The notes beneath the pieces were generated by a model. That model did not search any database. It was given only the letters and a program-made list of their open reading frames with translations, and was not told the origin of the DNA. This document shows, one piece after another, positions 1-64,000 of a DNA stretch of 64,000 nucleotides. The position numbers and the translations under genes were made by a program. Positions within the stretch are counted from its first letter, which is position 1; each line of letters begins with the position of its first letter. The DNA is from Clostridia bacterium. Its GTDB lineage: Bacteria > Bacillota > Clostridia > Oscillospirales > Acutalibacteraceae. The stretch covers positions 21,113 to 85,112 of the forward strand of contig JAFXAP010000003.1 in the NCBI GenBank assembly GCA_017516965.1, written 5' to 3'.

Positions 1-1941
1 GATGTCGAAGTCGATGAAATCAAGCGCCTTTTTGGTGATGACGTTGCATTGCTTGTTGACGGTGTTACTAAAATAGGTCGTTTGTCGATAACCTCGAAAG
101 AGCAGCAACAGGCCGAAAGCCTTAGAAAGATGCTCATTGCTATGGGTAAGGATGTTCGAGTAATTATTATTAAACTTGCCGACCGCCTTCATAATATGCG
201 CACTTTAGGTGCTATGACCGAGCAAAAGCAACGCGATAAGGCGCTTGAAACCCTCGAGGTTTATGCTCCTATTGCGCATCGTTTGGGTATCAGGCCGGTA
301 AAAGAAGAACTTGAAGATCTGGCTATTAAGCACCTTGACCCGATTGCATATAATGAGATTGAACAACTTTTACAGGTGAGAAAGAATCAGCGTATTCAGA
401 TACTCGATGATATTGAAAAACGCATTGAAACACGTCTTAAAACAGAACTGCCTAATGTAAAAATGGCTTTTCAGGGACGTGTTAAATCCATACACGGTAT
501 TTACCGTAAAATGTATGTTCAAAACCGTGATTTTGATGAAATATATGATGTTTATGCTATTCGTGTAATTACAAATAATGTGGCTGACTGTTACAATATT
601 TTGGGTATTATGCACGATATGTTCCGTCCTATTCCTAACAGGTTTAAGGATTATATTTCTACACCTAAACCTAATATGTATCAATCGCTTCACACAACCG
701 TTATAAGCCGTGAAGGTATTCCTTTTGAAATACAGATTCGTACATTCGAAATGCACCATACTGCTGAATTCGGTATTGCGGCGCATTGGAAATATAAAGA
801 AGGAATTACCGGCACCGATAAATATATGGAGGATCAACTCGCCTGGATTAGACAGGTGCTTGAAACTTCAGATGTTTCGGGCGATGCTTCTGAGATTGTC
901 AGAACTATTAAGGTTGACTTAAGTCAGGAAGATGTGTTTGCCGTAACACCACGTGGCGACGTAATAAACCTTCCCGTCGGCTCTACTGTAGTTGACTTTG
1001 CTTTTGCTATTCACTCTGCAGTTGGTATAAAAATGGTTGGCGCTAAAGCCGATGGTAAAATTGTTCCTATTAATCACGAAATAAAAACCGGCGAGGTAAT
1101 AGAAATTCTTACCACTAATCAATCAGGCCACGGTCCTAGTCGTGATTGGATGAATATAGCAGTTACCAACTCGGCAAAGGCAAAAATACGTTCTTGGTTC
1201 AAGCGTGAAAAACGCGCCGAAAATATTGAACAAGGCAGAGAAGACCTTGAACGTGAACTTCGCCGAAATAATATCAATTACAGCGAAAAAGAGTATGAAG
1301 AATATATTGATGATTTAGCGCGTCGGATGCGATTTGCTGATGCAGATGAATTTTTTGCCGCAATAGGTTACGGCGGTATTCTTATTTCAAAGATACTTCC
1401 TCGTATAAGAGAAGATTATACTAAGCGTAATAATGCTGCGAAAACGGTAGAAATTAAAACCTTAGCACCCAGAAAGCAAACATCTTCAGAGGGCGTAATC
1501 GTCGAGGGAATTGACAACTGTCTTGTAAAACTTTCAAAATGTTGCGCTCCGCTTCCGGGCGACGATATTATTGGCTTCATAACTCGAGGACACGGTGTTT
1601 CTATACACAAATGTGATTGTAGTAACGTTCCAGCGGATTTGCACAACTGCGCAGAACCTGACCGATGGGTAAACGCTCATTGGGACAACGTACAAAGTGA
1701 AAGTTTCACATCTACGTTACAAATATCGGCAATCGACCGTGAAGGTCTTGTAGGTGATGTTATGAACACGGCGTATAATATGCGTCTTGCTGTTCATCAG
1801 ATTAATGCGCGTCAACTTAAAGGCGGTAACAGCGTAATACATCTTACAATAAGCGCCGAAAGCGTTGAACATTTGCGTAGTATAATAACACGCATTGAAA
1901 AAATCTCAGGCGTATTCAGTGTAGAAAGAGTAGGTCAGTAA
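1..1941 (+). CDS. relA: Bifunctional (p)ppGpp synthetase/hydrolase Rel, 5' end cut by window edge
   Basis: The open frame starts at base 1 without a start codon, so the first ~90 residues of a usual ~730-residue Rel are missing. Visible in order: the end of the HD hydrolase domain (FGDDVALLVDGVTK, then KLADRLHNMRTL), the RelA_SpoT synthetase domain (about 450-880 bp) containing RFKDYISTPKPN and EIQIRT, a TGS domain (DVFAVTPRGDVINLPVGSTV, about 930-1110 bp), and a C-terminal ACT domain (ISAIDREGLVGDV). The RFKD charge motif is the one known from bifunctional Rel enzymes rather than the EFDD of synthetase-only RelA. It should make and degrade the stringent-response alarmone in the cytoplasm. 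The stop codon abuts the ATG of dtd, a common rel-dtd arrangement in Firmicutes. Confidence 0.95.
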   Translation, partial: DVEVDEIKRLFGDDVALLVDGVTKIGRLSITSKEQQQAESLRKMLIAMGKDVRVIIIKLADRLHNMRTLGAMTEQKQRDKALETLEVYAPIAHRLGIRPVKEELEDLAIKHLDPIAYNEIEQLLQVRKNQRIQILDDIEKRIETRLKTELPNVKMAFQGRVKSIHGIYRKMYVQNRDFDEIYDVYAIRVITNNVADCYNILGIMHDMFRPIPNRFKDYISTPKPNMYQSLHTTVISREGIPFEIQIRTFEMHHTAEFGIAAHWKYKEGITGTDKYMEDQLAWIRQVLETSDVSGDASEIVRTIKVDLSQEDVFAVTPRGDVINLPVGSTVVDFAFAIHSAVGIKMVGAKADGKIVPINHEIKTGEVIEILTTNQSGHGPSRDWMNIAVTNSAKAKIRSWFKREKRAENIEQGREDLERELRRNNINYSEKEYEEYIDDLARRMRFADADEFFAAIGYGGILISKILPRIREDYTKRNNAAKTVEIKTLAPRKQTSSEGVIVEGIDNCLVKLSKCCAPLPGDDIIGFITRGHGVSIHKCDCSNVPADLHNCAEPDRWVNAHWDNVQSESFTSTLQISAIDREGLVGDVMNTAYNMRLAVHQINARQLKGGNSVIHLTISAESVEHLRSIITRIEKISGVFSVERVGQ

Positions 1942-2403
1942 ATGAAGGCTGTAGTTCAAAGAGTAAAAAATGCCGATGTTAAGATAGACGGCGCAGTAGT
2001 TGGCAGTTGCGATACAGGTTATATGGTTTTGTATTGCGCGGTTGAGGGCGATACTCAGCAAGATATTGATTTACTTGCGCGCAAACTCGTAAATCTTCGT
2101 GTTTTTGAAGATGAAAACGGGAAAATGAACAAATCTATACTTGATGTAAACGGTGAAATTTTATGTATTTCTCAGTTTACACTTGCTGCCGATACAAAAA
2201 AGGGAAACCGTCCATCATTTATTAATGCAATGGAACCTGTAACTGCAGAGAATTATTATAATGAATTTTGCGTTGCGCTTAAATCATACGGTGTCAAAAA
2301 TGTGCAAACGGGCGAGTTTGGCGCAGATATGCAGGTATCGCTTGTTAATGATGGCCCAGTTACAATTATTTTAGATACGGACATTTGGAACAAAAAGGGA
2401 TAA
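1942..2403 (+). CDS. dtd: D-aminoacyl-tRNA deacylase
   Basis: 153 residues, the usual Dtd length. Both family signatures are visible: SQFTL at residues 77-81 and NDGPVT at 136-141 (the canonical NxGPVT cross-subunit motif), plus GNRPSF. The enzyme removes D-amino acids mischarged onto tRNA and acts as a dimer in the cytoplasm. The ATG follows the rel stop with no gap, so the two genes are probably translationally coupled. Confidence 0.96.
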   Translation: MKAVVQRVKNADVKIDGAVVGSCDTGYMVLYCAVEGDTQQDIDLLARKLVNLRVFEDENGKMNKSILDVNGEILCISQFTLAADTKKGNRPSFINAMEPVTAENYYNEFCVALKSYGVKNVQTGEFGADMQVSLVNDGPVTIILDTDIWNKKG

Positions 2404-2405
2404 AT

Positions 2406-3026
2406 ATGAAAATAGAAGTATTACTTAAAGGACATCTTGCTACATATGCAAACTGCTACGGAATTCTTACCGATAAAGCGGCAATTGTTGTTGACCCAGG
2501 TGAATGTACTACAAACGTGGCAAATTTTTTAAAACAAAATACTGATAAAACACGACTTATTCTTATAACTCATGCCCATTATGACCATATAGGTGGTGCA
2601 CTGCAGTTAAGAAATGAAACGGCTGTAAAAATAGCTATTGGTAAAAATGAGGAGTTTGCGCTTTCGGATAGGGCGTTTAATTTATCGGGGCGTTTTACTC
2701 CCGCTATACCACCGTTTAATGCTGACTATGTTATTGAGGATGAGGAAGAATTTACGGTAGGTGATATTACCATTAAGGCTTACGAGACTCCCGGTCATAC
2801 AGTTGGCGGTATGTGTTATTTGATAAACGATTGCCTATTTAGCGGTGATATGCTTTTTTATGAAACGGTAGGCCGTGTGGATTTACCCGGTGGAAATGCT
2901 ACCCAAATGCAAGATTCGCTTGATAGAATAATGTGGCTTTTTGACGATGAAATAAAGGTTTATTCCGGTCACGGAGAAGTGACTACCATAGGTCACGAAA
3001 GAAAATACAATCTCTATCTGAGGTAA
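2406..3026 (+). CDS. Metallo-beta-lactamase-fold hydrolase (glyoxalase II-like)
   Basis: 206 residues from ATG 2406. I chose this over an in-frame TTG at 2385 because AAAGGGA (2394-2400) is well placed for 2406. The zinc-binding motif THAHYDH lies at residues 55-61, followed by GHTVGG, SGDMLF and a late GHG, the standard metal-ligand order of the metallo-beta-lactamase superfamily. The nearest well-known relatives are small hydroxyacylglutathione-hydrolase-like proteins (YcbL type), found just after dtd in many Firmicutes. The true substrate is not evident. The gene ends 3 bp before hemZ, so it is in the same operon. Confidence 0.88.
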   Translation: MKIEVLLKGHLATYANCYGILTDKAAIVVDPGECTTNVANFLKQNTDKTRLILITHAHYDHIGGALQLRNETAVKIAIGKNEEFALSDRAFNLSGRFTPAIPPFNADYVIEDEEEFTVGDITIKAYETPGHTVGGMCYLINDCLFSGDMLFYETVGRVDLPGGNATQMQDSLDRIMWLFDDEIKVYSGHGEVTTIGHERKYNLYLR

Positions 3027-3029
3027 AAA

Positions 3030-4502
3030 ATGAAACTATGTAACATAGGTCATACGTTTGACTATGAAATGGAAAAATTAATACGTCTTTTTTTACCCTT
3101 TGAAAAAATAGAGGTATTACATACTGAGTGCGGTGATGACAATTGCGTTGTTTGCAAACTTTTACAACAAGACGACGATGTTATTGCCTATGCAAAACTG
3201 ACGCTTGAGGGTAATTCGGTTGACTCACAATCAAAGATTGATAAAGCCATAACCGATACAAGAAAGGAATCTCAACACGAACTTGGTCGGCAATTGTTTT
3301 TCTGCTTTGAAAAACTTATGGGTTATCGTCCCGATTGGGGCATACTTACAGGTGTGCGACCTGCAAAACTTTTTTCGCGTTATTGTAATCAATACGGAAA
3401 TGATTACGCCGAAAACTTTTTTAAAACTAAGTTTTTGGTAAATGAATCTAAACTTGATTTGTGCAAAATGTCGGTAAAAGGCGAAGAAGAAATTGTTTCT
3501 TTATCAAGCGATAATTCATTTAGTCTTTACATTTCAATTCCTTTTTGTCCAAGCAGATGCTCGTATTGTTCATTTGTATCACATTCAATTGAAAAGGCTC
3601 ATGATATAATACCGCAATACGTTGAACTATTATGTCGTGAAATTGAAGCAACTGCGGTTATTGCTAAAAACTTAAACTTAAAACTCGAAACTGTTTATAT
3701 GGGTGGGGGAACACCTACTACGCTTAGTGCACAGCAGTTAAACAGAGTGCTTGGTGCCATCAGACAAAACTTTGATATGTCAACCGTGCGAGAATTCACA
3801 GTTGAGGCAGGGCGACCTGATACCATTGATTATGACAAATTACTTGTTCTAAAGCAAAATGGCGTTAGCCGAATAAGTATCAATCCTCAAACAATGAATG
3901 ACAGCGTACTGCAGTGTATTGGCAGAAAACATACTGCAAGTGATACTGTTGTCGCGTTTAAACTTGCAAGAGAGATGGGCTTTAATAATATAAATATGGA
4001 TCTTATTGCAGGTCTGCCCAGTGATACTTTTGAAAGTTTTAAAAACACTTTAAATGAAATTTTAAAACTTGACCCTGAAAGTGTAACCGTTCACGCTCTT
4101 TCTATGAAACGCGCTTCAACACTTAATACAAACGGTCAGCACGAGCAAATAAAACTTGAAAGCGAAGCCGCAAAAATGGTTGAATTTTCACGTGATGCGC
4201 TTCAAAGCAGCGAAATACTGCCATACTATATGTATAGACAAAGTAAAACGGTTGGTAACCTTGAAAATGTGGGCTATGCAAAAAAAGGCTTCGAGGGACT
4301 TTATAACGTTTATATTATGGATGAAACACACACTATTCTTGCGTGTGGCGCATCGGCTGTTACCAAATTAAAAGACAACACTCAAAAAAACATTAAAAGA
4401 ATATTTAATTACAAATATCCGTATGAATATATCAGCGGGTTCAAAGAAATTATGTCTCGCAAAACAGAAATAGGTGAGTTTTATGATAAACACTTTAAAT
4501 GA
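3030..4502 (+). CDS. hemZ: Radical SAM coproporphyrinogen III dehydrogenase-like protein HemZ
   Basis: 490 residues. The radical SAM cluster motif CPSRCSYC (CxxxCxxC) is at about residues 173-180, followed by GGGTPTTL and AGLPSDT, as in the HemN/HemZ family. The ~170-residue N-terminal extension with LTGVRPAKLF is characteristic of HemZ in Clostridia. HemN-like enzymes carry out oxygen-independent decarboxylation of coproporphyrinogen III; no other heme gene is in the window, so the physiological role here is uncertain. The last 20 bp overlap the following kinase gene. Confidence 0.88.
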   Translation: MKLCNIGHTFDYEMEKLIRLFLPFEKIEVLHTECGDDNCVVCKLLQQDDDVIAYAKLTLEGNSVDSQSKIDKAITDTRKESQHELGRQLFFCFEKLMGYRPDWGILTGVRPAKLFSRYCNQYGNDYAENFFKTKFLVNESKLDLCKMSVKGEEEIVSLSSDNSFSLYISIPFCPSRCSYCSFVSHSIEKAHDIIPQYVELLCREIEATAVIAKNLNLKLETVYMGGGTPTTLSAQQLNRVLGAIRQNFDMSTVREFTVEAGRPDTIDYDKLLVLKQNGVSRISINPQTMNDSVLQCIGRKHTASDTVVAFKLAREMGFNNINMDLIAGLPSDTFESFKNTLNEILKLDPESVTVHALSMKRASTLNTNGQHEQIKLESEAAKMVEFSRDALQSSEILPYYMYRQSKTVGNLENVGYAKKGFEGLYNVYIMDETHTILACGASAVTKLKDNTQKNIKRIFNYKYPYEYISGFKEIMSRKTEIGEFYDKHFK

Positions 4503-5409
4503 GATTAATAAATTCGCAAAAGATACTCCAAAAGAATTTATTCGTATGTGCAATGATGAGTATATAAAAAATATAACGGATATAGCCAGACAAATTGAAA
4601 GCAATGATGACATAAAAATAGTCGCAATTGCAGGTCCGTCAGGTTCAGGAAAGACAACCACGGCGCACATATTACAGGACAAATTAGAAAATCTTGGTGA
4701 GACTACTTCGGTTGTATCTCTTGACGACTTTTATCTTCCTACTGACAAGCTACCCTTGCTACCTGATGGTAGTTTAGATATAGAATCGGTAAACGCGCTT
4801 GATATATCACTTATTAAGGATTGCTTTACACAAATAATCAAAAATGGGAAAGCAAATTTACCCAAATATGATTTTAAAACAAAAAATCAAATACTTAACG
4901 CTAATCCTATAGATATAGGCGATCACGGTATTATAATTGTCGAGGGACTTCACGCTATGAATCCGCTTATTGCTGATTTGGTACCAAGAGAAAACATCTT
5001 AAAGATATATATAAGCGTAAACCGTTCTGTCGATGATGATAACGGTGTGCAGATGCTATCCAGCCGACAGATAAGACTTATTCGCAGAGTGCTTCGCGAT
5101 GATCGATTCAGAGGCGCTACCGCAACCGAAACACTACACCTTTGGAACAATGTGATAGAAGGTGAAAGAAAGTATCTATACTGTTTTAAAGATACGGCTG
5201 ATATTCAGCTCGTTACCTTCCATCCGTATGAATTGGGTGTTTACCGTGAACGTTTTGGCAAAATGCGAAATACCGTTAATAAAAATGCTCCTTGCTATGA
5301 TTATTTTATTAAAACCGCAAATGCGCTTGAACGTTTTGACGCTATTGATAATAACTTAGTTCCAAAAAATTCGCTTATTCGTGAATTTATAGGCGATCTT
5401 GAACTGTAA
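4483..5409 (+). CDS. Uridine kinase / phosphoribulokinase-family nucleoside kinase
   Basis: 308 residues from ATG 4483, with AGGTGAG at 4472-4478; an in-frame GTG at 4474 is less likely. The P-loop GPSGSGKT is at residues 51-58, followed by SLDDFYLP, typical of the uridine kinase/PRK family, with an IVEGLHAMNP strand further on. At 308 residues it is longer than a plain Udk (~210), and it lacks the N-terminal TGS-like domain carried by many clostridial nucleoside kinases of this type. Nucleoside phosphorylation is inferred from the family; the exact substrate is unknown. It overlaps hemZ by 20 bp. Confidence 0.82.
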   Translation: MINTLNEINKFAKDTPKEFIRMCNDEYIKNITDIARQIESNDDIKIVAIAGPSGSGKTTTAHILQDKLENLGETTSVVSLDDFYLPTDKLPLLPDGSLDIESVNALDISLIKDCFTQIIKNGKANLPKYDFKTKNQILNANPIDIGDHGIIIVEGLHAMNPLIADLVPRENILKIYISVNRSVDDDNGVQMLSSRQIRLIRRVLRDDRFRGATATETLHLWNNVIEGERKYLYCFKDTADIQLVTFHPYELGVYRERFGKMRNTVNKNAPCYDYFIKTANALERFDAIDNNLVPKNSLIREFIGDLEL

Positions 5410-5424
5410 TCAGGAGGTATAAAA

Positions 5425-5709
5425 ATGGGATTTTTAGAAGATGCTATTATTAAAACAAAAGAGGCTTTTGATATTGCTTGTAAAAAAACCGACGAGGTTG
5501 TAAGCGTAGAAAAGTTAAAATTCAATATTTCTACCATTAAAAAGAATCGTGAAAAAGAGTATGTAGAACTCGGTAAAATTTATTTTGAAAAGATTAAAGA
5601 TAGCACTGAGTTAAATGAAGATGAGCAAAAAATAGTTAACGGAATAATTAAAAAGAATGCCGAGATTGAAGAGCTAAACAGAGAAATCTCTAATTATAAG
5701 AACAACTAA
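5425..5709 (+). CDS. Small charged helical protein of unknown function
   Basis: 94 residues with a good RBS (AGGAGGT, 5412-5418) ahead of ATG 5425. The protein is rich in Lys and Glu and looks almost entirely alpha-helical, with coiled-coil-like stretches around residues 30-90. No signal peptide, membrane segment or cysteine cluster is seen. It resembles the N-terminal helical part of small clostridial proteins that otherwise end in a zinc ribbon, but the ribbon is absent here. Position between the kinase and the nucleosidase suggests cotranscription. No function can be assigned. Confidence 0.75.
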   Translation: MGFLEDAIIKTKEAFDIACKKTDEVVSVEKLKFNISTIKKNREKEYVELGKIYFEKIKDSTELNEDEQKIVNGIIKKNAEIEELNREISNYKNN

Positions 5710-5729
5710 TGTAAAATCAAGGTGAAAAA

Positions 5730-6431
5730 ATGAAGAATGTTAAAATAGGCATTGTTGTTGCCGACTATGATGAATATGCTCCTTTGGTAGAGGCTGTTGA
5801 TTGTTTGTCTGTAAAAGAGTACAAATACTTTAATCGCAAGGCAATTGAGTTTAATATAAAAGACGTAAGTGTAATATGTATAAACTGCGGCATAGGAAAG
5901 GTTAACGCGGCAACGGCTGCAACGCATCTTGCTGATATAGGTTGTACATATATTTTGAACTACGGACTCTCCGGTGGAATAAGTCGTGTGCGCCGTGGCG
6001 AAATTGTGTTGCCTGATAAATTTTTAGAGCACGATTTTGACCTTACCGGCATTGGTTATAAACCTTGTGAAAAACCGTCGCAAAAATATATCTATGAAGC
6101 CGATGAACTACTTTTAAAAGCGGCACAGTCAGCAATTGGCAAGTGTGAACACGGTACCGCTGTTTGTGGTGACAGATTTGTATGTAGCGCCACCGATCGT
6201 GACTTTTTGCGAGACACATTTGACGCTACCACCTGTGATATGGAAACAGCGGCAATAGCCAGTGTGTGCGATATGGCAAACATACCGTTTTTAAGTTTAC
6301 GTCGCGTGTCAGATGACGCGGGGGACGACGCCTATTCAAACTATAATGAAATGAACCTTTTAGAAGGACAAACCCTTTCGCAAATCTTTTTAAAGGTTCT
6401 CAATGCTTTGTGTGATGAGGTGAGTATATAA
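5730..6431 (+). CDS. 5'-methylthioadenosine/S-adenosylhomocysteine nucleosidase family protein
   Basis: 233 residues. The phosphorylase/nucleosidase fold is shown by NCGIGKVNAA (52-61), NYGLSGGI (77-84) and the MTAN-type triad candidates E15, E172 (in CDMETAA) and D195 (in RRVSDDAG), matching the spacing of Pfs E12/E174/D197. Such enzymes release adenine from methylthioadenosine or S-adenosylhomocysteine for methionine and AI-2 metabolism. The sequence departs from classical Pfs elsewhere, so another purine-nucleoside substrate is possible. Its TAA shares one base with the ATG of the next gene (TAATG at 6429-6433). Confidence 0.85.
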   Translation: MKNVKIGIVVADYDEYAPLVEAVDCLSVKEYKYFNRKAIEFNIKDVSVICINCGIGKVNAATAATHLADIGCTYILNYGLSGGISRVRRGEIVLPDKFLEHDFDLTGIGYKPCEKPSQKYIYEADELLLKAAQSAIGKCEHGTAVCGDRFVCSATDRDFLRDTFDATTCDMETAAIASVCDMANIPFLSLRRVSDDAGDDAYSNYNEMNLLEGQTLSQIFLKVLNALCDEVSI

Positions 6432-8128
6432 TGCAACAAAACAAAAGAAAGCAACAAAGTTTTCAGTATGGCGCAATGATACTTCTGTGCTCTACTATGC
6501 TTGTTAAAATTATAGGCGCAATATTTAAAATACCCATAGCAAGACTTTGGACCGATGATGGTTTTGGATGCTTTGATTCGGCATATCAATTATTTACTCC
6601 AATTTACACATTGGCTATGGCGGGATTGCCTATTGCCATATCAAGAATAGTGGCAACACACACCAAAAATGGCAGATATAATGATGTAAAAGGAACCTTT
6701 AAAGTAGCAAAAAGACTGTTTATGGTAACAGGGCTTAGTGGTTTTATCATTATGTTGCTGTTAAGTTTTCCGTTCGTTAAATATACCGATGCTTCGGGCG
6801 AGTCGATTTACAGCATTTTTGCAATTGCGCCGGCACTGTTTTTCTGTTGCATTATGTCGGCATATCGCGGTTATTATGAAGGGCTTAGAAATATGTATCC
6901 TACCGCGATATCTGATATTATAGAGGCTCTTGGTAAACTTATATTGGGTTACGGCTTTGCATATATCATTATGAAACTTACCGGCAGATATGAACTGTCG
7001 GCGGCAGGCGCAATGCTTGGTATAGTAATGGGCGGAGTAGCTTCGGCGGCCTTTTTGAGTTTAAGACATAAATTAAAGGGCGACGGTATTACTGGTGAAG
7101 AATTGGCTGCAGCCCCTGCGGCTGAAAGTGACAAAACGTTGGCGAAAGCTCTTATTGCTATTGCTATACCTGTAGTACTGGCTTCTTTGGCAAATAGTTT
7201 CTCTTCTCTGGCAGATACTTTTTTTGTTAAAGGACAACTTACACAAATGATGGGTGAACATGCAGATACCATAAGAAGTATGTACTCTGCTTCCATCGCA
7301 GAACGCGATCTCATTGCATCAAAGGCGGGTGAGGCGGCGCTTACTAATGCGCAAATACCCAACTTCTTATTCGGTGTTCGAGGAAAAGCATTTACATTGT
7401 ACAACCTCGTACCTTCGATAACTTCAATTCTTGGTGTTAGCGCCTTGCCTGTAATAACATCAGCCTGGACAAAAAGAGATTTAAAAACTGTGAAGCAAAA
7501 TGTTGAGTCAACACTTAAGCTTACAGCCATCATAACAATGCCTATAGGCTTTGGATTTTTGTCGCTGGGTAACGAAATAATGAATTTGCTTTATAATACT
7601 GCGGCATCGGTTGAAATAGGCGGAACAATGTTGCGTATTTACGGTGTCACCGCAATTTTTGCAGGTCTTGCCATACCAATGACCAGCATCCTACAGGCAA
7701 TTGGTAAAGAAAAAATTTCACTTAGAAATGTGGCAATTGGTGCTGCAATTAAAGTTGTGGTGAATTTCATTTTGGTTGGAATACCTACCATCAATATTCG
7801 CGGCGCCGCTGTGGGAACAATGGCATGTTTCTTGTTTATCTTTACTGCAAATTTACTTTCACTAATTAAATATACGGGTGTTAAACCTAACCTTTGGCAA
7901 AATGTTTTAAAGCCGTTTATATCAGCATTTGCATGCGGACTTTCTACCGTTATTTTAAATTTAAACTTTATGGGTAGAATAGGTACCGTGCTTGAAATTG
8001 CCGTAGCGGCAGTTGTATATTTTGTAGTTCTTATACTATTAAATACCTTTGAGGCTGAGGATGTAATAACATTGCCTAAGGGCGATAAGATTCTAAAATT
8101 GTTTACAAAACTTAAAATAATCAGATAA
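6431..8128 (+). CDS. MOP-superfamily flippase, SpoVB/MurJ-like polysaccharide exporter
   Basis: 565 residues with about 14 hydrophobic segments spread over the length, the layout of the oligosaccharidyl-lipid flippase family. Early segments (CSTMLVKIIGAIFKIPIARL, YQLFTPIYTLAMAGLPIAIS) match the SpoVB/YtgP style of Firmicutes. A ~70-residue extracytoplasmic loop lies near residues 265-320. Known members flip lipid-linked cell wall or spore cortex precursors across the membrane. Several paralogues are usual per genome, so it should not be called spoVB itself. Translation is coupled to the preceding gene by a one-base overlap. Confidence 0.86.
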   Translation: MQQNKRKQQSFQYGAMILLCSTMLVKIIGAIFKIPIARLWTDDGFGCFDSAYQLFTPIYTLAMAGLPIAISRIVATHTKNGRYNDVKGTFKVAKRLFMVTGLSGFIIMLLLSFPFVKYTDASGESIYSIFAIAPALFFCCIMSAYRGYYEGLRNMYPTAISDIIEALGKLILGYGFAYIIMKLTGRYELSAAGAMLGIVMGGVASAAFLSLRHKLKGDGITGEELAAAPAAESDKTLAKALIAIAIPVVLASLANSFSSLADTFFVKGQLTQMMGEHADTIRSMYSASIAERDLIASKAGEAALTNAQIPNFLFGVRGKAFTLYNLVPSITSILGVSALPVITSAWTKRDLKTVKQNVESTLKLTAIITMPIGFGFLSLGNEIMNLLYNTAASVEIGGTMLRIYGVTAIFAGLAIPMTSILQAIGKEKISLRNVAIGAAIKVVVNFILVGIPTINIRGAAVGTMACFLFIFTANLLSLIKYTGVKPNLWQNVLKPFISAFACGLSTVILNLNFMGRIGTVLEIAVAAVVYFVVLILLNTFEAEDVITLPKGDKILKLFTKLKIIR

Positions 8129-8195
8129 CGTTGGTAAAATTATACAAATTTATGCATAAATGTTTGCATATTTTTAATAAATCTATTAAAATCAG

Positions 8196-8223
8196 TTGAT
8201 TTTTTTGAAAGATAAGGTATAAT
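8196..8223 (+). promoter_or_regulatory. Sigma-A-type promoter for HU gene
   Basis: TTGATT at 8196-8201 and TATAAT at 8218-8223 with a 16-bp spacer, in the 186-bp gap upstream of the HU gene. The rest of the gap is A/T-rich with no further structure that I can see. Confidence 0.7.
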
Positions 8224-8314
8224 TATTAAAGACGTTTGAAATGTTTTTTTGAACGATTGCAACTCAAGTGTAAAACACTTTAAGAAAACAAAAATATTCA
8301 GGAGGGTTCAAATT

Positions 8315-8587
8315 ATGAACAAAACAGAATTAGTAGCAGCAGTTGCAGAAAAGGCAGGACTTTCTAACAAAGATGCAGCAAAGGCAGTAGCAGCAGTTTT
8401 CGATGCTATCGCAGATACTCTTAAGGCAGGCGACAAGGTAGCTCTCGTTGGCTTTGGTACATTCTCAGTTAAAGAGCGCGCTGCTCGCGAAGGTATTAAT
8501 CCTCTTACTAAAGAGAAGATTAAGATCGCTGCTTCAAAAGCACCTGCATTCAAGGCTGGTAAAGCTCTTAAAGACGCTATCAACTAA
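8315..8587 (+). CDS. hup: DNA-binding protein HU
   Basis: 90 residues from ATG 8315 with AGGAGGG at 8300-8306. The frame is open further upstream but the RBS and HU homology fix this start. Typical HU features: [17 protein letters not shown], the DNA-intercalating arm region [20 protein letters not shown], and a C-terminal [12 protein letters not shown]. It binds and bends DNA as a dimer in the nucleoid. It has its own promoter and is followed by a strong terminator, so it is probably mainly monocistronic. Confidence 0.97.
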
Positions 8588-8606
8588 TATAACATTAGTA
8601 AATGAT

Positions 8607-8636
8607 GAGCCGCCGTTTTGGCGGCTCGTAATTTTT
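8607..8636 (+). terminator. Rho-independent terminator after HU
   Basis: Perfect stem GAGCCGCC (8607-8614) / GGCGGCTC (8620-8627) with loop GTTTT, followed by GTAATTTTTT. Confidence 0.88.
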
Positions 8637-8655
8637 TAAAAAGGTAAAACAACTT

Positions 8656-8898
8656 ATGAGACTTGATAAATATTTAAAGGTGTCACGCATTATAAAACGT
8701 CGCACTATTGCAAACGAAGCTTGTGATGCGGGTAGAGTTACGGTTAACGGCCGTGTAGCAAGAGCTTCTCTTGATATAAAAGCAAACGATATTATAGAAA
8801 TATCGTTTGGCTCTAAAAACGTTAAGGTTCAGGTTTTAAATGTGGCTGAAACTGTACGCAAAGATGATGCTGAAAACCTTTATAAAATAATAGAATAA
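8656..8898 (+). CDS. rqcP: S4-domain RNA-binding protein RqcP (YabO/Hsp15 family)
   Basis: 80 residues consisting of one S4 domain: MRLDKYLKVSRIIKRRTIA, then DAGRVTVNGRVA and a DIIEI strand. RqcP works with RqcH on stalled 50S subunits in alanine-tailing ribosome quality control. The gene order rqcP-yabP-yabQ-divIC-yabR matches Bacillus yabO-yabP-yabQ-divIC-yabR, which supports the orthology. Confidence 0.92.
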   Translation: MRLDKYLKVSRIIKRRTIANEACDAGRVTVNGRVARASLDIKANDIIEISFGSKNVKVQVLNVAETVRKDDAENLYKIIE

Positions 8899-8902
8899 GA
8901 TA

Positions 8903-8935
8903 AACACCTCACCAATATATTTTAAGTGAGGTGTT
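8903..8935 (+). promoter_or_regulatory. Intercistronic hairpin covering the yabP ribosome binding site
   Basis: Perfect 10-bp inverted repeat AACACCTCAC (8903-8912) / GTGAGGTGTT (8926-8935), with TTGTTTT after it. The 3' arm contains GAGGTG (8928-8933), the only plausible RBS for yabP. It may be a weak terminator, a translational switch, or both. Confidence 0.65.
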
Positions 8936-8940
8936 TTGTT

Positions 8941-9213
8941 TTGGAAGAAAATATTAATACAGTTCAGAATGTTATTATTGAAAGCAGAAAAAAGTTAAAT
9001 ATTTCGGGTGTTAAAGATGTTTCATCATTTGATGATGAAACTATATTGCTTGATACGGTTTTTGGTAAAATGACCGTAAAGGGTGAAGGTTTGCATATTG
9101 AAAGTTTTAACACAGTAACAGGGGATATTGTCGCAAACGGAAAAATTTATGCAGTAGTTTATATGTCAGACGTAAAAAACTCAGGCGGTTTTTTCTCCAG
9201 ACTTTTTAGATAG
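8941..9213 (+). CDS. yabP: Sporulation protein YabP
   Basis: 90 residues from TTG 8941, seven bases after GAGGTG. A GTG at 8926 in the same frame would lie inside the hairpin arm and lacks an RBS. The family core is clear: ESRKKLNISGVKDVSSFDD, then MTVKGEGLHIESFN. YabP is expressed in the mother cell under sigma-E in Bacillus and is needed for sporulation; its biochemical role is not known. It lies 3 bp from yabQ. Confidence 0.9.
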   Translation: MEENINTVQNVIIESRKKLNISGVKDVSSFDDETILLDTVFGKMTVKGEGLHIESFNTVTGDIVANGKIYAVVYMSDVKNSGGFFSRLFR

Positions 9214-9216
9214 ATT

Positions 9217-9747
9217 ATGTGGGAGATAAGTGTTTACAATCAAATTCTGACATTCGCCTGGTCGTTGCTGTTGGGCGCAATATGGTGTTTTACGTATGAC
9301 ATAATTTGTTCTATGCGCAGGGTGTATGTTTGGGCGCGTTGGGTTGTGTTTATAAGCGATGTGCTGTTGTGGGTAATTTATGCTTTTGTAACGTTTATAT
9401 TTTTAATTTCCAGAACAAATGGTGAAATCAGAAGTTATGTGCTACTGGGAGAAATATTGGGTTTTTTAGTTTTCCGTATTGTAGTATCAAGATTTGTAGT
9501 GATGTTTTTCGTTTTTATTTTTAAAAAAGTAAAAAAAATATGTAACTGGTTAAAAAGAGTTTTTTACGCTGCTTTTGAAAAGTTAGAACAAATAGTATTA
9601 AAATCTTTGCAAAATACGTCAAACTTTTTAATAATGTCAGTAAAAACTGCAAAAAAACTCTTGCAATATATACATAAATTGTTATATACTAAAAGAAATA
9701 ATGTAAATGTGGAGAATAAATTGGATGAAACAAAAACCAAGACGTAA
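9217..9747 (+). CDS. yabQ: Spore cortex biosynthesis membrane protein YabQ
   Basis: 176 residues. Three or more N-terminal membrane segments (FAWSLLLGAIWCFTYDII, VVFISDVLLWVIYAFVTFIF, YVLLGEILGFLVFRIVV) followed by a basic cytoplasmic tail. Sequence style and position after yabP match YabQ, a sporulation membrane protein needed for cortex formation in Bacillus. Its end overlaps the start of the divIC-like gene by 23 bp. Confidence 0.88.
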   Translation: MWEISVYNQILTFAWSLLLGAIWCFTYDIICSMRRVYVWARWVVFISDVLLWVIYAFVTFIFLISRTNGEIRSYVLLGEILGFLVFRIVVSRFVVMFFVFIFKKVKKICNWLKRVFYAAFEKLEQIVLKSLQNTSNFLIMSVKTAKKLLQYIHKLLYTKRNNVNVENKLDETKTKT

Positions 9748-10015
9748 AAAAAGTATAATTTTGCGACTCGTTGTTTTGTGTGTGGCGGTCTATATGGTGG
9801 CAACCCTTGTGGGTTTAGGTAATCAGTTGGCTCAAGCGCAATCAGAGCTCAAAGAATTAGAAAATCAACGTGATTCACTAAAACTTTCAATAGAAGAATG
9901 TGAGGCTTTGCTCAGTAGTGATTCTCACGCGGCTATAATTGAAAAAGCGGCAAGAGAGCGTTTGGGTTTTGTTTATAGTGATGAAGAAATATATATCGAT
10001 ATTTCCGGTAATTAG
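9725..10015 (+). CDS. divIC: Septum formation initiator DivIC/FtsB-like protein
   Basis: 96 residues from ATG 9725, with GGAG at 9711-9714; a GTG at 9707 is less well placed. A basic N-terminus is followed by one membrane segment (RLVVLCVAVYMVATLVGL, about 14-31), then a coiled coil (QAQSELKELENQRDSLKLSI) and the ARERLGF motif, the classic DivIC/FtsB plan. In the divisome it pairs with FtsL and DivIB/FtsQ. Confidence 0.9.
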   Translation: MKQKPRRKKSIILRLVVLCVAVYMVATLVGLGNQLAQAQSELKELENQRDSLKLSIEECEALLSSDSHAAIIEKAARERLGFVYSDEEIYIDISGN

Positions 10016-10032
10016 GGGGACTTTTTAAATTT

Positions 10033-10488
10033 ATGGACTTTAAGGTCGGCGACATTGTAGAGGGAAAAATTACAACCATAACATCGTTTGGTGTTTTTGC
10101 GGATATAGGGGATGGCAAATCAGGTATGGTGCATATATCTGAAGTTGCGCGTAACTACGTAAATGATATAAAGGAACACGTAAAGGTTGATGACGTTGTC
10201 AAAATGAAGGTGCTAAGCATTGGAGAAGACGGCAAAATATCACTTAGCATAAAACGCGCCTTACCGCCTGAAAAAAAGGTCGACGATTTTGTACGTCGTG
10301 AAAGAAAAAGCGCGCCACCTAAGCAGGCAATTGATTCTACATATACCTGGACTCCTAAAAAGAGTGAACCTGCAAGTTTTGAGGAAATGATGAATCGCTT
10401 TAAACAAACAAGCGATGAAAAGTTTTCAGACCTCAAACGTAAAAATCCCGATGCAAACCGTACAAAGCGCGGTTCGGGTGTTAGATAA
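10033..10488 (+). CDS. yabR: S1-domain RNA-binding protein (YabR family)
   Basis: 151 residues. One S1 OB-fold at residues 1-72 (VGDIVEGKITTITSFGVFAD, then GKSGMVHISEV and ISLSIKRA), followed by a basic low-complexity tail with PPEKK and SFEEMMNRFKQTSDEK. Conserved position after divIC supports YabR. RNA or ribosome binding is inferred from the domain. Confidence 0.9.
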   Translation: MDFKVGDIVEGKITTITSFGVFADIGDGKSGMVHISEVARNYVNDIKEHVKVDDVVKMKVLSIGEDGKISLSIKRALPPEKKVDDFVRRERKSAPPKQAIDSTYTWTPKKSEPASFEEMMNRFKQTSDEKFSDLKRKNPDANRTKRGSGVR

Positions 10489-10507
10489 ATAAATTAAGGC
10501 AGATATG

Positions 10508-10535
10508 GTGGCACGCTTCTTACGAAGAGTGCCAC
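10508..10535 (+). terminator. Stem-loop after yabR, possible weak terminator
   Basis: GTGGCAC (10508-10514) pairs with GTGCCAC (10529-10535), with an inner CTTC/GAAG helix around a TTAC loop. The tail AGTTATTATTGTTTTT is only partly T-rich, so termination may be incomplete. Confidence 0.55.
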
Positions 10536-10563
10536 AGTTATTATTGTTTTTAGAAGTGATTTT

Positions 10564-11406
10564 ATGAGAGAAATAAACATAAATGAGATTGTAAACACAA
10601 TTGAGGTCTTGTGCATAAAGGCAAATAAGGAATTACCGGCTGACATTGAAAACTGTTTGCACAATTGCGCTAAGTGCGAGACAAGTGCTTTGGGCAAGAG
10701 TGTGCTTTGCGACTTGGAAGAAAATCTACAAGCGGCAAAACAGTTTGATATACCCATTTGTCAGGACACGGGTATGGCGGTTGTGTTTTTGCAAATCGGG
10801 CAGGATGTTCACATAGTAGGAGGTAATCTTACCGATGCTGTAAACGAGGGTGTGCGTCGCGGTTATATTAACGGTCTGCTTCGCAAATCGGTAGTAAGCG
10901 ACCCGCTTGAACGCGTAAACACAAATGATAATACGCCAGCAGTAATTCATACCAGTATTGTGCCTGGCGATAAGATTGAGATTACCGTGGCTCCAAAAGG
11001 GTTTGGCAGTGAAAATATGAGCGGAATAAAAATGCTTACACCTTCTCACGGCAGGCAGGGTGTTATTGATGCAGTGCTCAGTATTGTTAAAGCCGCTTCT
11101 AACAATCCCTGTCCTCCAATGGTTGTGGGTGTTGGCATTGGCGGTGATTTTGAACAGTGCGCATACCTTTCAAAAAAAGCCCTTTGTCGTAGTATTGAGC
11201 AAAGAAATGAAAATCCTTTTTATGCCCAGCTTGAAAAAGAAATACTTGACCAAATAAACAAATTAGACATAGGCCCTCAGGGCTTTGGCGGCATAACAAC
11301 AGCGTTTGCAGTAAATATAGAAACCGCGCCTACTCATATAGCAGGACTGCCGGTTGCTGTAAACATTGGTTGCCACGTGACTCGTCACGCAACTATGGAG
11401 ATATAA
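10564..11406 (+). CDS. Class I fumarate hydratase / L(+)-tartrate dehydratase alpha subunit, without adjacent beta subunit
   Basis: 280 residues, the normal alpha-subunit length. Three conserved cysteines fit the 4Fe-4S ligands of class I fumarases: C66 in CQDTG, C183 in NPCPP and C270 in the C-terminal GCHVTRHA. Alpha subunits pair with a ~180-residue beta subunit to convert fumarate and malate (or tartrate and oxaloacetate). The beta subunit gene normally follows directly; here the next gene, 4 bp downstream, is an rRNA methyltransferase. The partner must be elsewhere, or the protein works differently. Fumarate is more likely than tartrate but this is not resolved by sequence. Confidence 0.88.
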   Translation: MREININEIVNTIEVLCIKANKELPADIENCLHNCAKCETSALGKSVLCDLEENLQAAKQFDIPICQDTGMAVVFLQIGQDVHIVGGNLTDAVNEGVRRGYINGLLRKSVVSDPLERVNTNDNTPAVIHTSIVPGDKIEITVAPKGFGSENMSGIKMLTPSHGRQGVIDAVLSIVKAASNNPCPPMVVGVGIGGDFEQCAYLSKKALCRSIEQRNENPFYAQLEKEILDQINKLDIGPQGFGGITTAFAVNIETAPTHIAGLPVAVNIGCHVTRHATMEI

Positions 11407-11410
11407 AGTT

Positions 11411-12538
11411 ATGGAAAATATTAAAATGATTGCCCCTTGTCTTTTTGGGGTAGAGAGTATCGCTGCTGACGAATTCAGACGAATGGGATTTGAGTCGGTT
11501 ACAGCGGAAAATGGCAGAGTCTTGCTTGAGGGCGATTTTAATATGCTTGCCCGCGCAAACATCAATTCGCGTTTTGCTGAACGCATACTTATAAATATGG
11601 GTCAGTTTCACGCCACCACATTTACCGAACTTTTTGACGGTGTAAAGGCACTCCCTTGGGAGCAGTTTATTGGTCGTGATGATGCTTTTCCTGTAAGTAA
11701 CGGTTCAAGCATTAATTCAGCGCTTTTTAGCATCCCTGATTGTCAGTCTATTATAAAAAAGGCAATTGTTGACAGGCTTTCTGATAAATATGGCATTAAG
11801 TGGTTTAAAGAGACAGGCGCAGAATTTAAAATCCGCTTTACAATAATTAAAGATAACGTGACGGTTACAATAGATACCTCGGGTGAAGGACTTCACAAAC
11901 GTGGTTATCGTCGCAACTCTAATGACGCGCCACTTAAAGAAACCTTGGGCGCAGCTATGTGTGACCTTGCGCGTATTTTCCCCGATACACATATCTATGA
12001 CCCGTTTTGCGGCAGTGGTACACTGCTTATAGAATCGGCTCTGATGGCTACCAAAACAGCTCCCGGTCTTCGCCGTTTTTTTGCAGCGGAGCGCTTTGGC
12101 TCTATTCCAAAAACTGCCTGGCAACAAGAACGTATGCGCGCGCAGGATTTAATAATTAAAAATGTAGATTTTAAAGCACAGGGTTATGATATTGACCCCG
12201 CTTGTGTAGAACTCACACTCGCTAATGCAAAAAAAGCAGGCGTTGAAAAATACGTTAAGGCGGCGGTAGCCGATATACGCGATTTTAAAACCCCGGACGA
12301 GCGTTTACTGGTAATTACCAACCCACCTTATGGTGAACGTTTGCTTGATGTACGCGAGGCTGAAAAACTTTACAAAATAATGGGCGAACAATTTGACAAA
12401 ACACCCGGTAAAAAGTATTTTGTAATAAGCCCTCACGACGAGTTTGAAAAATATTTTGGTGGGGTGGCTGACAAACGTCGCAAGTTATATAACGGTATGA
12501 TAAAATGTCAGTTATTTATGTATTTTAAAAACAAATAA
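11411..12538 (+). CDS. rlmL: THUMP-domain 23S rRNA guanine-N2 methyltransferase, RlmL-like
   Basis: 375 residues. The N-terminal ~160 residues form a THUMP-type RNA-binding region (ending GEGLHKRGYRR). The Rossmann methyltransferase follows with SAM motif I DPFCGSG at 197-203 and catalytic TNPPYGERL near residue 298. Family members methylate G2445 of 23S rRNA; it matches the N-terminal half of E. coli RlmKL and the stand-alone YpsC/RlmL of Firmicutes. Confidence 0.92.
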   Translation: MENIKMIAPCLFGVESIAADEFRRMGFESVTAENGRVLLEGDFNMLARANINSRFAERILINMGQFHATTFTELFDGVKALPWEQFIGRDDAFPVSNGSSINSALFSIPDCQSIIKKAIVDRLSDKYGIKWFKETGAEFKIRFTIIKDNVTVTIDTSGEGLHKRGYRRNSNDAPLKETLGAAMCDLARIFPDTHIYDPFCGSGTLLIESALMATKTAPGLRRFFAAERFGSIPKTAWQQERMRAQDLIIKNVDFKAQGYDIDPACVELTLANAKKAGVEKYVKAAVADIRDFKTPDERLLVITNPPYGERLLDVREAEKLYKIMGEQFDKTPGKKYFVISPHDEFEKYFGGVADKRRKLYNGMIKCQLFMYFKNK

Positions 12539-12551
12539 AGGAATATAATAT

Positions 12552-13472
12552 ATGAGATATGTTTTCTATGTAAATCCGACCGCGGGTAAAGGCAAAGAAC
12601 AACGAGGTATAATTGATTCTATAAAAAAACACTTTTCCGAAAAATCGGAAAACTTCAAAATACATATAACAAAAGCGCAAGACGATGCAAAACGGTCGGC
12701 TAAACGCGAAGCAGAAACAGGGGACAAAATCCGTATGTTTGCCTGTGGAGGCGAAGGAACAGTTTTTGAGGTGCTAAACGGCATTGTGGGTCACAGCAAT
12801 GTAGAACTTGGAGTTATACCTTGCGGTTCGGCAAACGACTTTTTAAAGTTTTTTGAAAGTCGCGATAACTTTTTAGATATCGATGAGCAACTTGATGGCG
12901 AGACTGTAGAAATGGATTTGATTAAGGCGGGGGACAATTACTGCCTTAACGGTTGTTCGGTGGGTATGGATGCAATTGTAGCTCGCGATATGTCTTTATT
13001 TAAAAAATGGCCACTTGTATCGGGCTCACTTGCTTATAACCTTGCTATTGTCAAAACCTTTTTGGGCAAGCTTGGAATTACTGCCGATATATCGGTAAAC
13101 GGTGAAGCGCCCAAGCGTAAAACCTGTCTTTTTGCCGTTGTTGCCAATGCGCCATATTATGGTGGTGGCTTTAAAGGCGCTCCTGAGGCAATTCCGTATG
13201 ACAACAAACTTGATTTCACTTTGGTAGATAACATTTCAAAACTAAAAATACTTAAGTTTTTAGGCATTTATAAAAGAGGCGAACATAAAAAACTTGATTG
13301 CTGTACGCTCAAAAATTGCGAAAGTATGGAATTTTGGTCCGACAAGCCAATACCGGTAAATCTTGATGGTGAAATAATTGAAACCAAATCTATGAAATTT
13401 GAACTTGTAAAAAAAGCCGTGAAATTCGTAATTCCTAGGGGGATTGCAAATAAACTGTTAATAAAACTTTAA
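12552..13472 (+). CDS. Diacylglycerol kinase-family lipid kinase with GGEGT in place of GGDGT
   Basis: 306 residues. Family signs are NPTAGKGK (8-15), ACGGEGTVFEVLNGI (about 65-79) and IPCGSANDF, then a C-terminal beta-sandwich ending NLDGEI. Relatives (DgkB, YegS, BmrU, YtlR) phosphorylate diacylglycerol or other lipids at the inner membrane face. The nucleotide-binding loop is normally GGDGT; here the codon is GAA (Glu). Whether this is conservative or disabling cannot be told from sequence. No signal peptide or membrane segment. Confidence 0.87.
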   Translation: MRYVFYVNPTAGKGKEQRGIIDSIKKHFSEKSENFKIHITKAQDDAKRSAKREAETGDKIRMFACGGEGTVFEVLNGIVGHSNVELGVIPCGSANDFLKFFESRDNFLDIDEQLDGETVEMDLIKAGDNYCLNGCSVGMDAIVARDMSLFKKWPLVSGSLAYNLAIVKTFLGKLGITADISVNGEAPKRKTCLFAVVANAPYYGGGFKGAPEAIPYDNKLDFTLVDNISKLKILKFLGIYKRGEHKKLDCCTLKNCESMEFWSDKPIPVNLDGEIIETKSMKFELVKKAVKFVIPRGIANKLLIKL

Positions 13473-13477
13473 ATGTT

Positions 13478-13516
13478 TTTGACTTTACTTGACTTTTGTT
13501 TTTTATTGGTTATAAT
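13478..13516 (+). promoter_or_regulatory. groESL promoter with overlapping CtsR-like operator
   Basis: Promoter: TTGACT (13489-13494), 16-bp spacer, TATAAT (13511-13516). The span 13478-13494 reads on the minus strand as AGTCAAGTAAAGTCAAA, one mismatch from the CtsR heptad consensus RGTCAAANANRGTCAAA, and its second heptad covers the -35 box. No CIRCE (HrcA) repeat is visible between the promoter and groES. Confidence 0.65.
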
Positions 13517-13563
13517 AGGTAATTGTAAAACAACTGCAACGCAGTAAAAAGGAGATTTTTATT

Positions 13564-13848
13564 ATGACAATTAAACCTTTGGCTGATAATGTTGTAATAA
13601 GAGCAACAGCAGCAGAAGAAACAACCAAAAGCGGCATTGTTCTTACATCCGCTTCTAAAGAAAAACCTCAGATTGCCGAGGTAGTGGCAGTAGGCCCAGG
13701 TGGAATGGTAGACGGTAAAGAGATAGCAATGACCGTAAAACCGGGTGACAAAGTTATCGCCGCTAAATATGCCGGCACAGATATTAAGGTAGATAATGAA
13801 GAATATACCGTTCTTCATCTTTCTGATATTCTTGCAATAGTAGAGTGA
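13564..13848 (+). CDS. groES: Co-chaperonin GroES
   Basis: 94 residues, full length. IKPLADNVVIRATAAEETTKSGIVL contains the mobile loop, and the protein ends in VLHLSDILAIVE. It caps GroEL during ATP-driven folding. RBS AAAAAGGAGA precedes ATG 13564; groEL follows after 61 bp in the same transcript. The sequence upstream suggests heat-shock control through CtsR. Confidence 0.97.
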   Translation: MTIKPLADNVVIRATAAEETTKSGIVLTSASKEKPQIAEVVAVGPGGMVDGKEIAMTVKPGDKVIAAKYAGTDIKVDNEEYTVLHLSDILAIVE

Positions 13849-13858
13849 TGGGAACTAA

Positions 13859-15550
<1,692 letters not shown>

Positions 15551-15560
15551 TTAACATTTT

Positions 15561-15593
15561 AAAGCACCCGAATTTTCGGGTGCTTTATTTTTT
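15561..15593 (+). terminator. Strong terminator of groESL
   Basis: Perfect 12-bp stem AAAGCACCCGAA (15561-15572) / TTCGGGTGCTTT (15575-15586) followed by ATTTTTT. Confidence 0.92.
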
Positions 15594-15650
15594 GCTTGAA
15601 TTTAATATAAATATATGTTAAATTGTTTAGCGGCAAAGGTTGGTGAGATT

Positions 15651-16424
15651 ATGACACTTACAAAAGCAGAAGAATACAAGCTTTTACATTTATTGCTTGA
15701 TATGGGTGAGATGATGATGTGCTCGGGTGGTGAGGTTCGCCGAGTGGAAAACACGCTGTCGCTTATGGGCAAGGCATACGGTGCTACGGAAACTAATGTT
15801 ATGGTAATTACCGCAAGTATTATAGTTACTATGAAATTTGGTGACGGAAACCTCATAACCGAAAGCCGTCGCGTAGAAAGTCCTGGCAGTAACAAGTTAT
15901 GGCGACTTGAGGGGCTTAACGCGCTTAGCCGTAAGTGTTGTGAAGAACCACTGCCTGTAGAGCAACTTGAAACTGAAATTAAAAACTGCAAACAGCCTAC
16001 AAATTTGTGGAAGTTTTATTTAGGCTCTGCCTTGGCAGCAGGCGCATTTGCAGTGTTTTTTGGTGGAAATATTGTCGATGGTATTGTTGCGGCAATGTTT
16101 GCATTGCTGGTATGTTTCTTTCAAAGAAAATTTTCAAAATTTTTCCCTAATAATATAATATTTAATATTGTATGTTCTTTCGTTGTGGGCATATCGATTT
16201 GCCTTTTGACAAAATTTATACCAATAGTAAATGCCGATATGGTTATAATAGGTGTTATAATGTTGCTCATACCCGGTATTGCTTTTACCAATTCTATGCG
16301 TGATATTTTGGTAGGGGACACTATATCAGGATTTATGCGACTTATAGAAAGTCTGCTTTGGGCGGCGGGTCTTGCTGTTGGCTTTATGTTAGCAATCCTT
16401 ATTGTAGGGGGTATTGCAATATGA
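15651..16424 (+). CDS. Threonine/serine exporter ThrE, N-terminal subunit (DUF1212 family)
   Basis: 257 residues from ATG 15651, with GGTGAG just upstream. An in-frame ATG at 15615 sits where promoter elements are expected and lacks an RBS. The first ~120 residues form the conserved cytoplasmic domain (MGEMMMCSGGEVRRVENTL, then ESRRVESPGSNKLWRLE). Five or so membrane helices follow (LGSALAAGAFAVFFGG and others). In Firmicutes the ThrE carrier is split into two genes that together export threonine and serine. The stop overlaps the ATG of the second subunit (ATGA, 16421-16424). Confidence 0.9.
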   Translation: MTLTKAEEYKLLHLLLDMGEMMMCSGGEVRRVENTLSLMGKAYGATETNVMVITASIIVTMKFGDGNLITESRRVESPGSNKLWRLEGLNALSRKCCEEPLPVEQLETEIKNCKQPTNLWKFYLGSALAAGAFAVFFGGNIVDGIVAAMFALLVCFFQRKFSKFFPNNIIFNIVCSFVVGISICLLTKFIPIVNADMVIIGVIMLLIPGIAFTNSMRDILVGDTISGFMRLIESLLWAAGLAVGFMLAILIVGGIAI

Positions 16425-16870
16425 CCGAAATTATTACTCAGCTTATAACCGGTATGTTAGGCTCACTTGGGTTTGCACTGTTGTTTGGTCTTAAAAAACA
16501 ATATCTTATAGCGGCAGCATTTGGCGGACTGCTTAACTGGGGACTTTACCTGCTTGGTATGCACTGGTGGAACACAATATTTTTTGCAGGGCTTTTAGCG
16601 TCGGCATCTTCTGCGCTTTACAGCGAAATTATGGCGCGGTTAAAAAAAGCGCCTGCCACACTTTTCTTTATAACATCGGTTATACCGCTTATTCCGGGAA
16701 GAGCGTTATACTATACCTGTAGCAATGCAGTAATACGCAACTGGGCAGAGGCTAAGTCTTATGCCAACATTACACTTCAATACGCTTTGTCTATAGCGGC
16801 AGGCGCCTGTATTATATGGGCAATAACCCTTACTGTTGAAAACATAAAAAAGAATAAAAAAATACAATAA
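16421..16870 (+). CDS. Threonine/serine exporter ThrE, C-terminal subunit (DUF3815 family)
   Basis: 149 residues from ATG 16421, translationally coupled to the previous gene through ATGA. Four to five hydrophobic helices (IITQLITGMLGSLGFALLFG, LIAAAFGGLLNWGLYLLGMH and others) and the SVIPLIPGRALYY motif are typical of the ThrE_2 half. The two halves together correspond to the single-chain ThrE of Corynebacterium. Confidence 0.9.
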   Translation: MTEIITQLITGMLGSLGFALLFGLKKQYLIAAAFGGLLNWGLYLLGMHWWNTIFFAGLLASASSALYSEIMARLKKAPATLFFITSVIPLIPGRALYYTCSNAVIRNWAEAKSYANITLQYALSIAAGACIIWAITLTVENIKKNKKIQ

Positions 16871-16874
16871 AAAC

Positions 16875-16930
16875 ACACCCTTATTTGTTAGAAAAAAACT
16901 GTTGACAAATAAGGGTGTTAGTGTTATTAT
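16875..16930 (+). promoter_or_regulatory. str operon promoter embedded in a perfect inverted repeat
   Basis: TTGACA (16902-16907), 17-bp spacer, TATTAT (16925-16930): a near-consensus sigma-A promoter for rpsL. A 14-bp perfect inverted repeat, ACACCCTTATTTGT (16875-16888) and ACAAATAAGGGTGT (16905-16918), includes the end of the -35 box. It may end thrE transcripts and/or affect promoter use. Confidence 0.75.
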
Positions 16931-16941
16931 ATGATAGCGTG

Positions 16942-16978
16942 CGAAACTGTGCGTAGTTTCGTGCTGTCTATTTTTTAA
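16942..16978 (+). promoter_or_regulatory. Hairpin in rpsL leader followed by a T-run
   Basis: CGAAACT (16942-16948) pairs with AGTTTCG (16955-16961), extended by GC pairs outside, followed by TATTTTTTAA. It looks like a leader terminator/attenuator between the promoter and rpsL; regulation is inferred. Confidence 0.5.
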
Positions 16979-16997
16979 AGAAAGGAGATAGTGAAAA

Positions 16998-17420
16998 GTG
17001 CCTACCTTTAACCAATTAGTTCGTAGCGGTCGTGAAACCGTTGAAAAGAAGGCTAAGGCTCCTGCACTCTTAAAGGGTTATAACTCTATGAAGCGCAACC
17101 TTACCGACAACGATTCACCCCAGAAGCGCGGCGTATGCACAGCTGTTAAGACTTCTACACCTAAAAAGCCTAACTCTGCTCTTCGTAAAATTGCCAGAGT
17201 ACGTCTTTCAAACGGCATCGAAGTTTCGGCTTACATTCCCGGTGTCGGTCACAACTTGCAGGAACACTCTGTTGTTCTTATTCGTGGCGGACGTGTTAAG
17301 GACCTTCCTGGTGTGCGTTACCACATCATCAGAGGTACACTTGATACACAGGGTGTAGCTAACAGAATGCAGAGTCGTTCTAAGTATGGCGCAAAGCGTC
17401 CTAAAGCAGGTGCAAAATAA
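16998..17420 (+). CDS. rpsL: 30S ribosomal protein S12
   Basis: 140 residues, starting at GTG 16998 with AAGGAG at 16982-16987. [13 protein letters not shown] and the [11 protein letters not shown] and [11 protein letters not shown] blocks are canonical. The lysines that mutate to streptomycin resistance are wild type in both blocks. First gene of the str operon. Confidence 0.97.
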
Positions 17421-17555
17421 TTTTTTTAGAGAATAGACAATCTCTGCTGATAAACCGGCAGGCTTTATATAATAATAAAAAGCCCTGTTTGGTGTTAACG
17501 GGAATTTGTCAACTCGAGTACCTATGATATCATTCCTATGAAGGAGGGAAGTACA
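17421..17555 (+). promoter_or_regulatory. rpsL-rpsG spacer with an imperfect hairpin
   Basis: 135 bp without a gene. An imperfect hairpin pairs CAGGCTTT (about 17459-17466) with AAAGCCCTG (about 17479-17487) around an A/T-rich loop, without a T-run. It could be a processing or S7 feedback site, but this is only a guess. No convincing promoter is seen. Confidence 0.35.
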
Positions 17556-18026
17556 ATGCCAAGAAGAGGCTTTATTGCAAAACGTGATGTATTGCCAGAT
17601 CCTATCTACAATTCTAAAAAGGTTACTCGCCTTATCAACAACATTATGCTTGATGGTAAGAAGGGTGTAGCTCAGAAGATAGTTTACGGTGCTTTTGACA
17701 TCATCAGTGAAAAAACAGGTAAGGACCCGCTTGAAGTATTTGATGCTGCTATGGAAAACATTATGCCACAGCTCGAATGTAAAGCAGTACGTAAGGGCGG
17801 TGCAACATATCAAGTACCGTTTGAGGTTCGTCCTGAAAGAAAGCAGACTTTAGCGCTTAGATGGCTCACAATGTTCAGCCGTCAGCGTTCAGAGCGCACA
17901 ATGAAAGAGCGTCTTGCATCAGAAATTATCGATGCTACTAACGGCTTAGGTAATGCTGTTAAAAGACGTGAAGAAATGCACAGAACAGCAGAAGCAAACA
18001 AGGCTTTTGCTCATTACAGATGGTAA
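17556..18026 (+). CDS. rpsG: 30S ribosomal protein S7
   Basis: 156 residues, the standard length, from ATG 17556 with AAGGAGGG at 17541-17548. [23 protein letters not shown], then [20 protein letters not shown] and a C-terminal AFAHYRW are diagnostic. It nucleates assembly of the 30S head. Confidence 0.97.
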
Positions 18027-18067
18027 TTTGTTAAAAACCGCGTAATACACGCGGATGGAGGTTAAAA

Positions 18068-20146
18068 ATGCCAAGAAAAGTATCTCTTGAAATGACAAGA
18101 AATATTGGTATCATGGCTCATATCGACGCTGGTAAAACAACCACCACCGAGCGTATCCTTTTCTACACCGGTGTAAACCGTAAGATGGGTGAAACTCATG
18201 ATGGCGGCGCAACCATGGACTGGATGGCACAGGAGCAGGAGCGTGGTATTACCATCACTTCTGCTGCTACCACATGTTTCTGGAATGACCATCGTATCAA
18301 TATCATCGACACTCCTGGACACGTTGACTTTACAGTTGAAGTTCAGCGTTCACTTCGCGTACTTGACGGTTCTGTAACCGTACTTTGCGCTAAGGGCGGT
18401 GTTGAACCTCAGTCTGAAACCGTTTGGCATCAGGCTGACGAATACAAGGTACCCCGTATGATCTATGTAAACAAGATGGACATTATGGGTGCTGACTTCT
18501 ATCACGTACTTGATATGGTTAAAGAGCGTTTCAACTGCAATGCAGTTCCGATTCAGCTTCCTATCGGTAGTGAAGATACCTTTAAGGGTATCATCGACCT
18601 TGTTCGTAACGAGGCCGAAGTTTATTATGACGATCTCGGTAAGGATGTTCGCCGTGAGCCCATCCCCGAAGATATGAAAGAACTTGCTGAAAAGTATCGT
18701 ACAGCTCTTATCGAGTCTATTGTTGAAATGGACGAAGAGTTGATGGAAAAATACTTTGAAGGTGAAGAGCCAACAGTAGAACAGATGAAGGCTATTATCC
18801 GTAAAGCTACCATTGATAATGAAATGGTGCCTATTTGCTGCGGTACTTCTTATCGCAACAAGGGTGTACAGCCACTTCTTGATGCTATTGTTGATTATAT
18901 GCCTGCTCCTACCGACGTAGAAGCTATTAAGGGTGTTAATCCTGATACTGACGAAGAAGAACAAAGAGTTTCTTCTGATTCAGAGCCTTTTGCAGCATTG
19001 GCTTTCAAAATTGCTACCGACCCATTTGTTGGTAAGATTTGCTATTTCCGCGTTTACTCCGGTACTGTTGATGCAGGCGCTGGCGTTTACAACTCGGTTA
19101 AGCAGAACCGTGAAAGAATGGGACGTATTTTGCAGATGCACGCTAACCACCGTGAAGACCTTGAAACCTGCTATGCAGGTGACATTGCAGCGGCTGTTGG
19201 TCTTAAGAACACCACAACTGGTGACACCCTTTGTGATGAAAAGCATCCTGTAATTCTTGAATCAATGAACTTCCCGGAACCTGTTATCCGTGTTGCTATC
19301 GAACCTAAGACCAAGGCTGGTCAGGAAAAGATGGGTATCGCTCTTGCAAAACTTGCAGAAGAAGATCCTACCTTTAAGTGCTACACTGATGAGGAAACCG
19401 GTCAGACAATTATCGCTGGTATGGGTGAGTTGCACCTCGAAATCATCGTTGACCGTCTTCTCCGTGAATTTAAGGTAGAAGCAAACGTTGGTGCTCCTCA
19501 GGTTGCTTACAAAGAAAGTATTCGTAAGAAGATTGACCACGAAACCAAGTACAAGCGTCAGTCTGGTGGTTCAGGTCAGTACGGTCACGTTAAGATCATT
19601 CTTGAGCCTAATGAGACAGGTAAGGGCTATGAATTCATTAACTCTGTTACCGGCGGTACAGTTCCTAAGGAATATATTCCTGCTGTTGACCAAGGTATTC
19701 AGGGCGCACTTCATGCAGGTGTGCTTGCAGGTTATCCTGTAGTTGACGTTAAGGTAACACTTTACGATGGTTCATACCACGAAGTTGACTCTTCTGAAAT
19801 GGCGTTTAAGATTGCAGGTTCTATGGCATTCAAAGAAGCTTGCCGTATAGCTGATCCTGTTCTTTTAGAGCCTATTATGAAGGTTACTGTTATTGTTCCT
19901 GAAGAGTATATGGGCGACGTTATCGGCGACCTTAACTCACGCCGTGGCGAAATTCAGGGCTTCGAAGACCGTAGCGGTCTTAAGCAAATCAATGCTCGCG
20001 TACCTCTTGGTGATATGTTCGGTTACGCTACCGACCTCCGTTCTAAGACACAGGGCCGCGGTCAGTATGTAATGGAACCAGACGGTTACAAAGAAGTTCC
20101 TAAGAGCATTGCTGAAAAGATTATCTCTAACAGAGCTAAAAACTAA
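18068..20146 (+). CDS. fusA: Elongation factor G
   Basis: 692 residues, full length. G-domain motifs [18 protein letters not shown] and NKMD are intact. The later EF-G domains include [11 protein letters not shown] and the C-terminal [11 protein letters not shown] and [10 protein letters not shown]. It catalyses ribosomal translocation using GTP. RBS GGAGGT lies a few bases upstream; it is 41 bp after rpsG in the str operon. Confidence 0.98.
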
Positions 20147-20163
20147 TCTTTTTTAAACTTTTC

Positions 20164-20193
20164 AAATAATGCTTGAAATTTGGGGCATTATTT
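20164..20193 (+). promoter_or_regulatory. Stem-loop between fusA and tuf
   Basis: AAATAATGC (20164-20172) pairs with GCATTATTT (20185-20193). No T-run follows, so it is more likely a processing or stability element than a terminator. A weak -10-like TATATT lies at 20201-20206 without a well-spaced -35. Confidence 0.45.
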
Positions 20194-20245
20194 GGTAAAC
20201 TATATTTATCTAAAAATTAACTTACTTTTTTAGGAGGAAATTCAA

Positions 20246-21448
20246 ATGGCAAAGGCAAAATTTGAACGTAACAAGCCACATGTTAACATTGGCACAATCG
20301 GTCACGTTGACCATGGTAAGACAACCCTTACCGCAGCAATTACAAAGTATCTTTCACTTAAGGGCCAGGCTTCTTTCGAAGACTATGCAAACATCGATAA
20401 GGCTCCAGAAGAAAGAGAACGTGGTATCACAATTAACACCGCTCACGTTGAGTACGAAACTGACGCTCGTCACTACGCTCACGTTGACTGCCCAGGACAC
20501 GCTGACTATGTTAAGAACATGATCACCGGTGCTGCTCAGATGGACGGTGCTATCCTCGTTGTTTCTGCTGCTGATGGTCCTATGCCCCAGACCCGTGAGC
20601 ACATCCTTCTCGCTCGTCAGGTTGGCGTTCCTTACATCGTTGTATTCATGAACAAGACTGACCTTGTTGACGATGAAGAGCTTCTCGAACTCGTTGAAAT
20701 GGAAATCCGTGAGACTCTTGACAAGTATGAATTCCCTGGCGATGATACTCCAATCATCAAGGGTTCTGCTTTCCAGGCTCTCGATTCAGCTTCTACTGAT
20801 CCTTCAGATCCTGTCTATGCTCCTATTGCTGAACTTATGGATGCTGTTGACAGCTACATTCCTACTCCTGATCGTAAGGCAGACATGCCATTCCTTATGC
20901 CTGTTGAAGACGTTATGACCATTTCAGGTCGTGGTACCGTTGTTACAGGTCGTGTTGAGCGTGGTCAGCTTAATGCAGGTGATGAAGTTGAAATTATCGG
21001 TCTTACCGAAGAACGCGCTAAGACTGTTGTTACTTCAATGGAAATGTTCCGTAAAACTCTTGATTACTGTGAAGCTGGCGATAACGTTGGCGCACTTCTC
21101 CGTGGCGTAGGTCGTGAAGAAGTTGAACGTGGTCAGGTTCTTTGCAAACCAGGCTCAATCAACCCACACACCAAATTCCATGGTCAGGTTTACGTTTTGA
21201 ACAAAGAAGAAGGCGGTCGTCATACTCCTTTCTTCAACAACTATCGTCCTCAGTTCTATTTCAGAACAACTGACGTTACCGGTGTTGTAGCTCTTCCTGC
21301 AGGCACAGAAATGTGTATGCCTGGCGATAACGTAGAGATGGATGTTGAACTCATCACTCCTATCGCTATTGAAGAAGGTCTCCGCTTCGCTATCCGTGAA
21401 GGCGGCCGTACCGTTGGTTCAGGCGTTGTTACAAAGATTAACGACTAA
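20246..21448 (+). CDS. tuf: Elongation factor Tu
   Basis: 400 residues, full length. [25 protein letters not shown] and MNKTD mark the G domain; domains 2 and 3 follow and the chain ends [18 protein letters not shown]. Strong RBS AGGAGG at 20232-20237. Codon use is visibly biased toward C-ending codons, as expected for one of the most highly expressed genes. Confidence 0.98.
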
Positions 21449-21474
21449 TTTAATCTTTAGTTTCTTATAAGTTT

Positions 21475-21510
21475 AAAGCCTAAGGTTTTTTCCTTAGGCT
21501 TTTTTCTTTT
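21475..21510 (+). terminator. Terminator of the str operon
   Basis: AAAGCCTAAGG (21475-21485) / CCTTAGGCTTT (21492-21502) with a T-loop, followed by TTTCTTTT. Confidence 0.92.
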
Positions 21511-21669
21511 TGTGCAAAATAACATATAAAAATGAGGCGATATTTTGTAAATTTCCACCGTTTTTTTGCTTTTTGTACAAAATGGTCAGTTTTTTGATAA
21601 TATATTTAACAAATAAAATACTTTTTTATTCGTTTTAGCACAAAAAACGCAATTTTTATGTGCAAATTA
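21507..21669 (+). promoter_or_regulatory. Cluster of TTTTTGTGCAAAAT-like sites upstream of the sugar-uptake locus
   Basis: TTTTTGTGCAAAAT at 21507-21520 and TTTTTGTACAAAAT at 21570-21583 differ by one base; the second contains a 12-bp perfect palindrome. GCACAAAA (21638-21645) and TATGTGCAAATT (21658-21669) are related half sites just before the promoter. These may be binding sites of a carbohydrate-responsive regulator. The rest of the 424-bp gap is A/T-rich. Confidence 0.4.
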
Positions 21670-21682
21670 TATATATATATTA

Positions 21683-21711
21683 TTGACAAAGTGTATAAAT
21701 TATTATATAAT
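21683..21711 (+). promoter_or_regulatory. Consensus promoter of the sugar-uptake locus
   Basis: TTGACA (21683-21688), 17-bp spacer, TATAAT (21706-21711). It leaves a leader of about 155 nt before the first start codon. The leader holds a hairpin, TGGGTAA (21735-21741) / TTACCCA (21744-21750), closed outside by GCAA/TTGC. Confidence 0.82.
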
Positions 21712-21872
21712 ATAATCACATTTATATGCAATTGTGGGTAATTTTACCCATTGCAGAAAATGTTTTTTGAAAATGCTTAAAAATTTACTGTTTTTACACA
21801 TAAATTCGGTTGGTTTTTAGGTGATTCGAAAAGGTAATTGTAAAAATCTAAAAAACAGAAAGGATGAATGTT

Positions 21873-24800
21873 ATGAGCAAGAAAATCGTTAGATATTTGT
21901 CAGTGCTTTTGGCAGTATCTATTTTATTTTCAGGAATTTCCTTGCAAATAACCACTGCATTTGCAGATGAAGCTCCAAACGTAGAAACTCCGGCTACTCA
22001 GACACAGCCTGTCGAAGATACAGTTGCTGATTTACAGAGTTATGCTAAGTACACAGCTTCAAAAACAGTAACCAACAAGGCTGATGCCGAAGTAAAGGTT
22101 CCTGTTACTGAATTTGCAGCCGACGGTGCTGATGTTACCGCCAAAGAAAACTCAATTTTTTGGAATGTGGGAGACGGAAATGTCACCTGGACATTTGATG
22201 TTCCCAAAACTGCGCTTTATAATCTCAAATTTGTTTGGGAAACAAGAGACGCTAAAGGCAAACACCTTAGTGGCGTTGATGTTATAACAGGCGTTAAAAT
22301 TGATGGTAAGTATTTGTTTGACGGTTCTGATGAGGTTGTCCTTTCAAGATTGTGGAAAAACAAAGACACCGATTTGAAAACACCTGATGTTGAAGAACCG
22401 CGTACCGATGCTCAGGGCAACGAATATGCACACGAGCAGGAAGAGATTGAAGGCTTTGTTACAACAATTGTTCGTGACTATGAGAGCGCTGTAATCGATC
22501 CGTTTGAATTTGAACTTACAGAGGGCACTCATACAATAACATTGGTAGAGCCAGAACAGTCTTTAGAAATTAAAGAAATTGCTTTTGTTGCTCCGGAAAC
22601 TGTAAAGAGCTATGCTGATGTTTCAGCTTCATATCAGGTAAAAGACCTTGATGCTGATGTTATCTCCATCGAAGGTGAAAATGCTGATGTTAAAACTTCA
22701 AGCTCTATTATTCCAAAAGCAAACAATAGTGATGCAGGTATGTCTTCTTGGGATTCTACCTCAAGCGATCCATATCACACCAAGATAAACTACATTGGTA
22801 GTACATCCTGGCAGTCAACCGGCAACAGCCTTACCTGGTCATTTGATGTTAAGGAAGCGGGTTATTACTATATTAACCTCCGTTACAAACAGAGTGACCT
22901 CGTTAACGGTAACAGTTATCGTTGGCTTAAGGTTGATGGCAAAACACCATTTGAAGAAGCTAAGAAAATTTCTTTCCCATACGGCACAAGCTGGAAGCAC
23001 TACACTTTTGCCGATGATAAGAAAAATCCATACTACATATACCTTGATAAAGGTCCGCACACCATTTCAATGGAAGTAACAGTTGCTGATATGTCTGTTT
23101 ACTTCGACACCCTCAAAGAACTTGTTGACACCATTGGTGACAAGTATATTGAGATTGTTATGATTACCAGTGAATCACCCGACCTTAACCGTGACTATGA
23201 GCTTGATAAGCAAATTCCGGGATTTATCGAAACACTTACCGATGTAAGCAATAAACTTGGACAGTTGTCAACAGATATGACTAACGGTACCGGTAAAGCT
23301 TCACAAGCGGTTGCTTCTATTGATAATATGAAGCGTGTGGTAGACAACATGCTCAAGAGCCCATATATCGCTCAGCAGTATGTTAGTGAGTATTATTCAA
23401 ACTACACTTCACTTAGTTCATGGCTTTATGATATGATCAAGATGCCACTGTCAATCGACCAGATTCAGTTGGTACCGGCAGGCCAGAAATATAATAACCT
23501 CAATGCAAATATATTTGAGAGCTTATATTATGGTACTCTTGCTCTTATCTCATCATTTACCAGTGACTACTCACTCACAGGCGAGGGCGCTAGCGATGCT
23601 AACACAATTCGTCTTTGGGTAAACTGGGGTCAGGATCAGGCAGCTGTTCTTAACTCACTTATTCAGGGTACATTTACACAAAATAAAGATTATTGGTATG
23701 ATGGCGATGGCGACGGTGTTAAAGAGCCTGTAAACGTTCAGGTTGAAATAGTTAACGCTTCACTCATCAACGGTATTTTGGCAGGTAACTATCCTGATAT
23801 GTCTCTTCAGATGGCGCGTACCGAACCTGTTAACTTGGGTATTCGCGGCGCGTTGGCAGACCTTTCAAAGTTCCCTGATTTTAAGGATGTTATTGGTCGC
23901 TTCCAAGACGGTTCTAACTTAGAAACAGGCGCGGTAGCTCCTTATACATACGCAGGTAAAACATACGCATTACCCGATACACAAAACTTTATGCTTATGT
24001 TCTACCGCAAAGACATCTTAGAAAGACTTGGTCTTGATGTTCCTAAGACTTGGGATGAATATTTATATTGTTCTACCGTTATTCAGCGTGATAACATGAA
24101 CGTTTATGTTCCATTTACCCAAATCACAACTTCAACCACCGTTAACGCAGGTATTGGTAACCTTCACCTTTACCCAACACTTATGTGGCAGCACAATCTG
24201 TCTATCTATAATAAGGATGGCACAGCTACTGCAATTAACAGTAAGGAAGCATTAAAGGTGTTTGAACAGTGGACCGATTTCTATCTTGAAAACGGTTTCC
24301 TTAAAGAAGCTGACTTCTACAACCGTTTGCGTGTTGGTGTAATGCCTTTGGGTATTGCTCCATACAGCACATATATGACACTTTATTCTACCGCTCCTGA
24401 AATCCGCGGCAGATGGGGTGTAGCAATGGTTCCCGGCACTGAAAATGAAAACGGTAAAATTAACCGCACCGTTGCAGGTTCAGGTACAGGTTGCTCAATC
24501 ATTGAAAAATCTGATAAGAAAGAACAGGCTTGGTTGTTCCTTAAGTGGTGGACCAGTGCCGACACCCAGACAAGATACAACAACAACTTGCAGTCAATTC
24601 TCGGTATGGTTGGCCGTAATGCCGTATCAAACGTAGAGGCATTTAATAATCTTGCTTGGGATAAGGATGACCTTGTAATCCTTAATAAACAGTGGGAGCA
24701 GATTAAAGAAGTTCAGGAAGTTCCGGGTTCATATGACGTAACACGTTCTATCGACCAGGCATTCTGGGCAGTGCTTGAAGATGAAGCAAGAGTTAAAGAC

Positions 24801-24887
24801 GCAGTTACAAAATGGTCGATGTCTGCAGATAAAGAAATTACTCGTAAGATTAAAGAATACGACCACGTAATTAATACAAATAGTTAA
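21873..24887 (+). CDS. Very large secreted sugar-binding protein (ABC solute-binding domain with N-terminal carbohydrate-binding-like domains)
   Basis: 1004 residues from ATG 21873 (AAAGG at 21859-21863; ATG 21864 is too close to it). A signal peptide is followed by TAFADE with no lipobox cysteine, so cleavage by signal peptidase I is expected. About residues 80-240 and 275-415 are two beta-sandwich modules resembling carbohydrate-binding modules (NVTWTFDVPKTALYNLKFVW; NSLTWSFDVKEAGYYYINL). A helical stretch around 440-530 leads to a family-1 extracellular solute-binding domain (about 545-1004) with typical FMLMFYRKDILERLGLDVPK and AWLFLKWWTSADTQ. It should capture a sugar for the two permeases directly downstream. 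Classical binding proteins are ~420 residues lipoproteins, so both size and lack of a lipid anchor are odd. Confidence 0.85.
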   Translation: MSKKIVRYLSVLLAVSILFSGISLQITTAFADEAPNVETPATQTQPVEDTVADLQSYAKYTASKTVTNKADAEVKVPVTEFAADGADVTAKENSIFWNVGDGNVTWTFDVPKTALYNLKFVWETRDAKGKHLSGVDVITGVKIDGKYLFDGSDEVVLSRLWKNKDTDLKTPDVEEPRTDAQGNEYAHEQEEIEGFVTTIVRDYESAVIDPFEFELTEGTHTITLVEPEQSLEIKEIAFVAPETVKSYADVSASYQVKDLDADVISIEGENADVKTSSSIIPKANNSDAGMSSWDSTSSDPYHTKINYIGSTSWQSTGNSLTWSFDVKEAGYYYINLRYKQSDLVNGNSYRWLKVDGKTPFEEAKKISFPYGTSWKHYTFADDKKNPYYIYLDKGPHTISMEVTVADMSVYFDTLKELVDTIGDKYIEIVMITSESPDLNRDYELDKQIPGFIETLTDVSNKLGQLSTDMTNGTGKASQAVASIDNMKRVVDNMLKSPYIAQQYVSEYYSNYTSLSSWLYDMIKMPLSIDQIQLVPAGQKYNNLNANIFESLYYGTLALISSFTSDYSLTGEGASDANTIRLWVNWGQDQAAVLNSLIQGTFTQNKDYWYDGDGDGVKEPVNVQVEIVNASLINGILAGNYPDMSLQMARTEPVNLGIRGALADLSKFPDFKDVIGRFQDGSNLETGAVAPYTYAGKTYALPDTQNFMLMFYRKDILERLGLDVPKTWDEYLYCSTVIQRDNMNVYVPFTQITTSTTVNAGIGNLHLYPTLMWQHNLSIYNKDGTATAINSKEALKVFEQWTDFYLENGFLKEADFYNRLRVGVMPLGIAPYSTYMTLYSTAPEIRGRWGVAMVPGTENENGKINRTVAGSGTGCSIIEKSDKKEQAWLFLKWWTSADTQTRYNNNLQSILGMVGRNAVSNVEAFNNLAWDKDDLVILNKQWEQIKEVQEVPGSYDVTRSIDQAFWAVLEDEARVKDAVTKWSMSADKEITRKIKEYDHVINTNS

Positions 24888-24905
24888 GAGAGGGGAGAAA
24901 AGCAT

Positions 24906-25853
24906 ATGTCAAAAAACAGTTCTGTTGCAGCAATGCCTGCTGCATCTAAAAAACTCAGTAGTTTTTCACGTGATAAACTTGTAACCGAGCATATTCCAAT
25001 GGTTATAATGCTTGCTCCTTTCTTGATTTTCTTCTTTGTTTTTACTATCATACCTATTTTCTCATCAATCGCTTTGAGTTTTACTTCTTATGATATGATA
25101 GCAAATCCAAAGTTTGTTTGGCTTGATAACTATCGTCGAATGATAGTTGAGGACGCAACATTTAGTGTTACTGTAAGAAACACACTTATCTTTGCTATTA
25201 TCGCAGGTCCTTTAGGCTTCTTGCTTTCGTTTGTACTTGCTTGGTTTGTAAACGAGTTTGAGCCTAAAACACGTGCTGTACTTTCATTTATGTTTTATGC
25301 GCCGTCATTGGTTGGTAACGCATACTTCATTTGGAAGGTAGCATTTAGTGGTGACAGCTACGGTTATATCAATAGTTTCTTACTTTCATTTGGTATTATC
25401 ACTGACCCAATTCAGTGGCTTAAAACCGAAAGCTACCTTATGACAATTGTAATCATAGTTCAATTGTGGCAGAGTATGGGCGTATCCTTCCTTTCAAACA
25501 TTTCCGGTTTGCAGAACGTAAGCCGTGATATGTATGAAGCGGGCGCAATCGACGGTATCAGAAACCGTTGGCAAGAACTCCGTTATATCACTCTTCCTGC
25601 AATGCAGCCAATGCTTTTGTTTAGCGCGGTTATGCAGATTCAGAGTTCATTTAGCGCAAGTGTAATTATGATTGAACTTGCAGGTTACCCAAGTAAAGGT
25701 AATGCGGTTGATACCATAGTATCGCTTATGACCGATATGGCAACAGTTCGTTATGAACTGGGTTATGCATGCGCAATGTCGGTTGTGCTATTTATTATGA
25801 TGGTAGCGGCAAGATTGCTTGTTGGTAAAGTACTTAAATTATTTGAGAAATGA
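24906..25853 (+). CDS. Carbohydrate ABC transporter permease (MalF type), first pair
   Basis: 315 residues with six or so membrane helices (VIMLAPFLIFFFVFTIIPIF and others). The EAA loop YEAGAIDGIRNRWQELRYIT-LP near residue 215 docks the ATPase. A ~35-residue Ser/Ala/Lys-rich cytoplasmic N-terminus precedes helix 1. RBS AGAGGGGAG lies ahead of the ATG, 18 bp after the binding protein gene. It would form the channel with the next gene product. Confidence 0.92.
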   Translation: MSKNSSVAAMPAASKKLSSFSRDKLVTEHIPMVIMLAPFLIFFFVFTIIPIFSSIALSFTSYDMIANPKFVWLDNYRRMIVEDATFSVTVRNTLIFAIIAGPLGFLLSFVLAWFVNEFEPKTRAVLSFMFYAPSLVGNAYFIWKVAFSGDSYGYINSFLLSFGIITDPIQWLKTESYLMTIVIIVQLWQSMGVSFLSNISGLQNVSRDMYEAGAIDGIRNRWQELRYITLPAMQPMLLFSAVMQIQSSFSASVIMIELAGYPSKGNAVDTIVSLMTDMATVRYELGYACAMSVVLFIMMVAARLLVGKVLKLFEK

Positions 25854-25864
25854 GGTGACTGTAG

Positions 25865-26770
25865 ATGAACATATTTGAAAGAATTAAAAGATATTTTCAA
25901 GATAAACGTGGTAAAAAGTCTGCAGTCAAGCGCTATACCCGTTCAACAGCAGGTAATATTACATTGGTGTTGTTCTTGGTTTTGGGTGGTCTTTTCTCAA
26001 TGTTACCACTTATCTACTGCGTTAGTACCTCGTTTAAGCCTCTCGACGAACTTCTTATCTTCCCACCAAGATTTTTGGTTCATCGTCCTACAATAGGCAA
26101 CTACACAATATTGCCTGACCTTATGGCAAGTCTTAAAGTTCCGCTATCAAGATACGTGTTTAACAGTGTTGTAATTTCATTCTTCACTACATTTATATAT
26201 ATCTACGTAGCACTTATGGCTGCTTACTCAATTTCAAAAGGCACATTTAAAGGTCGTAACGCAATATTCTGGACCGTTCAGTTCGCTCTTATGTTTAACG
26301 CATATACTTTGGCGGTTCCACAGTATTTGATTTTCTCAAAACTAGGTCTTATCGATACCTATTGGATATACATACTGCCACCTATGGCATCAACAATGGG
26401 TGTATTCCTTGGTAAACAGTATATAGAAGGCTATGTGCCCGATGCGCTGCTTGAGGCGGCAAAAATTGACGGCGCAAATCAATTTAAGGTTTTCTGGTCA
26501 ATTGTAATGCCAACTATTAAACCTATTTGGTTGACCCTATTGCTCTTTACCTTCCGTGATATTTGGTCTGCAGTTCCTTCCGGTAAAATCTTTTCTGAAC
26601 AGTTAAAGATTTTGCCTCAGGTAGTAACCCAGATTACTGCCGGCGGTGTGGCCCGTTCGGGTTCCGCAATGGCGGTTACGGTTATTATGATGATACCTCC
26701 TATACTGGTGTTCCTTGTTTCACAAAGCAGTGTTGCTGAATCAATGAGCAGCGCAGGTATTAAGGAATAA
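25865..26770 (+). CDS. Carbohydrate ABC transporter permease (MalG type), first pair
   Basis: 301 residues. A basic N-terminus is followed by about six helices (LVLFLVLGGLFSMLPLIYCV first) and the EAA loop LEAAKIDGANQFKVFWSIV-MP near residue 200. It starts 11 bp after the MalF-type gene. No ATP-binding subunit is encoded in the locus; a shared MsmX-like ATPase elsewhere is the usual solution in Firmicutes. Confidence 0.92.
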   Translation: MNIFERIKRYFQDKRGKKSAVKRYTRSTAGNITLVLFLVLGGLFSMLPLIYCVSTSFKPLDELLIFPPRFLVHRPTIGNYTILPDLMASLKVPLSRYVFNSVVISFFTTFIYIYVALMAAYSISKGTFKGRNAIFWTVQFALMFNAYTLAVPQYLIFSKLGLIDTYWIYILPPMASTMGVFLGKQYIEGYVPDALLEAAKIDGANQFKVFWSIVMPTIKPIWLTLLLFTFRDIWSAVPSGKIFSEQLKILPQVVTQITAGGVARSGSAMAVTVIMMIPPILVFLVSQSSVAESMSSAGIKE

Positions 26771-26802
26771 GCATTCAAATATTACATAAGGAGATGAGAA
26801 CA

Positions 26803-28920
26803 GTGAAAAAAGCATTAAGTCGTCTTTTTGCTGTGATTTTAGCTATAGTTCTGGCTGCAGGTGCTGTTTCGGCTGTTTCTGCTACTACGGCAAATGATTC
26901 CTATACTTATTGGAAAAACATTGGTACAAAAAGAAAAGCAGTTTACAGCAAACCTATGTATGACGTTGGTGAAGTTATCGACGTTACAACACTTGGTATC
27001 GCACGCTTGACTGGCATCACAAGCATGTGCAGAGACAACAAAAACAATCTTTATATACTCGATTCTAATTCACGTATTGTGGTTTTAGATAATAATTATA
27101 ACCTTGTAAGAGAAATTGGTCTTATTGATGAGACAATCTCTTACGAAGGTGCCAAAGGCATCTATTTTAACGATGGTAAATTGTATGTTTGCAACACCAC
27201 TGGCGGAAACATTTTAATTATCGACTCGGAAGGCAAGTTGCTTGATACAATTGAAAAACCAACATCAGATAAGGCAAACCTTATCCCTGATGACTTTCTA
27301 TTTGAACCTACCAGAATAGCACGTGACAACAACGGATTTATGTACGTGTTGTGTTCTACTTCTCGATATGGTGCGTTGCTTTACTCACCTGAAAGAGAGT
27401 TCTTAGGTTTTTATGGCGCTAACACAGTAAAAACAACGGTTGCTTCGGTTCTTACAAACATTTCAAATCGTTTGTTCCCTAACCCCGAAAAACATGCAAA
27501 TAAAATTAAAGAATTTGCAGATCCGTTTGTTGATATTACTGTTGATGATGAAGGCTTTGTTTACACATGTAACCCATGGCTTTCAAACTACACCGCAAAC
27601 AGCAAGGGCCAGATAAGACGTCTAAGCCCCGGCTTTGCTAAAAACCTTCTTGATGGCGATGCAAACTATCGAGATGAAGAAATCGCTTGGTCAATATACA
27701 ATCCTGCTCCAACCTTGAGCAAACAAGACCTTTGTGACATAGAGGTTGACAAAAACGGTTTTATATACGCTCTTGAGTCAATGTATGACAAGGTATTTTT
27801 GTTTGACCCCGATTCCAATATGATTACCACCTTTGGCGGCGGTATTGGTAAAGCAACACAAAAGGGTACCTTTACCGAGGCTTGCGCTATGGTTTTGAAA
27901 AATGATGGCGAAAAGGTGCTTATAGCTGATGCGAGTTCAGGTAATATAACCGAATTTAAGATTAATGAGTTTGGTAAAAATGTTAAAAAACTTGACTATT
28001 TAACTAAAGAAGGTCATTATGATCAGGTAAAAGCAGGATGGGAAGAAGTTTTATCACAGGATGCTAACTGTCAGGTTGCATACAGTGGTATTGCAAATGC
28101 CTACCTTGAAGAAAAAAACTATGATATGGCTCTTCATTATGCAAAACTCGGCTATGATAAAAAGACATACGGCGTTGCTTTTGAATACGTTCGTACCAAT
28201 TTCATAAGCGATAATTTTGCTTGGATATTTGCTGTGCTTGTTGTCGTTATTCTTGGCGCTATTGCATTTATGTTTGTTACCAATAAGAAAAAGGTTGTTC
28301 TTATTAAAAATAAGTCTTTAAATCTTATGCTAACAACAATGATTCATCCGTCCAACAACTTTACCGACATTAAAGAGAAGGGTCTTGGTTCTGTACCGCT
28401 ATCGCTGTTGCTTATAGTGCTTTACTATGTAGTAACTGTTCTAAAGACCATTGCAGGCGGTTTCTTATTCACCAATTATGATCCTGCAAACTTCAATAGT
28501 ATTATAGTTTTGATACGTTCTGTAGGTCTTGTTGTTTTATGGATTATATCTAACTGGCTTGTTTGTACTTTGCTTGGCGGTAAGGGTAAACTTAAAGAAA
28601 TCCTAATAGTTACTTCTTACAGCTTGTTACCGCTTATTCTTGAAGGCGTAATTAATATTATTCTTTCAAACGTACTCTTGCCTGTAGAAGCATCGTTCCT
28701 AAGCATATTGTCAGCACTCGGATTTATCTATTTTGCATTTATGCTTGTTATCGGTATGCTCAAGATACACGATTACTCAATGGGCAAGTTTATATGGACA
28801 ACAATTCTTTCGGTTGCAGGCATAGCAATCATCATATTCCTTATGATAATGCTCGTTATTCTTCTTCAGCAGTTTGGTGGCTTCCTTGTTACCATTGCTA
28901 CTGAAATACTATCTATTTAA
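26803..28920 (+). CDS. Signal-peptide NHL-repeat beta-propeller / TPR / Yip1-like membrane protein
   Basis: 705 residues from GTG 26803; AAGGAG (26788-26793) touches ATG 26794 and so favours the GTG. A signal sequence is followed by a six-bladed NHL-type propeller (about 35-390) with repeated patterns such as NNLYILDSNSRIVVLDNNY, GFMYVLCSTSRYG and GFIYALESMYDKVFLFD. One or two TPR-like helices follow (GWEEVLSQDANCQVAYSGIA). A membrane helix near 475 leads into a multi-pass C-terminal region (about 520-705) resembling the Yip1 family. Proteins of this plan sit beside ABC sugar transporters and DUF5696 proteins in Paenibacillus and Clostridia, from memory; the function is unknown. An outside sensor or scaffold for sugar capture fits the layout. 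Confidence 0.75.
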   Translation: MKKALSRLFAVILAIVLAAGAVSAVSATTANDSYTYWKNIGTKRKAVYSKPMYDVGEVIDVTTLGIARLTGITSMCRDNKNNLYILDSNSRIVVLDNNYNLVREIGLIDETISYEGAKGIYFNDGKLYVCNTTGGNILIIDSEGKLLDTIEKPTSDKANLIPDDFLFEPTRIARDNNGFMYVLCSTSRYGALLYSPEREFLGFYGANTVKTTVASVLTNISNRLFPNPEKHANKIKEFADPFVDITVDDEGFVYTCNPWLSNYTANSKGQIRRLSPGFAKNLLDGDANYRDEEIAWSIYNPAPTLSKQDLCDIEVDKNGFIYALESMYDKVFLFDPDSNMITTFGGGIGKATQKGTFTEACAMVLKNDGEKVLIADASSGNITEFKINEFGKNVKKLDYLTKEGHYDQVKAGWEEVLSQDANCQVAYSGIANAYLEEKNYDMALHYAKLGYDKKTYGVAFEYVRTNFISDNFAWIFAVLVVVILGAIAFMFVTNKKKVVLIKNKSLNLMLTTMIHPSNNFTDIKEKGLGSVPLSLLLIVLYYVVTVLKTIAGGFLFTNYDPANFNSIIVLIRSVGLVVLWIISNWLVCTLLGGKGKLKEILIVTSYSLLPLILEGVINIILSNVLLPVEASFLSILSALGFIYFAFMLVIGMLKIHDYSMGKFIWTTILSVAGIAIIIFLMIMLVILLQQFGGFLVTIATEILSI

Positions 28921-28937
28921 AAAGGAGGAACTATTTT

Positions 28938-31232
28938 ATGAAAAAACGCATATTAAGTATATTCCTTTGTCTGTTCCTCCTTGCAAGTCTTACCGCCTGT
29001 GGCGGTGGGGTTGTTTATGAACCCGCGCAAAAGGGATTTGACAAAGACGTTATATCAAACGCGCCGCTTGCGGATGAGGTTATCGCCACAAACGATAAAT
29101 ACACCCTTCAGTACGATGCTGAAACAGGCGCTGTAAATCTTATTGAAACCGATACTGAAAACATTTGGGAAGTTTGTCCAACACCTAAAAAAGAACCCGA
29201 GCTCAATGAATTCGGTCTTCCTATGTCAAGAGACGATTTTACCCAATCACCAATTCAGATTGGTTTTCAGAATGCTGCTAAGGGTATTGAAAGCGGTGAA
29301 AACGTTGCTAAGGTAACATCTTTTAATGATGCATTGCTTTTAGGCAAAGTTACCTATACCCCAATTGAAAAAGACGGTCGACGCGTTGGCGTTACTGTGG
29401 CTTACTATTTTACCGAACAAGAAATTATGGTACCTGTTGACTATATTCTTGAAAAGGATTATGTAAGAATTTCAATTAACACAAAAAATATTCAGGAAGG
29501 CGAGAAAAATCGCTTAACAAGTATTGCGTTGGCGCCCTTCTTGAATGCAGTTGAAAATGATACCCCCGATTCATATTTGTTTATGCCATCGGGTTCAGGT
29601 GCTTTGATTAACACCAAAACCAATACTGATATCGGTTATGCGTACAGCTCATATGTATATGGCGAAGATATCGCTATGGATGAGCAGTATAACCCCGGTA
29701 ACGAAACTCCTGTTCGTATGCCTGTTTACGGTTATAAATCGGGTGAACTCGGCGGTTTTTCAATTATTGAAAAAGGCTCAGATGCTGCGATGATTAACGT
29801 AACATCAGGTAGTAAAACATATGGTTTCTCATCGGTATATGCTTCGTTTAATCTTCGTGGATTTACCAACTATATAACCAGAAACTTTAACCAGACATAT
29901 TCTAATGCTATTTTCCCAAATAATATGATAGATTGTGAACTTTCAGTTCGTTTCTATCCACTAAAAGGTGAAAATGCAAACTATAACGGTATGGCAGACA
30001 TTTACCGTGATTATTTGGTTAAGGAGTGCGGTCTTACCAAAACCGATGAAGAAAAGGCTGTTAACATTGATGTTATAGGCGGCGCCGAAATTACAAAATC
30101 ATTCCTCGGTGTTCCTTACAAAACCGTTTTTGATACAACAAATATTAATGAGGCAACCGACATTATTTCAAAGCTTAATTCCAACAACATAAAAGATATG
30201 TCGGTAAAACTTAAAGGTTTTGGTGAAAGCGGTGTTGACATTGGCGAGGTAGGTGGCGGCTATACTATAGACGGCAACCTGGCTTCTAAGGCAGATGCCA
30301 AGGCTTTTGTAGATTATTGTGCCGAAAATGGCATTGATACCTATATGGATTATGAACTTGTTAAGTTCTCTTCGGGTGGTTCAGGATTTTCCACCTCAAA
30401 AGATGCTGTTATGAACAGTGGCTACATTACCGCTATTCAGTACATTTTTGACAGAGCTATCCGCAACAATGAAAAGGATTTAAAATATTATCTCCTTCGT
30501 CCTGTAAGATTTGGCGACGCTGTTGAAAAATCACTAAAAGCAAACGCTAAATGGAATTTTGGCGGTGTTTCATTCGATACTTTGTCATCTCTCTCATATT
30601 CAGACTATTCTGATTATAATGAAACCGTACTTTATAACGCTAAACAAGGTTATGCTGACGCTGTTGCAGGCGCATTGTCAAAGGTTAAAGAAAACAATCA
30701 AAAACTTTTGGCTTCAAGCGCAAATATCTATGCAGCGCTTAAAGCAAACATTGTTACCGAAGCTCCTATAGATTCACTTAACGGTTATGCATTTATCGAA
30801 AGCGTACCGTTCTACACTATGGTACTCAAAGGTTACGTTCCAATGACTACCGAATCTATCAATCGCGCAACAACACCTAAAAAAGCATTCTTAGGCGCTG
30901 TTGAAAGCGGTATTGGTCTTAACTATACTGTAATCAAAAAGTGGGATAATTCACTTGTTAACTCTGATTACACCTACTTCTTCAGCACAAAGTTTGACGG
31001 AGTTGAAAATCAGATAATCAATGAGTATAACGACTACTCAAAATATTTTGAGAGTGTCAAGGGTGCAAAGATTGTTTCTAACACTATTGTTAGTAAAGGC
31101 GTTCATTGCACAATGTTTGATAACGGTGTTACAGTTTACGTTAACTATAACGACAAAGCAGTTGAGACACCGGCAGGTAAAGTAGCCGCTATGAACTATA
31201 TTGTTACAACAGGAGGTGCAGTAAATGAGTAA
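28938..31232 (+). CDS. DUF5696-like surface lipoprotein
   Basis: 764 residues. Lipoprotein signal MKKRILSIFLCLFLLASLTAC with lipobox LTAC at C21. A beta-rich N-terminal half (about 50-370) is followed by a region with alternating helices and strands (about 380-720) resembling a TIM barrel; it includes LNSNNIKDMSVKLKGFGES and FVDYCAENGIDTYMDYELV. I associate this plan with DUF5696 but could not check it. A distant glycoside hydrolase role is possible; no catalytic pair is confirmed. It lies 18 bp after the propeller gene and overlaps the next permease gene by 8 bp, a tightly coupled operon. Confidence 0.7.
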   Translation: MKKRILSIFLCLFLLASLTACGGGVVYEPAQKGFDKDVISNAPLADEVIATNDKYTLQYDAETGAVNLIETDTENIWEVCPTPKKEPELNEFGLPMSRDDFTQSPIQIGFQNAAKGIESGENVAKVTSFNDALLLGKVTYTPIEKDGRRVGVTVAYYFTEQEIMVPVDYILEKDYVRISINTKNIQEGEKNRLTSIALAPFLNAVENDTPDSYLFMPSGSGALINTKTNTDIGYAYSSYVYGEDIAMDEQYNPGNETPVRMPVYGYKSGELGGFSIIEKGSDAAMINVTSGSKTYGFSSVYASFNLRGFTNYITRNFNQTYSNAIFPNNMIDCELSVRFYPLKGENANYNGMADIYRDYLVKECGLTKTDEEKAVNIDVIGGAEITKSFLGVPYKTVFDTTNINEATDIISKLNSNNIKDMSVKLKGFGESGVDIGEVGGGYTIDGNLASKADAKAFVDYCAENGIDTYMDYELVKFSSGGSGFSTSKDAVMNSGYITAIQYIFDRAIRNNEKDLKYYLLRPVRFGDAVEKSLKANAKWNFGGVSFDTLSSLSYSDYSDYNETVLYNAKQGYADAVAGALSKVKENNQKLLASSANIYAALKANIVTEAPIDSLNGYAFIESVPFYTMVLKGYVPMTTESINRATTPKKAFLGAVESGIGLNYTVIKKWDNSLVNSDYTYFFSTKFDGVENQIINEYNDYSKYFESVKGAKIVSNTIVSKGVHCTMFDNGVTVYVNYNDKAVETPAGKVAAMNYIVTTGGAVNE

Positions 31233-32127
31233 GCTTAAAAAGAGCAGGGGAATTGAAGAATTAAAGTCTCGCTATGGTTTTATGTTTGTTTTACCGTGGA
31301 TCATAGGTCTTGTTATGTTCTTCCTCTATCCACTCATACAGTCGATTGTTTATTCATTCTCTGATGTTGCAGTTAGTCCCGGTGGCGTAGATATTAAATT
31401 TGTTGGTTTAAAACATTATATTGAAATCTTAAAGGTTGACCAAAACTATACAACAGAACTTACAACCTCACTCACCAGTATTGTTTATTCATTGCCTATA
31501 ATTCTTATCTTAAGTCTTGTTTTGGCAATGATGCTCAATCAAAAATTCCGTGGTCGTATATTTTTCAGAGCGCTTTACTTCTTACCGGTTATCATCGCAA
31601 CCGGTCAGGTTATGAAGCTTGTTTTTGAAACAACTGATGACAGCCTTACCGAAATGGGTGTTTCGGGTGGTATGGCTTCGGGTATGATTACCGTTGAAGA
31701 TTTGACGGGTATGCTCAATATGAGCACTGAAGTTGCTAAGTTTATTACAACAACCATAAATGATATATTCAATCTTATCTGGTCTTGTGGTATTCAGATT
31801 GTTTTGTACCTTTCAGGTTTGCAATCAATTCCTGCAACCTTGTATGAGGCATCCAGAGTTGAGGGCGCTACCAAGTGGGAAGAGTTTTGGTTTATTACCT
31901 TCCCAATGCTTTCACGAATCACATTGCTTGTAGGTGTGTTCACAATGGTTGAACTGTTTATTAATGAACGCACACCGTTGGTTGAGCGTGTATATGGTAG
32001 TATGCTTACCGGTCAGTATGATAAACCGTCAGCAATGATTTGGTTATATTTCATTATCGTTAGTGCAATAATGGGCGTGATAATATTCTTATTTAATCGC
32101 TTCGTTATGAAACGCTACGAAGCGTAA
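31225..32127 (+). CDS. Carbohydrate ABC transporter permease (MalF type), second pair
   Basis: 300 residues, six helices (FVLPWIIGLVMFFLYPLIQS first), EAA loop LYEASRVEGATKWEEFWFIT near residue 205. The periplasmic-side loop between helices 3 and 4 is enlarged (about 135-175). AGGAGGTG within the end of the previous gene serves as RBS. It differs clearly from the first MalF-type permease, so it belongs to a second transporter and is not a recent duplicate. Confidence 0.92.
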   Translation: MSKLKKSRGIEELKSRYGFMFVLPWIIGLVMFFLYPLIQSIVYSFSDVAVSPGGVDIKFVGLKHYIEILKVDQNYTTELTTSLTSIVYSLPIILILSLVLAMMLNQKFRGRIFFRALYFLPVIIATGQVMKLVFETTDDSLTEMGVSGGMASGMITVEDLTGMLNMSTEVAKFITTTINDIFNLIWSCGIQIVLYLSGLQSIPATLYEASRVEGATKWEEFWFITFPMLSRITLLVGVFTMVELFINERTPLVERVYGSMLTGQYDKPSAMIWLYFIIVSAIMGVIIFLFNRFVMKRYEA

Positions 32128-32145
32128 TAAGGGAGGTAGACACAA

Positions 32146-33177
32146 ATGAATAATCCCTTTAAAAATATAAAAGAGGCTGACAAACTAAAGGCCATAAAAT
32201 ACGCTAACGTAGGCGGAAGTGTGTTGTATTCTTTGTTCAGATATGCATTGCTTTTGTCAATTGGATTTATTATCATATATCCGCTTTTGTATATGATTGT
32301 AACTTCAATTACAAGTCCGTTAGCATTCCTTAACTCAACACGTGTTTGGATTCCTACCGATTTTCTTATAAAAGACAACTATGCAAAGGCACTACAGGCG
32401 CTCGATTACTGGGATTCTCTTAAAAACACTTTCTTTTACCCAATAGCCAGCGCTTTGCTCGAGGTTTGCTCTTGCGCTATTATCGGTTACGGTTTTGCGC
32501 GTTTTAACTTCAAGGGCAAAAAAATTCTTTCAGGCATATTGTTCCTTACAATTCTTATTCCTGAAATGATGTTGGTTATGCCACGAATGGCTAACTACGG
32601 CAACCTTGATTTCTTGGGCATCTTCGGCGGTATTGAAAAATTAGTTGAGTGGGTAGCTTCCTTGTTTGGTTCTGATATCACAGCAACATTTGACCTAACC
32701 CCCAACATTGTAAACACAGGTTGGACAATGTGGTTACCGTCATTCTTTGGTATTGGTCTTCGTTCTGGTGTGCTTATCTACATCTACATACAATTCTTCA
32801 CAGGTCTTCCTCGTGAACTTGAAGAAGCTGCGTGGGTTGATGGTGCAGGTCCGTTAAAAACATTCCTTAAAATTGCGGTTCCTTCATCAAGCGTTGTGTT
32901 TATTACCGTATTGGTGTTCTCAATCGTTTGGCACTGGAATGATTCATTGCTTACCAGCATCTATTTCACTGAAACAGAACCTTTGGCACCGGCTCTTGTA
33001 GGCGCAAAAGAATACTTGGGCGCTGCTTGGGGATTGTATGGCGGTAAGGGTGCTCCGCAGCAGGCGGCTGTTATGATGGCGATATGCCTGTTGTTCATTA
33101 CTCCTGTACTTATTTTCTATATGTTTATTCAACGTGGTTTTGTTGAAAGTATTGACCGTGTTGGTATTACAGGTTAA
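32146..33177 (+). CDS. Carbohydrate ABC transporter permease (MalG type), second pair
   Basis: 343 residues, longer than usual because of an insertion around residues 155-200 between central helices (FGGIEKLVEWVASLFGSD). EAA loop EEAAWVDGAGPLKTFLKIAVP near 225-245. RBS GGGAGG before ATG 32146. Followed by a strong terminator, so it closes the first operon of the locus. Confidence 0.92.
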   Translation: MNNPFKNIKEADKLKAIKYANVGGSVLYSLFRYALLLSIGFIIIYPLLYMIVTSITSPLAFLNSTRVWIPTDFLIKDNYAKALQALDYWDSLKNTFFYPIASALLEVCSCAIIGYGFARFNFKGKKILSGILFLTILIPEMMLVMPRMANYGNLDFLGIFGGIEKLVEWVASLFGSDITATFDLTPNIVNTGWTMWLPSFFGIGLRSGVLIYIYIQFFTGLPRELEEAAWVDGAGPLKTFLKIAVPSSSVVFITVLVFSIVWHWNDSLLTSIYFTETEPLAPALVGAKEYLGAAWGLYGGKGAPQQAAVMMAICLLFITPVLIFYMFIQRGFVESIDRVGITG

Positions 33178-33181
33178 TTTT

Positions 33182-33213
33182 AAAAAACGGTGGTTGCTTA
33201 CCACCGTTTTTTT
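33182..33213 (+). terminator. Terminator after the second permease pair
   Basis: AAAAAACGGTGG (33182-33193) / CCACCGTTTTTTT (33201-33213), loop TTGCTTA. Both flanks are A/T tracts, so it may work in both directions. Confidence 0.92.
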
Positions 33214-33296
33214 GTGCAAAAAAACTATATTTTTTACCCAGAAACACTAAAATTTTAATAAATAATATTGACAAAAATAGTTTTTGGTAATATAAT
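33209..33296 (+). promoter_or_regulatory. Promoter of the second solute-binding protein, with a TTTTTGTGCAAAAA site upstream
   Basis: TTGACA (33268-33273), 17-bp spacer, TATAAT (33291-33296). TTTTTGTGCAAAAA at 33209-33222 matches the sites before the first binding-protein gene, though here it partly overlaps the terminator T-run. The leader is about 120 nt. Confidence 0.75.
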
Positions 33297-33421
33297 TCTA
33301 ACTGTAGAGATATGTTTGTATTTGTGAAAGCGTGCTGTGTATTTTGCTATTACAAATACATATGTATCAGATACGTTCGTGCTATAACGCACAATTTATT
33401 TAAAAAAGGAGAAAATTGAAC

Positions 33422-35005
33422 ATGTTCAACAAAACAAAGCGCATTTTTGCAATTGTGCTTGCAGTTGCATTGGTATTTGCCCTTGCAGGCTGTAAAGGCG
33501 TTGAGGACGACGGTTCTTCTGTAGAGTACGTAATCGAAGAAGAAGTTGTTGTTCAAGGCGGTAACAACAGCGGTACAACTACTATAGTTGGCGGCAATGA
33601 CAACAATGCCAATACCAATGATGGTAACACAGGTAACACTGGCAACACCGGTAACACTGGCAACACCGGTAACACCGGCAACACCGGTAACACTGGTAAC
33701 ACTGGTAATACTGGTAACACTGGTAATACTGGTAATACCGGTAACACAGGTAATACCGGTAACACTGGTAACACTGGTAACACAGGTAATACAGGTAATA
33801 CCGGTAACACCGATAACACAGGCATTGACTACGAGGCACTTAAGGGCACAACCGTTAAGTTTGCATCTACTATCGATCCTAAAGACGACGGTACACAGTA
33901 CGTTGTTGATAGCTTTGAAGAAAAGTATGGCATAAAGGTTGAAATCGTTAAATGTACACTTCCTGGTTATGTTCAGGAAATGCAAGGTCTTATCGCTAAC
34001 GGTAATGCGCCTGACGTAGGTCGTTCAAACGGTGACTTCCCGGCATGTATTGCATACTTCGATTCACTTGACAAGTCAAAGATGGACTACAATGATCCTA
34101 TCTGGAATCAGAACACCTTCCGTCTTACAACCTTTAATGGTTCACCTTATATGTGTGATACATATGGTTGTTACTGGACAGAGCTTGACATCGTTATGTA
34201 TTCTAAGCGTTTGCTCAAGGCTGCTGGTTGCCCAACCCCACAAGAACTTGACGCTCAGGGTCAGTGGACTTGGGACAACTTTATGATGATCGCTGAAAAG
34301 TGCACTCAGAAGATGGGCGCACCTGCTGGTTGTATCAACACTACTGAACTTGGTCTTCACATGGCTGGCGGTAACGTATTCAAAATCCAAAACGAAAAAA
34401 TCGTTAACGGTATTGATGGTAAAACAACCGCTATCGTTAAGAAGTTTGCTGAAGCTTGGAAAAAAGGTATCCTCAACAACAAATCTACAGTTGGTATAGC
34501 TGAAGGTACAACCGCTATCGGTACCGGTCACGCTTGGTCACTCCGTAAAGACGGTGACGTTGCTGCTCGTGGTGCTCAGGTAGCTGACCTCGGTTTCTAT
34601 TACTTGCCCTCTTACACAGCTGGTGGCGCAAGACCTGCAACCGGTATCTTCCGTGGTTTCGGTATCATGCGTGGTGCTGCTAACCCTGTAGGCGGCGGCG
34701 TATTCCTCCGTCACTACCTCGACGTTAACAACTATGATACCGTTAACGCATTCATCAACGAAGATGCTAAAAGCTTCTTCTTCCAGCTTACTACACAGGA
34801 TTACGCAGAAAACTACAATCCATACCTCACATACATTGGTCTTAACCAGGATATCGCTGGTGTTAACTACGGTACTGATATCTACGGTGTTATGTATATG
34901 GATCCTTCTGCTGTTGATGGTAAGATGGCTGCTGTTAAGGCTGCTGTTGATAAGGGCGCTAAGAACCTTAACGACCACATCACTAAGTATCTCTATTCTA
35001 ACTAA
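33422..35005 (+). CDS. Sugar-binding lipoprotein of an ABC importer with a 21-unit Gly-Asn-Thr linker
   Basis: 527 residues from ATG 33422 (AAAGGAG upstream). Lipoprotein signal with LAGC at C24. A low-complexity linker (about residues 65-135) is built of 21 tandem Gly-Asn-Thr triplets. The rest (about 145-527) is a family-1 solute-binding domain: DSFEEKYGIKVEIVK, then GNAPDVGRSNGDFPA and CDTYGCYWTELDIVMYSKRL. It probably serves the second permease pair, with the linker holding the domain away from the membrane through the cell wall. It is followed by its own terminator. Confidence 0.9.
   Translation: MFNKTKRIFAIVLAVALVFALAGCKGVEDDGSSVEYVIEEEVVVQGGNNSGTTTIVGGNDNNANTNDGNTGNTGNTGNTGNTGNTGNTGNTGNTGNTGNTGNTGNTGNTGNTGNTGNTGNTGNTGNTGNTDNTGIDYEALKGTTVKFASTIDPKDDGTQYVVDSFEEKYGIKVEIVKCTLPGYVQEMQGLIANGNAPDVGRSNGDFPACIAYFDSLDKSKMDYNDPIWNQNTFRLTTFNGSPYMCDTYGCYWTELDIVMYSKRLLKAAGCPTPQELDAQGQWTWDNFMMIAEKCTQKMGAPAGCINTTELGLHMAGGNVFKIQNEKIVNGIDGKTTAIVKKFAEAWKKGILNNKSTVGIAEGTTAIGTGHAWSLRKDGDVAARGAQVADLGFYYLPSYTAGGARPATGIFRGFGIMRGAANPVGGGVFLRHYLDVNNYDTVNAFINEDAKSFFFQLTTQDYAENYNPYLTYIGLNQDIAGVNYGTDIYGVMYMDPSAVDGKMAAVKAAVDKGAKNLNDHITKYLYSN
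33623..33811 (+). repeat. 21 tandem copies of a 9-bp unit encoding Gly-Asn-Thr
   Basis: Units are GGY-AAY-ACN with no interruption from 33623 to 33811; the next triplet changes to Asp-Asn-Thr. Synonymous third-base variation (for example GGTAACACT, GGCAACACC, GGTAATACC) is scattered among units. Confidence 0.97.
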
Positions 35006-35035
35006 TAGACTTACTTCGGCTTAGTTAAAATTTTT

Positions 35036-35073
35036 AAAATGACTGCCATGGAAACATGGCAGTCATTTTTTTA
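35036..35073 (+). terminator. Strong terminator with GAAA tetraloop
   Basis: AAAATGACTGCCATG (35036-35050), GAAA, CATGGCAGTCATTTT (35055-35069), then more T. A perfect 15-bp stem. Confidence 0.94.
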
Positions 35074-35190
35074 TGTCATATTTTTTGCTAAGAAATACCA
35101 TATTGCGATTTATTATTTACAGTTTTTGTCACTACAATACAAAAAACACAAAAAAATTAAAAAAATTCAAAAAAATTTGTATATTTGTTA

Positions 35191-35219
35191 TTGACTTATT
35201 GACTGAAATTTGATATTAT
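35191..35219 (+). promoter_or_regulatory. Promoter of the large surface protein gene
   Basis: TTGACT (35191-35196), 17-bp spacer, TATTAT (35214-35219). The -35 region is duplicated: TTATTGAC occurs twice in tandem (35189-35204). The 320-bp gap otherwise holds the terminator, A-rich sequence and the leader described next. Confidence 0.75.
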
Positions 35220-35234
35220 TTAGAAGTAAATATA

Positions 35235-35326
35235 GGGTGTGATTTTATGCCCTGTTGGCGTAGGTCACATTTACAGCGCGTAAGCGCAAAAAAATTAGCT
35301 CGTATGGGCGGAAGGATGGTATTTTG
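35235..35326 (+). promoter_or_regulatory. Structured leader of the surface protein gene
   Basis: Within about 90 nt, TGTGA (35238-35242) can pair with TCACA (35265-35269), and GCGC-GTAA-GCGC (35276-35287) forms a GNRA-capped hairpin. It does not match a riboswitch consensus that I recognise. Confidence 0.35.
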
Positions 35327-38300
35327 ATGAAAAAAATACTTAGCAATGGCAAAGTAATTGTTTCATTCATCTCGGTGTTCGCAATATTGGCAGTTTCACT
35401 ATTGTCAATGTTTACAGGCGTTTCCTTTATGGCAGCAGCCGAAGGCGATACCGACACAGGCGTTGTTACATACCCAATAGGCGGCAAGTATGAAGCCGAC
35501 TATAAAGAGGTAAAAACTCCTGGTATTGAGTATGTTGCAGTTGATCCTGCCAAGAAAACCAAGACCGATTTATTTACCGGTTTTGAAACTGATTTCTGTG
35601 TTAATCCCAACACAGAAGGTAACGGTACTGCAGGTAATCCTTACATCATTAAAACTGCTAACCAGTTTGCAGCAGTTGTAACATGTCAACTTAAGGATGC
35701 CTCAGACAACTGGATTGACACTGACGGTCTTTACTTCAAGATTGCTGATAATATTAAGGGCTTTAACCTTAAAAACACAAATTGCGATGTTGATTTCAGT
35801 AAAGACACCCTTACTGCAAAAGATGTTGAAAATGCTCTTAAAAACCTTGAAGTTCCCTCAGATCTCAAGTGGGAAAACAAGAGCGGCAAACCGTTTAAAG
35901 GTCGCTTTGACGGTAACGGCGCTCAGGTTTACGGTCTTAAGGGTGATGCCGGTTATACCGCTATTTTCCCAAAAATAGGCGGTAATATCACTGTTAAAAA
36001 CCTTACAGTTAAAAACTGTTACTTTATCGGTAATAACGTTTCTGCATTGTTTGGCGCTAACATGAATCCTGGCAAATCATCTACATTTAACACTAGGCAC
36101 AATTTGTATAACTGTCAAGTGTACAACAACGTTATAGTTTGTACCTTTGCTACTGATGAAGCTATTCAAAAAGCTGGTGTGCTTATCGGTCAGTCAGAAT
36201 GGCCAACCGAATCTAACCTTGTGTTAAATGACTGCTTGGTATACGGTAACGTTGCAAAGCACGCTGAAAATGATGACAATAACCCTGACAACCGTAACAT
36301 TACCTACGGTATGGTTGGTAACTTGCATCGTAATCTATCATTTATGGTTTACAACTCTATCTTGATGGATTCAGCTCCTCACGCGCTTTACCATGGTTCT
36401 AACGCTCATCTTACAGCTGTATCAAACAATATGTACACAAACATGATGTATACAGCTCCTACTCCGTGGGAAAACGTTGACTATAATAAAAATGGTGGTA
36501 TGTGGAAATACGTTTACACCTATACAGTCTCTGGTGGAGTAGTAAACGTTAAGTTCGACAGATTTAACAAAGATGGCGTTAGCGATGTTGATTACGGAAA
36601 AGGTTATAATCGCACTTTGGCCAATACCCAGATTTTTGTTGTAAATAAAAAAGACATAACGGGTACTAAAGTACTCGAGGGCTTAAGCTCAGAGAGATGG
36701 ACCTATAACAAAAACGGTTACCCAACACCAAAGATTTATAAGGTTCGTGAGTACTCTGAAGGCACCAACTGGTCAGGTGAAAAGGCTGTTCAGTTTGGTG
36801 AAGGTGAAGGTACCACTTCTGCTCCTTACACAATAGCTACTGCCGAAGAGTTGGCTCTTATGCTTATAGAGCCGGTTGCCGGTGCTTGCTATAAGCTTAT
36901 TGCTGATATCGAAATTAATGATACCTCTGTTGAAAACTGGACCAAAACTGCTAAAAAGTGGTTCACATCAAATGACGTTCCCGCATTTGAAGCTTCACTT
37001 GATGGTGACGGTCATACCGTAAGCGGTATTTATTATGATGGTAAACAATCAGGTGAATATGCAGGTCTTATTCCTGTAATTGGTAACACTGCAGAAATTC
37101 GCAACATCAAGATTGCTAATTCTTACATTGCTGCTAAAAAAGGTTATGCAGGTGCGCTTGCAGGTGCAGTTGCTGACAAATGCGGCAAAGCACTTAAGTT
37201 TGATGCTTGTACAATTGAAGACACTGTTGAATTTGCCGGCAAAGCTAAATTTGGCGGTATGGTTGGTAAACTTGGTTACAGTATGATTCACATTAATGAC
37301 TGTATCTCAAAAACCAATGGTCTCTTTAACACAGTAACAGGTATTGCAAAGGTTAAACGTTCAGTTTCTGTTGGCGCAAATATTGCCAGTGGTGAATTTA
37401 ATGCTGATGATATTAAGGCTGAAAATGTTTATACCGATACTGAATCTACCATTGCAGGTGTAACTGTTGTTCCTGCAGATGCTATGAAGGGCGCCGGCGC
37501 GGCTGACGCTATGCCTGGTCTTAACTTCCCAACATCTTGGAAAGTTACTGATGACAGTTATCCCACACCTACAGGTGTTGCAGCATCTGCTGAAGGTATA
37601 GTAGGCGAGGCTTGGTCTGGTTCTATTGCAACAAGTTATGCTCTCGCTTATGAAAACCCCAACAAGTCTGGTGAAAAATGGGTAGGCGACGGTTCTAAAG
37701 AATATCCTTACATAATCGAAACTGCTGAGCAGTTGGCATATTTCGTTTGGAAGGGTGAAAAAGGTACCAAAGATAAAATAGTAAATGTTAAACTTGCTGC
37801 TGATATCTACCTTAGCGACGTTGAGTGCAAACTTTGGGAAGATAAGGTTGGTGGTACCAACTGGTTTACCCAAAGGACTACACAGTCTTACAATAATATG
37901 ATGGGTATTGACTTTGACGGCGACGGCTATGTAATTCACGGCTTGTTCATTGATTACTCACTCTCTAAGGGTGACTATATCCGCGCTGGTTTGTTCCCAA
38001 TGTTAGGCGCGTATTCAACCGTTCGAAACGTTGGTCTTTCTAACGCGTATATGGTTGGTCGCACCAATGACGCTACATATCGTGACGTTGTTGGCGGCTT
38101 TGTAGGTTGTACCGAAGATTTTGATAAGTTCTTAAACCTCAACTCACACGATGCTGAGGCCAATAAGATAAAACTCCAAGACCCTGCAAACGACTATGAA
38201 AATATGGCAGTTAAATTTAAAAACTGCTTTATCGACCATAGAAGTTATATTTCAGCATACTGCACCGGTGGTTTTACTGGCGAACCTTATGCTGCTCCAA

Positions 38301-39631
38301 TCATTGAAAACTGTATCTTTACAGGTACTATAGGCGGCCATCAAGACCCATACTACACAGGTGTTTTAACAGGTTGTGACTCAACCAACGGCTCACAAAT
38401 CAGAAACACTGTTGTATTCCCTGTAGGCGGTCAGACAAAGCTTATAGGTGGCTCTGGTGGTTCTAGCTGGCGTAGTTCACCAATTTACTACGTAACACAC
38501 GCTACTAACGTTTACTACTTTGCAACAACTCAGTCATACGGTGGTACATTTAAGAAGCTTTCTAATCCAAACCAACGTGTTGGCGAAGAAGCAATGATTG
38601 CAATGCCGCTTCTCGACTGGGATGAAACCTGGCGTACTGTAGATGGCGGTACACCACTACTTCGTATATTTGATAAAAACCGTTCTGAAGAACAAGTAAA
38701 TGACGAAAACAATAAGCGTGTAAAGGTTATCGCTGAGTACTTCTCATTGGTTGACTATACACCTCCTTCAACTACACTTTCATTTGAAACAATGGCGCCC
38801 GCAGCAGACGTTGAGGCACCTCCAGCAGTTGAAGCTCCTATGTATTCTGACCTTAAACCATTGCCGGTACTTTCACGTGACGGTTATGAATTCTTAGGTT
38901 GGTTTGTATTTGATGACCCTGCAATTCCTTATGAATACTCATATCATCCACCTCGTGACCTTACACTTTATGCTGGTTGGAAACAGTTGGGTGTTGTTCA
39001 GACATTTGACGAATATCCTAACACAATTTGGGATTTTGATTCTAACTTCTGGACTCTTAACCAGCCTGGTGCAAAGGGCGGTTACAAGAATGAATATGTT
39101 CGTAACGGTAGTAAATCAATGCACCTTTTAGGCGAAACATCTAGTTCGGTTGACTGTTTGCTTAACTATGAGCAAATGCTTACCCCAGGTAAGTCATATA
39201 CATTGTCTTTCTGGGTAAACACTGATAAGGATGATAACCCTGCGACACTTCTTTCACTTGTTCATAACAGCAAACCTGACTACCTTAACAGCACAGTTGC
39301 TATAGAAAACATTGCTGTAGTTAAGGGTCTTAAGGTTGGTAAGTGGGTACAATATACTTACTCATTCACCGCGCAGACTAAGTGGGTATCACTTAGAGCT
39401 ACAGGCGCTGCAAGTCTTTGGTTTGATGACGTTATTATGGCTGAGCTTGATGCTCCACTGGCTACATCTAACATTGCTGCTAAATCAGCAATAACAGGTG
39501 TAAACGGCGGAACATTGGCGCCAAAGGCCAGCAATACTGTTTCGGTTGCAGTTCTTATTTCAGTTGTTATGACCTGCGCAGTTGTGGCAGTTCTTTCAAG
39601 AAAAGACCGTAACGAAGTTGTAGAAGACTAA
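35327..39631 (+). CDS. Large beta-helix-type surface protein with C-terminal CBM-like domain and membrane anchor
   Basis: 1434 residues from ATG 35327. A signal peptide (VIVSFISVFAILAVSLLSMF) precedes three related modules at about 85-430, 480-730 and 790-1110. Each opens with a G-x-G...PYII-x-TA-x-(E/Q)-(L/F)-A pattern and contains a GLUG-like DGDGHTVSGIYYDG strand set, indicating a right-handed beta-helix. A Listeria/Bacteroides (InlB B-type) repeat follows (VLSRDGYEFLGWFVFDD, LTLYAGWKQLG), then a CenC-like beta-sandwich (about 1225-1380) and a final hydrophobic helix with SRKDRNEVVED, a membrane anchor without LPXTG. The first module is copied in the gene at 61.3 kb. A role in binding plant polysaccharide is inferred from context. 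Confidence 0.85.
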   Translation: MKKILSNGKVIVSFISVFAILAVSLLSMFTGVSFMAAAEGDTDTGVVTYPIGGKYEADYKEVKTPGIEYVAVDPAKKTKTDLFTGFETDFCVNPNTEGNGTAGNPYIIKTANQFAAVVTCQLKDASDNWIDTDGLYFKIADNIKGFNLKNTNCDVDFSKDTLTAKDVENALKNLEVPSDLKWENKSGKPFKGRFDGNGAQVYGLKGDAGYTAIFPKIGGNITVKNLTVKNCYFIGNNVSALFGANMNPGKSSTFNTRHNLYNCQVYNNVIVCTFATDEAIQKAGVLIGQSEWPTESNLVLNDCLVYGNVAKHAENDDNNPDNRNITYGMVGNLHRNLSFMVYNSILMDSAPHALYHGSNAHLTAVSNNMYTNMMYTAPTPWENVDYNKNGGMWKYVYTYTVSGGVVNVKFDRFNKDGVSDVDYGKGYNRTLANTQIFVVNKKDITGTKVLEGLSSERWTYNKNGYPTPKIYKVREYSEGTNWSGEKAVQFGEGEGTTSAPYTIATAEELALMLIEPVAGACYKLIADIEINDTSVENWTKTAKKWFTSNDVPAFEASLDGDGHTVSGIYYDGKQSGEYAGLIPVIGNTAEIRNIKIANSYIAAKKGYAGALAGAVADKCGKALKFDACTIEDTVEFAGKAKFGGMVGKLGYSMIHINDCISKTNGLFNTVTGIAKVKRSVSVGANIASGEFNADDIKAENVYTDTESTIAGVTVVPADAMKGAGAADAMPGLNFPTSWKVTDDSYPTPTGVAASAEGIVGEAWSGSIATSYALAYENPNKSGEKWVGDGSKEYPYIIETAEQLAYFVWKGEKGTKDKIVNVKLAADIYLSDVECKLWEDKVGGTNWFTQRTTQSYNNMMGIDFDGDGYVIHGLFIDYSLSKGDYIRAGLFPMLGAYSTVRNVGLSNAYMVGRTNDATYRDVVGGFVGCTEDFDKFLNLNSHDAEANKIKLQDPANDYENMAVKFKNCFIDHRSYISAYCTGGFTGEPYAAPIIENCIFTGTIGGHQDPYYTGVLTGCDSTNGSQIRNTVVFPVGGQTKLIGGSGGSSWRSSPIYYVTHATNVYYFATTQSYGGTFKKLSNPNQRVGEEAMIAMPLLDWDETWRTVDGGTPLLRIFDKNRSEEQVNDENNKRVKVIAEYFSLVDYTPPSTTLSFETMAPAADVEAPPAVEAPMYSDLKPLPVLSRDGYEFLGWFVFDDPAIPYEYSYHPPRDLTLYAGWKQLGVVQTFDEYPNTIWDFDSNFWTLNQPGAKGGYKNEYVRNGSKSMHLLGETSSSVDCLLNYEQMLTPGKSYTLSFWVNTDKDDNPATLLSLVHNSKPDYLNSTVAIENIAVVKGLKVGKWVQYTYSFTAQTKWVSLRATGAASLWFDDVIMAELDAPLATSNIAAKSAITGVNGGTLAPKASNTVSVAVLISVVMTCAVVAVLSRKDRNEVVED
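35549..36758 (+). repeat. Copy 1 of a 1.2-kb duplicated segment
   Basis: Aligns with 61457-62666 at a constant offset of 25,908 bp, so no net insertion or deletion. The first ~450 bp are almost identical (I count roughly eight to ten substitutions); divergence rises afterwards. Both copies lie inside surface-protein genes in the same frame. Confidence 0.95.
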
Positions 39632-39652
39632 TTGGAAAGGATGGGTTTACTG

Positions 39653-42166
39653 ATGAAATTTAATAGTTCTATAAAAAGATTTGCCTGTCTTCTTCTTGCA
39701 CTTCTAATGCTTCTTGGTGTAGTTGGCTGTAAAGACAAGACCAAAAAGAAGAAAAAGGTAATTAAGAAAAAGGTTATTGTTGTTCAGGATGACGAAGCAG
39801 GAAATAATATCATTTATTTACCTGGAAACAACAATAACAACAACAATAACAATAATAGCGGCAACAATAATTTTGATGACGGCAACAACAATTTTGATGA
39901 CGGCAACAATAATTTTGATGACGGTAACGGTGACAACAACGGTAATGATGATAACAATAACGACAATGACGTTATTGTTACCACCAGACCGGAGCGTTCA
40001 CTTCCTACAGCCGCTGAAGCTGGTATTGTAATTCTTGACGATCCTATCGTTGATGAATTTGACCACGTGTACAAAAACTATAAATTTACAAACAAACATG
40101 TAATTGTTTATGGTTATACTGAGTGGGAAGATCGTTATGAAGGCTATAAAGATGCTAAAGATCTTGGTAAAACTCCCACCGACAAAAATGCTAATGCTAT
40201 AAAGTACACTCAAGAAAACCTTATCGCTGCTCAGGATATTCAAACTTGGGTAAAAGACAATTACAACTTCAATCTTGAGGTTGTTCGTGATACTGTTTAT
40301 AAAGAGCAAATTGGTAATAAATATACAGGTAATGAACCTAAGATTATTATCGGTGATTGCTTGTACCACACATCAAAACTTGCTGAAAACAAGTTTGAGG
40401 TTAAGGTTGTTGGTGATGACCTTGTATTTGACGGCGGTCACTTTGCGCTTGTTGAATCAGCAGTTGACTGGTTCCGTTCTGTTGAGGTAAAGAGTGGCAA
40501 GGTTGCTTGCCTTACAAGCAAAAACAAGGAATTTAAATCACAGATTACTCTTGATGGCAAAACCTATGACTATATCTGGGGCGACGAATTCGACGGTTAT
40601 GAATTCAACGACAATGAAAAATGGGCTCAGTCAACATTTGGTCTTGAACGTCAGGACGATATGGCTAACATTTTTGAAGATCCTAAGTTCCAGTATGTTG
40701 AAAACGGTAAGGTTCGACTTACAGGTGACCGTTACTATGATGAAGGTAGCAGTGTAATCGGTTATGCAACATCAGGTCAGATTGATACAAACTCATCTGC
40801 TGTATTTAGAAATGGTTACTTTGAGTTCTATGCTCGTTTACCATACAGACGCGGTGGTTTCCCGGCTATCTGGACAATGACTGCCGATGCAGGTGGTTTG
40901 TCTGGCGCTAACGCAGTTCCAAACCTTAACAAGAACGACGGTTACGGTCTTTACAGAGATCGTGTTTGGGACCTTGAATTTGACTTGTTTGAATCATTTG
41001 CTGACGCTGACCATATGACCACCACTATCCATAAGTGGTACACACCAAAATACACCGGTCCTAATGATTATAATAACCGAACAAGTTTTGGTGAGGGCAA
41101 CAGCAAAAATTGGGAAGACCTTACTCTTGAAGAGGAAAGAATGGTTGCAGCCGATTTAGCAAACAGAAACGGAAATTCCGAAGAACGTACTAACTGGGAA
41201 TATGCAGATCCTACCAACCGCGCAAAAGATTGGTGGAAAGCTTGTAACCTTCATAAGACTGATAAGTCTGGTGCTGACCGTTGCCTTTGCTATTACTACG
41301 TTAACTCTAAGGGCGAAAAAGACCTTCAGATTAACTACAACGGTCAAGAGGTTTGGATTTGTGAATCTTTAGCAAATCAGCAAATTATTGATATTGCTTC
41401 AGGTGAATATAAACTAAACGCTGACGGTAACGAAATCATTGCTACCAAGGGCGACTTGAGAAAATTTGACTATAATAATAGAAAAGCTCAGGCAGAAAAA
41501 CTTGGTATAGAATTTACCGAAAAGTTTGAAAAGCAAGAGGGCGACGAAACAGAAGCAACCTTGCAGGAACTTATTTCTGCAGGTTATTTAAAGGCTGCTC
41601 ACGTTCGTCAAAAGATTCTCTTTAACTTTAGTGAAAACGATGTTGTTGATACATTCAAATATCGCTTAAGTCCATTTACCAATATGAGCAATGGTATGAA
41701 TACCTATGCATATTCATTCTCATATACAGGTACTCCAAGTAACAGACGTGAAGATCCTGATGGTATGTACGGTGACTGGAGATGGTATTTCGATGAAGAA
41801 ACCATTAACAACGAATATCACCTATATGCATTCAAATACACATCTGATCACTGTGCTGTTTATATGGACGGTGAAAAGTTCCTTGACTTTGACTGGGATC
41901 CTGCATATGACTATAAGGATCTTGACGGCGACGGCAAGGGTGATGACATCAGCCGTAACAACAACGGTGTTGGATTTAACTTCTGGCAGTACTTCCTCGT
42001 AGATATGATGATTTACACACCAGGTAACTTCGCTATTGACTATGCTCGTAAGATTCAGCCAGGCGACTGCCCATTCCATCTCTATATCGACTATGTTCGT
42101 TTCTATCAAGATTTGGATGATCCTTCACAGGCTGTTCACTACCTTAACGGCACTGGCGTTAAATAA
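39653..42166 (+). CDS. GH16-family glycoside hydrolase lipoprotein
   Basis: 837 residues from ATG 39653; ATG 39641 lies directly on the GGAAAGG RBS and gives no better signal peptide. Lipobox VVGC at C26, then Lys-rich and Asn/Asp-rich linkers (about 30-115). The GH16 domain begins near WGDEFDGYEFND (about 312) and contains E442-F-D444-L-F-E447, the E-x-D-x-x-E catalytic motif of bulged GH16 enzymes such as laminarinases and lichenases. A ~230-residue insertion (about 455-680) separates this from the C-terminal strands (YHLYAFKYTSDHCAVYMDGEK). It should cut beta-1,3 or mixed-linkage glucan (or another GH16 substrate) at the cell surface. It is 21 bp after the surface protein gene. Confidence 0.87.
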   Translation: MKFNSSIKRFACLLLALLMLLGVVGCKDKTKKKKKVIKKKVIVVQDDEAGNNIIYLPGNNNNNNNNNNSGNNNFDDGNNNFDDGNNNFDDGNGDNNGNDDNNNDNDVIVTTRPERSLPTAAEAGIVILDDPIVDEFDHVYKNYKFTNKHVIVYGYTEWEDRYEGYKDAKDLGKTPTDKNANAIKYTQENLIAAQDIQTWVKDNYNFNLEVVRDTVYKEQIGNKYTGNEPKIIIGDCLYHTSKLAENKFEVKVVGDDLVFDGGHFALVESAVDWFRSVEVKSGKVACLTSKNKEFKSQITLDGKTYDYIWGDEFDGYEFNDNEKWAQSTFGLERQDDMANIFEDPKFQYVENGKVRLTGDRYYDEGSSVIGYATSGQIDTNSSAVFRNGYFEFYARLPYRRGGFPAIWTMTADAGGLSGANAVPNLNKNDGYGLYRDRVWDLEFDLFESFADADHMTTTIHKWYTPKYTGPNDYNNRTSFGEGNSKNWEDLTLEEERMVAADLANRNGNSEERTNWEYADPTNRAKDWWKACNLHKTDKSGADRCLCYYYVNSKGEKDLQINYNGQEVWICESLANQQIIDIASGEYKLNADGNEIIATKGDLRKFDYNNRKAQAEKLGIEFTEKFEKQEGDETEATLQELISAGYLKAAHVRQKILFNFSENDVVDTFKYRLSPFTNMSNGMNTYAYSFSYTGTPSNRREDPDGMYGDWRWYFDEETINNEYHLYAFKYTSDHCAVYMDGEKFLDFDWDPAYDYKDLDGDGKGDDISRNNNGVGFNFWQYFLVDMMIYTPGNFAIDYARKIQPGDCPFHLYIDYVRFYQDLDDPSQAVHYLNGTGVK
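39860..39922 (+). repeat. Three 21-bp tandem repeats in the linker of the GH16 lipoprotein
   Basis: Units 39860-39880, 39881-39901 and 39902-39922 each encode Gly-Asn-Asn-Asn-Phe-Asp-Asp with one synonymous difference. An AAC/AAT (Asn) run precedes them. Confidence 0.95.
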
Positions 42167-42175
42167 TTAAATCTT

Positions 42176-42207
42176 AAAAAAACAGACCCGAAAGGGTCTG
42201 TTTTTTT
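42176..42207 (+). terminator. Terminator at the end of the uptake locus
   Basis: AACAGACCC (42181-42189), GAAA tetraloop, GGGTCTGTT (42194-42202), then T5; preceded by A5. Confidence 0.94.
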
Positions 42208-42237
42208 GCCCAAATTTGTCATTTTAAATAAAAATAC

Positions 42238-42266
42238 TTGACAACTGTTAATAAATAATGTATATT
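42238..42266 (+). promoter_or_regulatory. Promoter of the sigma factor gene
   Basis: TTGACA (42238-42243), 17-bp spacer, TATATT (42261-42266). A second TATAAT at 42270-42275 is too far from this -35 box. Confidence 0.75.
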
Positions 42267-42299
42267 TAATATAATATTGGTGAGTATTGTGGAGTTTTA

Positions 42300-42848
42300 A
42301 TGCAAGAAGTATTTTCAGATAATCAATTGGTTGATTTTATTAACAAAGGTGAATATAAGTATTTGCAAATACTTATCAACCGATATATGCCATATATCAT
42401 AAACGTTTCATCACGTTATAATGGTGGTGGGCTTGACACTGAGGATTTTATTCAAGAGGGTATATTGGCAATTTTTTCTGCCGTTAAAACCTTTGACGCT
42501 GATAAAGCTTCCTTTAAAACCTTTGTGAGTATTTGTATTAACAGAGCAATGTCGTCAGCGCTTTCGCGTACCTGTGGTGCGGCAAAACATATTCCTGAAA
42601 GTTTAATTTCTTCGATTGATGATGTTGAACTTACCGATTGTGCCAACCCAGAAAGCATACTTATTGAAAAAGAAGATTTTATTGATTTAGAGCAAACCAT
42701 CAAACAGCAATCTTCAGATTTTGAATATCAAGTGCTTTGCGAATTTTTAAGCGGAAAAAGTTATTCTGATATTTCATCAGTACTTGGTGTTACCGAAAAA
42801 TCGGTTGACAATGCTCTAAGACGCATTCGTTCAAAAATTAAAAAGTAA
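42300..42848 (+). CDS. Sigma-70 family RNA polymerase sigma factor, SigH-like
   Basis: 182 residues. Region 2 is visible as LDTEDFIQEGILAIFSAVKTF and FKTFVSICINRAMSSAL. The interdomain segment has KHIPESLISSIDD, similar to the HIPLNSY-type stretch of SigH. Region 4 is FEYQVLCEFLSGKSYSDISSVLGVTEKSVDNALRRIRSKI, close in pattern to the SVDNALQRVKRK ending of Bacillus SigH. SigH is ~218 residues, so this one is shorter. It is not in the usual SigH context (near secE-nusG), so it may be a SigH paralogue. Confidence 0.82.
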   Translation: MQEVFSDNQLVDFINKGEYKYLQILINRYMPYIINVSSRYNGGGLDTEDFIQEGILAIFSAVKTFDADKASFKTFVSICINRAMSSALSRTCGAAKHIPESLISSIDDVELTDCANPESILIEKEDFIDLEQTIKQQSSDFEYQVLCEFLSGKSYSDISSVLGVTEKSVDNALRRIRSKIKK

Positions 42849-42873
42849 ATTACGGGTTTTCCCGTATATATAT

Positions 42874-42943
42874 GCCCAAGTAGTTTAAGTAGGCAAAGCG
42901 TTGTGTAATAGCAAAGATGTCGGTGCGATTCCGTCCGGGGCTA
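42874..42943 (+). pseudogene. Degenerate tRNA-like sequence
   Basis: A ~70-nt stretch with tRNA-like order. D-arm-like GTTT (42883-42886) and AAGC (42896-42899) enclose a GG-containing loop. A T-arm-like CGG-TGCGATT-CCG (42921-42933) is followed by CGGGGCTA resembling a 3' acceptor strand. The 5' GCCCAAG pairs poorly with it, the anticodon stem is broken and the region is about 4 nt short. Probably a tRNA relic or a chance/leader structure. A small TACGGG/CCCGTA hairpin (42851-42866) lies just before it. Confidence 0.3.
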
Positions 42944-42970
42944 ATCCTAAAATCAAGAGAGGTAAAAGAG

Positions 42971-43270
42971 ATGTTTGAAGACAAGACCCTAGTTTGCAAA
43001 GAATGCGGAGAAGAATTCGTATTTACTGCAAGAGAGCAGGAATTTTATGCGGAGAAAGGTTTCGAAAACGAACCGCAGAGATGCAAACCCTGCCGCGACA
43101 AGCGTAAAAATGCAGGAAGGGCACCCCGTGAGATGCACGAAGCTGTTTGCGCAGCATGTGGCGGTGTAGCACGTGTACCATTTGTTCCGCGTGATGACCG
43201 TCCGGTTTATTGCAGCGAATGTTTTGCAAAAATGAAAGAAGAGGAAACTGCAGCAGCAGATGCCGAATAA
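42971..43270 (+). CDS. Zinc-ribbon domain protein
   Basis: 99 residues from ATG 42971 with AGAGGT at 42957-42962; the frame is open upstream through the tRNA-like region but lacks an RBS there. Four CxxC knuckles at C9/C12, C38/C41, C60/C63 and C81/C84 indicate two zinc ribbons. The first half matches the short clostridial family with KTLVCKECGEEFVFTAREQ and FYAEKGFENEPQRCKPC. A nucleic-acid or protein-binding role is likely; no specific function is known to me. Acidic C-terminal tail. Confidence 0.85.
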   Translation: MFEDKTLVCKECGEEFVFTAREQEFYAEKGFENEPQRCKPCRDKRKNAGRAPREMHEAVCAACGGVARVPFVPRDDRPVYCSECFAKMKEEETAAADAE

Positions 43271-43280
43271 TTCGACTTCA

Positions 43281-43308
43281 AGCCACACTAATTTAGTGTG
43301 GCTTTTTC
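43281..43308 (+). terminator. Terminator of the zinc-ribbon gene
   Basis: AGCCACACT (43281-43289) / AGTGTGGCT (43295-43303) with loop AATTT, then TTTT. Confidence 0.9.
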
Positions 43309-43445
43309 CTTACATTTAGTGTATAATACTTTTTGTAACTAATAATTCACACTTTTTTAATATTATAGACTAAAAATTGTTTTATTATATAATTGTTATA
43401 ATAAAAATTTTGTTTACACTTTATTTTGGGGAGGGTATTTTTACT

Positions 43446-44135
43446 ATGGAAAACAAAAAAATTCTTATAGTTGATGACGATGAAAATATATGCGAACTTT
43501 TGCGTCTTTATCTTCAGAAAGACGGGTTTGACACCGTTGTTGCAAATAACGGTTCACAAGCCATAACACTCGCCCAGGTTGAAAAACCCGACCTTGTTTT
43601 GCTGGATATTATGATGTCTGTGCTTGACGGTTGGCAGGTTTGCCGTGAGATAAGAAAAACTTCTGATGTTCCTATAATTATGCTTACTGCAAAGAGCGAA
43701 ACCTTTGACAAGGTTTTAGGGTTGGAACTTGGAGCCGATGATTACGTTACCAAACCTTTTGAGTCAAAAGAGGTTGTAGCGCGTATTAAAGCAGTGCTTC
43801 GCAGAACTGGTGAAAATGCAAAAAGTGAAAAAACCAAGGTGGTTTATTTTGATAAGCTTGTTATTAACATTACTAACTATGAATTAATAGTTAATGATGT
43901 TCAAATTGACACTCCACCAAAAGAACTCGAACTTATATACCATCTTGCAAGTAATCCAAACCGCGTTTACACACGTGACCAGTTGCTTGACGAGGTTTGG
44001 GGTTTTGACTATTACGGCGATTCGCGCACGGTTGATGTTCATGTTAAAAGACTGCGTGAAAAACTTGAGGGTGTATCGCAAAAATGGTCGCTTAAAACCG
44101 TTTGGGGCGTTGGCTATAAATTTGAGGTAAAATAA
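43446..44135 (+). CDS. OmpR-family response regulator
   Basis: 229 residues from ATG 43446, set by the strong RBS GGGGAGGG at 43428-43435. Receiver domain with acidic pocket DDD at 10-12, phospho-acceptor D54 (LVLLDIMM), switch residue in MLTAKSE and KPF lysine. The C-terminal winged helix has DQLLDEVWGFDYYGDSRTVD and VKTVWGVGYKF-type ends. It pairs with the histidine kinase gene 3 bp downstream. Targets are unknown; htrA downstream suggests envelope stress. Confidence 0.95.
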   Translation: MENKKILIVDDDENICELLRLYLQKDGFDTVVANNGSQAITLAQVEKPDLVLLDIMMSVLDGWQVCREIRKTSDVPIIMLTAKSETFDKVLGLELGADDYVTKPFESKEVVARIKAVLRRTGENAKSEKTKVVYFDKLVINITNYELIVNDVQIDTPPKELELIYHLASNPNRVYTRDQLLDEVWGFDYYGDSRTVDVHVKRLREKLEGVSQKWSLKTVWGVGYKFEVK

Positions 44136-44138
44136 ACT

Positions 44139-45560
44139 ATGCGTCAAAAACTTTTTAAAAAACAGTTTGGCGCTATTGCGCTTATAGTTTTTTTAAGCCT
44201 ATCTGCTATACTTATTATTCTTACTTTTATTTATAACAGTTATATTGCGCGCGAAAAACACAAAACTCTTCAAAAAACTTGCGTATCAATAAATGATTTT
44301 ATTAAAAGCGGCAGTGAAGAAAAAAATGATAATTATAGTGAATACTCGCTTTACTTTATTATGAACAATCTGGCAACCGTTTGCGAGTGTGATGTTTTTG
44401 TAACCGACTCAAGCGGTGTTATAAAGATTTGCGCCTGCGAAGAATGGGTTGTTGAAGAATCTTGCGAACATACCGGTACGCCGATTGCTATTCAAGAGAT
44501 AAATGACGTTTTGGCGAGTGAACATAACACAATAACTACACTCGGGTTTTACAAGACTCCTCATTATGCGGCAGTTTCAAAACTTGAATCTGACAAGGGT
44601 TATGTTATTGCTACCGACACAACCGAGGATTCAAAAAGTTTGATGCAGCGGATAACCCATATATATGTTATTTCTGCAATAGTTCCGTTATTGCTTATGT
44701 TTGTCGCAATTTCTTTAATGACATATCGTCTTACCAAGCCGTTGCGCCTTATGTCAGATGCTGCAAAAGCAATGGCTCGTGGCGATTTTTCACGTCGAAT
44801 TCCCGTTACCAGCGATGACGAAATTGGTCAGTTGGCGGTGTCATTTAACCAAATGACAAACTCACTTGCGCGACTTGAAGAGGTAAGAAAAAGCTTTATT
44901 GCCAATGTTTCACACGAACTTAAAACCCCTATGACAACAATAGGCGGTTTTATAGACGGAATGCTTGACGGAACCATACCTTATGATAAGCAAGAATATT
45001 ATTTGCAAATTGTGCACGATGAGGTTAAAAGGCTTTCCAGAATGGTTGAGTCTATGCTGAGCATTTCCAGGCTCGAATCAAAAGAGGCTGAGCTTAAATG
45101 TGTGCCATTTAATTTTAAAGAGCAATTACTCAACGTTGTTATAAGTCAAGAGCAACGCATTGAACAAAAAAATATTGAGATTTTAGGCTTAGACACTTTA
45201 TCAGATATTACTATCAATGCTGACAAAGACTTGATATACAGGGTGATTTATAATCTTGTTGACAATGCTATAAAATTCACCGATGAAGGCGGAAAGATTA
45301 AATTTAACATCAAACAAGATTCTGCCAATATTAAGTTTAGAATTGAAAACTCCGGCAAGGGCATACCAAAGGGCGAATTGCCGTATGTTTTTGAAAGATT
45401 TTACAAGGTTGACAAATCACGTTCGGCAAATAAGCAAAGTACAGGACTGGGCTTGTATATTGCTAAAACAATCATTAAAAAGCACGGTGGTGTAATTTCG
45501 GTTTCAAGTATAGAAAACCGCTTTACTGCATTTGAATTTACACTGCCTGTAAATAGATAG
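44139..45560 (+). CDS. Membrane sensor histidine kinase
   Basis: 473 residues. First membrane helix at about 11-31, an extracellular sensor of ~140 residues that contains cysteines (VCECDVF, KICACEEW, EESCEHT), second helix at about 176-195, HAMP domain, then HisKA with H259 in ANVSHELKTP and a HATPase_c domain (N box LVDNAIKF, G boxes SGKGIPKG and GLGLYIAKT). The architecture matches PhoR/VicK-like kinases. The Cys-rich sensor could bind metal or respond to redox state; this is an inference. Confidence 0.94.
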   Translation: MRQKLFKKQFGAIALIVFLSLSAILIILTFIYNSYIAREKHKTLQKTCVSINDFIKSGSEEKNDNYSEYSLYFIMNNLATVCECDVFVTDSSGVIKICACEEWVVEESCEHTGTPIAIQEINDVLASEHNTITTLGFYKTPHYAAVSKLESDKGYVIATDTTEDSKSLMQRITHIYVISAIVPLLLMFVAISLMTYRLTKPLRLMSDAAKAMARGDFSRRIPVTSDDEIGQLAVSFNQMTNSLARLEEVRKSFIANVSHELKTPMTTIGGFIDGMLDGTIPYDKQEYYLQIVHDEVKRLSRMVESMLSISRLESKEAELKCVPFNFKEQLLNVVISQEQRIEQKNIEILGLDTLSDITINADKDLIYRVIYNLVDNAIKFTDEGGKIKFNIKQDSANIKFRIENSGKGIPKGELPYVFERFYKVDKSRSANKQSTGLGLYIAKTIIKKHGGVISVSSIENRFTAFEFTLPVNR

Positions 45561-45570
45561 GAGTTATATT

Positions 45571-46944
45571 ATGGATGAATTAAATCAAAATTTTGAAGGT
45601 GAGCTTTCGCAAGAACTGCCTGAAAATACCGACACTTTTGAAGCCATAGAGCAAGAAATTGAAATTCAGGACGAGGTACAAGACGAGACTGAAGATTTTT
45701 CCGGTGAAGACGACATACCCGTTTGGAACAAGGTTGAATATTCGCCAATGAAAGCAATGGAAGATTACAAACCAATGTCTAAAGGACTTAAAGTTTTTTG
45801 CTTTGTTATGGCTATGGTTGTGCTTTTGACTGCTACTACTGCAACCGGTTATTTTTTGGGTAGAAACAGTGTAACACATAACTATATTGGTTCTAATATC
45901 AAGGTTGATCTTGAGGCGCGTCCTGACAGCGATAAGGTTAGCACACCTGCGCAAATTTATTCAAAGGTAAATGAATCAATTGTAGGCATAAGAATTTATA
46001 ACGAAAATGGTCAGGTTAGCGATGCTTCGGGCGTTGTTTATTCAGAAGACGGCTACGTTGTAACAAATGACCACATTTATTCTGAAATCGGCGCGCCTAA
46101 GTTTAAAGTGTTTATGCACGACGGCACCGAGTATAATGCCGTGTATGTTGCGGGGGACACAGTAAGCGACCTTGCTGTTTTAAAAATTGAAGGTGGCAAA
46201 GGCTTTAAGGTTGCGCAGTTTGGCGATTCTGAGCAAATAATCAATGGCGAAGGCGTTGTTGCAATTGGCCGACCAAATGACGCTACCGACAAATCATCTA
46301 TTACAAGTGGCGTAATTTCGCTTACAAAGCGTCGTGTTAAGACAACCTCAAGTTATACTGCTCGTCTTATTCAAACCGATAGCGCTATAAATCCGGGCTC
46401 ATCAGGTGGCGCTCTTGTTAATATGTACGGTCAGGTTATTGGTATCACATCGTCAAAACTTGCGGGTGTCGAATATGATGCCATTGGTTTTGCAATACCT
46501 ACCAAAACTATGAAGCGTGTTGTTGAACAGCTTATATCTAGCGGCAAGGTTACCGACCGCGCAAAACTCGGCATTTCTTATACCGAGATAAATTCGGTAA
46601 CAGCCGAAATTGACAAACGCGCATCAGTAGGTTTGCTTGTGGTATCGGTTGGCGAAGACAGCGACATATTTTCAAAAGTGGGTGAAGGAGATATTATAAC
46701 CCATATAAACGGAATTCAAATTACAAATGACGACATTGTGCTCGACGTAATTGAGGATTGCAAGGCTGGGGACACAATATCACTTACCGTTTTGTTTAAA
46801 AATGGTAACGAAGCGGATTTTGACGTTAAGCTTCGCGCTAATATAAGCGAATCAAGCTATTCGGCTACAATTACAAAAGATAACGAAAATCCAAACACTC
46901 AAAAGCCAAATGATGGTACATTTAACTTCCCGGATGGCGATTAA
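45571..46944 (+). CDS. htrA: Membrane-anchored HtrA/DegP-like serine protease
   Basis: 457 residues. An acidic cytoplasmic N-terminus (1-70) and one membrane helix (about 75-97) precede the trypsin-like domain with the triad H168 (VVTNDHIY), D200 (SDLAVLKI) and S278 (NPGSSGGAL). A single PDZ domain follows (about 325-420). It is a surface quality-control protease for misfolded exported proteins. It lies 10 bp after the kinase gene, and a two-component system next to htrA is a common envelope-stress arrangement. Confidence 0.93.
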   Translation: MDELNQNFEGELSQELPENTDTFEAIEQEIEIQDEVQDETEDFSGEDDIPVWNKVEYSPMKAMEDYKPMSKGLKVFCFVMAMVVLLTATTATGYFLGRNSVTHNYIGSNIKVDLEARPDSDKVSTPAQIYSKVNESIVGIRIYNENGQVSDASGVVYSEDGYVVTNDHIYSEIGAPKFKVFMHDGTEYNAVYVAGDTVSDLAVLKIEGGKGFKVAQFGDSEQIINGEGVVAIGRPNDATDKSSITSGVISLTKRRVKTTSSYTARLIQTDSAINPGSSGGALVNMYGQVIGITSSKLAGVEYDAIGFAIPTKTMKRVVEQLISSGKVTDRAKLGISYTEINSVTAEIDKRASVGLLVVSVGEDSDIFSKVGEGDIITHINGIQITNDDIVLDVIEDCKAGDTISLTVLFKNGNEADFDVKLRANISESSYSATITKDNENPNTQKPNDGTFNFPDGD

Positions 46945-46959
46945 TTGTAATATAACAGG

Positions 46960-46993
46960 GGACACATACTCAAAAAGTATGTGTCCTTTTTTT
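46960..46993 (+). terminator. Terminator of the regulator-kinase-htrA operon
   Basis: GGACACATACT (46960-46970) / AGTATGTGTCC (46976-46986), loop CAAAA, then T7. Confidence 0.93.
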
Positions 46994-47073
46994 ATTTTTT
47001 AAAATTTTTCCTTTATTAAAAAATATTGTTTTTGGGAAAATTAAAAATATAACTAAAAAAACGGAGTGATTAA

Positions 47074-48330
47074 ATGAAAAAAACTGTAAAAATTGTTTTT
47101 GCTTTTTTGCTGATTGTTTGTAGTTATATTTTTACATCCATATATATAATAAGTGATGACATTGAGCGCAATTATAGACTGTCGCGCGACCAAAGGTTAG
47201 AAATTGATTCTTTTATGCCGGTTACAGCAGTTTACAATGACGTGAAGATGTCACAAGACGTCTACAACAGCAAGATAGGCGAAAGCTTTGAGGTGCAACT
47301 CAAGCTTTTCGGCGTTATACCGTTTTCTACCACCAAGGTTGAAATTATCGAAGATATGTACGTTGAGGTGTTAGGACAACCCTTTGGTATGAAAATTTAC
47401 ACCGACGGTGTGCTTGTAATTGAAAGCAGTGATATCGAAACCCAAAGCGGCAAAATTAACCCCGCAAAAAAGGCGGGAATTAAGGTTGGGGATTATATTA
47501 AAAGTGTTAATGGTAATACCGTGACTTGCAATGAAGATTTACTGCAAATAATTACCCAGTCAAATGGCGAAACACTTGACTTTGAGGTATCAAGGGGCAA
47601 AAAAAGTTTTAACTGTAAGGTAACTCCGGTTATTGAAAAAGATACCGGGCTTTACCGCGCAGGCATCTGGGTGCGTGACAGCTCTGCGGGTGTGGGTACG
47701 CTAAGTTTTTATGACCCGTCAAGCAATATAGTGTGCGGTTTGGGTCACGGCATATGCGACTCTGACACAGGTACAATACTCGAAATCGAAAGCGGTGAAA
47801 TTGTAAAGGCAGAAATTATATCGGTGGTAAAGGGTGCGTCAGGTAGCCCCGGAGCGCTAAAAGGAAAACTAACTTTCGATAGTCTTGCCGATATCTCACT
47901 TAACTGTGATTCGGGCGTATATGGCACATTAAAAAAGCAAACCGAACAACAGGAGCTTACCCAAATTGCGCTTAAACAAGAGGTGTATGACGGCAACGCT
48001 CAGATATTTTGCACCGTAAACGGTAACACACCAAAGCTGTATGACTGTAAAATAAAGCGCACAGGCGACCGCAACTCAAAAACGCAAAACCTTATTGTAA
48101 CGGTAACCGATAAAGAACTGATTGATATAACAGGCGGTATAGTTCAAGGAATGTCGGGCAGTCCAATTTTGCAAGACGGAAAGCTTGTGGGAGCCTTAAC
48201 CCACGTGCTTGTAGATGACAGTAAGACGGGGTATGGCATTTATGCTGAGAATATGCTCAGTACCGCCCAATCCGTAGGGACCGGCGTCCTCGACGGTTCG
48301 CAAGATAAAGAATTAAAGAAAGCGTCATAA
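47074..48330 (+). CDS. spoIVB: SpoIVB peptidase
   Basis: 418 residues. An N-terminal signal anchor (IVFAFLLIVCSYIFTSIYII) is followed by a PDZ domain (about 100-185) and the SpoIVB (S55) peptidase domain with H225 in GLGHGI and S361 in GMSGSP. Also seen are VVKGASGSPG and VGALTHVLV. In Bacillus it is made in the forespore and, by signalling across the intermembrane space, triggers SpoIVFB cleavage of pro-sigma-K. It is strong evidence for sporulation ability in the lineage. The RBS is CGGAGTG. spo0A, its frequent neighbour, is not next to it here. Confidence 0.94.
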   Translation: MKKTVKIVFAFLLIVCSYIFTSIYIISDDIERNYRLSRDQRLEIDSFMPVTAVYNDVKMSQDVYNSKIGESFEVQLKLFGVIPFSTTKVEIIEDMYVEVLGQPFGMKIYTDGVLVIESSDIETQSGKINPAKKAGIKVGDYIKSVNGNTVTCNEDLLQIITQSNGETLDFEVSRGKKSFNCKVTPVIEKDTGLYRAGIWVRDSSAGVGTLSFYDPSSNIVCGLGHGICDSDTGTILEIESGEIVKAEIISVVKGASGSPGALKGKLTFDSLADISLNCDSGVYGTLKKQTEQQELTQIALKQEVYDGNAQIFCTVNGNTPKLYDCKIKRTGDRNSKTQNLIVTVTDKELIDITGGIVQGMSGSPILQDGKLVGALTHVLVDDSKTGYGIYAENMLSTAQSVGTGVLDGSQDKELKKAS

Positions 48331-48331
48331 C

Positions 48332-48384
48332 AAATTGAAAGTTTAAAATGTAAAATTGAAAATTTCGGTGTGCCTATGGCACAG
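48332..48384 (+). repeat. Dispersed intergenic repeat, copy 1
   Basis: A/T-rich AAATTGAAAGTTTAAAATG followed by AAAATTGAAAATTTC, then a small hairpin TGTGCC-TAT-GGCACA (48369-48383). The same plan is seen at 61012-61071. Confidence 0.5.
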
Positions 48385-48396
48385 ATATAAAATAAA

Positions 48397-48428
48397 CCCT
48401 CAAGTCAAAATTTGACTTGAGGGGTTTT
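48397..48428. terminator. Bidirectional terminator between spoIVB and the XRE regulator gene
   Basis: CCCTCAAGTCAAA (48397-48409) / TTTGACTTGAGGG (48411-48423) followed by GTTTTT. Its core closely resembles the hairpin at 49649-49680. Confidence 0.88.
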
Positions 48429-48430
48429 TG

Positions 48431-48673
48431 TTATTCTATACCTAATAACCAATCAACTGATACCTTTAAAATCTTTGCGAGTTCGCGTAGTTCGTAATCG
48501 GCGACAAAGCGAGTGCCGATTTCAATTCGTGATACGCTGTCACGTTCAATTATTATTCCATTTACCTGCAGTTTTGCGGCTAAATCACTTTGCGTAAGTC
48601 GCAGTTTGCATCTTGCTTCGTGCACTCTGTCACCGCAAATGTTTTTCTTACCGTTATAGTCATAAATCTTCAT
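48431..48673 (-). CDS. XRE-family helix-turn-helix regulator
   Basis: 80 residues from the ATG whose A is at 48673; GGAG at 48685-48688 on the minus strand supports it. The Cro/C1-type HTH covers about residues 15-75: VHEARCKLRLTQSDLAAKLQ, then IERDSVSRIEIGTRF and the usual ending LAKILKVSVDWLLG. It probably represses itself and the divergent TPR gene through the repeats at 48694-48765. Confidence 0.9.
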   Translation of the reverse strand: MKIYDYNGKKNICGDRVHEARCKLRLTQSDLAAKLQVNGIIIERDSVSRIEIGTRFVADYELRELAKILKVSVDWLLGIE

Positions 48674-48693
48674 ACAATTATCATCTCCAAATA

Positions 48694-48765
48694 TGTTAAA
48701 GATACGAATATATCTTGACATTAACATATTTCGTTGATATAATTGTGTTAAAGATAAGAATATAT
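48694..48765. promoter_or_regulatory. Divergent control region: consensus promoter between two 20-bp direct repeats
   Basis: Repeats TGTTAAAGATACGAATATAT (48694-48713) and TGTTAAAGATAAGAATATAT (48746-48765) differ at one base and are 52 bp apart. Between them is a perfect plus-strand promoter, TTGACA (48715-48720) - 17 bp - TATAAT (48738-48743). The second repeat covers the expected +1. Likely operators for the XRE protein. Confidence 0.78.
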
Positions 48766-48786
48766 ATTTTAGAAAGGGCGTTTTCT

Positions 48787-49557
48787 ATGCAAGAAAAAAC
48801 ATTAAATTTATTTGCAGCGGCTCGTAATGCACGTGAAGCAGGTGATGATATAACTGCTATAAAGCATTATGAAGAAATCAGCGCGTTAGAACCTAATAAT
48901 TGGGAGGCGCTTTTCTATTTAACAATTTTAAAAACAAATACAGTTAAATACGGTGAGATTTCTAATGCGGCTATATCAGTAATAAATTGTTTGCCAAAAG
49001 TGTTTGAGTTAATTAACACAACTATTGACGATGAAGAAATTAAAAAAGATGCGGTAAAAATGGTTACAAACCAATGCAATAAAACGGCTGCTTGGTTAAT
49101 ACGAGCAAGCGGAAACTATTATAATTCGATAACCAAGAACGATCCGTCTTTCAGTATAATGGTAGCTGCAATGAATATGGATTCAAAACGACATGCAAGA
49201 TATGAATCTGCTCAAAGAATGGTGCAAATAGGTAACATTTTATGTGCGTGCGGCAATTGTATAGAGAAAACATTTGGATTAACAGATGAGTTTTACAATA
49301 GATTGGCGGTTGATTGTTGGAAAGCAATGCTTATTTCTCATTTTGAACATATAAAACTTTATAAGGTTGCAGTATTTAATGATGAAACAATTCAAAAATA
49401 TGCAACCAAAATCCAAAAATATGATTCATCTTATGTAATTCCAAATATAAAGCCTACTGAAAAAAGAGATTATGCTATTAAAGGTATTATTATTGCACTG
49501 ATTGCATTAGGTATAGGACTTCTAATAGCATTACCTATGTTAAATCTATATTTTTAA
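48787..49557 (+). CDS. TPR-containing protein with C-terminal membrane helix
   Basis: 256 residues from ATG 48787 with AGAAAGGG at 48771-48778. Residues 5-50 resemble a TPR (LFAAARNAREAGDDITAIKHYEEISALEPNNWEALFYL). A helical, fairly hydrophilic middle with a few cysteines follows, and a C-terminal membrane helix (YAIKGIIIALIALGIGLLIALPML) with only a few residues after it, so the bulk is cytoplasmic. Function not recognised. Pairing with a divergent XRE repressor suggests an inducible stress or accessory module. Confidence 0.8.
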   Translation: MQEKTLNLFAAARNAREAGDDITAIKHYEEISALEPNNWEALFYLTILKTNTVKYGEISNAAISVINCLPKVFELINTTIDDEEIKKDAVKMVTNQCNKTAAWLIRASGNYYNSITKNDPSFSIMVAAMNMDSKRHARYESAQRMVQIGNILCACGNCIEKTFGLTDEFYNRLAVDCWKAMLISHFEHIKLYKVAVFNDETIQKYATKIQKYDSSYVIPNIKPTEKRDYAIKGIIIALIALGIGLLIALPMLNLYF

Positions 49558-49648
49558 GTAACTTTATATGCAAAAATATTTTTGATATGCTAATCTAATA
49601 TTGACATATTTGTAAGCATAAGCGACGAAGCAAACTGTAATAAAAAAT

Positions 49649-49680
49649 AAACACTCAAGTCATATTTGACTTGAGTGTTT
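49649..49680. terminator. Bidirectional terminator between the TPR and GH16 genes
   Basis: AAACACTCAAGTCA (49649-49662) / TGACTTGAGTGTTT (49667-49680), a perfect 14-bp stem. On the minus strand the tail is T-rich. The core CTCAAGTCA...TGACTTGAG is shared with 48397-48423. Confidence 0.88.
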
Positions 49681-49687
49681 TACTATA

Positions 49688-50767
49688 TTATTTATAAACT
49701 CTGAGCCAGTCTATCATAAGTGTTTTGGGTAGCAGTTCATCCTCTACTTCACCAAATCGCGCGCCACTGCCCTTAGGTCCTATATAACATGTGTAAAGAA
49801 TAAATGCGGGGAACACGTCTTCTACAGGGGCAATGTTCTGGTTGTCTCTTACAAGTTCGCCATCTACATAGTAATATAGACCGTACTCATTCCAAACACA
49901 AGCAAATTCATAATATTTGTCGTATTTAAAACCCGGTATGGTATAGAAGTTATCAAGTGAACTCTTGGTAATGCCTTGGGTTGCGCGGTCCCAGTTTGGC
50001 TCCCAATAATGTTCGGTGTGGGCGCTGCCCATTGTGTCAGCATCGTGGAAAACTTCCATAATATCTATTTCACTACAACCGTGAAAATCATCACCTGTGT
50101 CGGTGCGTTTAAAGAAGTAATCCTCTTGATATCTGCCATTAGGCACAAGCCAGAATGCCGAGAAAATACCCTTTGGAGCATCTGGCAATTTCATACGGGT
50201 AGAGAAGCAACCGTATTTTTGTGAAAATTTACCCTTGGTGTCGACACCCGCATCAGAGTAGTAGCACTCTTTGCCGTTGCGAATGGTGGGCGTTTCGTGC
50301 TTTTTAAAATCAAGACAAAGATGATTATCGCGAACATAGTTGTCAAGCGGTTCGGTAAATGCCATATCAACCTTAGCACCGGCGCTACGGGCGTTCCACA
50401 AATCGGTATTATATGTTTCAAAGTTGTCTTCAAGGGTGAGTTCGTACTTACGCATCTTAATTTTTAGCGTTGCTGTATAATCTGGGTCCTGACTGCAGAA
50501 AAGTGAAATGGTAAGTGTGCCGCCAAGTTTTCTAACCCTGTCTGGAATAAGAATTTCATCAGCCTTAAAATACACCTCAGGATTATCGGCCTCAATGCCG
50601 CAACCACGCGCACTTATTTGTTCACCCTTAAAGATAATACGATAGTTGTATTTAAGGGTAAAACCCGGCACACCTGGATGATATTTTTCGAGATGAATTT
50701 TAAAATCATCACAAGGTTCACCTTTGTAAAAGCCTTCTTCTATAACGTTTAATTCAAAATCGGTCAT
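49688..50767 (-). CDS. GH16-family glycoside hydrolase without signal peptide, paralogue 1
   Basis: 359 residues. Residues 1-110 form an N-terminal beta-rich domain of unknown family (CDDFKIHLEKYHPGVPGFTL). The GH16 domain starts at about 112 (LEDNFETYNTDLW) and has the full catalytic motif E233-I-D235-I-M-E238, then AHTEHYWEPNWD. No signal peptide, lipobox or membrane helix is present, so the protein should be cytoplasmic, which is unusual for GH16. Probable substrates are imported beta-glucan oligosaccharides. Third gene of a three-gene minus-strand operon; RBS on the minus strand is AGGAG before the ATG. Confidence 0.88.
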   Translation of the reverse strand: MTDFELNVIEEGFYKGEPCDDFKIHLEKYHPGVPGFTLKYNYRIIFKGEQISARGCGIEADNPEVYFKADEILIPDRVRKLGGTLTISLFCSQDPDYTATLKIKMRKYELTLEDNFETYNTDLWNARSAGAKVDMAFTEPLDNYVRDNHLCLDFKKHETPTIRNGKECYYSDAGVDTKGKFSQKYGCFSTRMKLPDAPKGIFSAFWLVPNGRYQEDYFFKRTDTGDDFHGCSEIDIMEVFHDADTMGSAHTEHYWEPNWDRATQGITKSSLDNFYTIPGFKYDKYYEFACVWNEYGLYYYVDGELVRDNQNIAPVEDVFPAFILYTCYIGPKGSGARFGEVEDELLPKTLMIDWLRVYK

Positions 50768-50788
50768 AATTAAAATCTCCTTTTAAAT

Positions 50789-50819
50789 AAGGTTGTGGTG
50801 TGTGTAACACCACAACCTT
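50789..50819 (-). terminator. Stem-loop between GH16 paralogues 2 and 1
   Basis: AAGGTTGTGGTGT (50789-50801) / ACACCACAACCTT (50807-50819), a perfect 13-bp stem. In the direction of transcription it is followed by ATTTAAAAGG, not a T-run, so partial termination or transcript stabilisation is more likely than full termination. Confidence 0.55.
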
Positions 50820-50832
50820 TGTAATTTGATTA

Positions 50833-51912
50833 TTATTTATAAACTCTGAGCCAGTCAACTTCCATTGTTTGTGGAAGGTCTTCGTCTTTAACCTCGCCCC
50901 AAAATGCGCCGCTGCCTTCGGGTCCTATGTAGCAGGTATAAAGAATGTAAGCCGGGAACACGTCGTCTACAGGAGCAATTTTATCATTAACCTTTGCAAG
51001 AACACCGTTTACATAGTAGTAAAGCGCATATTCGTTCCAAACGCAAGCGTACTCGATAAATTGACCGTCTTTATAGCCTGGGATTGTGTAGTCGTAGCCA
51101 AGAGAACTTTTGGTAGTGCCTTGTGTTGCCCAGTCCCAACCGGGCTCCCAATAATGCTCGGTGTGGGCTGAACCGCGGGTAGCGGGGTGGTGGAAAATTT
51201 CCATAATATCTATTTCGCTACAGCCGTGGAAATCATCGCCCGTATCGGTGCGCTTAAAGAAGTAGTCATCACAATATTTACCTTCGGGCAGTAGCCAGAA
51301 AGCTGAAAAAATACCCGTGGGGCAAGCAGGAACCTTGATGCTTGAAGCAAAGCAACCGTATTTTTGTGAGAATTTGCCTTTGGTTCTAAGACCTGCGTCA
51401 GAATAGTAGCATTCTACGCCGTTACGAATAACAGGAGTTTCGTTCTTTTCAAAATCAAGACACAGCTTACCGTCGCGAACGTAGTTTTCCTTAACCTTTG
51501 TGTATGCCATAGGAACTTTGGCGCCGTCACAACGAGGCTCCCATAAATCAGTATTAAATGTTTCAAAGTTGTCTTCAAGGGTCATTTCATACTTGCGAAG
51601 TTTGATTTTAAGCTTTGCGGTATAGTCGGGGTCCTCAGCGCAGTGAAGGTCAACGGTCATCCAACCGCCCATCTGACGAGTAGCATCGGGGATGATGATT
51701 TCATCAGCTTTAAAGAAAACATCGGGATAGTCAGCGCGAATGTTACAGCCGCGAGGACTAATGCGTTCACCCTTGAATACAATGTAGTATTTGTATACTA
51801 CCGAATAACCGGGTACGCCTGGGTGATAGCTTTCGAGATGAATTTTAAAATCATCACAGGGCTCACCTTTGTAAAAGCCTTCTTCTTTTACGTTTAGTTC
51901 AAAATCTGTCAT
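50833..51912 (-). CDS. GH16-family glycoside hydrolase without signal peptide, paralogue 2
   Basis: 359 residues, collinear with paralogue 1 and clearly the closest relative. Same N-terminal domain (CDDFKIHLESYHPGVPGYSV) and catalytic E233-I-D235-I-M-E238 in CSEIDIMEIF, then EHYWEPGWDWATQG. No export signal. Strong RBS GGAGG ahead of its ATG. It lies 33 bp downstream of paralogue 3. Confidence 0.88.
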   Translation of the reverse strand: MTDFELNVKEEGFYKGEPCDDFKIHLESYHPGVPGYSVVYKYYIVFKGERISPRGCNIRADYPDVFFKADEIIIPDATRQMGGWMTVDLHCAEDPDYTAKLKIKLRKYEMTLEDNFETFNTDLWEPRCDGAKVPMAYTKVKENYVRDGKLCLDFEKNETPVIRNGVECYYSDAGLRTKGKFSQKYGCFASSIKVPACPTGIFSAFWLLPEGKYCDDYFFKRTDTGDDFHGCSEIDIMEIFHHPATRGSAHTEHYWEPGWDWATQGTTKSSLGYDYTIPGYKDGQFIEYACVWNEYALYYYVNGVLAKVNDKIAPVDDVFPAYILYTCYIGPEGSGAFWGEVKDEDLPQTMEVDWLRVYK

Positions 51913-51945
51913 AGAAAAAACCTCCTTGAAAATATATATTTAAAA

Positions 51946-53031
51946 TTATTTATAAACCTTTAGCCAATCAATAACAAATTCTTGAGGAAGTAGTTCATCG
52001 GGAACTTCTCCCCAGTGTCTTGCTTTTCCGGAGCCTTCAGGACCAATGTAGCAAGTAAACTTGATATATGCGGCTTTAACATCGTCAACGGGGGCTATAT
52101 TTGTGTTTGCTTTTGCGAGTTCTCCATTTACATAGTAGTAAATGCCGTACTCGTTCCACACACAAGAATATTCCTGATACTCGCCATATTTAAATCCGGG
52201 TATAATGTAGTTTTCACCAAGCGAGCTCTTGGTAGTGCCTTGTGTTGCCCAGTCCCAACCGGGTTCCCAATAATGCTCGGTATGAGATGAGCCCAAGGTA
52301 TCTGGGTGGCAAAAGATTTCCATAATATCAATTTCGCTACAGCCGTGAAAATCATCGCCTGTATCGGTGCGTTTAAAGAAGTACTCATCACAATATTTGC
52401 CTTCGGGCATAAGCCAAAATGCAGTGAAAAGACCTTTACGGTAACTTGGGTGTTTACACTTTGCAGTAAAACAACCGTACTTTTGTGAAAACTTACCTTT
52501 GGTTCTGACACCTGCATCAGTGTACCAATATTCTTTACCGTCTTGAATAATGGGTTTGTCTAGTTTTTTGAATTCAAGACGCAACTTACCATCACGAACA
52601 TAATTGTCTTGAACAGGGGTAATTGACAGCGGTGTTTTTGCGCCGTAGGGCATACCTTCCCATAAATCTGTATTATAGGTTTCAAAATTATCTTCGAGTG
52701 TGAGTTCGTATTTACGCATTTTGATATGTATGGTTGAGCGATACTCTTTAAATTCTTTGTGGGTTACTGTAATTGTAAGTGTTTCACCACGCTGACGAAT
52801 TTCATCGGGAATTACGATTAGCTTGTCAATAATCCATACCATAGGAAGATTAAAATCTACGTCGTAATCTTCAAATGCCAAATTTTCACCCTTAAAGGTA
52901 ACGTAATAATTATATTTTAAAGCGTAACCGGGAATACCTGGGTGGTATTGAACAAGATGAATTTGCATATCATCACAGGGTGTGTCACCGCAAAAACTTT
53001 CGATTTTTACATATCTTTCAAAATCAGTCAT
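51946..53031 (-). CDS. GH16-family glycoside hydrolase without signal peptide, paralogue 3
   Basis: 361 residues from the ATG at 53031, supported by GAGGG just upstream on the minus strand; the frame is open further but without an RBS. The N-terminal domain is the most divergent of the three (MTDFERYVKIESFCGDTPCDD). The GH16 part keeps CSEIDIMEIFCHPDT and EHYWEPGWDWATQG. It is the first gene of the operon and has its own promoter. Intracellular location is inferred from the missing signal peptide. Confidence 0.88.
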   Translation of the reverse strand: MTDFERYVKIESFCGDTPCDDMQIHLVQYHPGIPGYALKYNYYVTFKGENLAFEDYDVDFNLPMVWIIDKLIVIPDEIRQRGETLTITVTHKEFKEYRSTIHIKMRKYELTLEDNFETYNTDLWEGMPYGAKTPLSITPVQDNYVRDGKLRLEFKKLDKPIIQDGKEYWYTDAGVRTKGKFSQKYGCFTAKCKHPSYRKGLFTAFWLMPEGKYCDEYFFKRTDTGDDFHGCSEIDIMEIFCHPDTLGSSHTEHYWEPGWDWATQGTTKSSLGENYIIPGFKYGEYQEYSCVWNEYGIYYYVNGELAKANTNIAPVDDVKAAYIKFTCYIGPEGSGKARHWGEVPDELLPQEFVIDWLKVYK

Positions 53032-53077
53032 AAAAGCAACCCTCTTTTTGTAAATAATAGGAAATAAATCTAAGTAA

Positions 53078-53106
53078 AATATAGCATATAAGTTGTAAAT
53101 AATCAA
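53078..53106 (-). promoter_or_regulatory. Promoter of the GH16 triplet
   Basis: On the minus strand: TTGATT (53106-53101), 17-bp spacer, TATATT (53083-53078). Confidence 0.7.
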
Positions 53107-53120
53107 GGAATAAAGTGAAA

Positions 53121-53151
53121 AAAACGCAAGTTTTTTGATGACTTGCGTTTT
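53121..53151 (-). terminator. Terminator of the GH4 gene
   Basis: AAAACGCAAGT (53121-53131) / ACTTGCGTTTT (53141-53151); in the minus direction the stem is followed by a run of T. Confidence 0.88.
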
Positions 53152-53156
53152 TTAAA

Positions 53157-54476
53157 TTAATTGTATTTAGGCAACCAATCGCCATGCGTTTCAATAAGGT
53201 CATCTACCATCTTTTTGATGGTGTCGATATCAAGTTCGCTTGATGTGTGGGGGTCAAGCATTGCAGCTTGGTAAATGTGCTCTTTTTTGCGCGTTACGGC
53301 AGCTTCAATGGTAAGAAGCTGAACGTTTATATTAGTCATATTCATAGCGGCGCATTGAACGGGGAGTGAGCCCACGTGACACGGGTGTATTCCCGCTCTA
53401 TTTACAAGGCAGGGAACCTCTACACAGGCATTTTGGGGTAGGTTAGTGATAAGGTGGCCGGTGTTCAGCACGTTACCGCCAATTTCATAAGGAGTATTAT
53501 TAACGATTGATTCCATAATGTGTGAAGCGTATTCAATACTGCGAGTATGCTCTTTAATACCGGTTTCCAAAATGTTTTTATAATCCTCTTTCCAACGCTC
53601 AATTTGATTTATACATCGGCGTGGATATTCATCAAGGGGAATGTTATATTTTTTGATAAGTTCGGGGTATTTTGATTTAATATAAAACGGATTATATTCG
53701 GCGTTGTGTTCGCTTGATTCGGTACAGTAATAACCAAAATTTTTAATATATTCAATCCGCACCTTGTTGTTGGCAGTTTCGCGGCTTAAATACTCATCTA
53801 CCTTTGATTTAATAATAGGGTAGAGGTCTTTACCGTTTTTATCTTTTATTTCAAGCAGCCAAGCCATATGATTGATACCGGCAATTAGTTCCTTATGCCC
53901 GTCCATATATTCCATCATATCAAGCGATTCAAAGAGTGATTTTGCGCAGTGTTGAACGCTATGGCAAAGACCGATTGTTTTAACTGGTGTATAACGTTGC
54001 ATAAACCCTGTGAGCATAGCCATTGGGTTGGTGTAGTTTAAAAACAGCGCATCAGGACAAACCTCGGTTATGTCATCGGCAAAATCATTAAGCACAGGAA
54101 TTGTGCGAAGCGCACGCATTATTCCGCCAATGCCTAAAGTGTCGCCAATGGTTTGTTGAAGCCCATACTTTTTAGGTACCTCAAAATCTATAATAGTGCA
54201 AGGGTCATATAGCCCTACCTGAATTGCATTTATAACAAAGTTTGCGCCCGCAAGAGCCTTCTTGCGGTTCTCAACACCGCAGTAACATTCAATTTTTCCG
54301 TAGCCGCCCTTTTGCTCACGCATAGCTTCAAGTATGATGCGGCTTTCTTCAAGACGTACAGGATCAATGTCATAAAGTGAAAAAACGCTGTCACGTAAAG
54401 CTTCAGAACACATACAGTCACCTATAACATTTCGTGCAAATACTGTGCTGCCTGCGCCCATAAAGGTAATCTTCAT
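53157..54476 (-). CDS. GH4-family NAD-dependent glycosidase (MelA-like)
   Basis: 439 residues from the ATG at 54476, with GAGGTG upstream on the minus strand. An N-terminal Rossmann fold with GAGSTVFARN (7-16) binds NAD; N149 in NYTNPMAM, C171 in GLCHSVQ and H203 in GINHMAW are the substrate and Mn2+ ligands of GH4. The CHSVQ type is found in alpha-galactosidases, alpha-glucosidases and glucuronidases rather than in the 6-phospho-glycosidase subgroup. The enzyme uses a redox-elimination mechanism in the cytoplasm. Exact sugar unresolved. The divergent AraC gene is its probable regulator. Confidence 0.9.
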   Translation of the reverse strand: MKITFMGAGSTVFARNVIGDCMCSEALRDSVFSLYDIDPVRLEESRIILEAMREQKGGYGKIECYCGVENRKKALAGANFVINAIQVGLYDPCTIIDFEVPKKYGLQQTIGDTLGIGGIMRALRTIPVLNDFADDITEVCPDALFLNYTNPMAMLTGFMQRYTPVKTIGLCHSVQHCAKSLFESLDMMEYMDGHKELIAGINHMAWLLEIKDKNGKDLYPIIKSKVDEYLSRETANNKVRIEYIKNFGYYCTESSEHNAEYNPFYIKSKYPELIKKYNIPLDEYPRRCINQIERWKEDYKNILETGIKEHTRSIEYASHIMESIVNNTPYEIGGNVLNTGHLITNLPQNACVEVPCLVNRAGIHPCHVGSLPVQCAAMNMTNINVQLLTIEAAVTRKKEHIYQAAMLDPHTSSELDIDTIKKMVDDLIETHGDWLPKYN

Positions 54477-54507
54477 AAAAAACACCTCGCATTAAATTTA
54501 TGCTTTA

Positions 54508-54562
54508 ATTGTATATTGACAAATATGATTTGTAAATGATAAAATGTTGTTACAATTTGTCA
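54508..54562. promoter_or_regulatory. Divergent promoter region between the GH4 and AraC genes
   Basis: Minus strand: TTTACA (54536-54531), 17 bp, TACAAT (54513-54508), toward GH4. Plus strand: TTGACA (54516-54521), 18 bp, TAAAAT (54540-54545), toward the regulator. An inverted repeat TGACAAAT (54517-54524) / ATTTGTCA (54555-54562) overlaps both and may be the AraC-type operator. Confidence 0.65.
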
Positions 54563-54590
54563 TTTTGTTGTTTTTAAGGACGCGATATTT

Positions 54591-55349
54591 ATGAATCTTT
54601 TGCACGAAGTAATTGTAAACAAAGACTATAGCGATATTAATCCTGTGCAATTTGGGTATGAAAACTGCACTGCATTGCACCATTTTGGTCCGGCGCTCAG
54701 GACCCACTGGCTTTTGCATTATGTTGTTTCAGGCAAAGGGATTTTTCGAATAGAGGACAGGGAATATACCGTAACAGCTGGGAATATATTTGTAATTCCG
54801 CCTTTTGTCGAAACTTATTACGAAGCAGATAGCAATGACCCATGGCAGTATATATGGATTGGATTTACAAAGGATGATAAAATTAAAATTGATTTTGAAG
54901 ATGTAATGAATATTCCTTATGCACACCGCATTTTTGAAGATATGAAAAAATGCTCTGCTATGAATACCGGAAGAACAGAATTTTTATGCAGTAAGATATG
55001 GCAATTAATATCTTTTGTTTATGATAAGAAAAACGAAACCGTAAATTATGTTGATAAGGCGTTAAATATAATAGGTTCTGAATATATGACTGATATAAGC
55101 GTGCAAAATATTGCTGATAGAATAGGGCTTGAAAGAACTTATTTTTCTAATCTTTTTAAAAATAAAGTAGCAATGTCACCAAAACAATATCTGCTTAAAA
55201 CTCGAATGGAACAAGCAAATATATTTTTAAAAGATTATGGTTACAACGTATCTTTGACAGCGGCATCGGTTGGATATAGCGATATATATACCTTTTCTAA
55301 AGCATTTAAAAAATATTTTGGTGTTTCGCCATCTAATATATTAAAATAA
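54591..55349 (+). CDS. AraC-family transcriptional regulator
   Basis: 252 residues. The N-terminal cupin-like sensor (about 20-130) includes LHYVVSGKGIFRIEDREYTV and GNIFVIPPFVETYY. Two C-terminal helix-turn-helix motifs (about 160-252) have DISVQNIADRIGLERTYFSN and VSLTAASVGYSDIYTFSKAF, ending FGVSPSNILK. A sugar-responsive activator of the divergent GH4 gene and perhaps of the GH16 triplet is inferred. RBS AAGGA at 54576-54580. Confidence 0.92.
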   Translation: MNLLHEVIVNKDYSDINPVQFGYENCTALHHFGPALRTHWLLHYVVSGKGIFRIEDREYTVTAGNIFVIPPFVETYYEADSNDPWQYIWIGFTKDDKIKIDFEDVMNIPYAHRIFEDMKKCSAMNTGRTEFLCSKIWQLISFVYDKKNETVNYVDKALNIIGSEYMTDISVQNIADRIGLERTYFSNLFKNKVAMSPKQYLLKTRMEQANIFLKDYGYNVSLTAASVGYSDIYTFSKAFKKYFGVSPSNILK

Positions 55350-55360
55350 CTATTTTTATA

Positions 55361-55389
55361 TTGCATTTTGTTGCGCTTGGTGATATAAT
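55361..55389 (+). promoter_or_regulatory. Promoter of the SGNH hydrolase gene
   Basis: TTGCAT (55361-55366), 17 bp, TATAAT (55384-55389). Confidence 0.7.
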
Positions 55390-55411
55390 TTGTTGAAATT
55401 GAGGTGGAAAA

Positions 55412-56164
55412 ATGAAAATATTAAGTATTGGTAACAGTTTTTCACAAGACGCGCACAAATGGCTTTATGATGTGTGTAAAAGCGCCGGAAAAGAGATATA
55501 TAACGCAAACCTTTATTACGGCGGTTGTTCACTTTACGGTCATTGGAACTTTTATGCAAATAACCAAGCGGAATATGACTATGAGATAAAGGGTGAAGCT
55601 GTTAGAAAAATCTCTCTTGTTGAGGCTTTGGCAGAACAAGAATGGGATGTTATTACATACCAACAGTCAAGTCCAAACTGTGGTAAATATGAAACATACC
55701 AGCCTTTTTTAAACGATCTGCACAAAGTAGTTAGTAAGGCTTGTCCAAATGCTAAGTTTTATATACATAAGACCTGGGCATATGAAAAAGATTTTGTGAA
55801 CGAGATTTTTGAGAATTACAGCAATAATCAAAAATATATGTATGAATGTTTGTCTGAGGCGTATGATAAAGCGGCAAAAGACATAAATGCCCCAATTATA
55901 CCAAGCGGCGACGTTATACAGTATTTGCGTGATAACACGCCCGAGTTTGATTATAAAAACGGCGGGCTTTCACTTAACCGAGACGGTTTTCATTTGACAC
56001 TTGATTACGGCAGATATGCGGCATCGCTTACCTGGTATTGCAAATTGTTTGATGGCGACGCACGAGATGTAAGTTTTGTGCCAAATTTGGAAGGCGTAAC
56101 TGTAGATAAAAAAATAATTGATGTAATAAAAAATGCAGTTAATACTGTAATTGAAGGAGAATAA
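55412..56164 (+). CDS. SGNH-hydrolase-like protein (DUF4886 type)
   Basis: 250 residues. Block I is ILSIGNSFSQDAH with candidate nucleophile S9, followed by YGGCSLYGHW and a late NRDGFHLTLDYG whose D191 and H194 fit block V. The GNSFS start and HLT end are the hallmarks of DUF4886 proteins in Bacteroidetes and Clostridia. No signal peptide is seen, so an intracellular carbohydrate esterase removing acetyl or similar groups from imported sugars is plausible. Neighbouring GH16 and GH4 genes support the sugar link. RBS GAGGTGG. Confidence 0.85.
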   Translation: MKILSIGNSFSQDAHKWLYDVCKSAGKEIYNANLYYGGCSLYGHWNFYANNQAEYDYEIKGEAVRKISLVEALAEQEWDVITYQQSSPNCGKYETYQPFLNDLHKVVSKACPNAKFYIHKTWAYEKDFVNEIFENYSNNQKYMYECLSEAYDKAAKDINAPIIPSGDVIQYLRDNTPEFDYKNGGLSLNRDGFHLTLDYGRYAASLTWYCKLFDGDARDVSFVPNLEGVTVDKKIIDVIKNAVNTVIEGE

Positions 56165-56166
56165 AT

Positions 56167-56463
56167 ATGAATTTACCGCTTATTTTGGAAACAATAATGA
56201 TCGCACTATTTGGTTTTTCTTGGCCAAATAATATTATGACAACACTTAAAAACAAATCTACAAAGGGCAAGAGCCTTATGTTTTTAATACTTATTGATAC
56301 CGGTTATGTTTGCGGTATAGTAGCAAAACTTTTAAAACTTGCAGAGATTGACGGTTGGTTTGGTTGGCTTTCTATTGCGGTCTATATACTTAACTTTGTT
56401 ATGGTAAGCACCGATTTAGTGCTTTATTTTTACTATCGCTCAAAAGAGAAAAAAGCGCAATAA
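56167..56463 (+). CDS. SemiSWEET/PQ-loop-like three-helix membrane protein
   Basis: 98 residues with three membrane helices (about 5-22, 38-58 and 65-88). The segment SWPNNIMTTLKNKSTKGKSL resembles the PQ-loop/SWEET pattern of Pro, then Lys-x-Lys-Ser-x-x-Gly-x-Ser, with PN instead of PQ. SemiSWEETs are ~90-residue three-helix proteins that dimerise to carry sugars. The gene begins 3 bp after the SGNH gene. Sugar transport is inferred; an unrelated small membrane protein is the alternative. Confidence 0.65.
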   Translation: MNLPLILETIMIALFGFSWPNNIMTTLKNKSTKGKSLMFLILIDTGYVCGIVAKLLKLAEIDGWFGWLSIAVYILNFVMVSTDLVLYFYYRSKEKKAQ

Positions 56464-56466
56464 GAT

Positions 56467-56494
56467 AAAAGCGGCATTAATAATGCCGCTTTTT
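56467..56494. terminator. Bidirectional terminator
   Basis: AAAGCGGCATT (56468-56478) / AATGCCGCTTT (56482-56492), flanked by A and T runs; it sits between convergent genes. Confidence 0.88.
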
Positions 56495-56496
56495 GT

Positions 56497-56784
56497 TTAT
56501 TCGAAATCTTCGAGATATATTTCTGCCTGCTCTTCGGTACCAAAAGTGATACCATTGTTAAAACTTTGAATGTCTTTTTGAGGCAGAGTATTAAGCACAA
56601 TGTTTTCATAAATTTCGAGCAGTTTATCATTTTGATAAAGCGCAACGGTATTTCTATATGATTTTAGCATATAAACGGGGGAATTTGATTTTTGTTTATA
56701 GTCCTTAATAAAGTAGAGAACTATTGCAAAAATACAGGTAAAAATCAGCACGGGGTATAATGCTTTTTTTATAAACAACGACAT
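56497..56784 (-). CDS. Small membrane-anchored protein with BofC C-terminal-like domain
   Basis: 95 residues. One N-terminal membrane helix (ALYPVLIFTCIFAIVLYFI), then a compact domain: YMLKSYRNTVALYQNDKLLE, LNTLPQKDIQSFNNGITF and EEQAEIYLEDFE. This pattern (an ...LK-x-Y...VALY... strand pair followed by LP-x-x-D and a Glu-rich end) resembles the BofC C-terminal family, common in Clostridia. BofC inhibits SpoIVB in Bacillus, but small proteins of this family are not proven to do so. A GGTGAT RBS and TATAAT box are found upstream on the minus strand. Confidence 0.65.
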   Translation of the reverse strand: MSLFIKKALYPVLIFTCIFAIVLYFIKDYKQKSNSPVYMLKSYRNTVALYQNDKLLEIYENIVLNTLPQKDIQSFNNGITFGTEEQAEIYLEDFE

Positions 56785-56921
56785 ATAATCACCAATTATA
56801 GTATGCCCTTAATTGATTATTAATATAAAGTTAAAAAATTGTAACTACCAAAATTTATTGTTTTGGTGTATAATGTATTTGTATTATGGATTTTGTGTCC
56901 ATTTTTACGGAGGTGTTTATG

Positions 56922-59216
56922 ATGGATGATAAAGATATTTTTAGTTACAGCTCGCCCGATGAGCCAAAAAGCGATTCGCTTGATTTAAATAGTTTTTCTT
57001 CAGGCGCATATGATAACGCGCGAAAAGAAAAGACCAAAAAGGAAAAAGAAAAACAGTTTAAAATTAAAGCTGCTTTAAGTATTCTTTTGGTTTTTATTAT
57101 GGTGTTTGCCATCTTTGTTGGTTCTATTGGCGTGGAAGTTATCAAATTTAATTCTAATGATGATTTTTTAGATAACATAAATCTTGATGATTTAGAGCTT
57201 AACTTTACAACAACCATTTATGTGCAAAACGAAAAAGGCGACGATTGGGTTGAATATCAACGTCTGCACGGTGAATTTAACAGAATTTGGATGCCTTATG
57301 ATGCGGTTGCCGCAAAACAAACCGACAACAAAGATTATAGGGGAATTCCTCAACAATTGGTTAATGCCTTTGTCGCAGTAGAAGACAAGCGTTTTTACGA
57401 TCACTACGGTGTTGACTGGAAAAGAACCTTTGGTTCGCTTGTTAACGTTTTTATACCAATCTATTCTTCACGTCAGGGTGGTTCAACCATAACGCAACAG
57501 TTGGTTAAAAACCTTACCGGTGATAACGACACCAGCGCAATGCGTAAAGTGCGCGAAATTTTACGCGCAAGAGAACTTGAAAGCAAGTATTATAAAGATA
57601 CCATCATAGAGTGTTACCTTAACACAATACCAATGGGACACGGTATTTACGGTGTAGAGGTTGCTGCAAACTATTACTTTGGTAAGAGTGTAGACCAACT
57701 TACCTTGTTAGAGTGCGCTTCACTTGCTTCAATTACCAAGGCGCCGTCTTACTATGCGCCTGACGATAATGCGGAAAACAATAAGGAAAGACGTGAAACC
57801 GTATTGTCGCTTATGGTTGATTCAAAGTTTATAACACAAGAGCAGTGTGATGCAGCACTAAAGGAAGAACTAAAACTTGTAGCATCAAAAGACCAGCTTA
57901 ACGAAAGCGAGGTTAACAACTATTTTGTAGATGCTTTGATTGTCGAAGTTACCAAAGACCTCGCCGATAAATACGGTTGGGATGAAGCCCACGCCGCAGA
58001 AAATTTTTATAACGGCGGTTATAAAATTTATTCAACCGTTGACCCCAAGATACAATCGGCTGTAGACGAGGTGTTCACTAACTCCGAAAAGTATGGTCTT
58101 AAAGGTAAGGATGATGAACAGTTACAAGGTTCTATTACCGTTGTTGATTATAATGGCAGAGTAAAGGGGCTTTCAGGCGGTATTGGTGAAAAGAAATCAA
58201 ACCTTGGTCTATCAGGCTTTAACCGCGCTACCGATGCTGTTCGTCAACCCGGTTCTACAATGAAGCCAATAGCGGCATATGCTCCTGCAATTGAAGATGA
58301 ACTGATACACTACTCTTCAATTGTTAATGACAGCGCTGTAAAATACGGAAAATGGACTCCTAAAAACTGGTATGGTTCATATTGGGGCGGAGTTACAGTT
58401 CAGTACGCTTTGGAACGCTCAATTAACACAATTCCCGTTTATCTTGTAAATAAAATGGGAACCGAGAAAAGCTATAATTTCTTAACAACAACTTTAGGTA
58501 TTTCTACCCTTAATGAAAATGATATTGCATTATCACCACTTGGTATGGGTGGTACCAACGGCGGTATTACAACAAAAGAATCTGCCGCGGCTTATGCAAT
58601 TTTTGGTAATGGCGGTCTTTATTATAAACCTACTCTTTACTATACCGTTTTAGATCAGCACGATGATGTGGTTCTTTCGTATCAGGATGTTGAACCTACT
58701 GCCGCAATCGGTGAAGATACCGCAACCGTTATGAACAAACTTTTGCAAAACGTTGTTTACGGCGCAAACGGTACCGGTCGTGGCGCAGGTGGATACGTCA
58801 ATGGTATGAAAATATACGCTAAAACCGGTACGTCAAATAATTCAAATGACCTTTGGTTTGTCGGCGGTACTCCATACTATGTGGCTTCTTGCTGGTGCGG
58901 ATATGATAACCCACAGTCAATATATGACAGCGGTATTGCAATGAAAATGTGGGGCGCTGTAATGTCTAAGGTTCACGAGGGGTTAAAACCTAAAGAATTT
59001 GTAGACAGTGAGTATGCTCAAGAAAGATTTTATTGCGCCGAATCGGGTAACCTTGCAACCGACAAATGCCCTAAAAAAGCTGTTGGTTGGTATAAGAAAA
59101 ATAACATTCCCGATGTGTGCAAAGACCACGAGGGAACAGCTCTTGACACACCCGAGATAGAAGCAAAAAAGTCAAAAGATAATAAAAAAGATACTACAAG
59201 CAGTTCGGCTGATTAG
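56922..59216 (+). CDS. Class A penicillin-binding protein (PBP1A type)
   Basis: 764 residues from ATG 56922, six bases after GGAGGTG; ATG 56919 is nearly equivalent and an upstream ATG lacks an RBS. A cytoplasmic tail (1-50), membrane helix (about 50-72) and GT51 glycosyltransferase follow, with E154 in AVEDKRFYDHYG, QGGSTITQQLVKNL and ANYYFGKS. The transpeptidase has S445-T-M-K448 (RQPGSTMKP), SIN in ERSINTIP and KTGTSNN. It polymerises and crosslinks peptidoglycan. The C-terminus ends in a Lys/Ser-rich tail. Confidence 0.95.
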   Translation: MDDKDIFSYSSPDEPKSDSLDLNSFSSGAYDNARKEKTKKEKEKQFKIKAALSILLVFIMVFAIFVGSIGVEVIKFNSNDDFLDNINLDDLELNFTTTIYVQNEKGDDWVEYQRLHGEFNRIWMPYDAVAAKQTDNKDYRGIPQQLVNAFVAVEDKRFYDHYGVDWKRTFGSLVNVFIPIYSSRQGGSTITQQLVKNLTGDNDTSAMRKVREILRARELESKYYKDTIIECYLNTIPMGHGIYGVEVAANYYFGKSVDQLTLLECASLASITKAPSYYAPDDNAENNKERRETVLSLMVDSKFITQEQCDAALKEELKLVASKDQLNESEVNNYFVDALIVEVTKDLADKYGWDEAHAAENFYNGGYKIYSTVDPKIQSAVDEVFTNSEKYGLKGKDDEQLQGSITVVDYNGRVKGLSGGIGEKKSNLGLSGFNRATDAVRQPGSTMKPIAAYAPAIEDELIHYSSIVNDSAVKYGKWTPKNWYGSYWGGVTVQYALERSINTIPVYLVNKMGTEKSYNFLTTTLGISTLNENDIALSPLGMGGTNGGITTKESAAAYAIFGNGGLYYKPTLYYTVLDQHDDVVLSYQDVEPTAAIGEDTATVMNKLLQNVVYGANGTGRGAGGYVNGMKIYAKTGTSNNSNDLWFVGGTPYYVASCWCGYDNPQSIYDSGIAMKMWGAVMSKVHEGLKPKEFVDSEYAQERFYCAESGNLATDKCPKKAVGWYKKNNIPDVCKDHEGTALDTPEIEAKKSKDNKKDTTSSSAD

Positions 59217-59240
59217 TATTAAAAAAACAAATTTTTTCAG

Positions 59241-59268
59241 TTGACAATATTTTATAATGTGATAAAAT
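59241..59268 (+). promoter_or_regulatory. Promoter of the KDPG aldolase operon
   Basis: TTGACA (59241-59246), 16 bp, TAAAAT (59263-59268). A TATAAT at 59253 is too close to be used with this -35. Confidence 0.6.
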
Positions 59269-59309
59269 TAAAAATGTAAATATTTTCTTGTAAAGGCAGG
59301 AATAAAAGC

Positions 59310-59948
59310 ATGGAAAATTTAATTAAAAAAATTAGCGATATCGGTGTAGTACCGGTTATCAAAATTGACAACGCAAAGGATGCTATTCCTCTTGCTGCCG
59401 CGCTTAAAAGAGGCGGTATATGCTGTGCTGAGGTTACTTTCAGAACCGATGCCGCAGAAGAGGCTATTCGTCTTATTGCTCAGGAGTATCCTGATTTTCT
59501 CGTAGCCGCAGGTACAGTGCTTACACCAAAGCAGGCAGATGCGGCAATGGCTGCAGGCGCATCATTTATTGTAAGCCCCGGTCTTAACCCAATTGTTGTT
59601 AAACATTGTAACGAAAAGGGCTACCCAATCATCCCAGGTGTTTGCACCCCAAGTGAAGTTGAACAGGGTATGTCTTTAGGTCTTAGCTATCTTAAGTTTT
59701 TCCCTGCAGAAGCGGCAGGCGGTGTTAAGATGATTAAGGCTATGGCAGCGCCATATACCAAGATTAAATTTATGCCAACAGGTGGTATTGGTCCTAAGAA
59801 TCTTGCTGAATACCTTAATTGCAAGGCTGTTATTGCTTGCGGCGGTAGCTGGATGGTTCCTGGCGATATGATAACCGAAGGCAAATTTGATGAAATTGAA
59901 AAGCTTACCCGTGAAGCTGTAGAACTTTTAAAGGAGATTAGAGGATAA
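59310..59948 (+). CDS. eda: 2-dehydro-3-deoxy-phosphogluconate (KDPG) / 4-hydroxy-2-oxoglutarate aldolase
   Basis: 212 residues, the usual length. E41 in CCAEVTFRTD and the Schiff-base lysine K129 in YLKFFPAE are the class I aldolase catalytic pair, with GTVLT and MPTGGI also conserved. It cleaves KDPG to pyruvate and glyceraldehyde-3-phosphate, the last step of uronate and Entner-Doudoroff catabolism. Its stop shares a base with the kinase start (TAATG at 59946-59950). Confidence 0.94.
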   Translation: MENLIKKISDIGVVPVIKIDNAKDAIPLAAALKRGGICCAEVTFRTDAAEEAIRLIAQEYPDFLVAAGTVLTPKQADAAMAAGASFIVSPGLNPIVVKHCNEKGYPIIPGVCTPSEVEQGMSLGLSYLKFFPAEAAGGVKMIKAMAAPYTKIKFMPTGGIGPKNLAEYLNCKAVIACGGSWMVPGDMITEGKFDEIEKLTREAVELLKEIRG

Positions 59949-60970
59949 TGGCAAGAATTATTACTTTTGGTGAAATTATGTTGCGTTTGGCACCTAACGG
60001 TTATTATCGTTTCTTCCAGAACGACCAAATGCAAGCAACCTTTGGCGGTGGTGAAGCAAACGTTGCAGTATCACTTGCAAACTACGGTATGGACAGCGCT
60101 TATGTTACCAAATTACCTAAGCACGCTATCGGACAGGCTGCAGTTGATTCTCTTCGTAGCTTTGGCGTTGACACTTCAAACATCACTCGCGGTGGTGAGC
60201 GCGTAGGTATCTATTATCTTGAAAAAGGCGCTTCACAGCGTGGTTCTGTATGTATTTATGACCGTAAATACTCAGCAATTCAAATGGCTACTAAGGAAGA
60301 CTTTGATTGGGACAAGATTTTTGAAGGCGCTGATTGGTTCCACTTTACAGGTATCACTCCGGCTTTAGGCCCCAACGTTGTAGAAATTTGCCGTGAGGCT
60401 TGTATTGCTGCTAAAGCAAAGGGCGTAAAGATTTCTTGCGACCTTAACTACCGTGGCAAACTTTGGACCCGTGATGAAGCACGCGCTGCAATGACCGACC
60501 TTTGCCAGTATGTTGACGTTTGCATTTCTAATGAAGAAGATGCTAAGGACGTATTTGGTATCGAGGCTGAAGGCACCGACATTTACGGCGGTAAGCTTAA
60601 CCACGAGGGTTACAAATCAGTTGCTAAGCAGCTTGCTGACAAATTTGGTTTTGAAAAGGTTGCAATCACACTTCGTTCTTCAATCTCTGCCAGTGATAAC
60701 GACTGGGCAGGTATGCTTTATGACGGCGAAAACTATTGCTTCTCTAAATCATATCATTTGCATATTGTTGACCGCGTAGGCGGCGGCGACTCTTTTGGCG
60801 GCGGACTTATCTATTCAATTCTTAGCGGTAAGTCAACACAAGAGGCTATCGAGTTTGCTGTTGCGGCTTCAGCGCTTAAGCACTCAATTGAAGGCGACTA
60901 CAACCGCGTTAGCGTTTCTGAGGTTGAAAAACTTGCAGGCGGCGATGGTTCAGGCCGTGTTCAGAGATAA
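59948..60970 (+). CDS. kdgK: 2-keto-3-deoxygluconate kinase, PfkB family
   Basis: 340 residues. PfkB N-terminal motif QATFGGGEANVAVSLANYG and C-terminal anion-hole motif DRVGGGDSFGGG near residue 280, where the catalytic Asp sits in GGGDSF instead of the usual GAGDxF. It phosphorylates KDG to KDPG for the aldolase encoded just upstream. Together they finish degradation of galacturonate or glucuronate; the upstream uronate enzymes are not in the window. Confidence 0.93.
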   Translation: MARIITFGEIMLRLAPNGYYRFFQNDQMQATFGGGEANVAVSLANYGMDSAYVTKLPKHAIGQAAVDSLRSFGVDTSNITRGGERVGIYYLEKGASQRGSVCIYDRKYSAIQMATKEDFDWDKIFEGADWFHFTGITPALGPNVVEICREACIAAKAKGVKISCDLNYRGKLWTRDEARAAMTDLCQYVDVCISNEEDAKDVFGIEAEGTDIYGGKLNHEGYKSVAKQLADKFGFEKVAITLRSSISASDNDWAGMLYDGENYCFSKSYHLHIVDRVGGGDSFGGGLIYSILSGKSTQEAIEFAVAASALKHSIEGDYNRVSVSEVEKLAGGDGSGRVQR

Positions 60971-60980
60971 TTAAATTTAA

Positions 60981-61014
60981 AAAGATGTGTAGAAATTCTA
61001 CACATCTTTTTTTA
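60981..61014 (+). terminator. Terminator of the KDPG operon
   Basis: AAAGATGTGTAGAA (60981-60994) / TTCTACACATCTTT (60996-61009) followed by T5. Confidence 0.92.
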
Positions 61015-61200
61015 AATTGAAAATTGAAAATGGGAAATTGAAAATTAATGTGTTTGTTGCGTGGCAACAAACGGATGTAAAAATTTTCTCTATATTATCA
61101 TCGTAGGGGCGTGCATTGCACGTCCGTTATTTTTTAATGTTAAAATACATTTTTAAAATTGTAGGGACCGACATCCCTTGGTGGTCCGTTTTAACGGGTT
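61012..61200. repeat. Dispersed intergenic repeat region
   Basis: Three AAATTGAAAAT-type units (61013-61048), a TTTGTTGC-GTG-GCAACAAA hairpin (61053-61071), a near-palindrome GGGGCGTGCATTGCACGTCC (61106-61125) preceded by TCGTA, and a second GTAGGGACCG...GGTCCG block (about 61162-61190). Such GTAGGGGCG-type palindromes are, from memory, common dispersed repeats of gut Firmicutes. No gene is seen in this 336-bp gap. Confidence 0.6.
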
Positions 61201-61218
61201 GGTGTGGGCATAGACCTT

Positions 61219-61265
61219 TGTGCAAAATATAAAATATTGCACATTTTAAAATTATATGGTAAAAT
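61219..61265 (+). promoter_or_regulatory. Promoter with overlapping inverted repeat before the right-edge surface gene
   Basis: TTGCAC (61237-61242), 17 bp, TAAAAT (61260-61265). The inverted repeat TGTGCAA (61219-61225) / TTGCACA (61237-61243) covers the -35 box and resembles the TTTTTGTGCAAAAT sites of the 21-kb locus. Confidence 0.55.
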
Positions 61266-61306
61266 TAAACTGAAAATATATTTATTCTTTTTTTGGGGGA
61301 ATAAAA

Positions 61307-64000
61307 ATGAAAAAACTTTTATCACTCGTTTTAACAATTGTCTTGCTTTCGGCGGTTGTTGTAATTGGCACCTCGTCGCTAACTGCCAGTGCTAGCTATG
61401 ATGCTAACTATGTTGAGACAAAAACTACTAATATTGAATATATTACAGTTGACATTGCCAAGAAAACCAAGACTGATTTATTTACCGGTTTTGAAACTGA
61501 TTTCTGTGTTAATCCCAACACAGAAGGTAACGGTACTGCAGGTGATCCTTACATTATTAAAACTGCTAACCAGTTTGCAGCAGTTGTAACATGTCAACTT
61601 AAGGATGCCTCAGACAACTGGATTGACACAGATGGTCTTTACTTCAAGATTGCTGATGATATTAAGGGCTTTAACCTTAAAAACACAAATTGCGATGTTG
61701 ATTTCAGTAAAGACACTCTTACTGCAAAAGATGTTGAAAATGCTCTTAAAAACCTTGAAGTTCCCTCAGATCTCAAGTGGGAAAACAAGAGCGGCAAACC
61801 GTTTAAAGGTCGCTTTGACGGTAACGGCGCTCAGGTTTACGGTCTTAAGGGTGATGCAGGTTATACCGCTATTTTCCCAAAAATAGGCGGTAATATCACT
61901 GTTAAAAACCTTACAATCAAGAACTGTTACTTTATCGGTAATAACGTTTCTGCATTGTTTGGCGCTAACATGAATCCTGGCGAAACATCTACATTTAATA
62001 CCAAACATCAACTTTTTAACTGTCAGGTATATAACAACGTTATAGTTTGTACATATGTTGACGATGAAGCTATTCAAAAAGCAGGTGTGCTTATCGGTCA
62101 GACAGAATGGCCAACCGAATCTAAGCTTGACGTGAATGACTGCTTGGTATACGGCAACATTGCTAAACACATTGAAAATGATGATAACAACCCTGACAAC
62201 CGTAACATTACTTACGGTATGGTTGGTAACCTACATCGTAATCAATCCTTTATGGTTTACAACTCCATCTTGATGGATTCAGCTCCTCACGCGCTTTACT
62301 ACGGTTCTAACGCTCATCTTACATCTATATCAAACAATATGTACACAAATATGATGTACAAAACTGCTACTCCATGGGAAAACGTTGACTATAATAGCAG
62401 TGGTAGGATGTGGAGATATGTTTACAAATATACTGTTGATAGCGGAAAAGTAAATGTTAATTTTGACATATTTAACAAAGATGGCGTTAGTGTTGTTAAT
62501 AACGGAGACGGTTATAATCGCACACTGCCTGATAGCTTAGTTCATGTTGTAGATCATAACGACATAAAGGGTGCTAAAGTACTTGAGGGTATAAGCCCTG
62601 AGAGATGGACCTATAACAAAAATGGTTATCCAACACCAAAGATTTATAAGGTTCGTGAGTACTCTGCAGATAAAGAACCAATAGTTTATAGATTTAATGA
62701 AACTAATTTAACTGCAATAGTTATTGATTGTGAACAAAATACAACTACAGTAACTATACCAAAGAAAATAATAAATGATGGTAAAATCTATGCTGTTATA
62801 GGTATAGGTAATTATGCATTTCAATATTGCACAAGCCTTACAAGCATAACTATACCCGACAGCATTACAAGCATAGGTGATAATGCATTTTACAATTGTT
62901 CAAGTCTTACAAGTGTAACTATACCAGATAGCGTTACAAGTATAGGTTCTTATGCATTTTACGGTTGTAATAGCCTTGAGAAGATAACATTGCCATTTGT
63001 CGGTCAAAATGCTGATGGCACAGGATTTACAAATTTTGGTTATATTTTTGGTGCTTGTGATGACTCATATCCTGAATACGATAACTTTAAATTCGTTTCA
63101 TCGTCACTTAAAGAGGTTGTTATTACCGGTTCGAATTCTATTGCAGAGGATGCATTTTATGAATGTAAAAGTCTTACAAGCATTAGCTTTACGGGTAATG
63201 TTCGTGTTTTTGGGGAATGGGCATTTAGTTATTGTACCGGTTTAAAAAAAGTTACTATTCCTAAAACATGTAAAAGAATAAGTTCATGGGCTTTTTATGA
63301 TTGTGTGAATTTAAGTGACGTTTATTATTGTGATAGCAAATCAGCAAAAAATAACATTACTATAGAGCATGGCAACGACCCACTTGACGATGCCGATTGG
63401 TATTATAACAGTTGCATAGGTACAAAATCGCATAACTATAACAACTCTTGTGATAAATCTTGCAACGTGTGTGGTGCAATACGCACAATTAAACATACCT
63501 ACACCAATAGCTGCGATAAAACCTGTGATGTATGTAAGGCAACGCGCAATATCTATCATACTTATAGCAACGCTTGTGATAAAACCTGTAATGTGTGTAA
63601 GGCAACAAGAACTGTACCTGCGCACAAATACACTACCATTACCACAAAAGCAACGCTTGCAAAGAATGGTAAGGTTGTTAAAAAGTGTAAAGTATGCGGT
63701 AAGGTGGCAAGCACTACAACGATTAAGTATGTTAAGAGCATTAAGCTTTCAACTACAAGTTATACCTATAACGGCAAGGTTAAAACACCAAGTGTTACCG
63801 TAAAAGATTCAGCAGGTAAGACACTTAAGAAGAATACTGACTACACCGTAAGTTATGCTAGTGGTAGAAAGAACGTTGGTACTTATAAAGTAACCATCAA
63901 GATGAAGGGCAAGTACTCAGGTACTAAGACACTCACCTTCAAGATTAACCCTGTAAAGACCAGTGTATCTAAGCTTACCGCAGGTAAAAAGAGTATTACA
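61307..64000 (+). CDS. Mosaic surface protein: beta-helix module, BspA-like leucine-rich repeats, Cys-rich repeats, Ig-like domain; 3' end cut
   Basis: 898 residues are visible and the frame is open to base 64000. Signal peptide MKKLLSLVLTIVLLSAVVVI ending TASAS; RBS GGGGGA. Residues ~45-455 repeat the first module of the 35.3-kb surface protein. Residues ~480-705 carry BspA-type (LRR_5) repeats such as SLTSITIPDSITSIGDNAFY and SLTSVTIPDSVTSIGSYAFY. Next are three ~23-residue Cys-rich repeats (SCDKTCDVCKATR pattern, about 710-770) and an Ig-like repeat (SYTYNGKVKTPSVTVKD, LTFKINP). BspA repeats mediate adhesion in other organisms; here host or fibre binding is inferred. The anchor, if any, lies beyond the window. 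Confidence 0.88.
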   Translation, partial: MKKLLSLVLTIVLLSAVVVIGTSSLTASASYDANYVETKTTNIEYITVDIAKKTKTDLFTGFETDFCVNPNTEGNGTAGDPYIIKTANQFAAVVTCQLKDASDNWIDTDGLYFKIADDIKGFNLKNTNCDVDFSKDTLTAKDVENALKNLEVPSDLKWENKSGKPFKGRFDGNGAQVYGLKGDAGYTAIFPKIGGNITVKNLTIKNCYFIGNNVSALFGANMNPGETSTFNTKHQLFNCQVYNNVIVCTYVDDEAIQKAGVLIGQTEWPTESKLDVNDCLVYGNIAKHIENDDNNPDNRNITYGMVGNLHRNQSFMVYNSILMDSAPHALYYGSNAHLTSISNNMYTNMMYKTATPWENVDYNSSGRMWRYVYKYTVDSGKVNVNFDIFNKDGVSVVNNGDGYNRTLPDSLVHVVDHNDIKGAKVLEGISPERWTYNKNGYPTPKIYKVREYSADKEPIVYRFNETNLTAIVIDCEQNTTTVTIPKKIINDGKIYAVIGIGNYAFQYCTSLTSITIPDSITSIGDNAFYNCSSLTSVTIPDSVTSIGSYAFYGCNSLEKITLPFVGQNADGTGFTNFGYIFGACDDSYPEYDNFKFVSSSLKEVVITGSNSIAEDAFYECKSLTSISFTGNVRVFGEWAFSYCTGLKKVTIPKTCKRISSWAFYDCVNLSDVYYCDSKSAKNNITIEHGNDPLDDADWYYNSCIGTKSHNYNNSCDKSCNVCGAIRTIKHTYTNSCDKTCDVCKATRNIYHTYSNACDKTCNVCKATRTVPAHKYTTITTKATLAKNGKVVKKCKVCGKVASTTTIKYVKSIKLSTTSYTYNGKVKTPSVTVKDSAGKTLKKNTDYTVSYASGRKNVGTYKVTIKMKGKYSGTKTLTFKINPVKTSVSKLTAGKKSIT
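61457..62666 (+). repeat. Copy 2 of a 1.2-kb duplicated segment
   Basis: Partner of 35549-36758 at a constant offset of 25,908 bp. After 62666 the two genes become unrelated: this one goes into leucine-rich repeats, the other into a second beta-helix module. Confidence 0.95.

Follow-up and report, generated by a model that had tools for sequence, protein, structure and literature searches.

We identified a seven-gene core at positions 21864–33177 of the window (the whole 64,000-nucleotide stretch of DNA analysed) that we read, with a probability of about 0.58, as one inherited glycan-import unit: two ABC importers that would share a UgpC/MsmX-type ATPase, with DUF5696 and propeller/Yip1 proteins as putative helpers. 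The core comprises, in order, a solute-binding protein (S1), a MalF/MalG-type permease pair (F1 and G1; pair 1), a propeller/Yip1 protein, a DUF5696 protein and a second permease pair (F2 and G2; pair 2), and the F2 start overlaps the DUF5696 end by 8 nt (Table 1). The first-pass annotation had described nine genes here. The ORF list of the window confirmed their place on the forward strand and gave ten ORFs when each permease was counted, with a constant unit of seven. Because this arrangement recurs across the phylum, it is not a product of chance.

Table 1. Features of the core, its neighbours and candidate regulatory sites (window positions)
Feature	Position	Strand	Evidence
Terminator-like hairpin after EF-Tu, parting EF-Tu from the module	21475..21502	+	
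Perfect TTGACA-N17-TATAAT promoter-like site before S1	21683..21711	+	
S1 binding protein, 1007 aa, secreted or N-terminally anchored	21864..24887	+	Pfam SBP_bac_1
F1, MalF-type permease, pair 1	24906..25853	+	Pfam, tree, EAA loop intact
G1, MalG-type permease, pair 1	25865..26770	+	Pfam, tree, EAA loop intact
Propeller (NHL-like)–TPR-like–transmembrane–Yip1 protein, 708 aa	26794..28920	+	Pfam Yip1
DUF5696 lipoprotein, GH129 homologue	28938..31232	+	Pfam DUF5696, profile comparison
F2, MalF-type permease, pair 2	31225..32127	+	Tree, EAA loop intact
G2, MalG-type permease, pair 2	32146..33177	+	Pfam, EAA loop intact
Perfect promoter-like site before S2	33268..33296	+	
S2, lipoprotein solute-binding protein with collagen-like (GNT)n linker, variable partner	33416..35005	+	Pfam SBP_bac_8
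Terminator-like hairpin after S2, 15 pairs	35036..35069	+	
1435-aa protein, local neighbour	35324..39631	+	CBM_4_9 match
GH16-like lipoprotein, local enzyme	39632..42166	+	phmmer, motif

In a phylum sample scored for up to three DUF5696 candidates per genome, all 36 other genomes with a DUF5696 protein at E < 1e-100 also carried a propeller-Yip1 protein at E < 1e-100. One further genome below 1e-50 (G301) was considered as an instance of Yip1 without DUF5696 and rejected, as its 284-aa Yip1 ORF lies on an 8.5-kb contig and was taken to be truncated. We then compared gene order in 101 DUF5696 regions from 28 family codes (the window and 100 fetched regions, these being the best full-length match per genome plus extra copies in G023, G007, G391, G432 and G125) and in a partly overlapping set of 80 named loci. 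Typed genes on the same strand with less than 400 nt between them were counted as adjacent; since ORFs begin at the most upstream start codon, these gaps are biased short. The Yip1 gene adjoined DUF5696 in 100 of the 101 regions and both pair 2 genes followed in 95; all seven genes stood in order in 77 regions and in 69 of the 80 named loci. Individual parts were found in the regions as Yip1 100, F2 99, G2 95, G1 85, S1 83 and F1 82, and in the named loci as Yip1 79, F2 77, G2 76, F1 72, G1 72 and S1 70. The first-pass annotation had named a lack of joint conservation of these families as grounds for its refutation; the counts instead show propeller-Yip1 and DUF5696 conserved together and with both permease pairs.

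Rearranged loci revealed two blocks within the core, S1 with pair 1 (block A) and Yip1–DUF5696 with pair 2 (block B). Five loci carry block B before block A, and one genome (G121) contains three full modules, three copies of block B only and one of block A only. Loss of S1-F1-G1 in some families was rejected: in G121, the genome followed up in full among those in which these genes do not lie beside block B, they are present elsewhere. Separable blocks, together with a second solute-binding protein on either side in 73 of the 80 named loci, would also be expected of two independent importers with different substrates, kept in one operon since their sugars share a polymer and accompanied by accessory proteins with no direct role in transport. 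We consider this unlikely, given that co-occurrence in the sample is strict and that DUF5696 and Yip1 diverge in step with both pairs from copy to copy. Across seven part-pairs, module copies co-diverged within G007 (ten modules; Mantel r = 0.37–0.72) and within G023 (nine modules; r = 0.54–0.87), with p values of 0.0005–0.015. S1 tracked F2 almost as well as F1 (0.47 versus 0.62 and 0.61 versus 0.69), so co-divergence does not settle the pairing within the module.

By tree and motif, each of the two permease pairs forms an old subfamily of its own, and the predicted ATPase-coupling loops are intact. Pfam BPD_transp_1 matched F1 (1.4e-6), G1 (7.6e-9) and G2 (1.6e-13), and its match to F2 (3.1e-4) fell below the cut-off. 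All 63 F1 and all 77 F2 sequences formed separate clades with support of 1.0 against 13 other F-type permeases, in line with the divergence of the pairs noted previously, which is deep. The 64 G1 sequences likewise grouped together (support 0.87), and the G2 clade received support of 0.53 in one tree and 1.0 in the other, with one comparator falling among G2; two of the 15 G-type comparators came from a G121 locus (L320) that is itself a module. The tree with G2 support of 1.0, from which the F1, F2 and G1 figures also come, took alternate regions from the set of 101 and one in three of the 80 named loci. The E, G and P of the EAA loop were kept in 153/153 F1 and 157/157 G1 proteins. F2 kept E and P in 174/174 and G in 172/174, and G2 kept G in 169/169, E in 154/169 (D in 12) and P in 167/169. 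An earlier, stricter F2 pattern, which had matched 63/99, was judged too narrow. Decay of pair 2, as the F2 score might indicate, was rejected, as nearly every copy retains an intact coupling loop.

This intact loop also argues against a module that serves mainly as a sensor, in which the propeller-Yip1 and DUF5696 proteins would use pair 2 to alert a regulator to captured glycan, with import left to pair 1 alone. Such a role could fit the occurrence of block B without block A alongside, the regulators near some named loci (AraC HTH in 8/99 and response regulators in 4/99 of the scanned neighbours) and the two-component system downstream of the core at window positions 43377–45560. The core, however, comes without any constant regulator, and we regard a sensor as quite improbable.

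The 181 regions examined contained 11 ATPase-like ORFs, and none was of MalK size. The window's own genome (85% complete) has 30 ABC-ATPase places, and of the three matches of 355–390 aa, which were the ones examined, one is of the UgpC type and could serve these permeases. The core resembles CUT1 importers with a shared MsmX/UgpC ATPase in its solute-binding protein (S1, like S2, is extracytoplasmic by its Pfam match), its MalF/MalG-type heterodimers with EAA loops and its lack of an ATPase gene in the cluster. It differs from them in having, within a single operon, two permease pairs of separate subfamilies, and in its two constant accessory proteins.

Of these accessory proteins, the propeller protein matched Pfam Yip1 (3e-17) and the other matched DUF5696 over nearly the whole profile (8e-136). 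Single hhalign comparisons of DUF5696 with GH129, in which the GH129 side held only three sequences, one truncated, gave E values of 3.9e-18 and 3.5e-24 (probabilities of 99.0 and 99.6% over 576 and 582 columns) and, in a further comparison, 2.9e-13 (98.0, 451 columns). The GH129 profile group was led by P0001, a close NagBb homologue (phmmer 1e-130), and the match was nearly full length, spanning the barrel and flanking domains. The DUF5696 profile also matched 5wzn (3e-5) and, from three weak stretches together, 5opq (7.8e-7). DUF5696 proteins are thus GH129 homologues, with the GH129 alpha-N-acetylgalactosaminidase NagBb and GH129-like DagB as their closest known counterparts; they differ in that the catalytic acids are mostly lost and both His and Asp in the HLDGW motif are replaced.

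We take NagBb E478 to be the second GH129 catalytic acid. The first, D435, is named in PMC5698469. Only 3 of 177 DUF5696 proteins strictly kept this acid pair, and the protein in the window has D at one position and S at the other. Within a loose alignment window, 44/177 keep acids near both positions, so some DUF5696 proteins may be enzymes. At the HLDGW motif, H was found in 0/177 and an acid at the Asp position in 6/177; these two residues may be metal ligands, and both are Ala in the 5wzq chain. Near-invariant residues of DUF5696 were E656 (168/177), N596 (165/177) and D556 (156/177).

On these comparisons, DUF5696 is probably a glycan-binding former glycosidase. It might instead be an active exo-glycosidase or transglycosidase at the cell face, using a catalytic pair unlike that of GH129 to trim oligosaccharides ahead of their import. 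The nearly full-length homology, the near-invariant residues and the 44 loosely retained acid pairs are compatible with such an enzyme, as is the partly different residue set on which DagB relies according to PMC5698469. The rarity of the strict acid pair, the altered HLDGW motif and the constancy of DUF5696 while adjoining enzymes vary all speak against it, and we judge it rather unlikely.

Twelve weak PF18952 matches were fetched and eight were scanned in Pfam, all of which were set aside: L271 (DUF5696, GH101 and a sub-cut-off GH129), L277 (GH129 and DUF5696), L273 (DUF5696, DUF6259 and GH101), L272 (DUF5696 alone), two alpha-amylases and two DUF6259 proteins. Matches in G051, G359 and G381 exceeded the PF18952 cut-off and were excluded from the module counts, those in G051 and G381 being read as GH129-like. 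Three PDB matches at E 0.5 (KomC), obtained in the analysis of the DUF5696 gene, were taken as chance, and a PF11308 profile search of 299 genomes returned no match, as did its controls.

S1 carries its binding-protein domain at the C terminus (residues 633–902; SBP_bac_1, 4.6e-16), behind an N-terminal extension of about 570 residues with weak CBM35 and Golvesin matches below the cut-off. Its PDB matches were to the binding-protein domain, apart from one designed protein. S2 matched SBP_bac_8 (1.3e-13) and bears a collagen-like GNT linker. We rejected S2 as part of a nine-gene operon, as it has its own promoter-like site, a hairpin after it and a position that changes between loci (of the 80 named loci, 49 have it upstream of S1 and 26 have it downstream of G2); nor are S2, the 1435-aa protein and the GH16-like protein constant across loci. 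Promoter-like sites overall did not exceed chance in the window (61 versus 55.1 ± 8.6 in shuffles), nor did terminator-like sites (20 versus 15.9 ± 4.9). Five promoter-like sites had 0–1 mismatches, three of them perfect (shuffle mean 0.94), and the perfect sites are the only unusual ones. Aligning the three promoter regions gave no further result.

The 1435-aa protein had been called a giant beta-helix, a description we could not confirm: Pfam found only CBM_4_9 at residues 1240–1354, and a PDB search gave no match at E ≤ 0.1. By eye, it has a C-terminal hydrophobic segment. The assignment of a GH16 lipoprotein fared better. The ORF had no Pfam match at 0.01, and phmmer aligned residues 292–422 with solved GH16 enzymes (6t2n, 1.3e-7); its translation contains EFDLFE, which fits the GH16 motif ExDxxE. 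It is a local neighbour and not a constant member of the locus, and it alone points to a beta-glucan substrate, which it suggests. Elsewhere the core adjoins GH43, GH10, GH26, GH53, GH78, GH38 or GH2. Neighbour scans took in 81/151 and 99/237 ORFs, and the 25 commonest families included GH43 (19/99), GH10 (10/99) and GH26 (5/99).

This diversity of polysaccharide-active enzymes beside the core, and the thirteen DUF5696 places in G007, a genome of the same genus, are difficult to reconcile with a module that recycles or assembles the cell's own envelope glycans rather than using food polysaccharides. Although DUF5696 and Yip1 are membrane proteins, and we know of no ligand for either, we consider an envelope role highly improbable. 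The window has the gene content of a Gram-positive polysaccharide-utilisation locus (transporter, GH16-like enzyme and two-component system). Like such loci, the module combines transporter genes with glycoside hydrolases and, in some cases, regulators; unlike them, it has an importer part of seven genes that stays fixed from copy to copy while the enzymes beside it differ. XynEFG, as described in the available parts of PMC10269863, has one solute-binding protein and one permease pair.

In the inherited import unit that we favour, both importers would be powered in trans by a common UgpC/MsmX-type ATPase. Block A would be an importer in which S1, with its large N-terminal extension, feeds pair 1, and block B a second importer whose membrane-side partners, DUF5696 and propeller/Yip1, would work with pair 2. 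Membrane-anchored, GH129-derived and with its catalytic apparatus mostly lost, DUF5696 would most likely hold glycan chains, and pair 2 would most likely be scaffolded or gated by the propeller–TPR part, outside, together with the Yip1 part in the membrane. The substrate would be set by extracellular enzymes and S2, both of which vary by locus. We infer physical complexes and transport by the module from sequence. More tentatively, the core may be a double ABC machine with its own receptor principle, in which DUF5696 is a glycan-holding receptor coupled by propeller-Yip1 to a dedicated pair 2 beside a conventional importer; this Gram-positive SusCD counterpart, in many copies with varied enzymes, seems to us possible rather than probable.

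The Bacteroidota SusC/SusD systems resemble the module in layout, with a constant capture-import core repeated within a genome beside changing enzymes. The module, in contrast, has no outer membrane or TonB porin and would be ABC-driven; no porin family appeared among the Pfam matches of the scanned window proteins. We found no description of the module in the available parts of the open-licence PMC papers PMC6484121, PMC8579813, PMC5698469, PMC8106489, PMC4765114, PMC10269863 and PMC12827396, and no paper on DUF5696 in the open-licence PMC literature. Culturable strains of Paenibacillus and Cohnella would allow its parts to be put to the test. If our reading is correct, Paenibacillus, Cohnella and many Clostridia would share a fixed core for polysaccharide capture and import, and its presence could flag utilisation loci in the way that SusCD genes do for Bacteroidota. 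This would account for the two permease pairs in so many loci and assign roles to two so far uncharacterised families, propeller-Yip1 and DUF5696, the latter a glycosidase fold turned probable binding protein.

The first-pass annotation had described a nine-gene cluster in the window, which comes from a 1.62-Mb draft genome of 85% completeness. We split this cluster into a unit of seven genes and additional genes, on the basis of promoter-like and terminator-like sites that precede the unit and flank the second binding protein, S2. The unit comprises, with short gaps, the genes for the binding protein S1, MalF/MalG permease pair 1 (F1 and G1), a propeller/Yip1 protein, a DUF5696 lipoprotein and permease pair 2 (F2 and G2), with an 8-nt overlap between DUF5696 and F2. 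S2, a 1435-aa protein downstream of it and then a GH16-like lipoprotein lie outside the unit. In S2, a collagen-like (GNT)n linker, about 60 residues long, connects the lipid anchor to the binding domain. Another perfect TTGACA-N17-TATAAT site, the third in the window, lies at the very start of an ORF listed at 48715, so the true start of that ORF may be further downstream. Possible regulators are encoded just 3' of the GH16-like gene: a sigma-70-like factor and a paired response regulator and histidine kinase.

Positions of locus features in the window
Feature	Position	Context
Terminator-like hairpin	21475-21502	after EF-Tu
Promoter-like site, perfect	21683-21711	downstream of the hairpin, before the seven-gene set
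Promoter-like site, perfect	33268-33296	frames S2
S2	33416-35005
Terminator-like hairpin	35036-35069	frames S2
Sigma-70-like factor, response regulator/histidine kinase pair	42300-45560
Promoter-like site, perfect	48715-48743	start of listed ORF

The PF18952 (DUF5696) profile matched in 47 of 60 relatives and 46 of 398 genomes of the phylum; one genome of the same genus, G007, has 14 such places (13 DUF5696 and one GH129 protein). HMMs derived from the window proteins served to type the genes of 100 regions around full-length DUF5696 matches. With the window counted, DUF5696 was adjoined by a propeller-Yip1 gene in 100 of 101 regions and followed by F2 in 99 and G2 in 95, and the complete order S1–F1–G1–Yip1–DUF5696–F2–G2 was present in 77. 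Several loci ending at a contig edge were scored as misses in the order counts. The Yip1 protein was a single ORF in 68 regions and at least two ORFs in 32. The complete order also occurred in 69 of 80 loci in a second, named set (the best 80 of 541 relatives), from Paenibacillus, Cohnella, Caldicoprobacter, Mahella, Lederbergia, Halalkalibacter, Lachnospiraceae and others. In this set, using the most upstream starts, gaps were ≤30 nt in most gene pairs and DUF5696 overlapped F2 by a median of 4 nt. The seven-gene module is real and widely conserved. At two named draft-genome loci (L206 and L216) the propeller-Yip1 gene is broken into several ORFs, through either assembly error or decay.

DUF5696 matched at E<1e-100 in 36 phylum-sample genomes besides the window's own, and all 36 had a propeller-Yip1 match at E<1e-100, with a profile made from module members and so biased in their favour. 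The only further genome below 1e-50 (G301) has a 284-aa Yip1 ORF on an 8.5-kb contig; the best match in any other sampled genome was 3.8e-18, and the weak matches, among those listed, mostly cover the propeller part only. Five regions have the order Yip1–DUF5696–F2–G2–S1–F1–G1, and in genome G121 three full modules occur alongside three Yip1–DUF5696–F2–G2 blocks (without S1–F1–G1 within the fetched region) and one S1–F1–G1 block alone. At the rearranged locus L329 (G023:C32), S1 is preceded by a permease pair made up of F2 plus a G-type gene, and a 582-aa ORF sits between Yip1 and DUF5696. Because of these rearranged orders and separate blocks, DUF5696 and propeller-Yip1 travel more closely with pair 2 than with pair 1. 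Distances between parts were correlated across seven part-pairs in G007 (10 full modules, r 0.37–0.72) and in genome G023 (9 full modules, r 0.54–0.87; Mantel p 0.0005–0.015 across both), and the copies therefore diverge as units. The S1–F1 correlation was just slightly tighter than S1–F2.

Among the region permeases, clade support was 1.0 for F1, 0.999 for G1, 0.995 for F2 and 0.534 for G2. When 13 additional F-type permeases, drawn from three genomes, were included for comparison, F1 (63/63) and F2 (77/77) were each monophyletic with support of 1.0. With 15 G-type comparators, two of which themselves belong to a module locus, G1 was monophyletic (0.87) and a G2 clade (1.0) held 74 of 75 G2 proteins plus one comparator. 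With F1 as query, F1-type genes scored ≤7.8e-70, and the best-scoring permease after them reached 3.1e-38. All four permease classes retain an intact coupling loop. ATPase-like ORFs were present in 11 of 181 regions (197–314 or 730–742 aa), none of them MalK-sized. The window's own genome encodes three ATPases of 355–390 aa: one UgpC-type, its gene adjoining a pseudouridine-synthase-like gene (named by eye), one polyamine-type-like and one export-type-like. Because multitask ATPases are known for the UgpC-type class (PMC7658222), we infer that this ATPase may power the module permeases. Elsewhere in this genome, a GH16-like protein (L163:278-1042) is encoded 5' of genes for an ABC ATPase and permease of the spermidine/putrescine type (by eye).

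The S1 binding domain is closest to Lin1841 (5ysb, 1e-25), and the N-terminal half of S1 gave just weak, below-cut-off CBM35/Golvesin matches. By profile, propeller-Yip1 combines an NHL-type propeller and TPR with a C-terminal Yip1 domain. S2 has a lipobox-like motif in 47 of 49 upstream and 12 of 26 downstream copies (named set, best 80 of 541 relatives). DUF5696 has a hydrophobic N terminus in 169 of 181 copies and a lipobox-like motif in 76, and is therefore likely to be membrane-anchored.

In the PDB, a 52-sequence DUF5696 profile matched the GH129 enzyme NagBb (5wzn, 3e-5) and GH129-like DagB (5opq, 7.8e-7, over three stretches, none significant singly). Profile–profile comparison with a three-sequence GH129 group covered nearly the whole length (E 3.9e-18 and 3.5e-24; 2.9e-13 over 451 columns in the tool's own run). 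The GH129 protein of G007 (P0001; L271:607-2457, minus strand) is a close match to NagBb (1e-130) and is also hit by PF18952 (1.3e-17). Among 177 distinct DUF5696 proteins, the histidine of the GH129 HLDGW motif was never kept and its aspartate position was acidic in six. Acids stood at both catalytic columns in three proteins strictly, or in 44 with a loose window. The aromatic at the GW position (173), N596 (165), E656 (168) and P624 (177) were kept. Because of the GH129 homology and the mostly changed catalytic and HLDGW residues, we read DUF5696 as a putative binding protein derived from a glycosidase; the main rival reading is that it is an enzyme with another residue set. That DUF5696 may act as a receptor is the bold part of our proposal.

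The enzymes beside the module differ between loci. In the named loci (best 80 of 541 relatives), 99 scanned neighbour ORFs included GH43 (19), GH10 (10) and GH26 (5), as well as CBM6, CBM35, GH53 and GH9; in the window's own genus and order, 81 included GH16 (5), dockerin (6), GH78 (3) and GH31 (2). Ten neighbour proteins from nine G007 modules comprised GH78, GH16 (two), GH38, GH2, a deacetylase, dockerin proteins (two), one without a match and one with DUFs only. The six dockerins among the 81 are type I, which hints at a cellulosome-like assembly in the own genus and order. At most, the GH16 neighbour suggests a beta-glucan-like or galactan substrate for the window module. The module is built on a known class, the ABC sugar importers, and is itself undescribed in the literature passages, as far as these go. 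Its core is constant and its adjoining enzymes vary, a likeness to polysaccharide utilisation loci, where a constant core lies beside changing enzymes.
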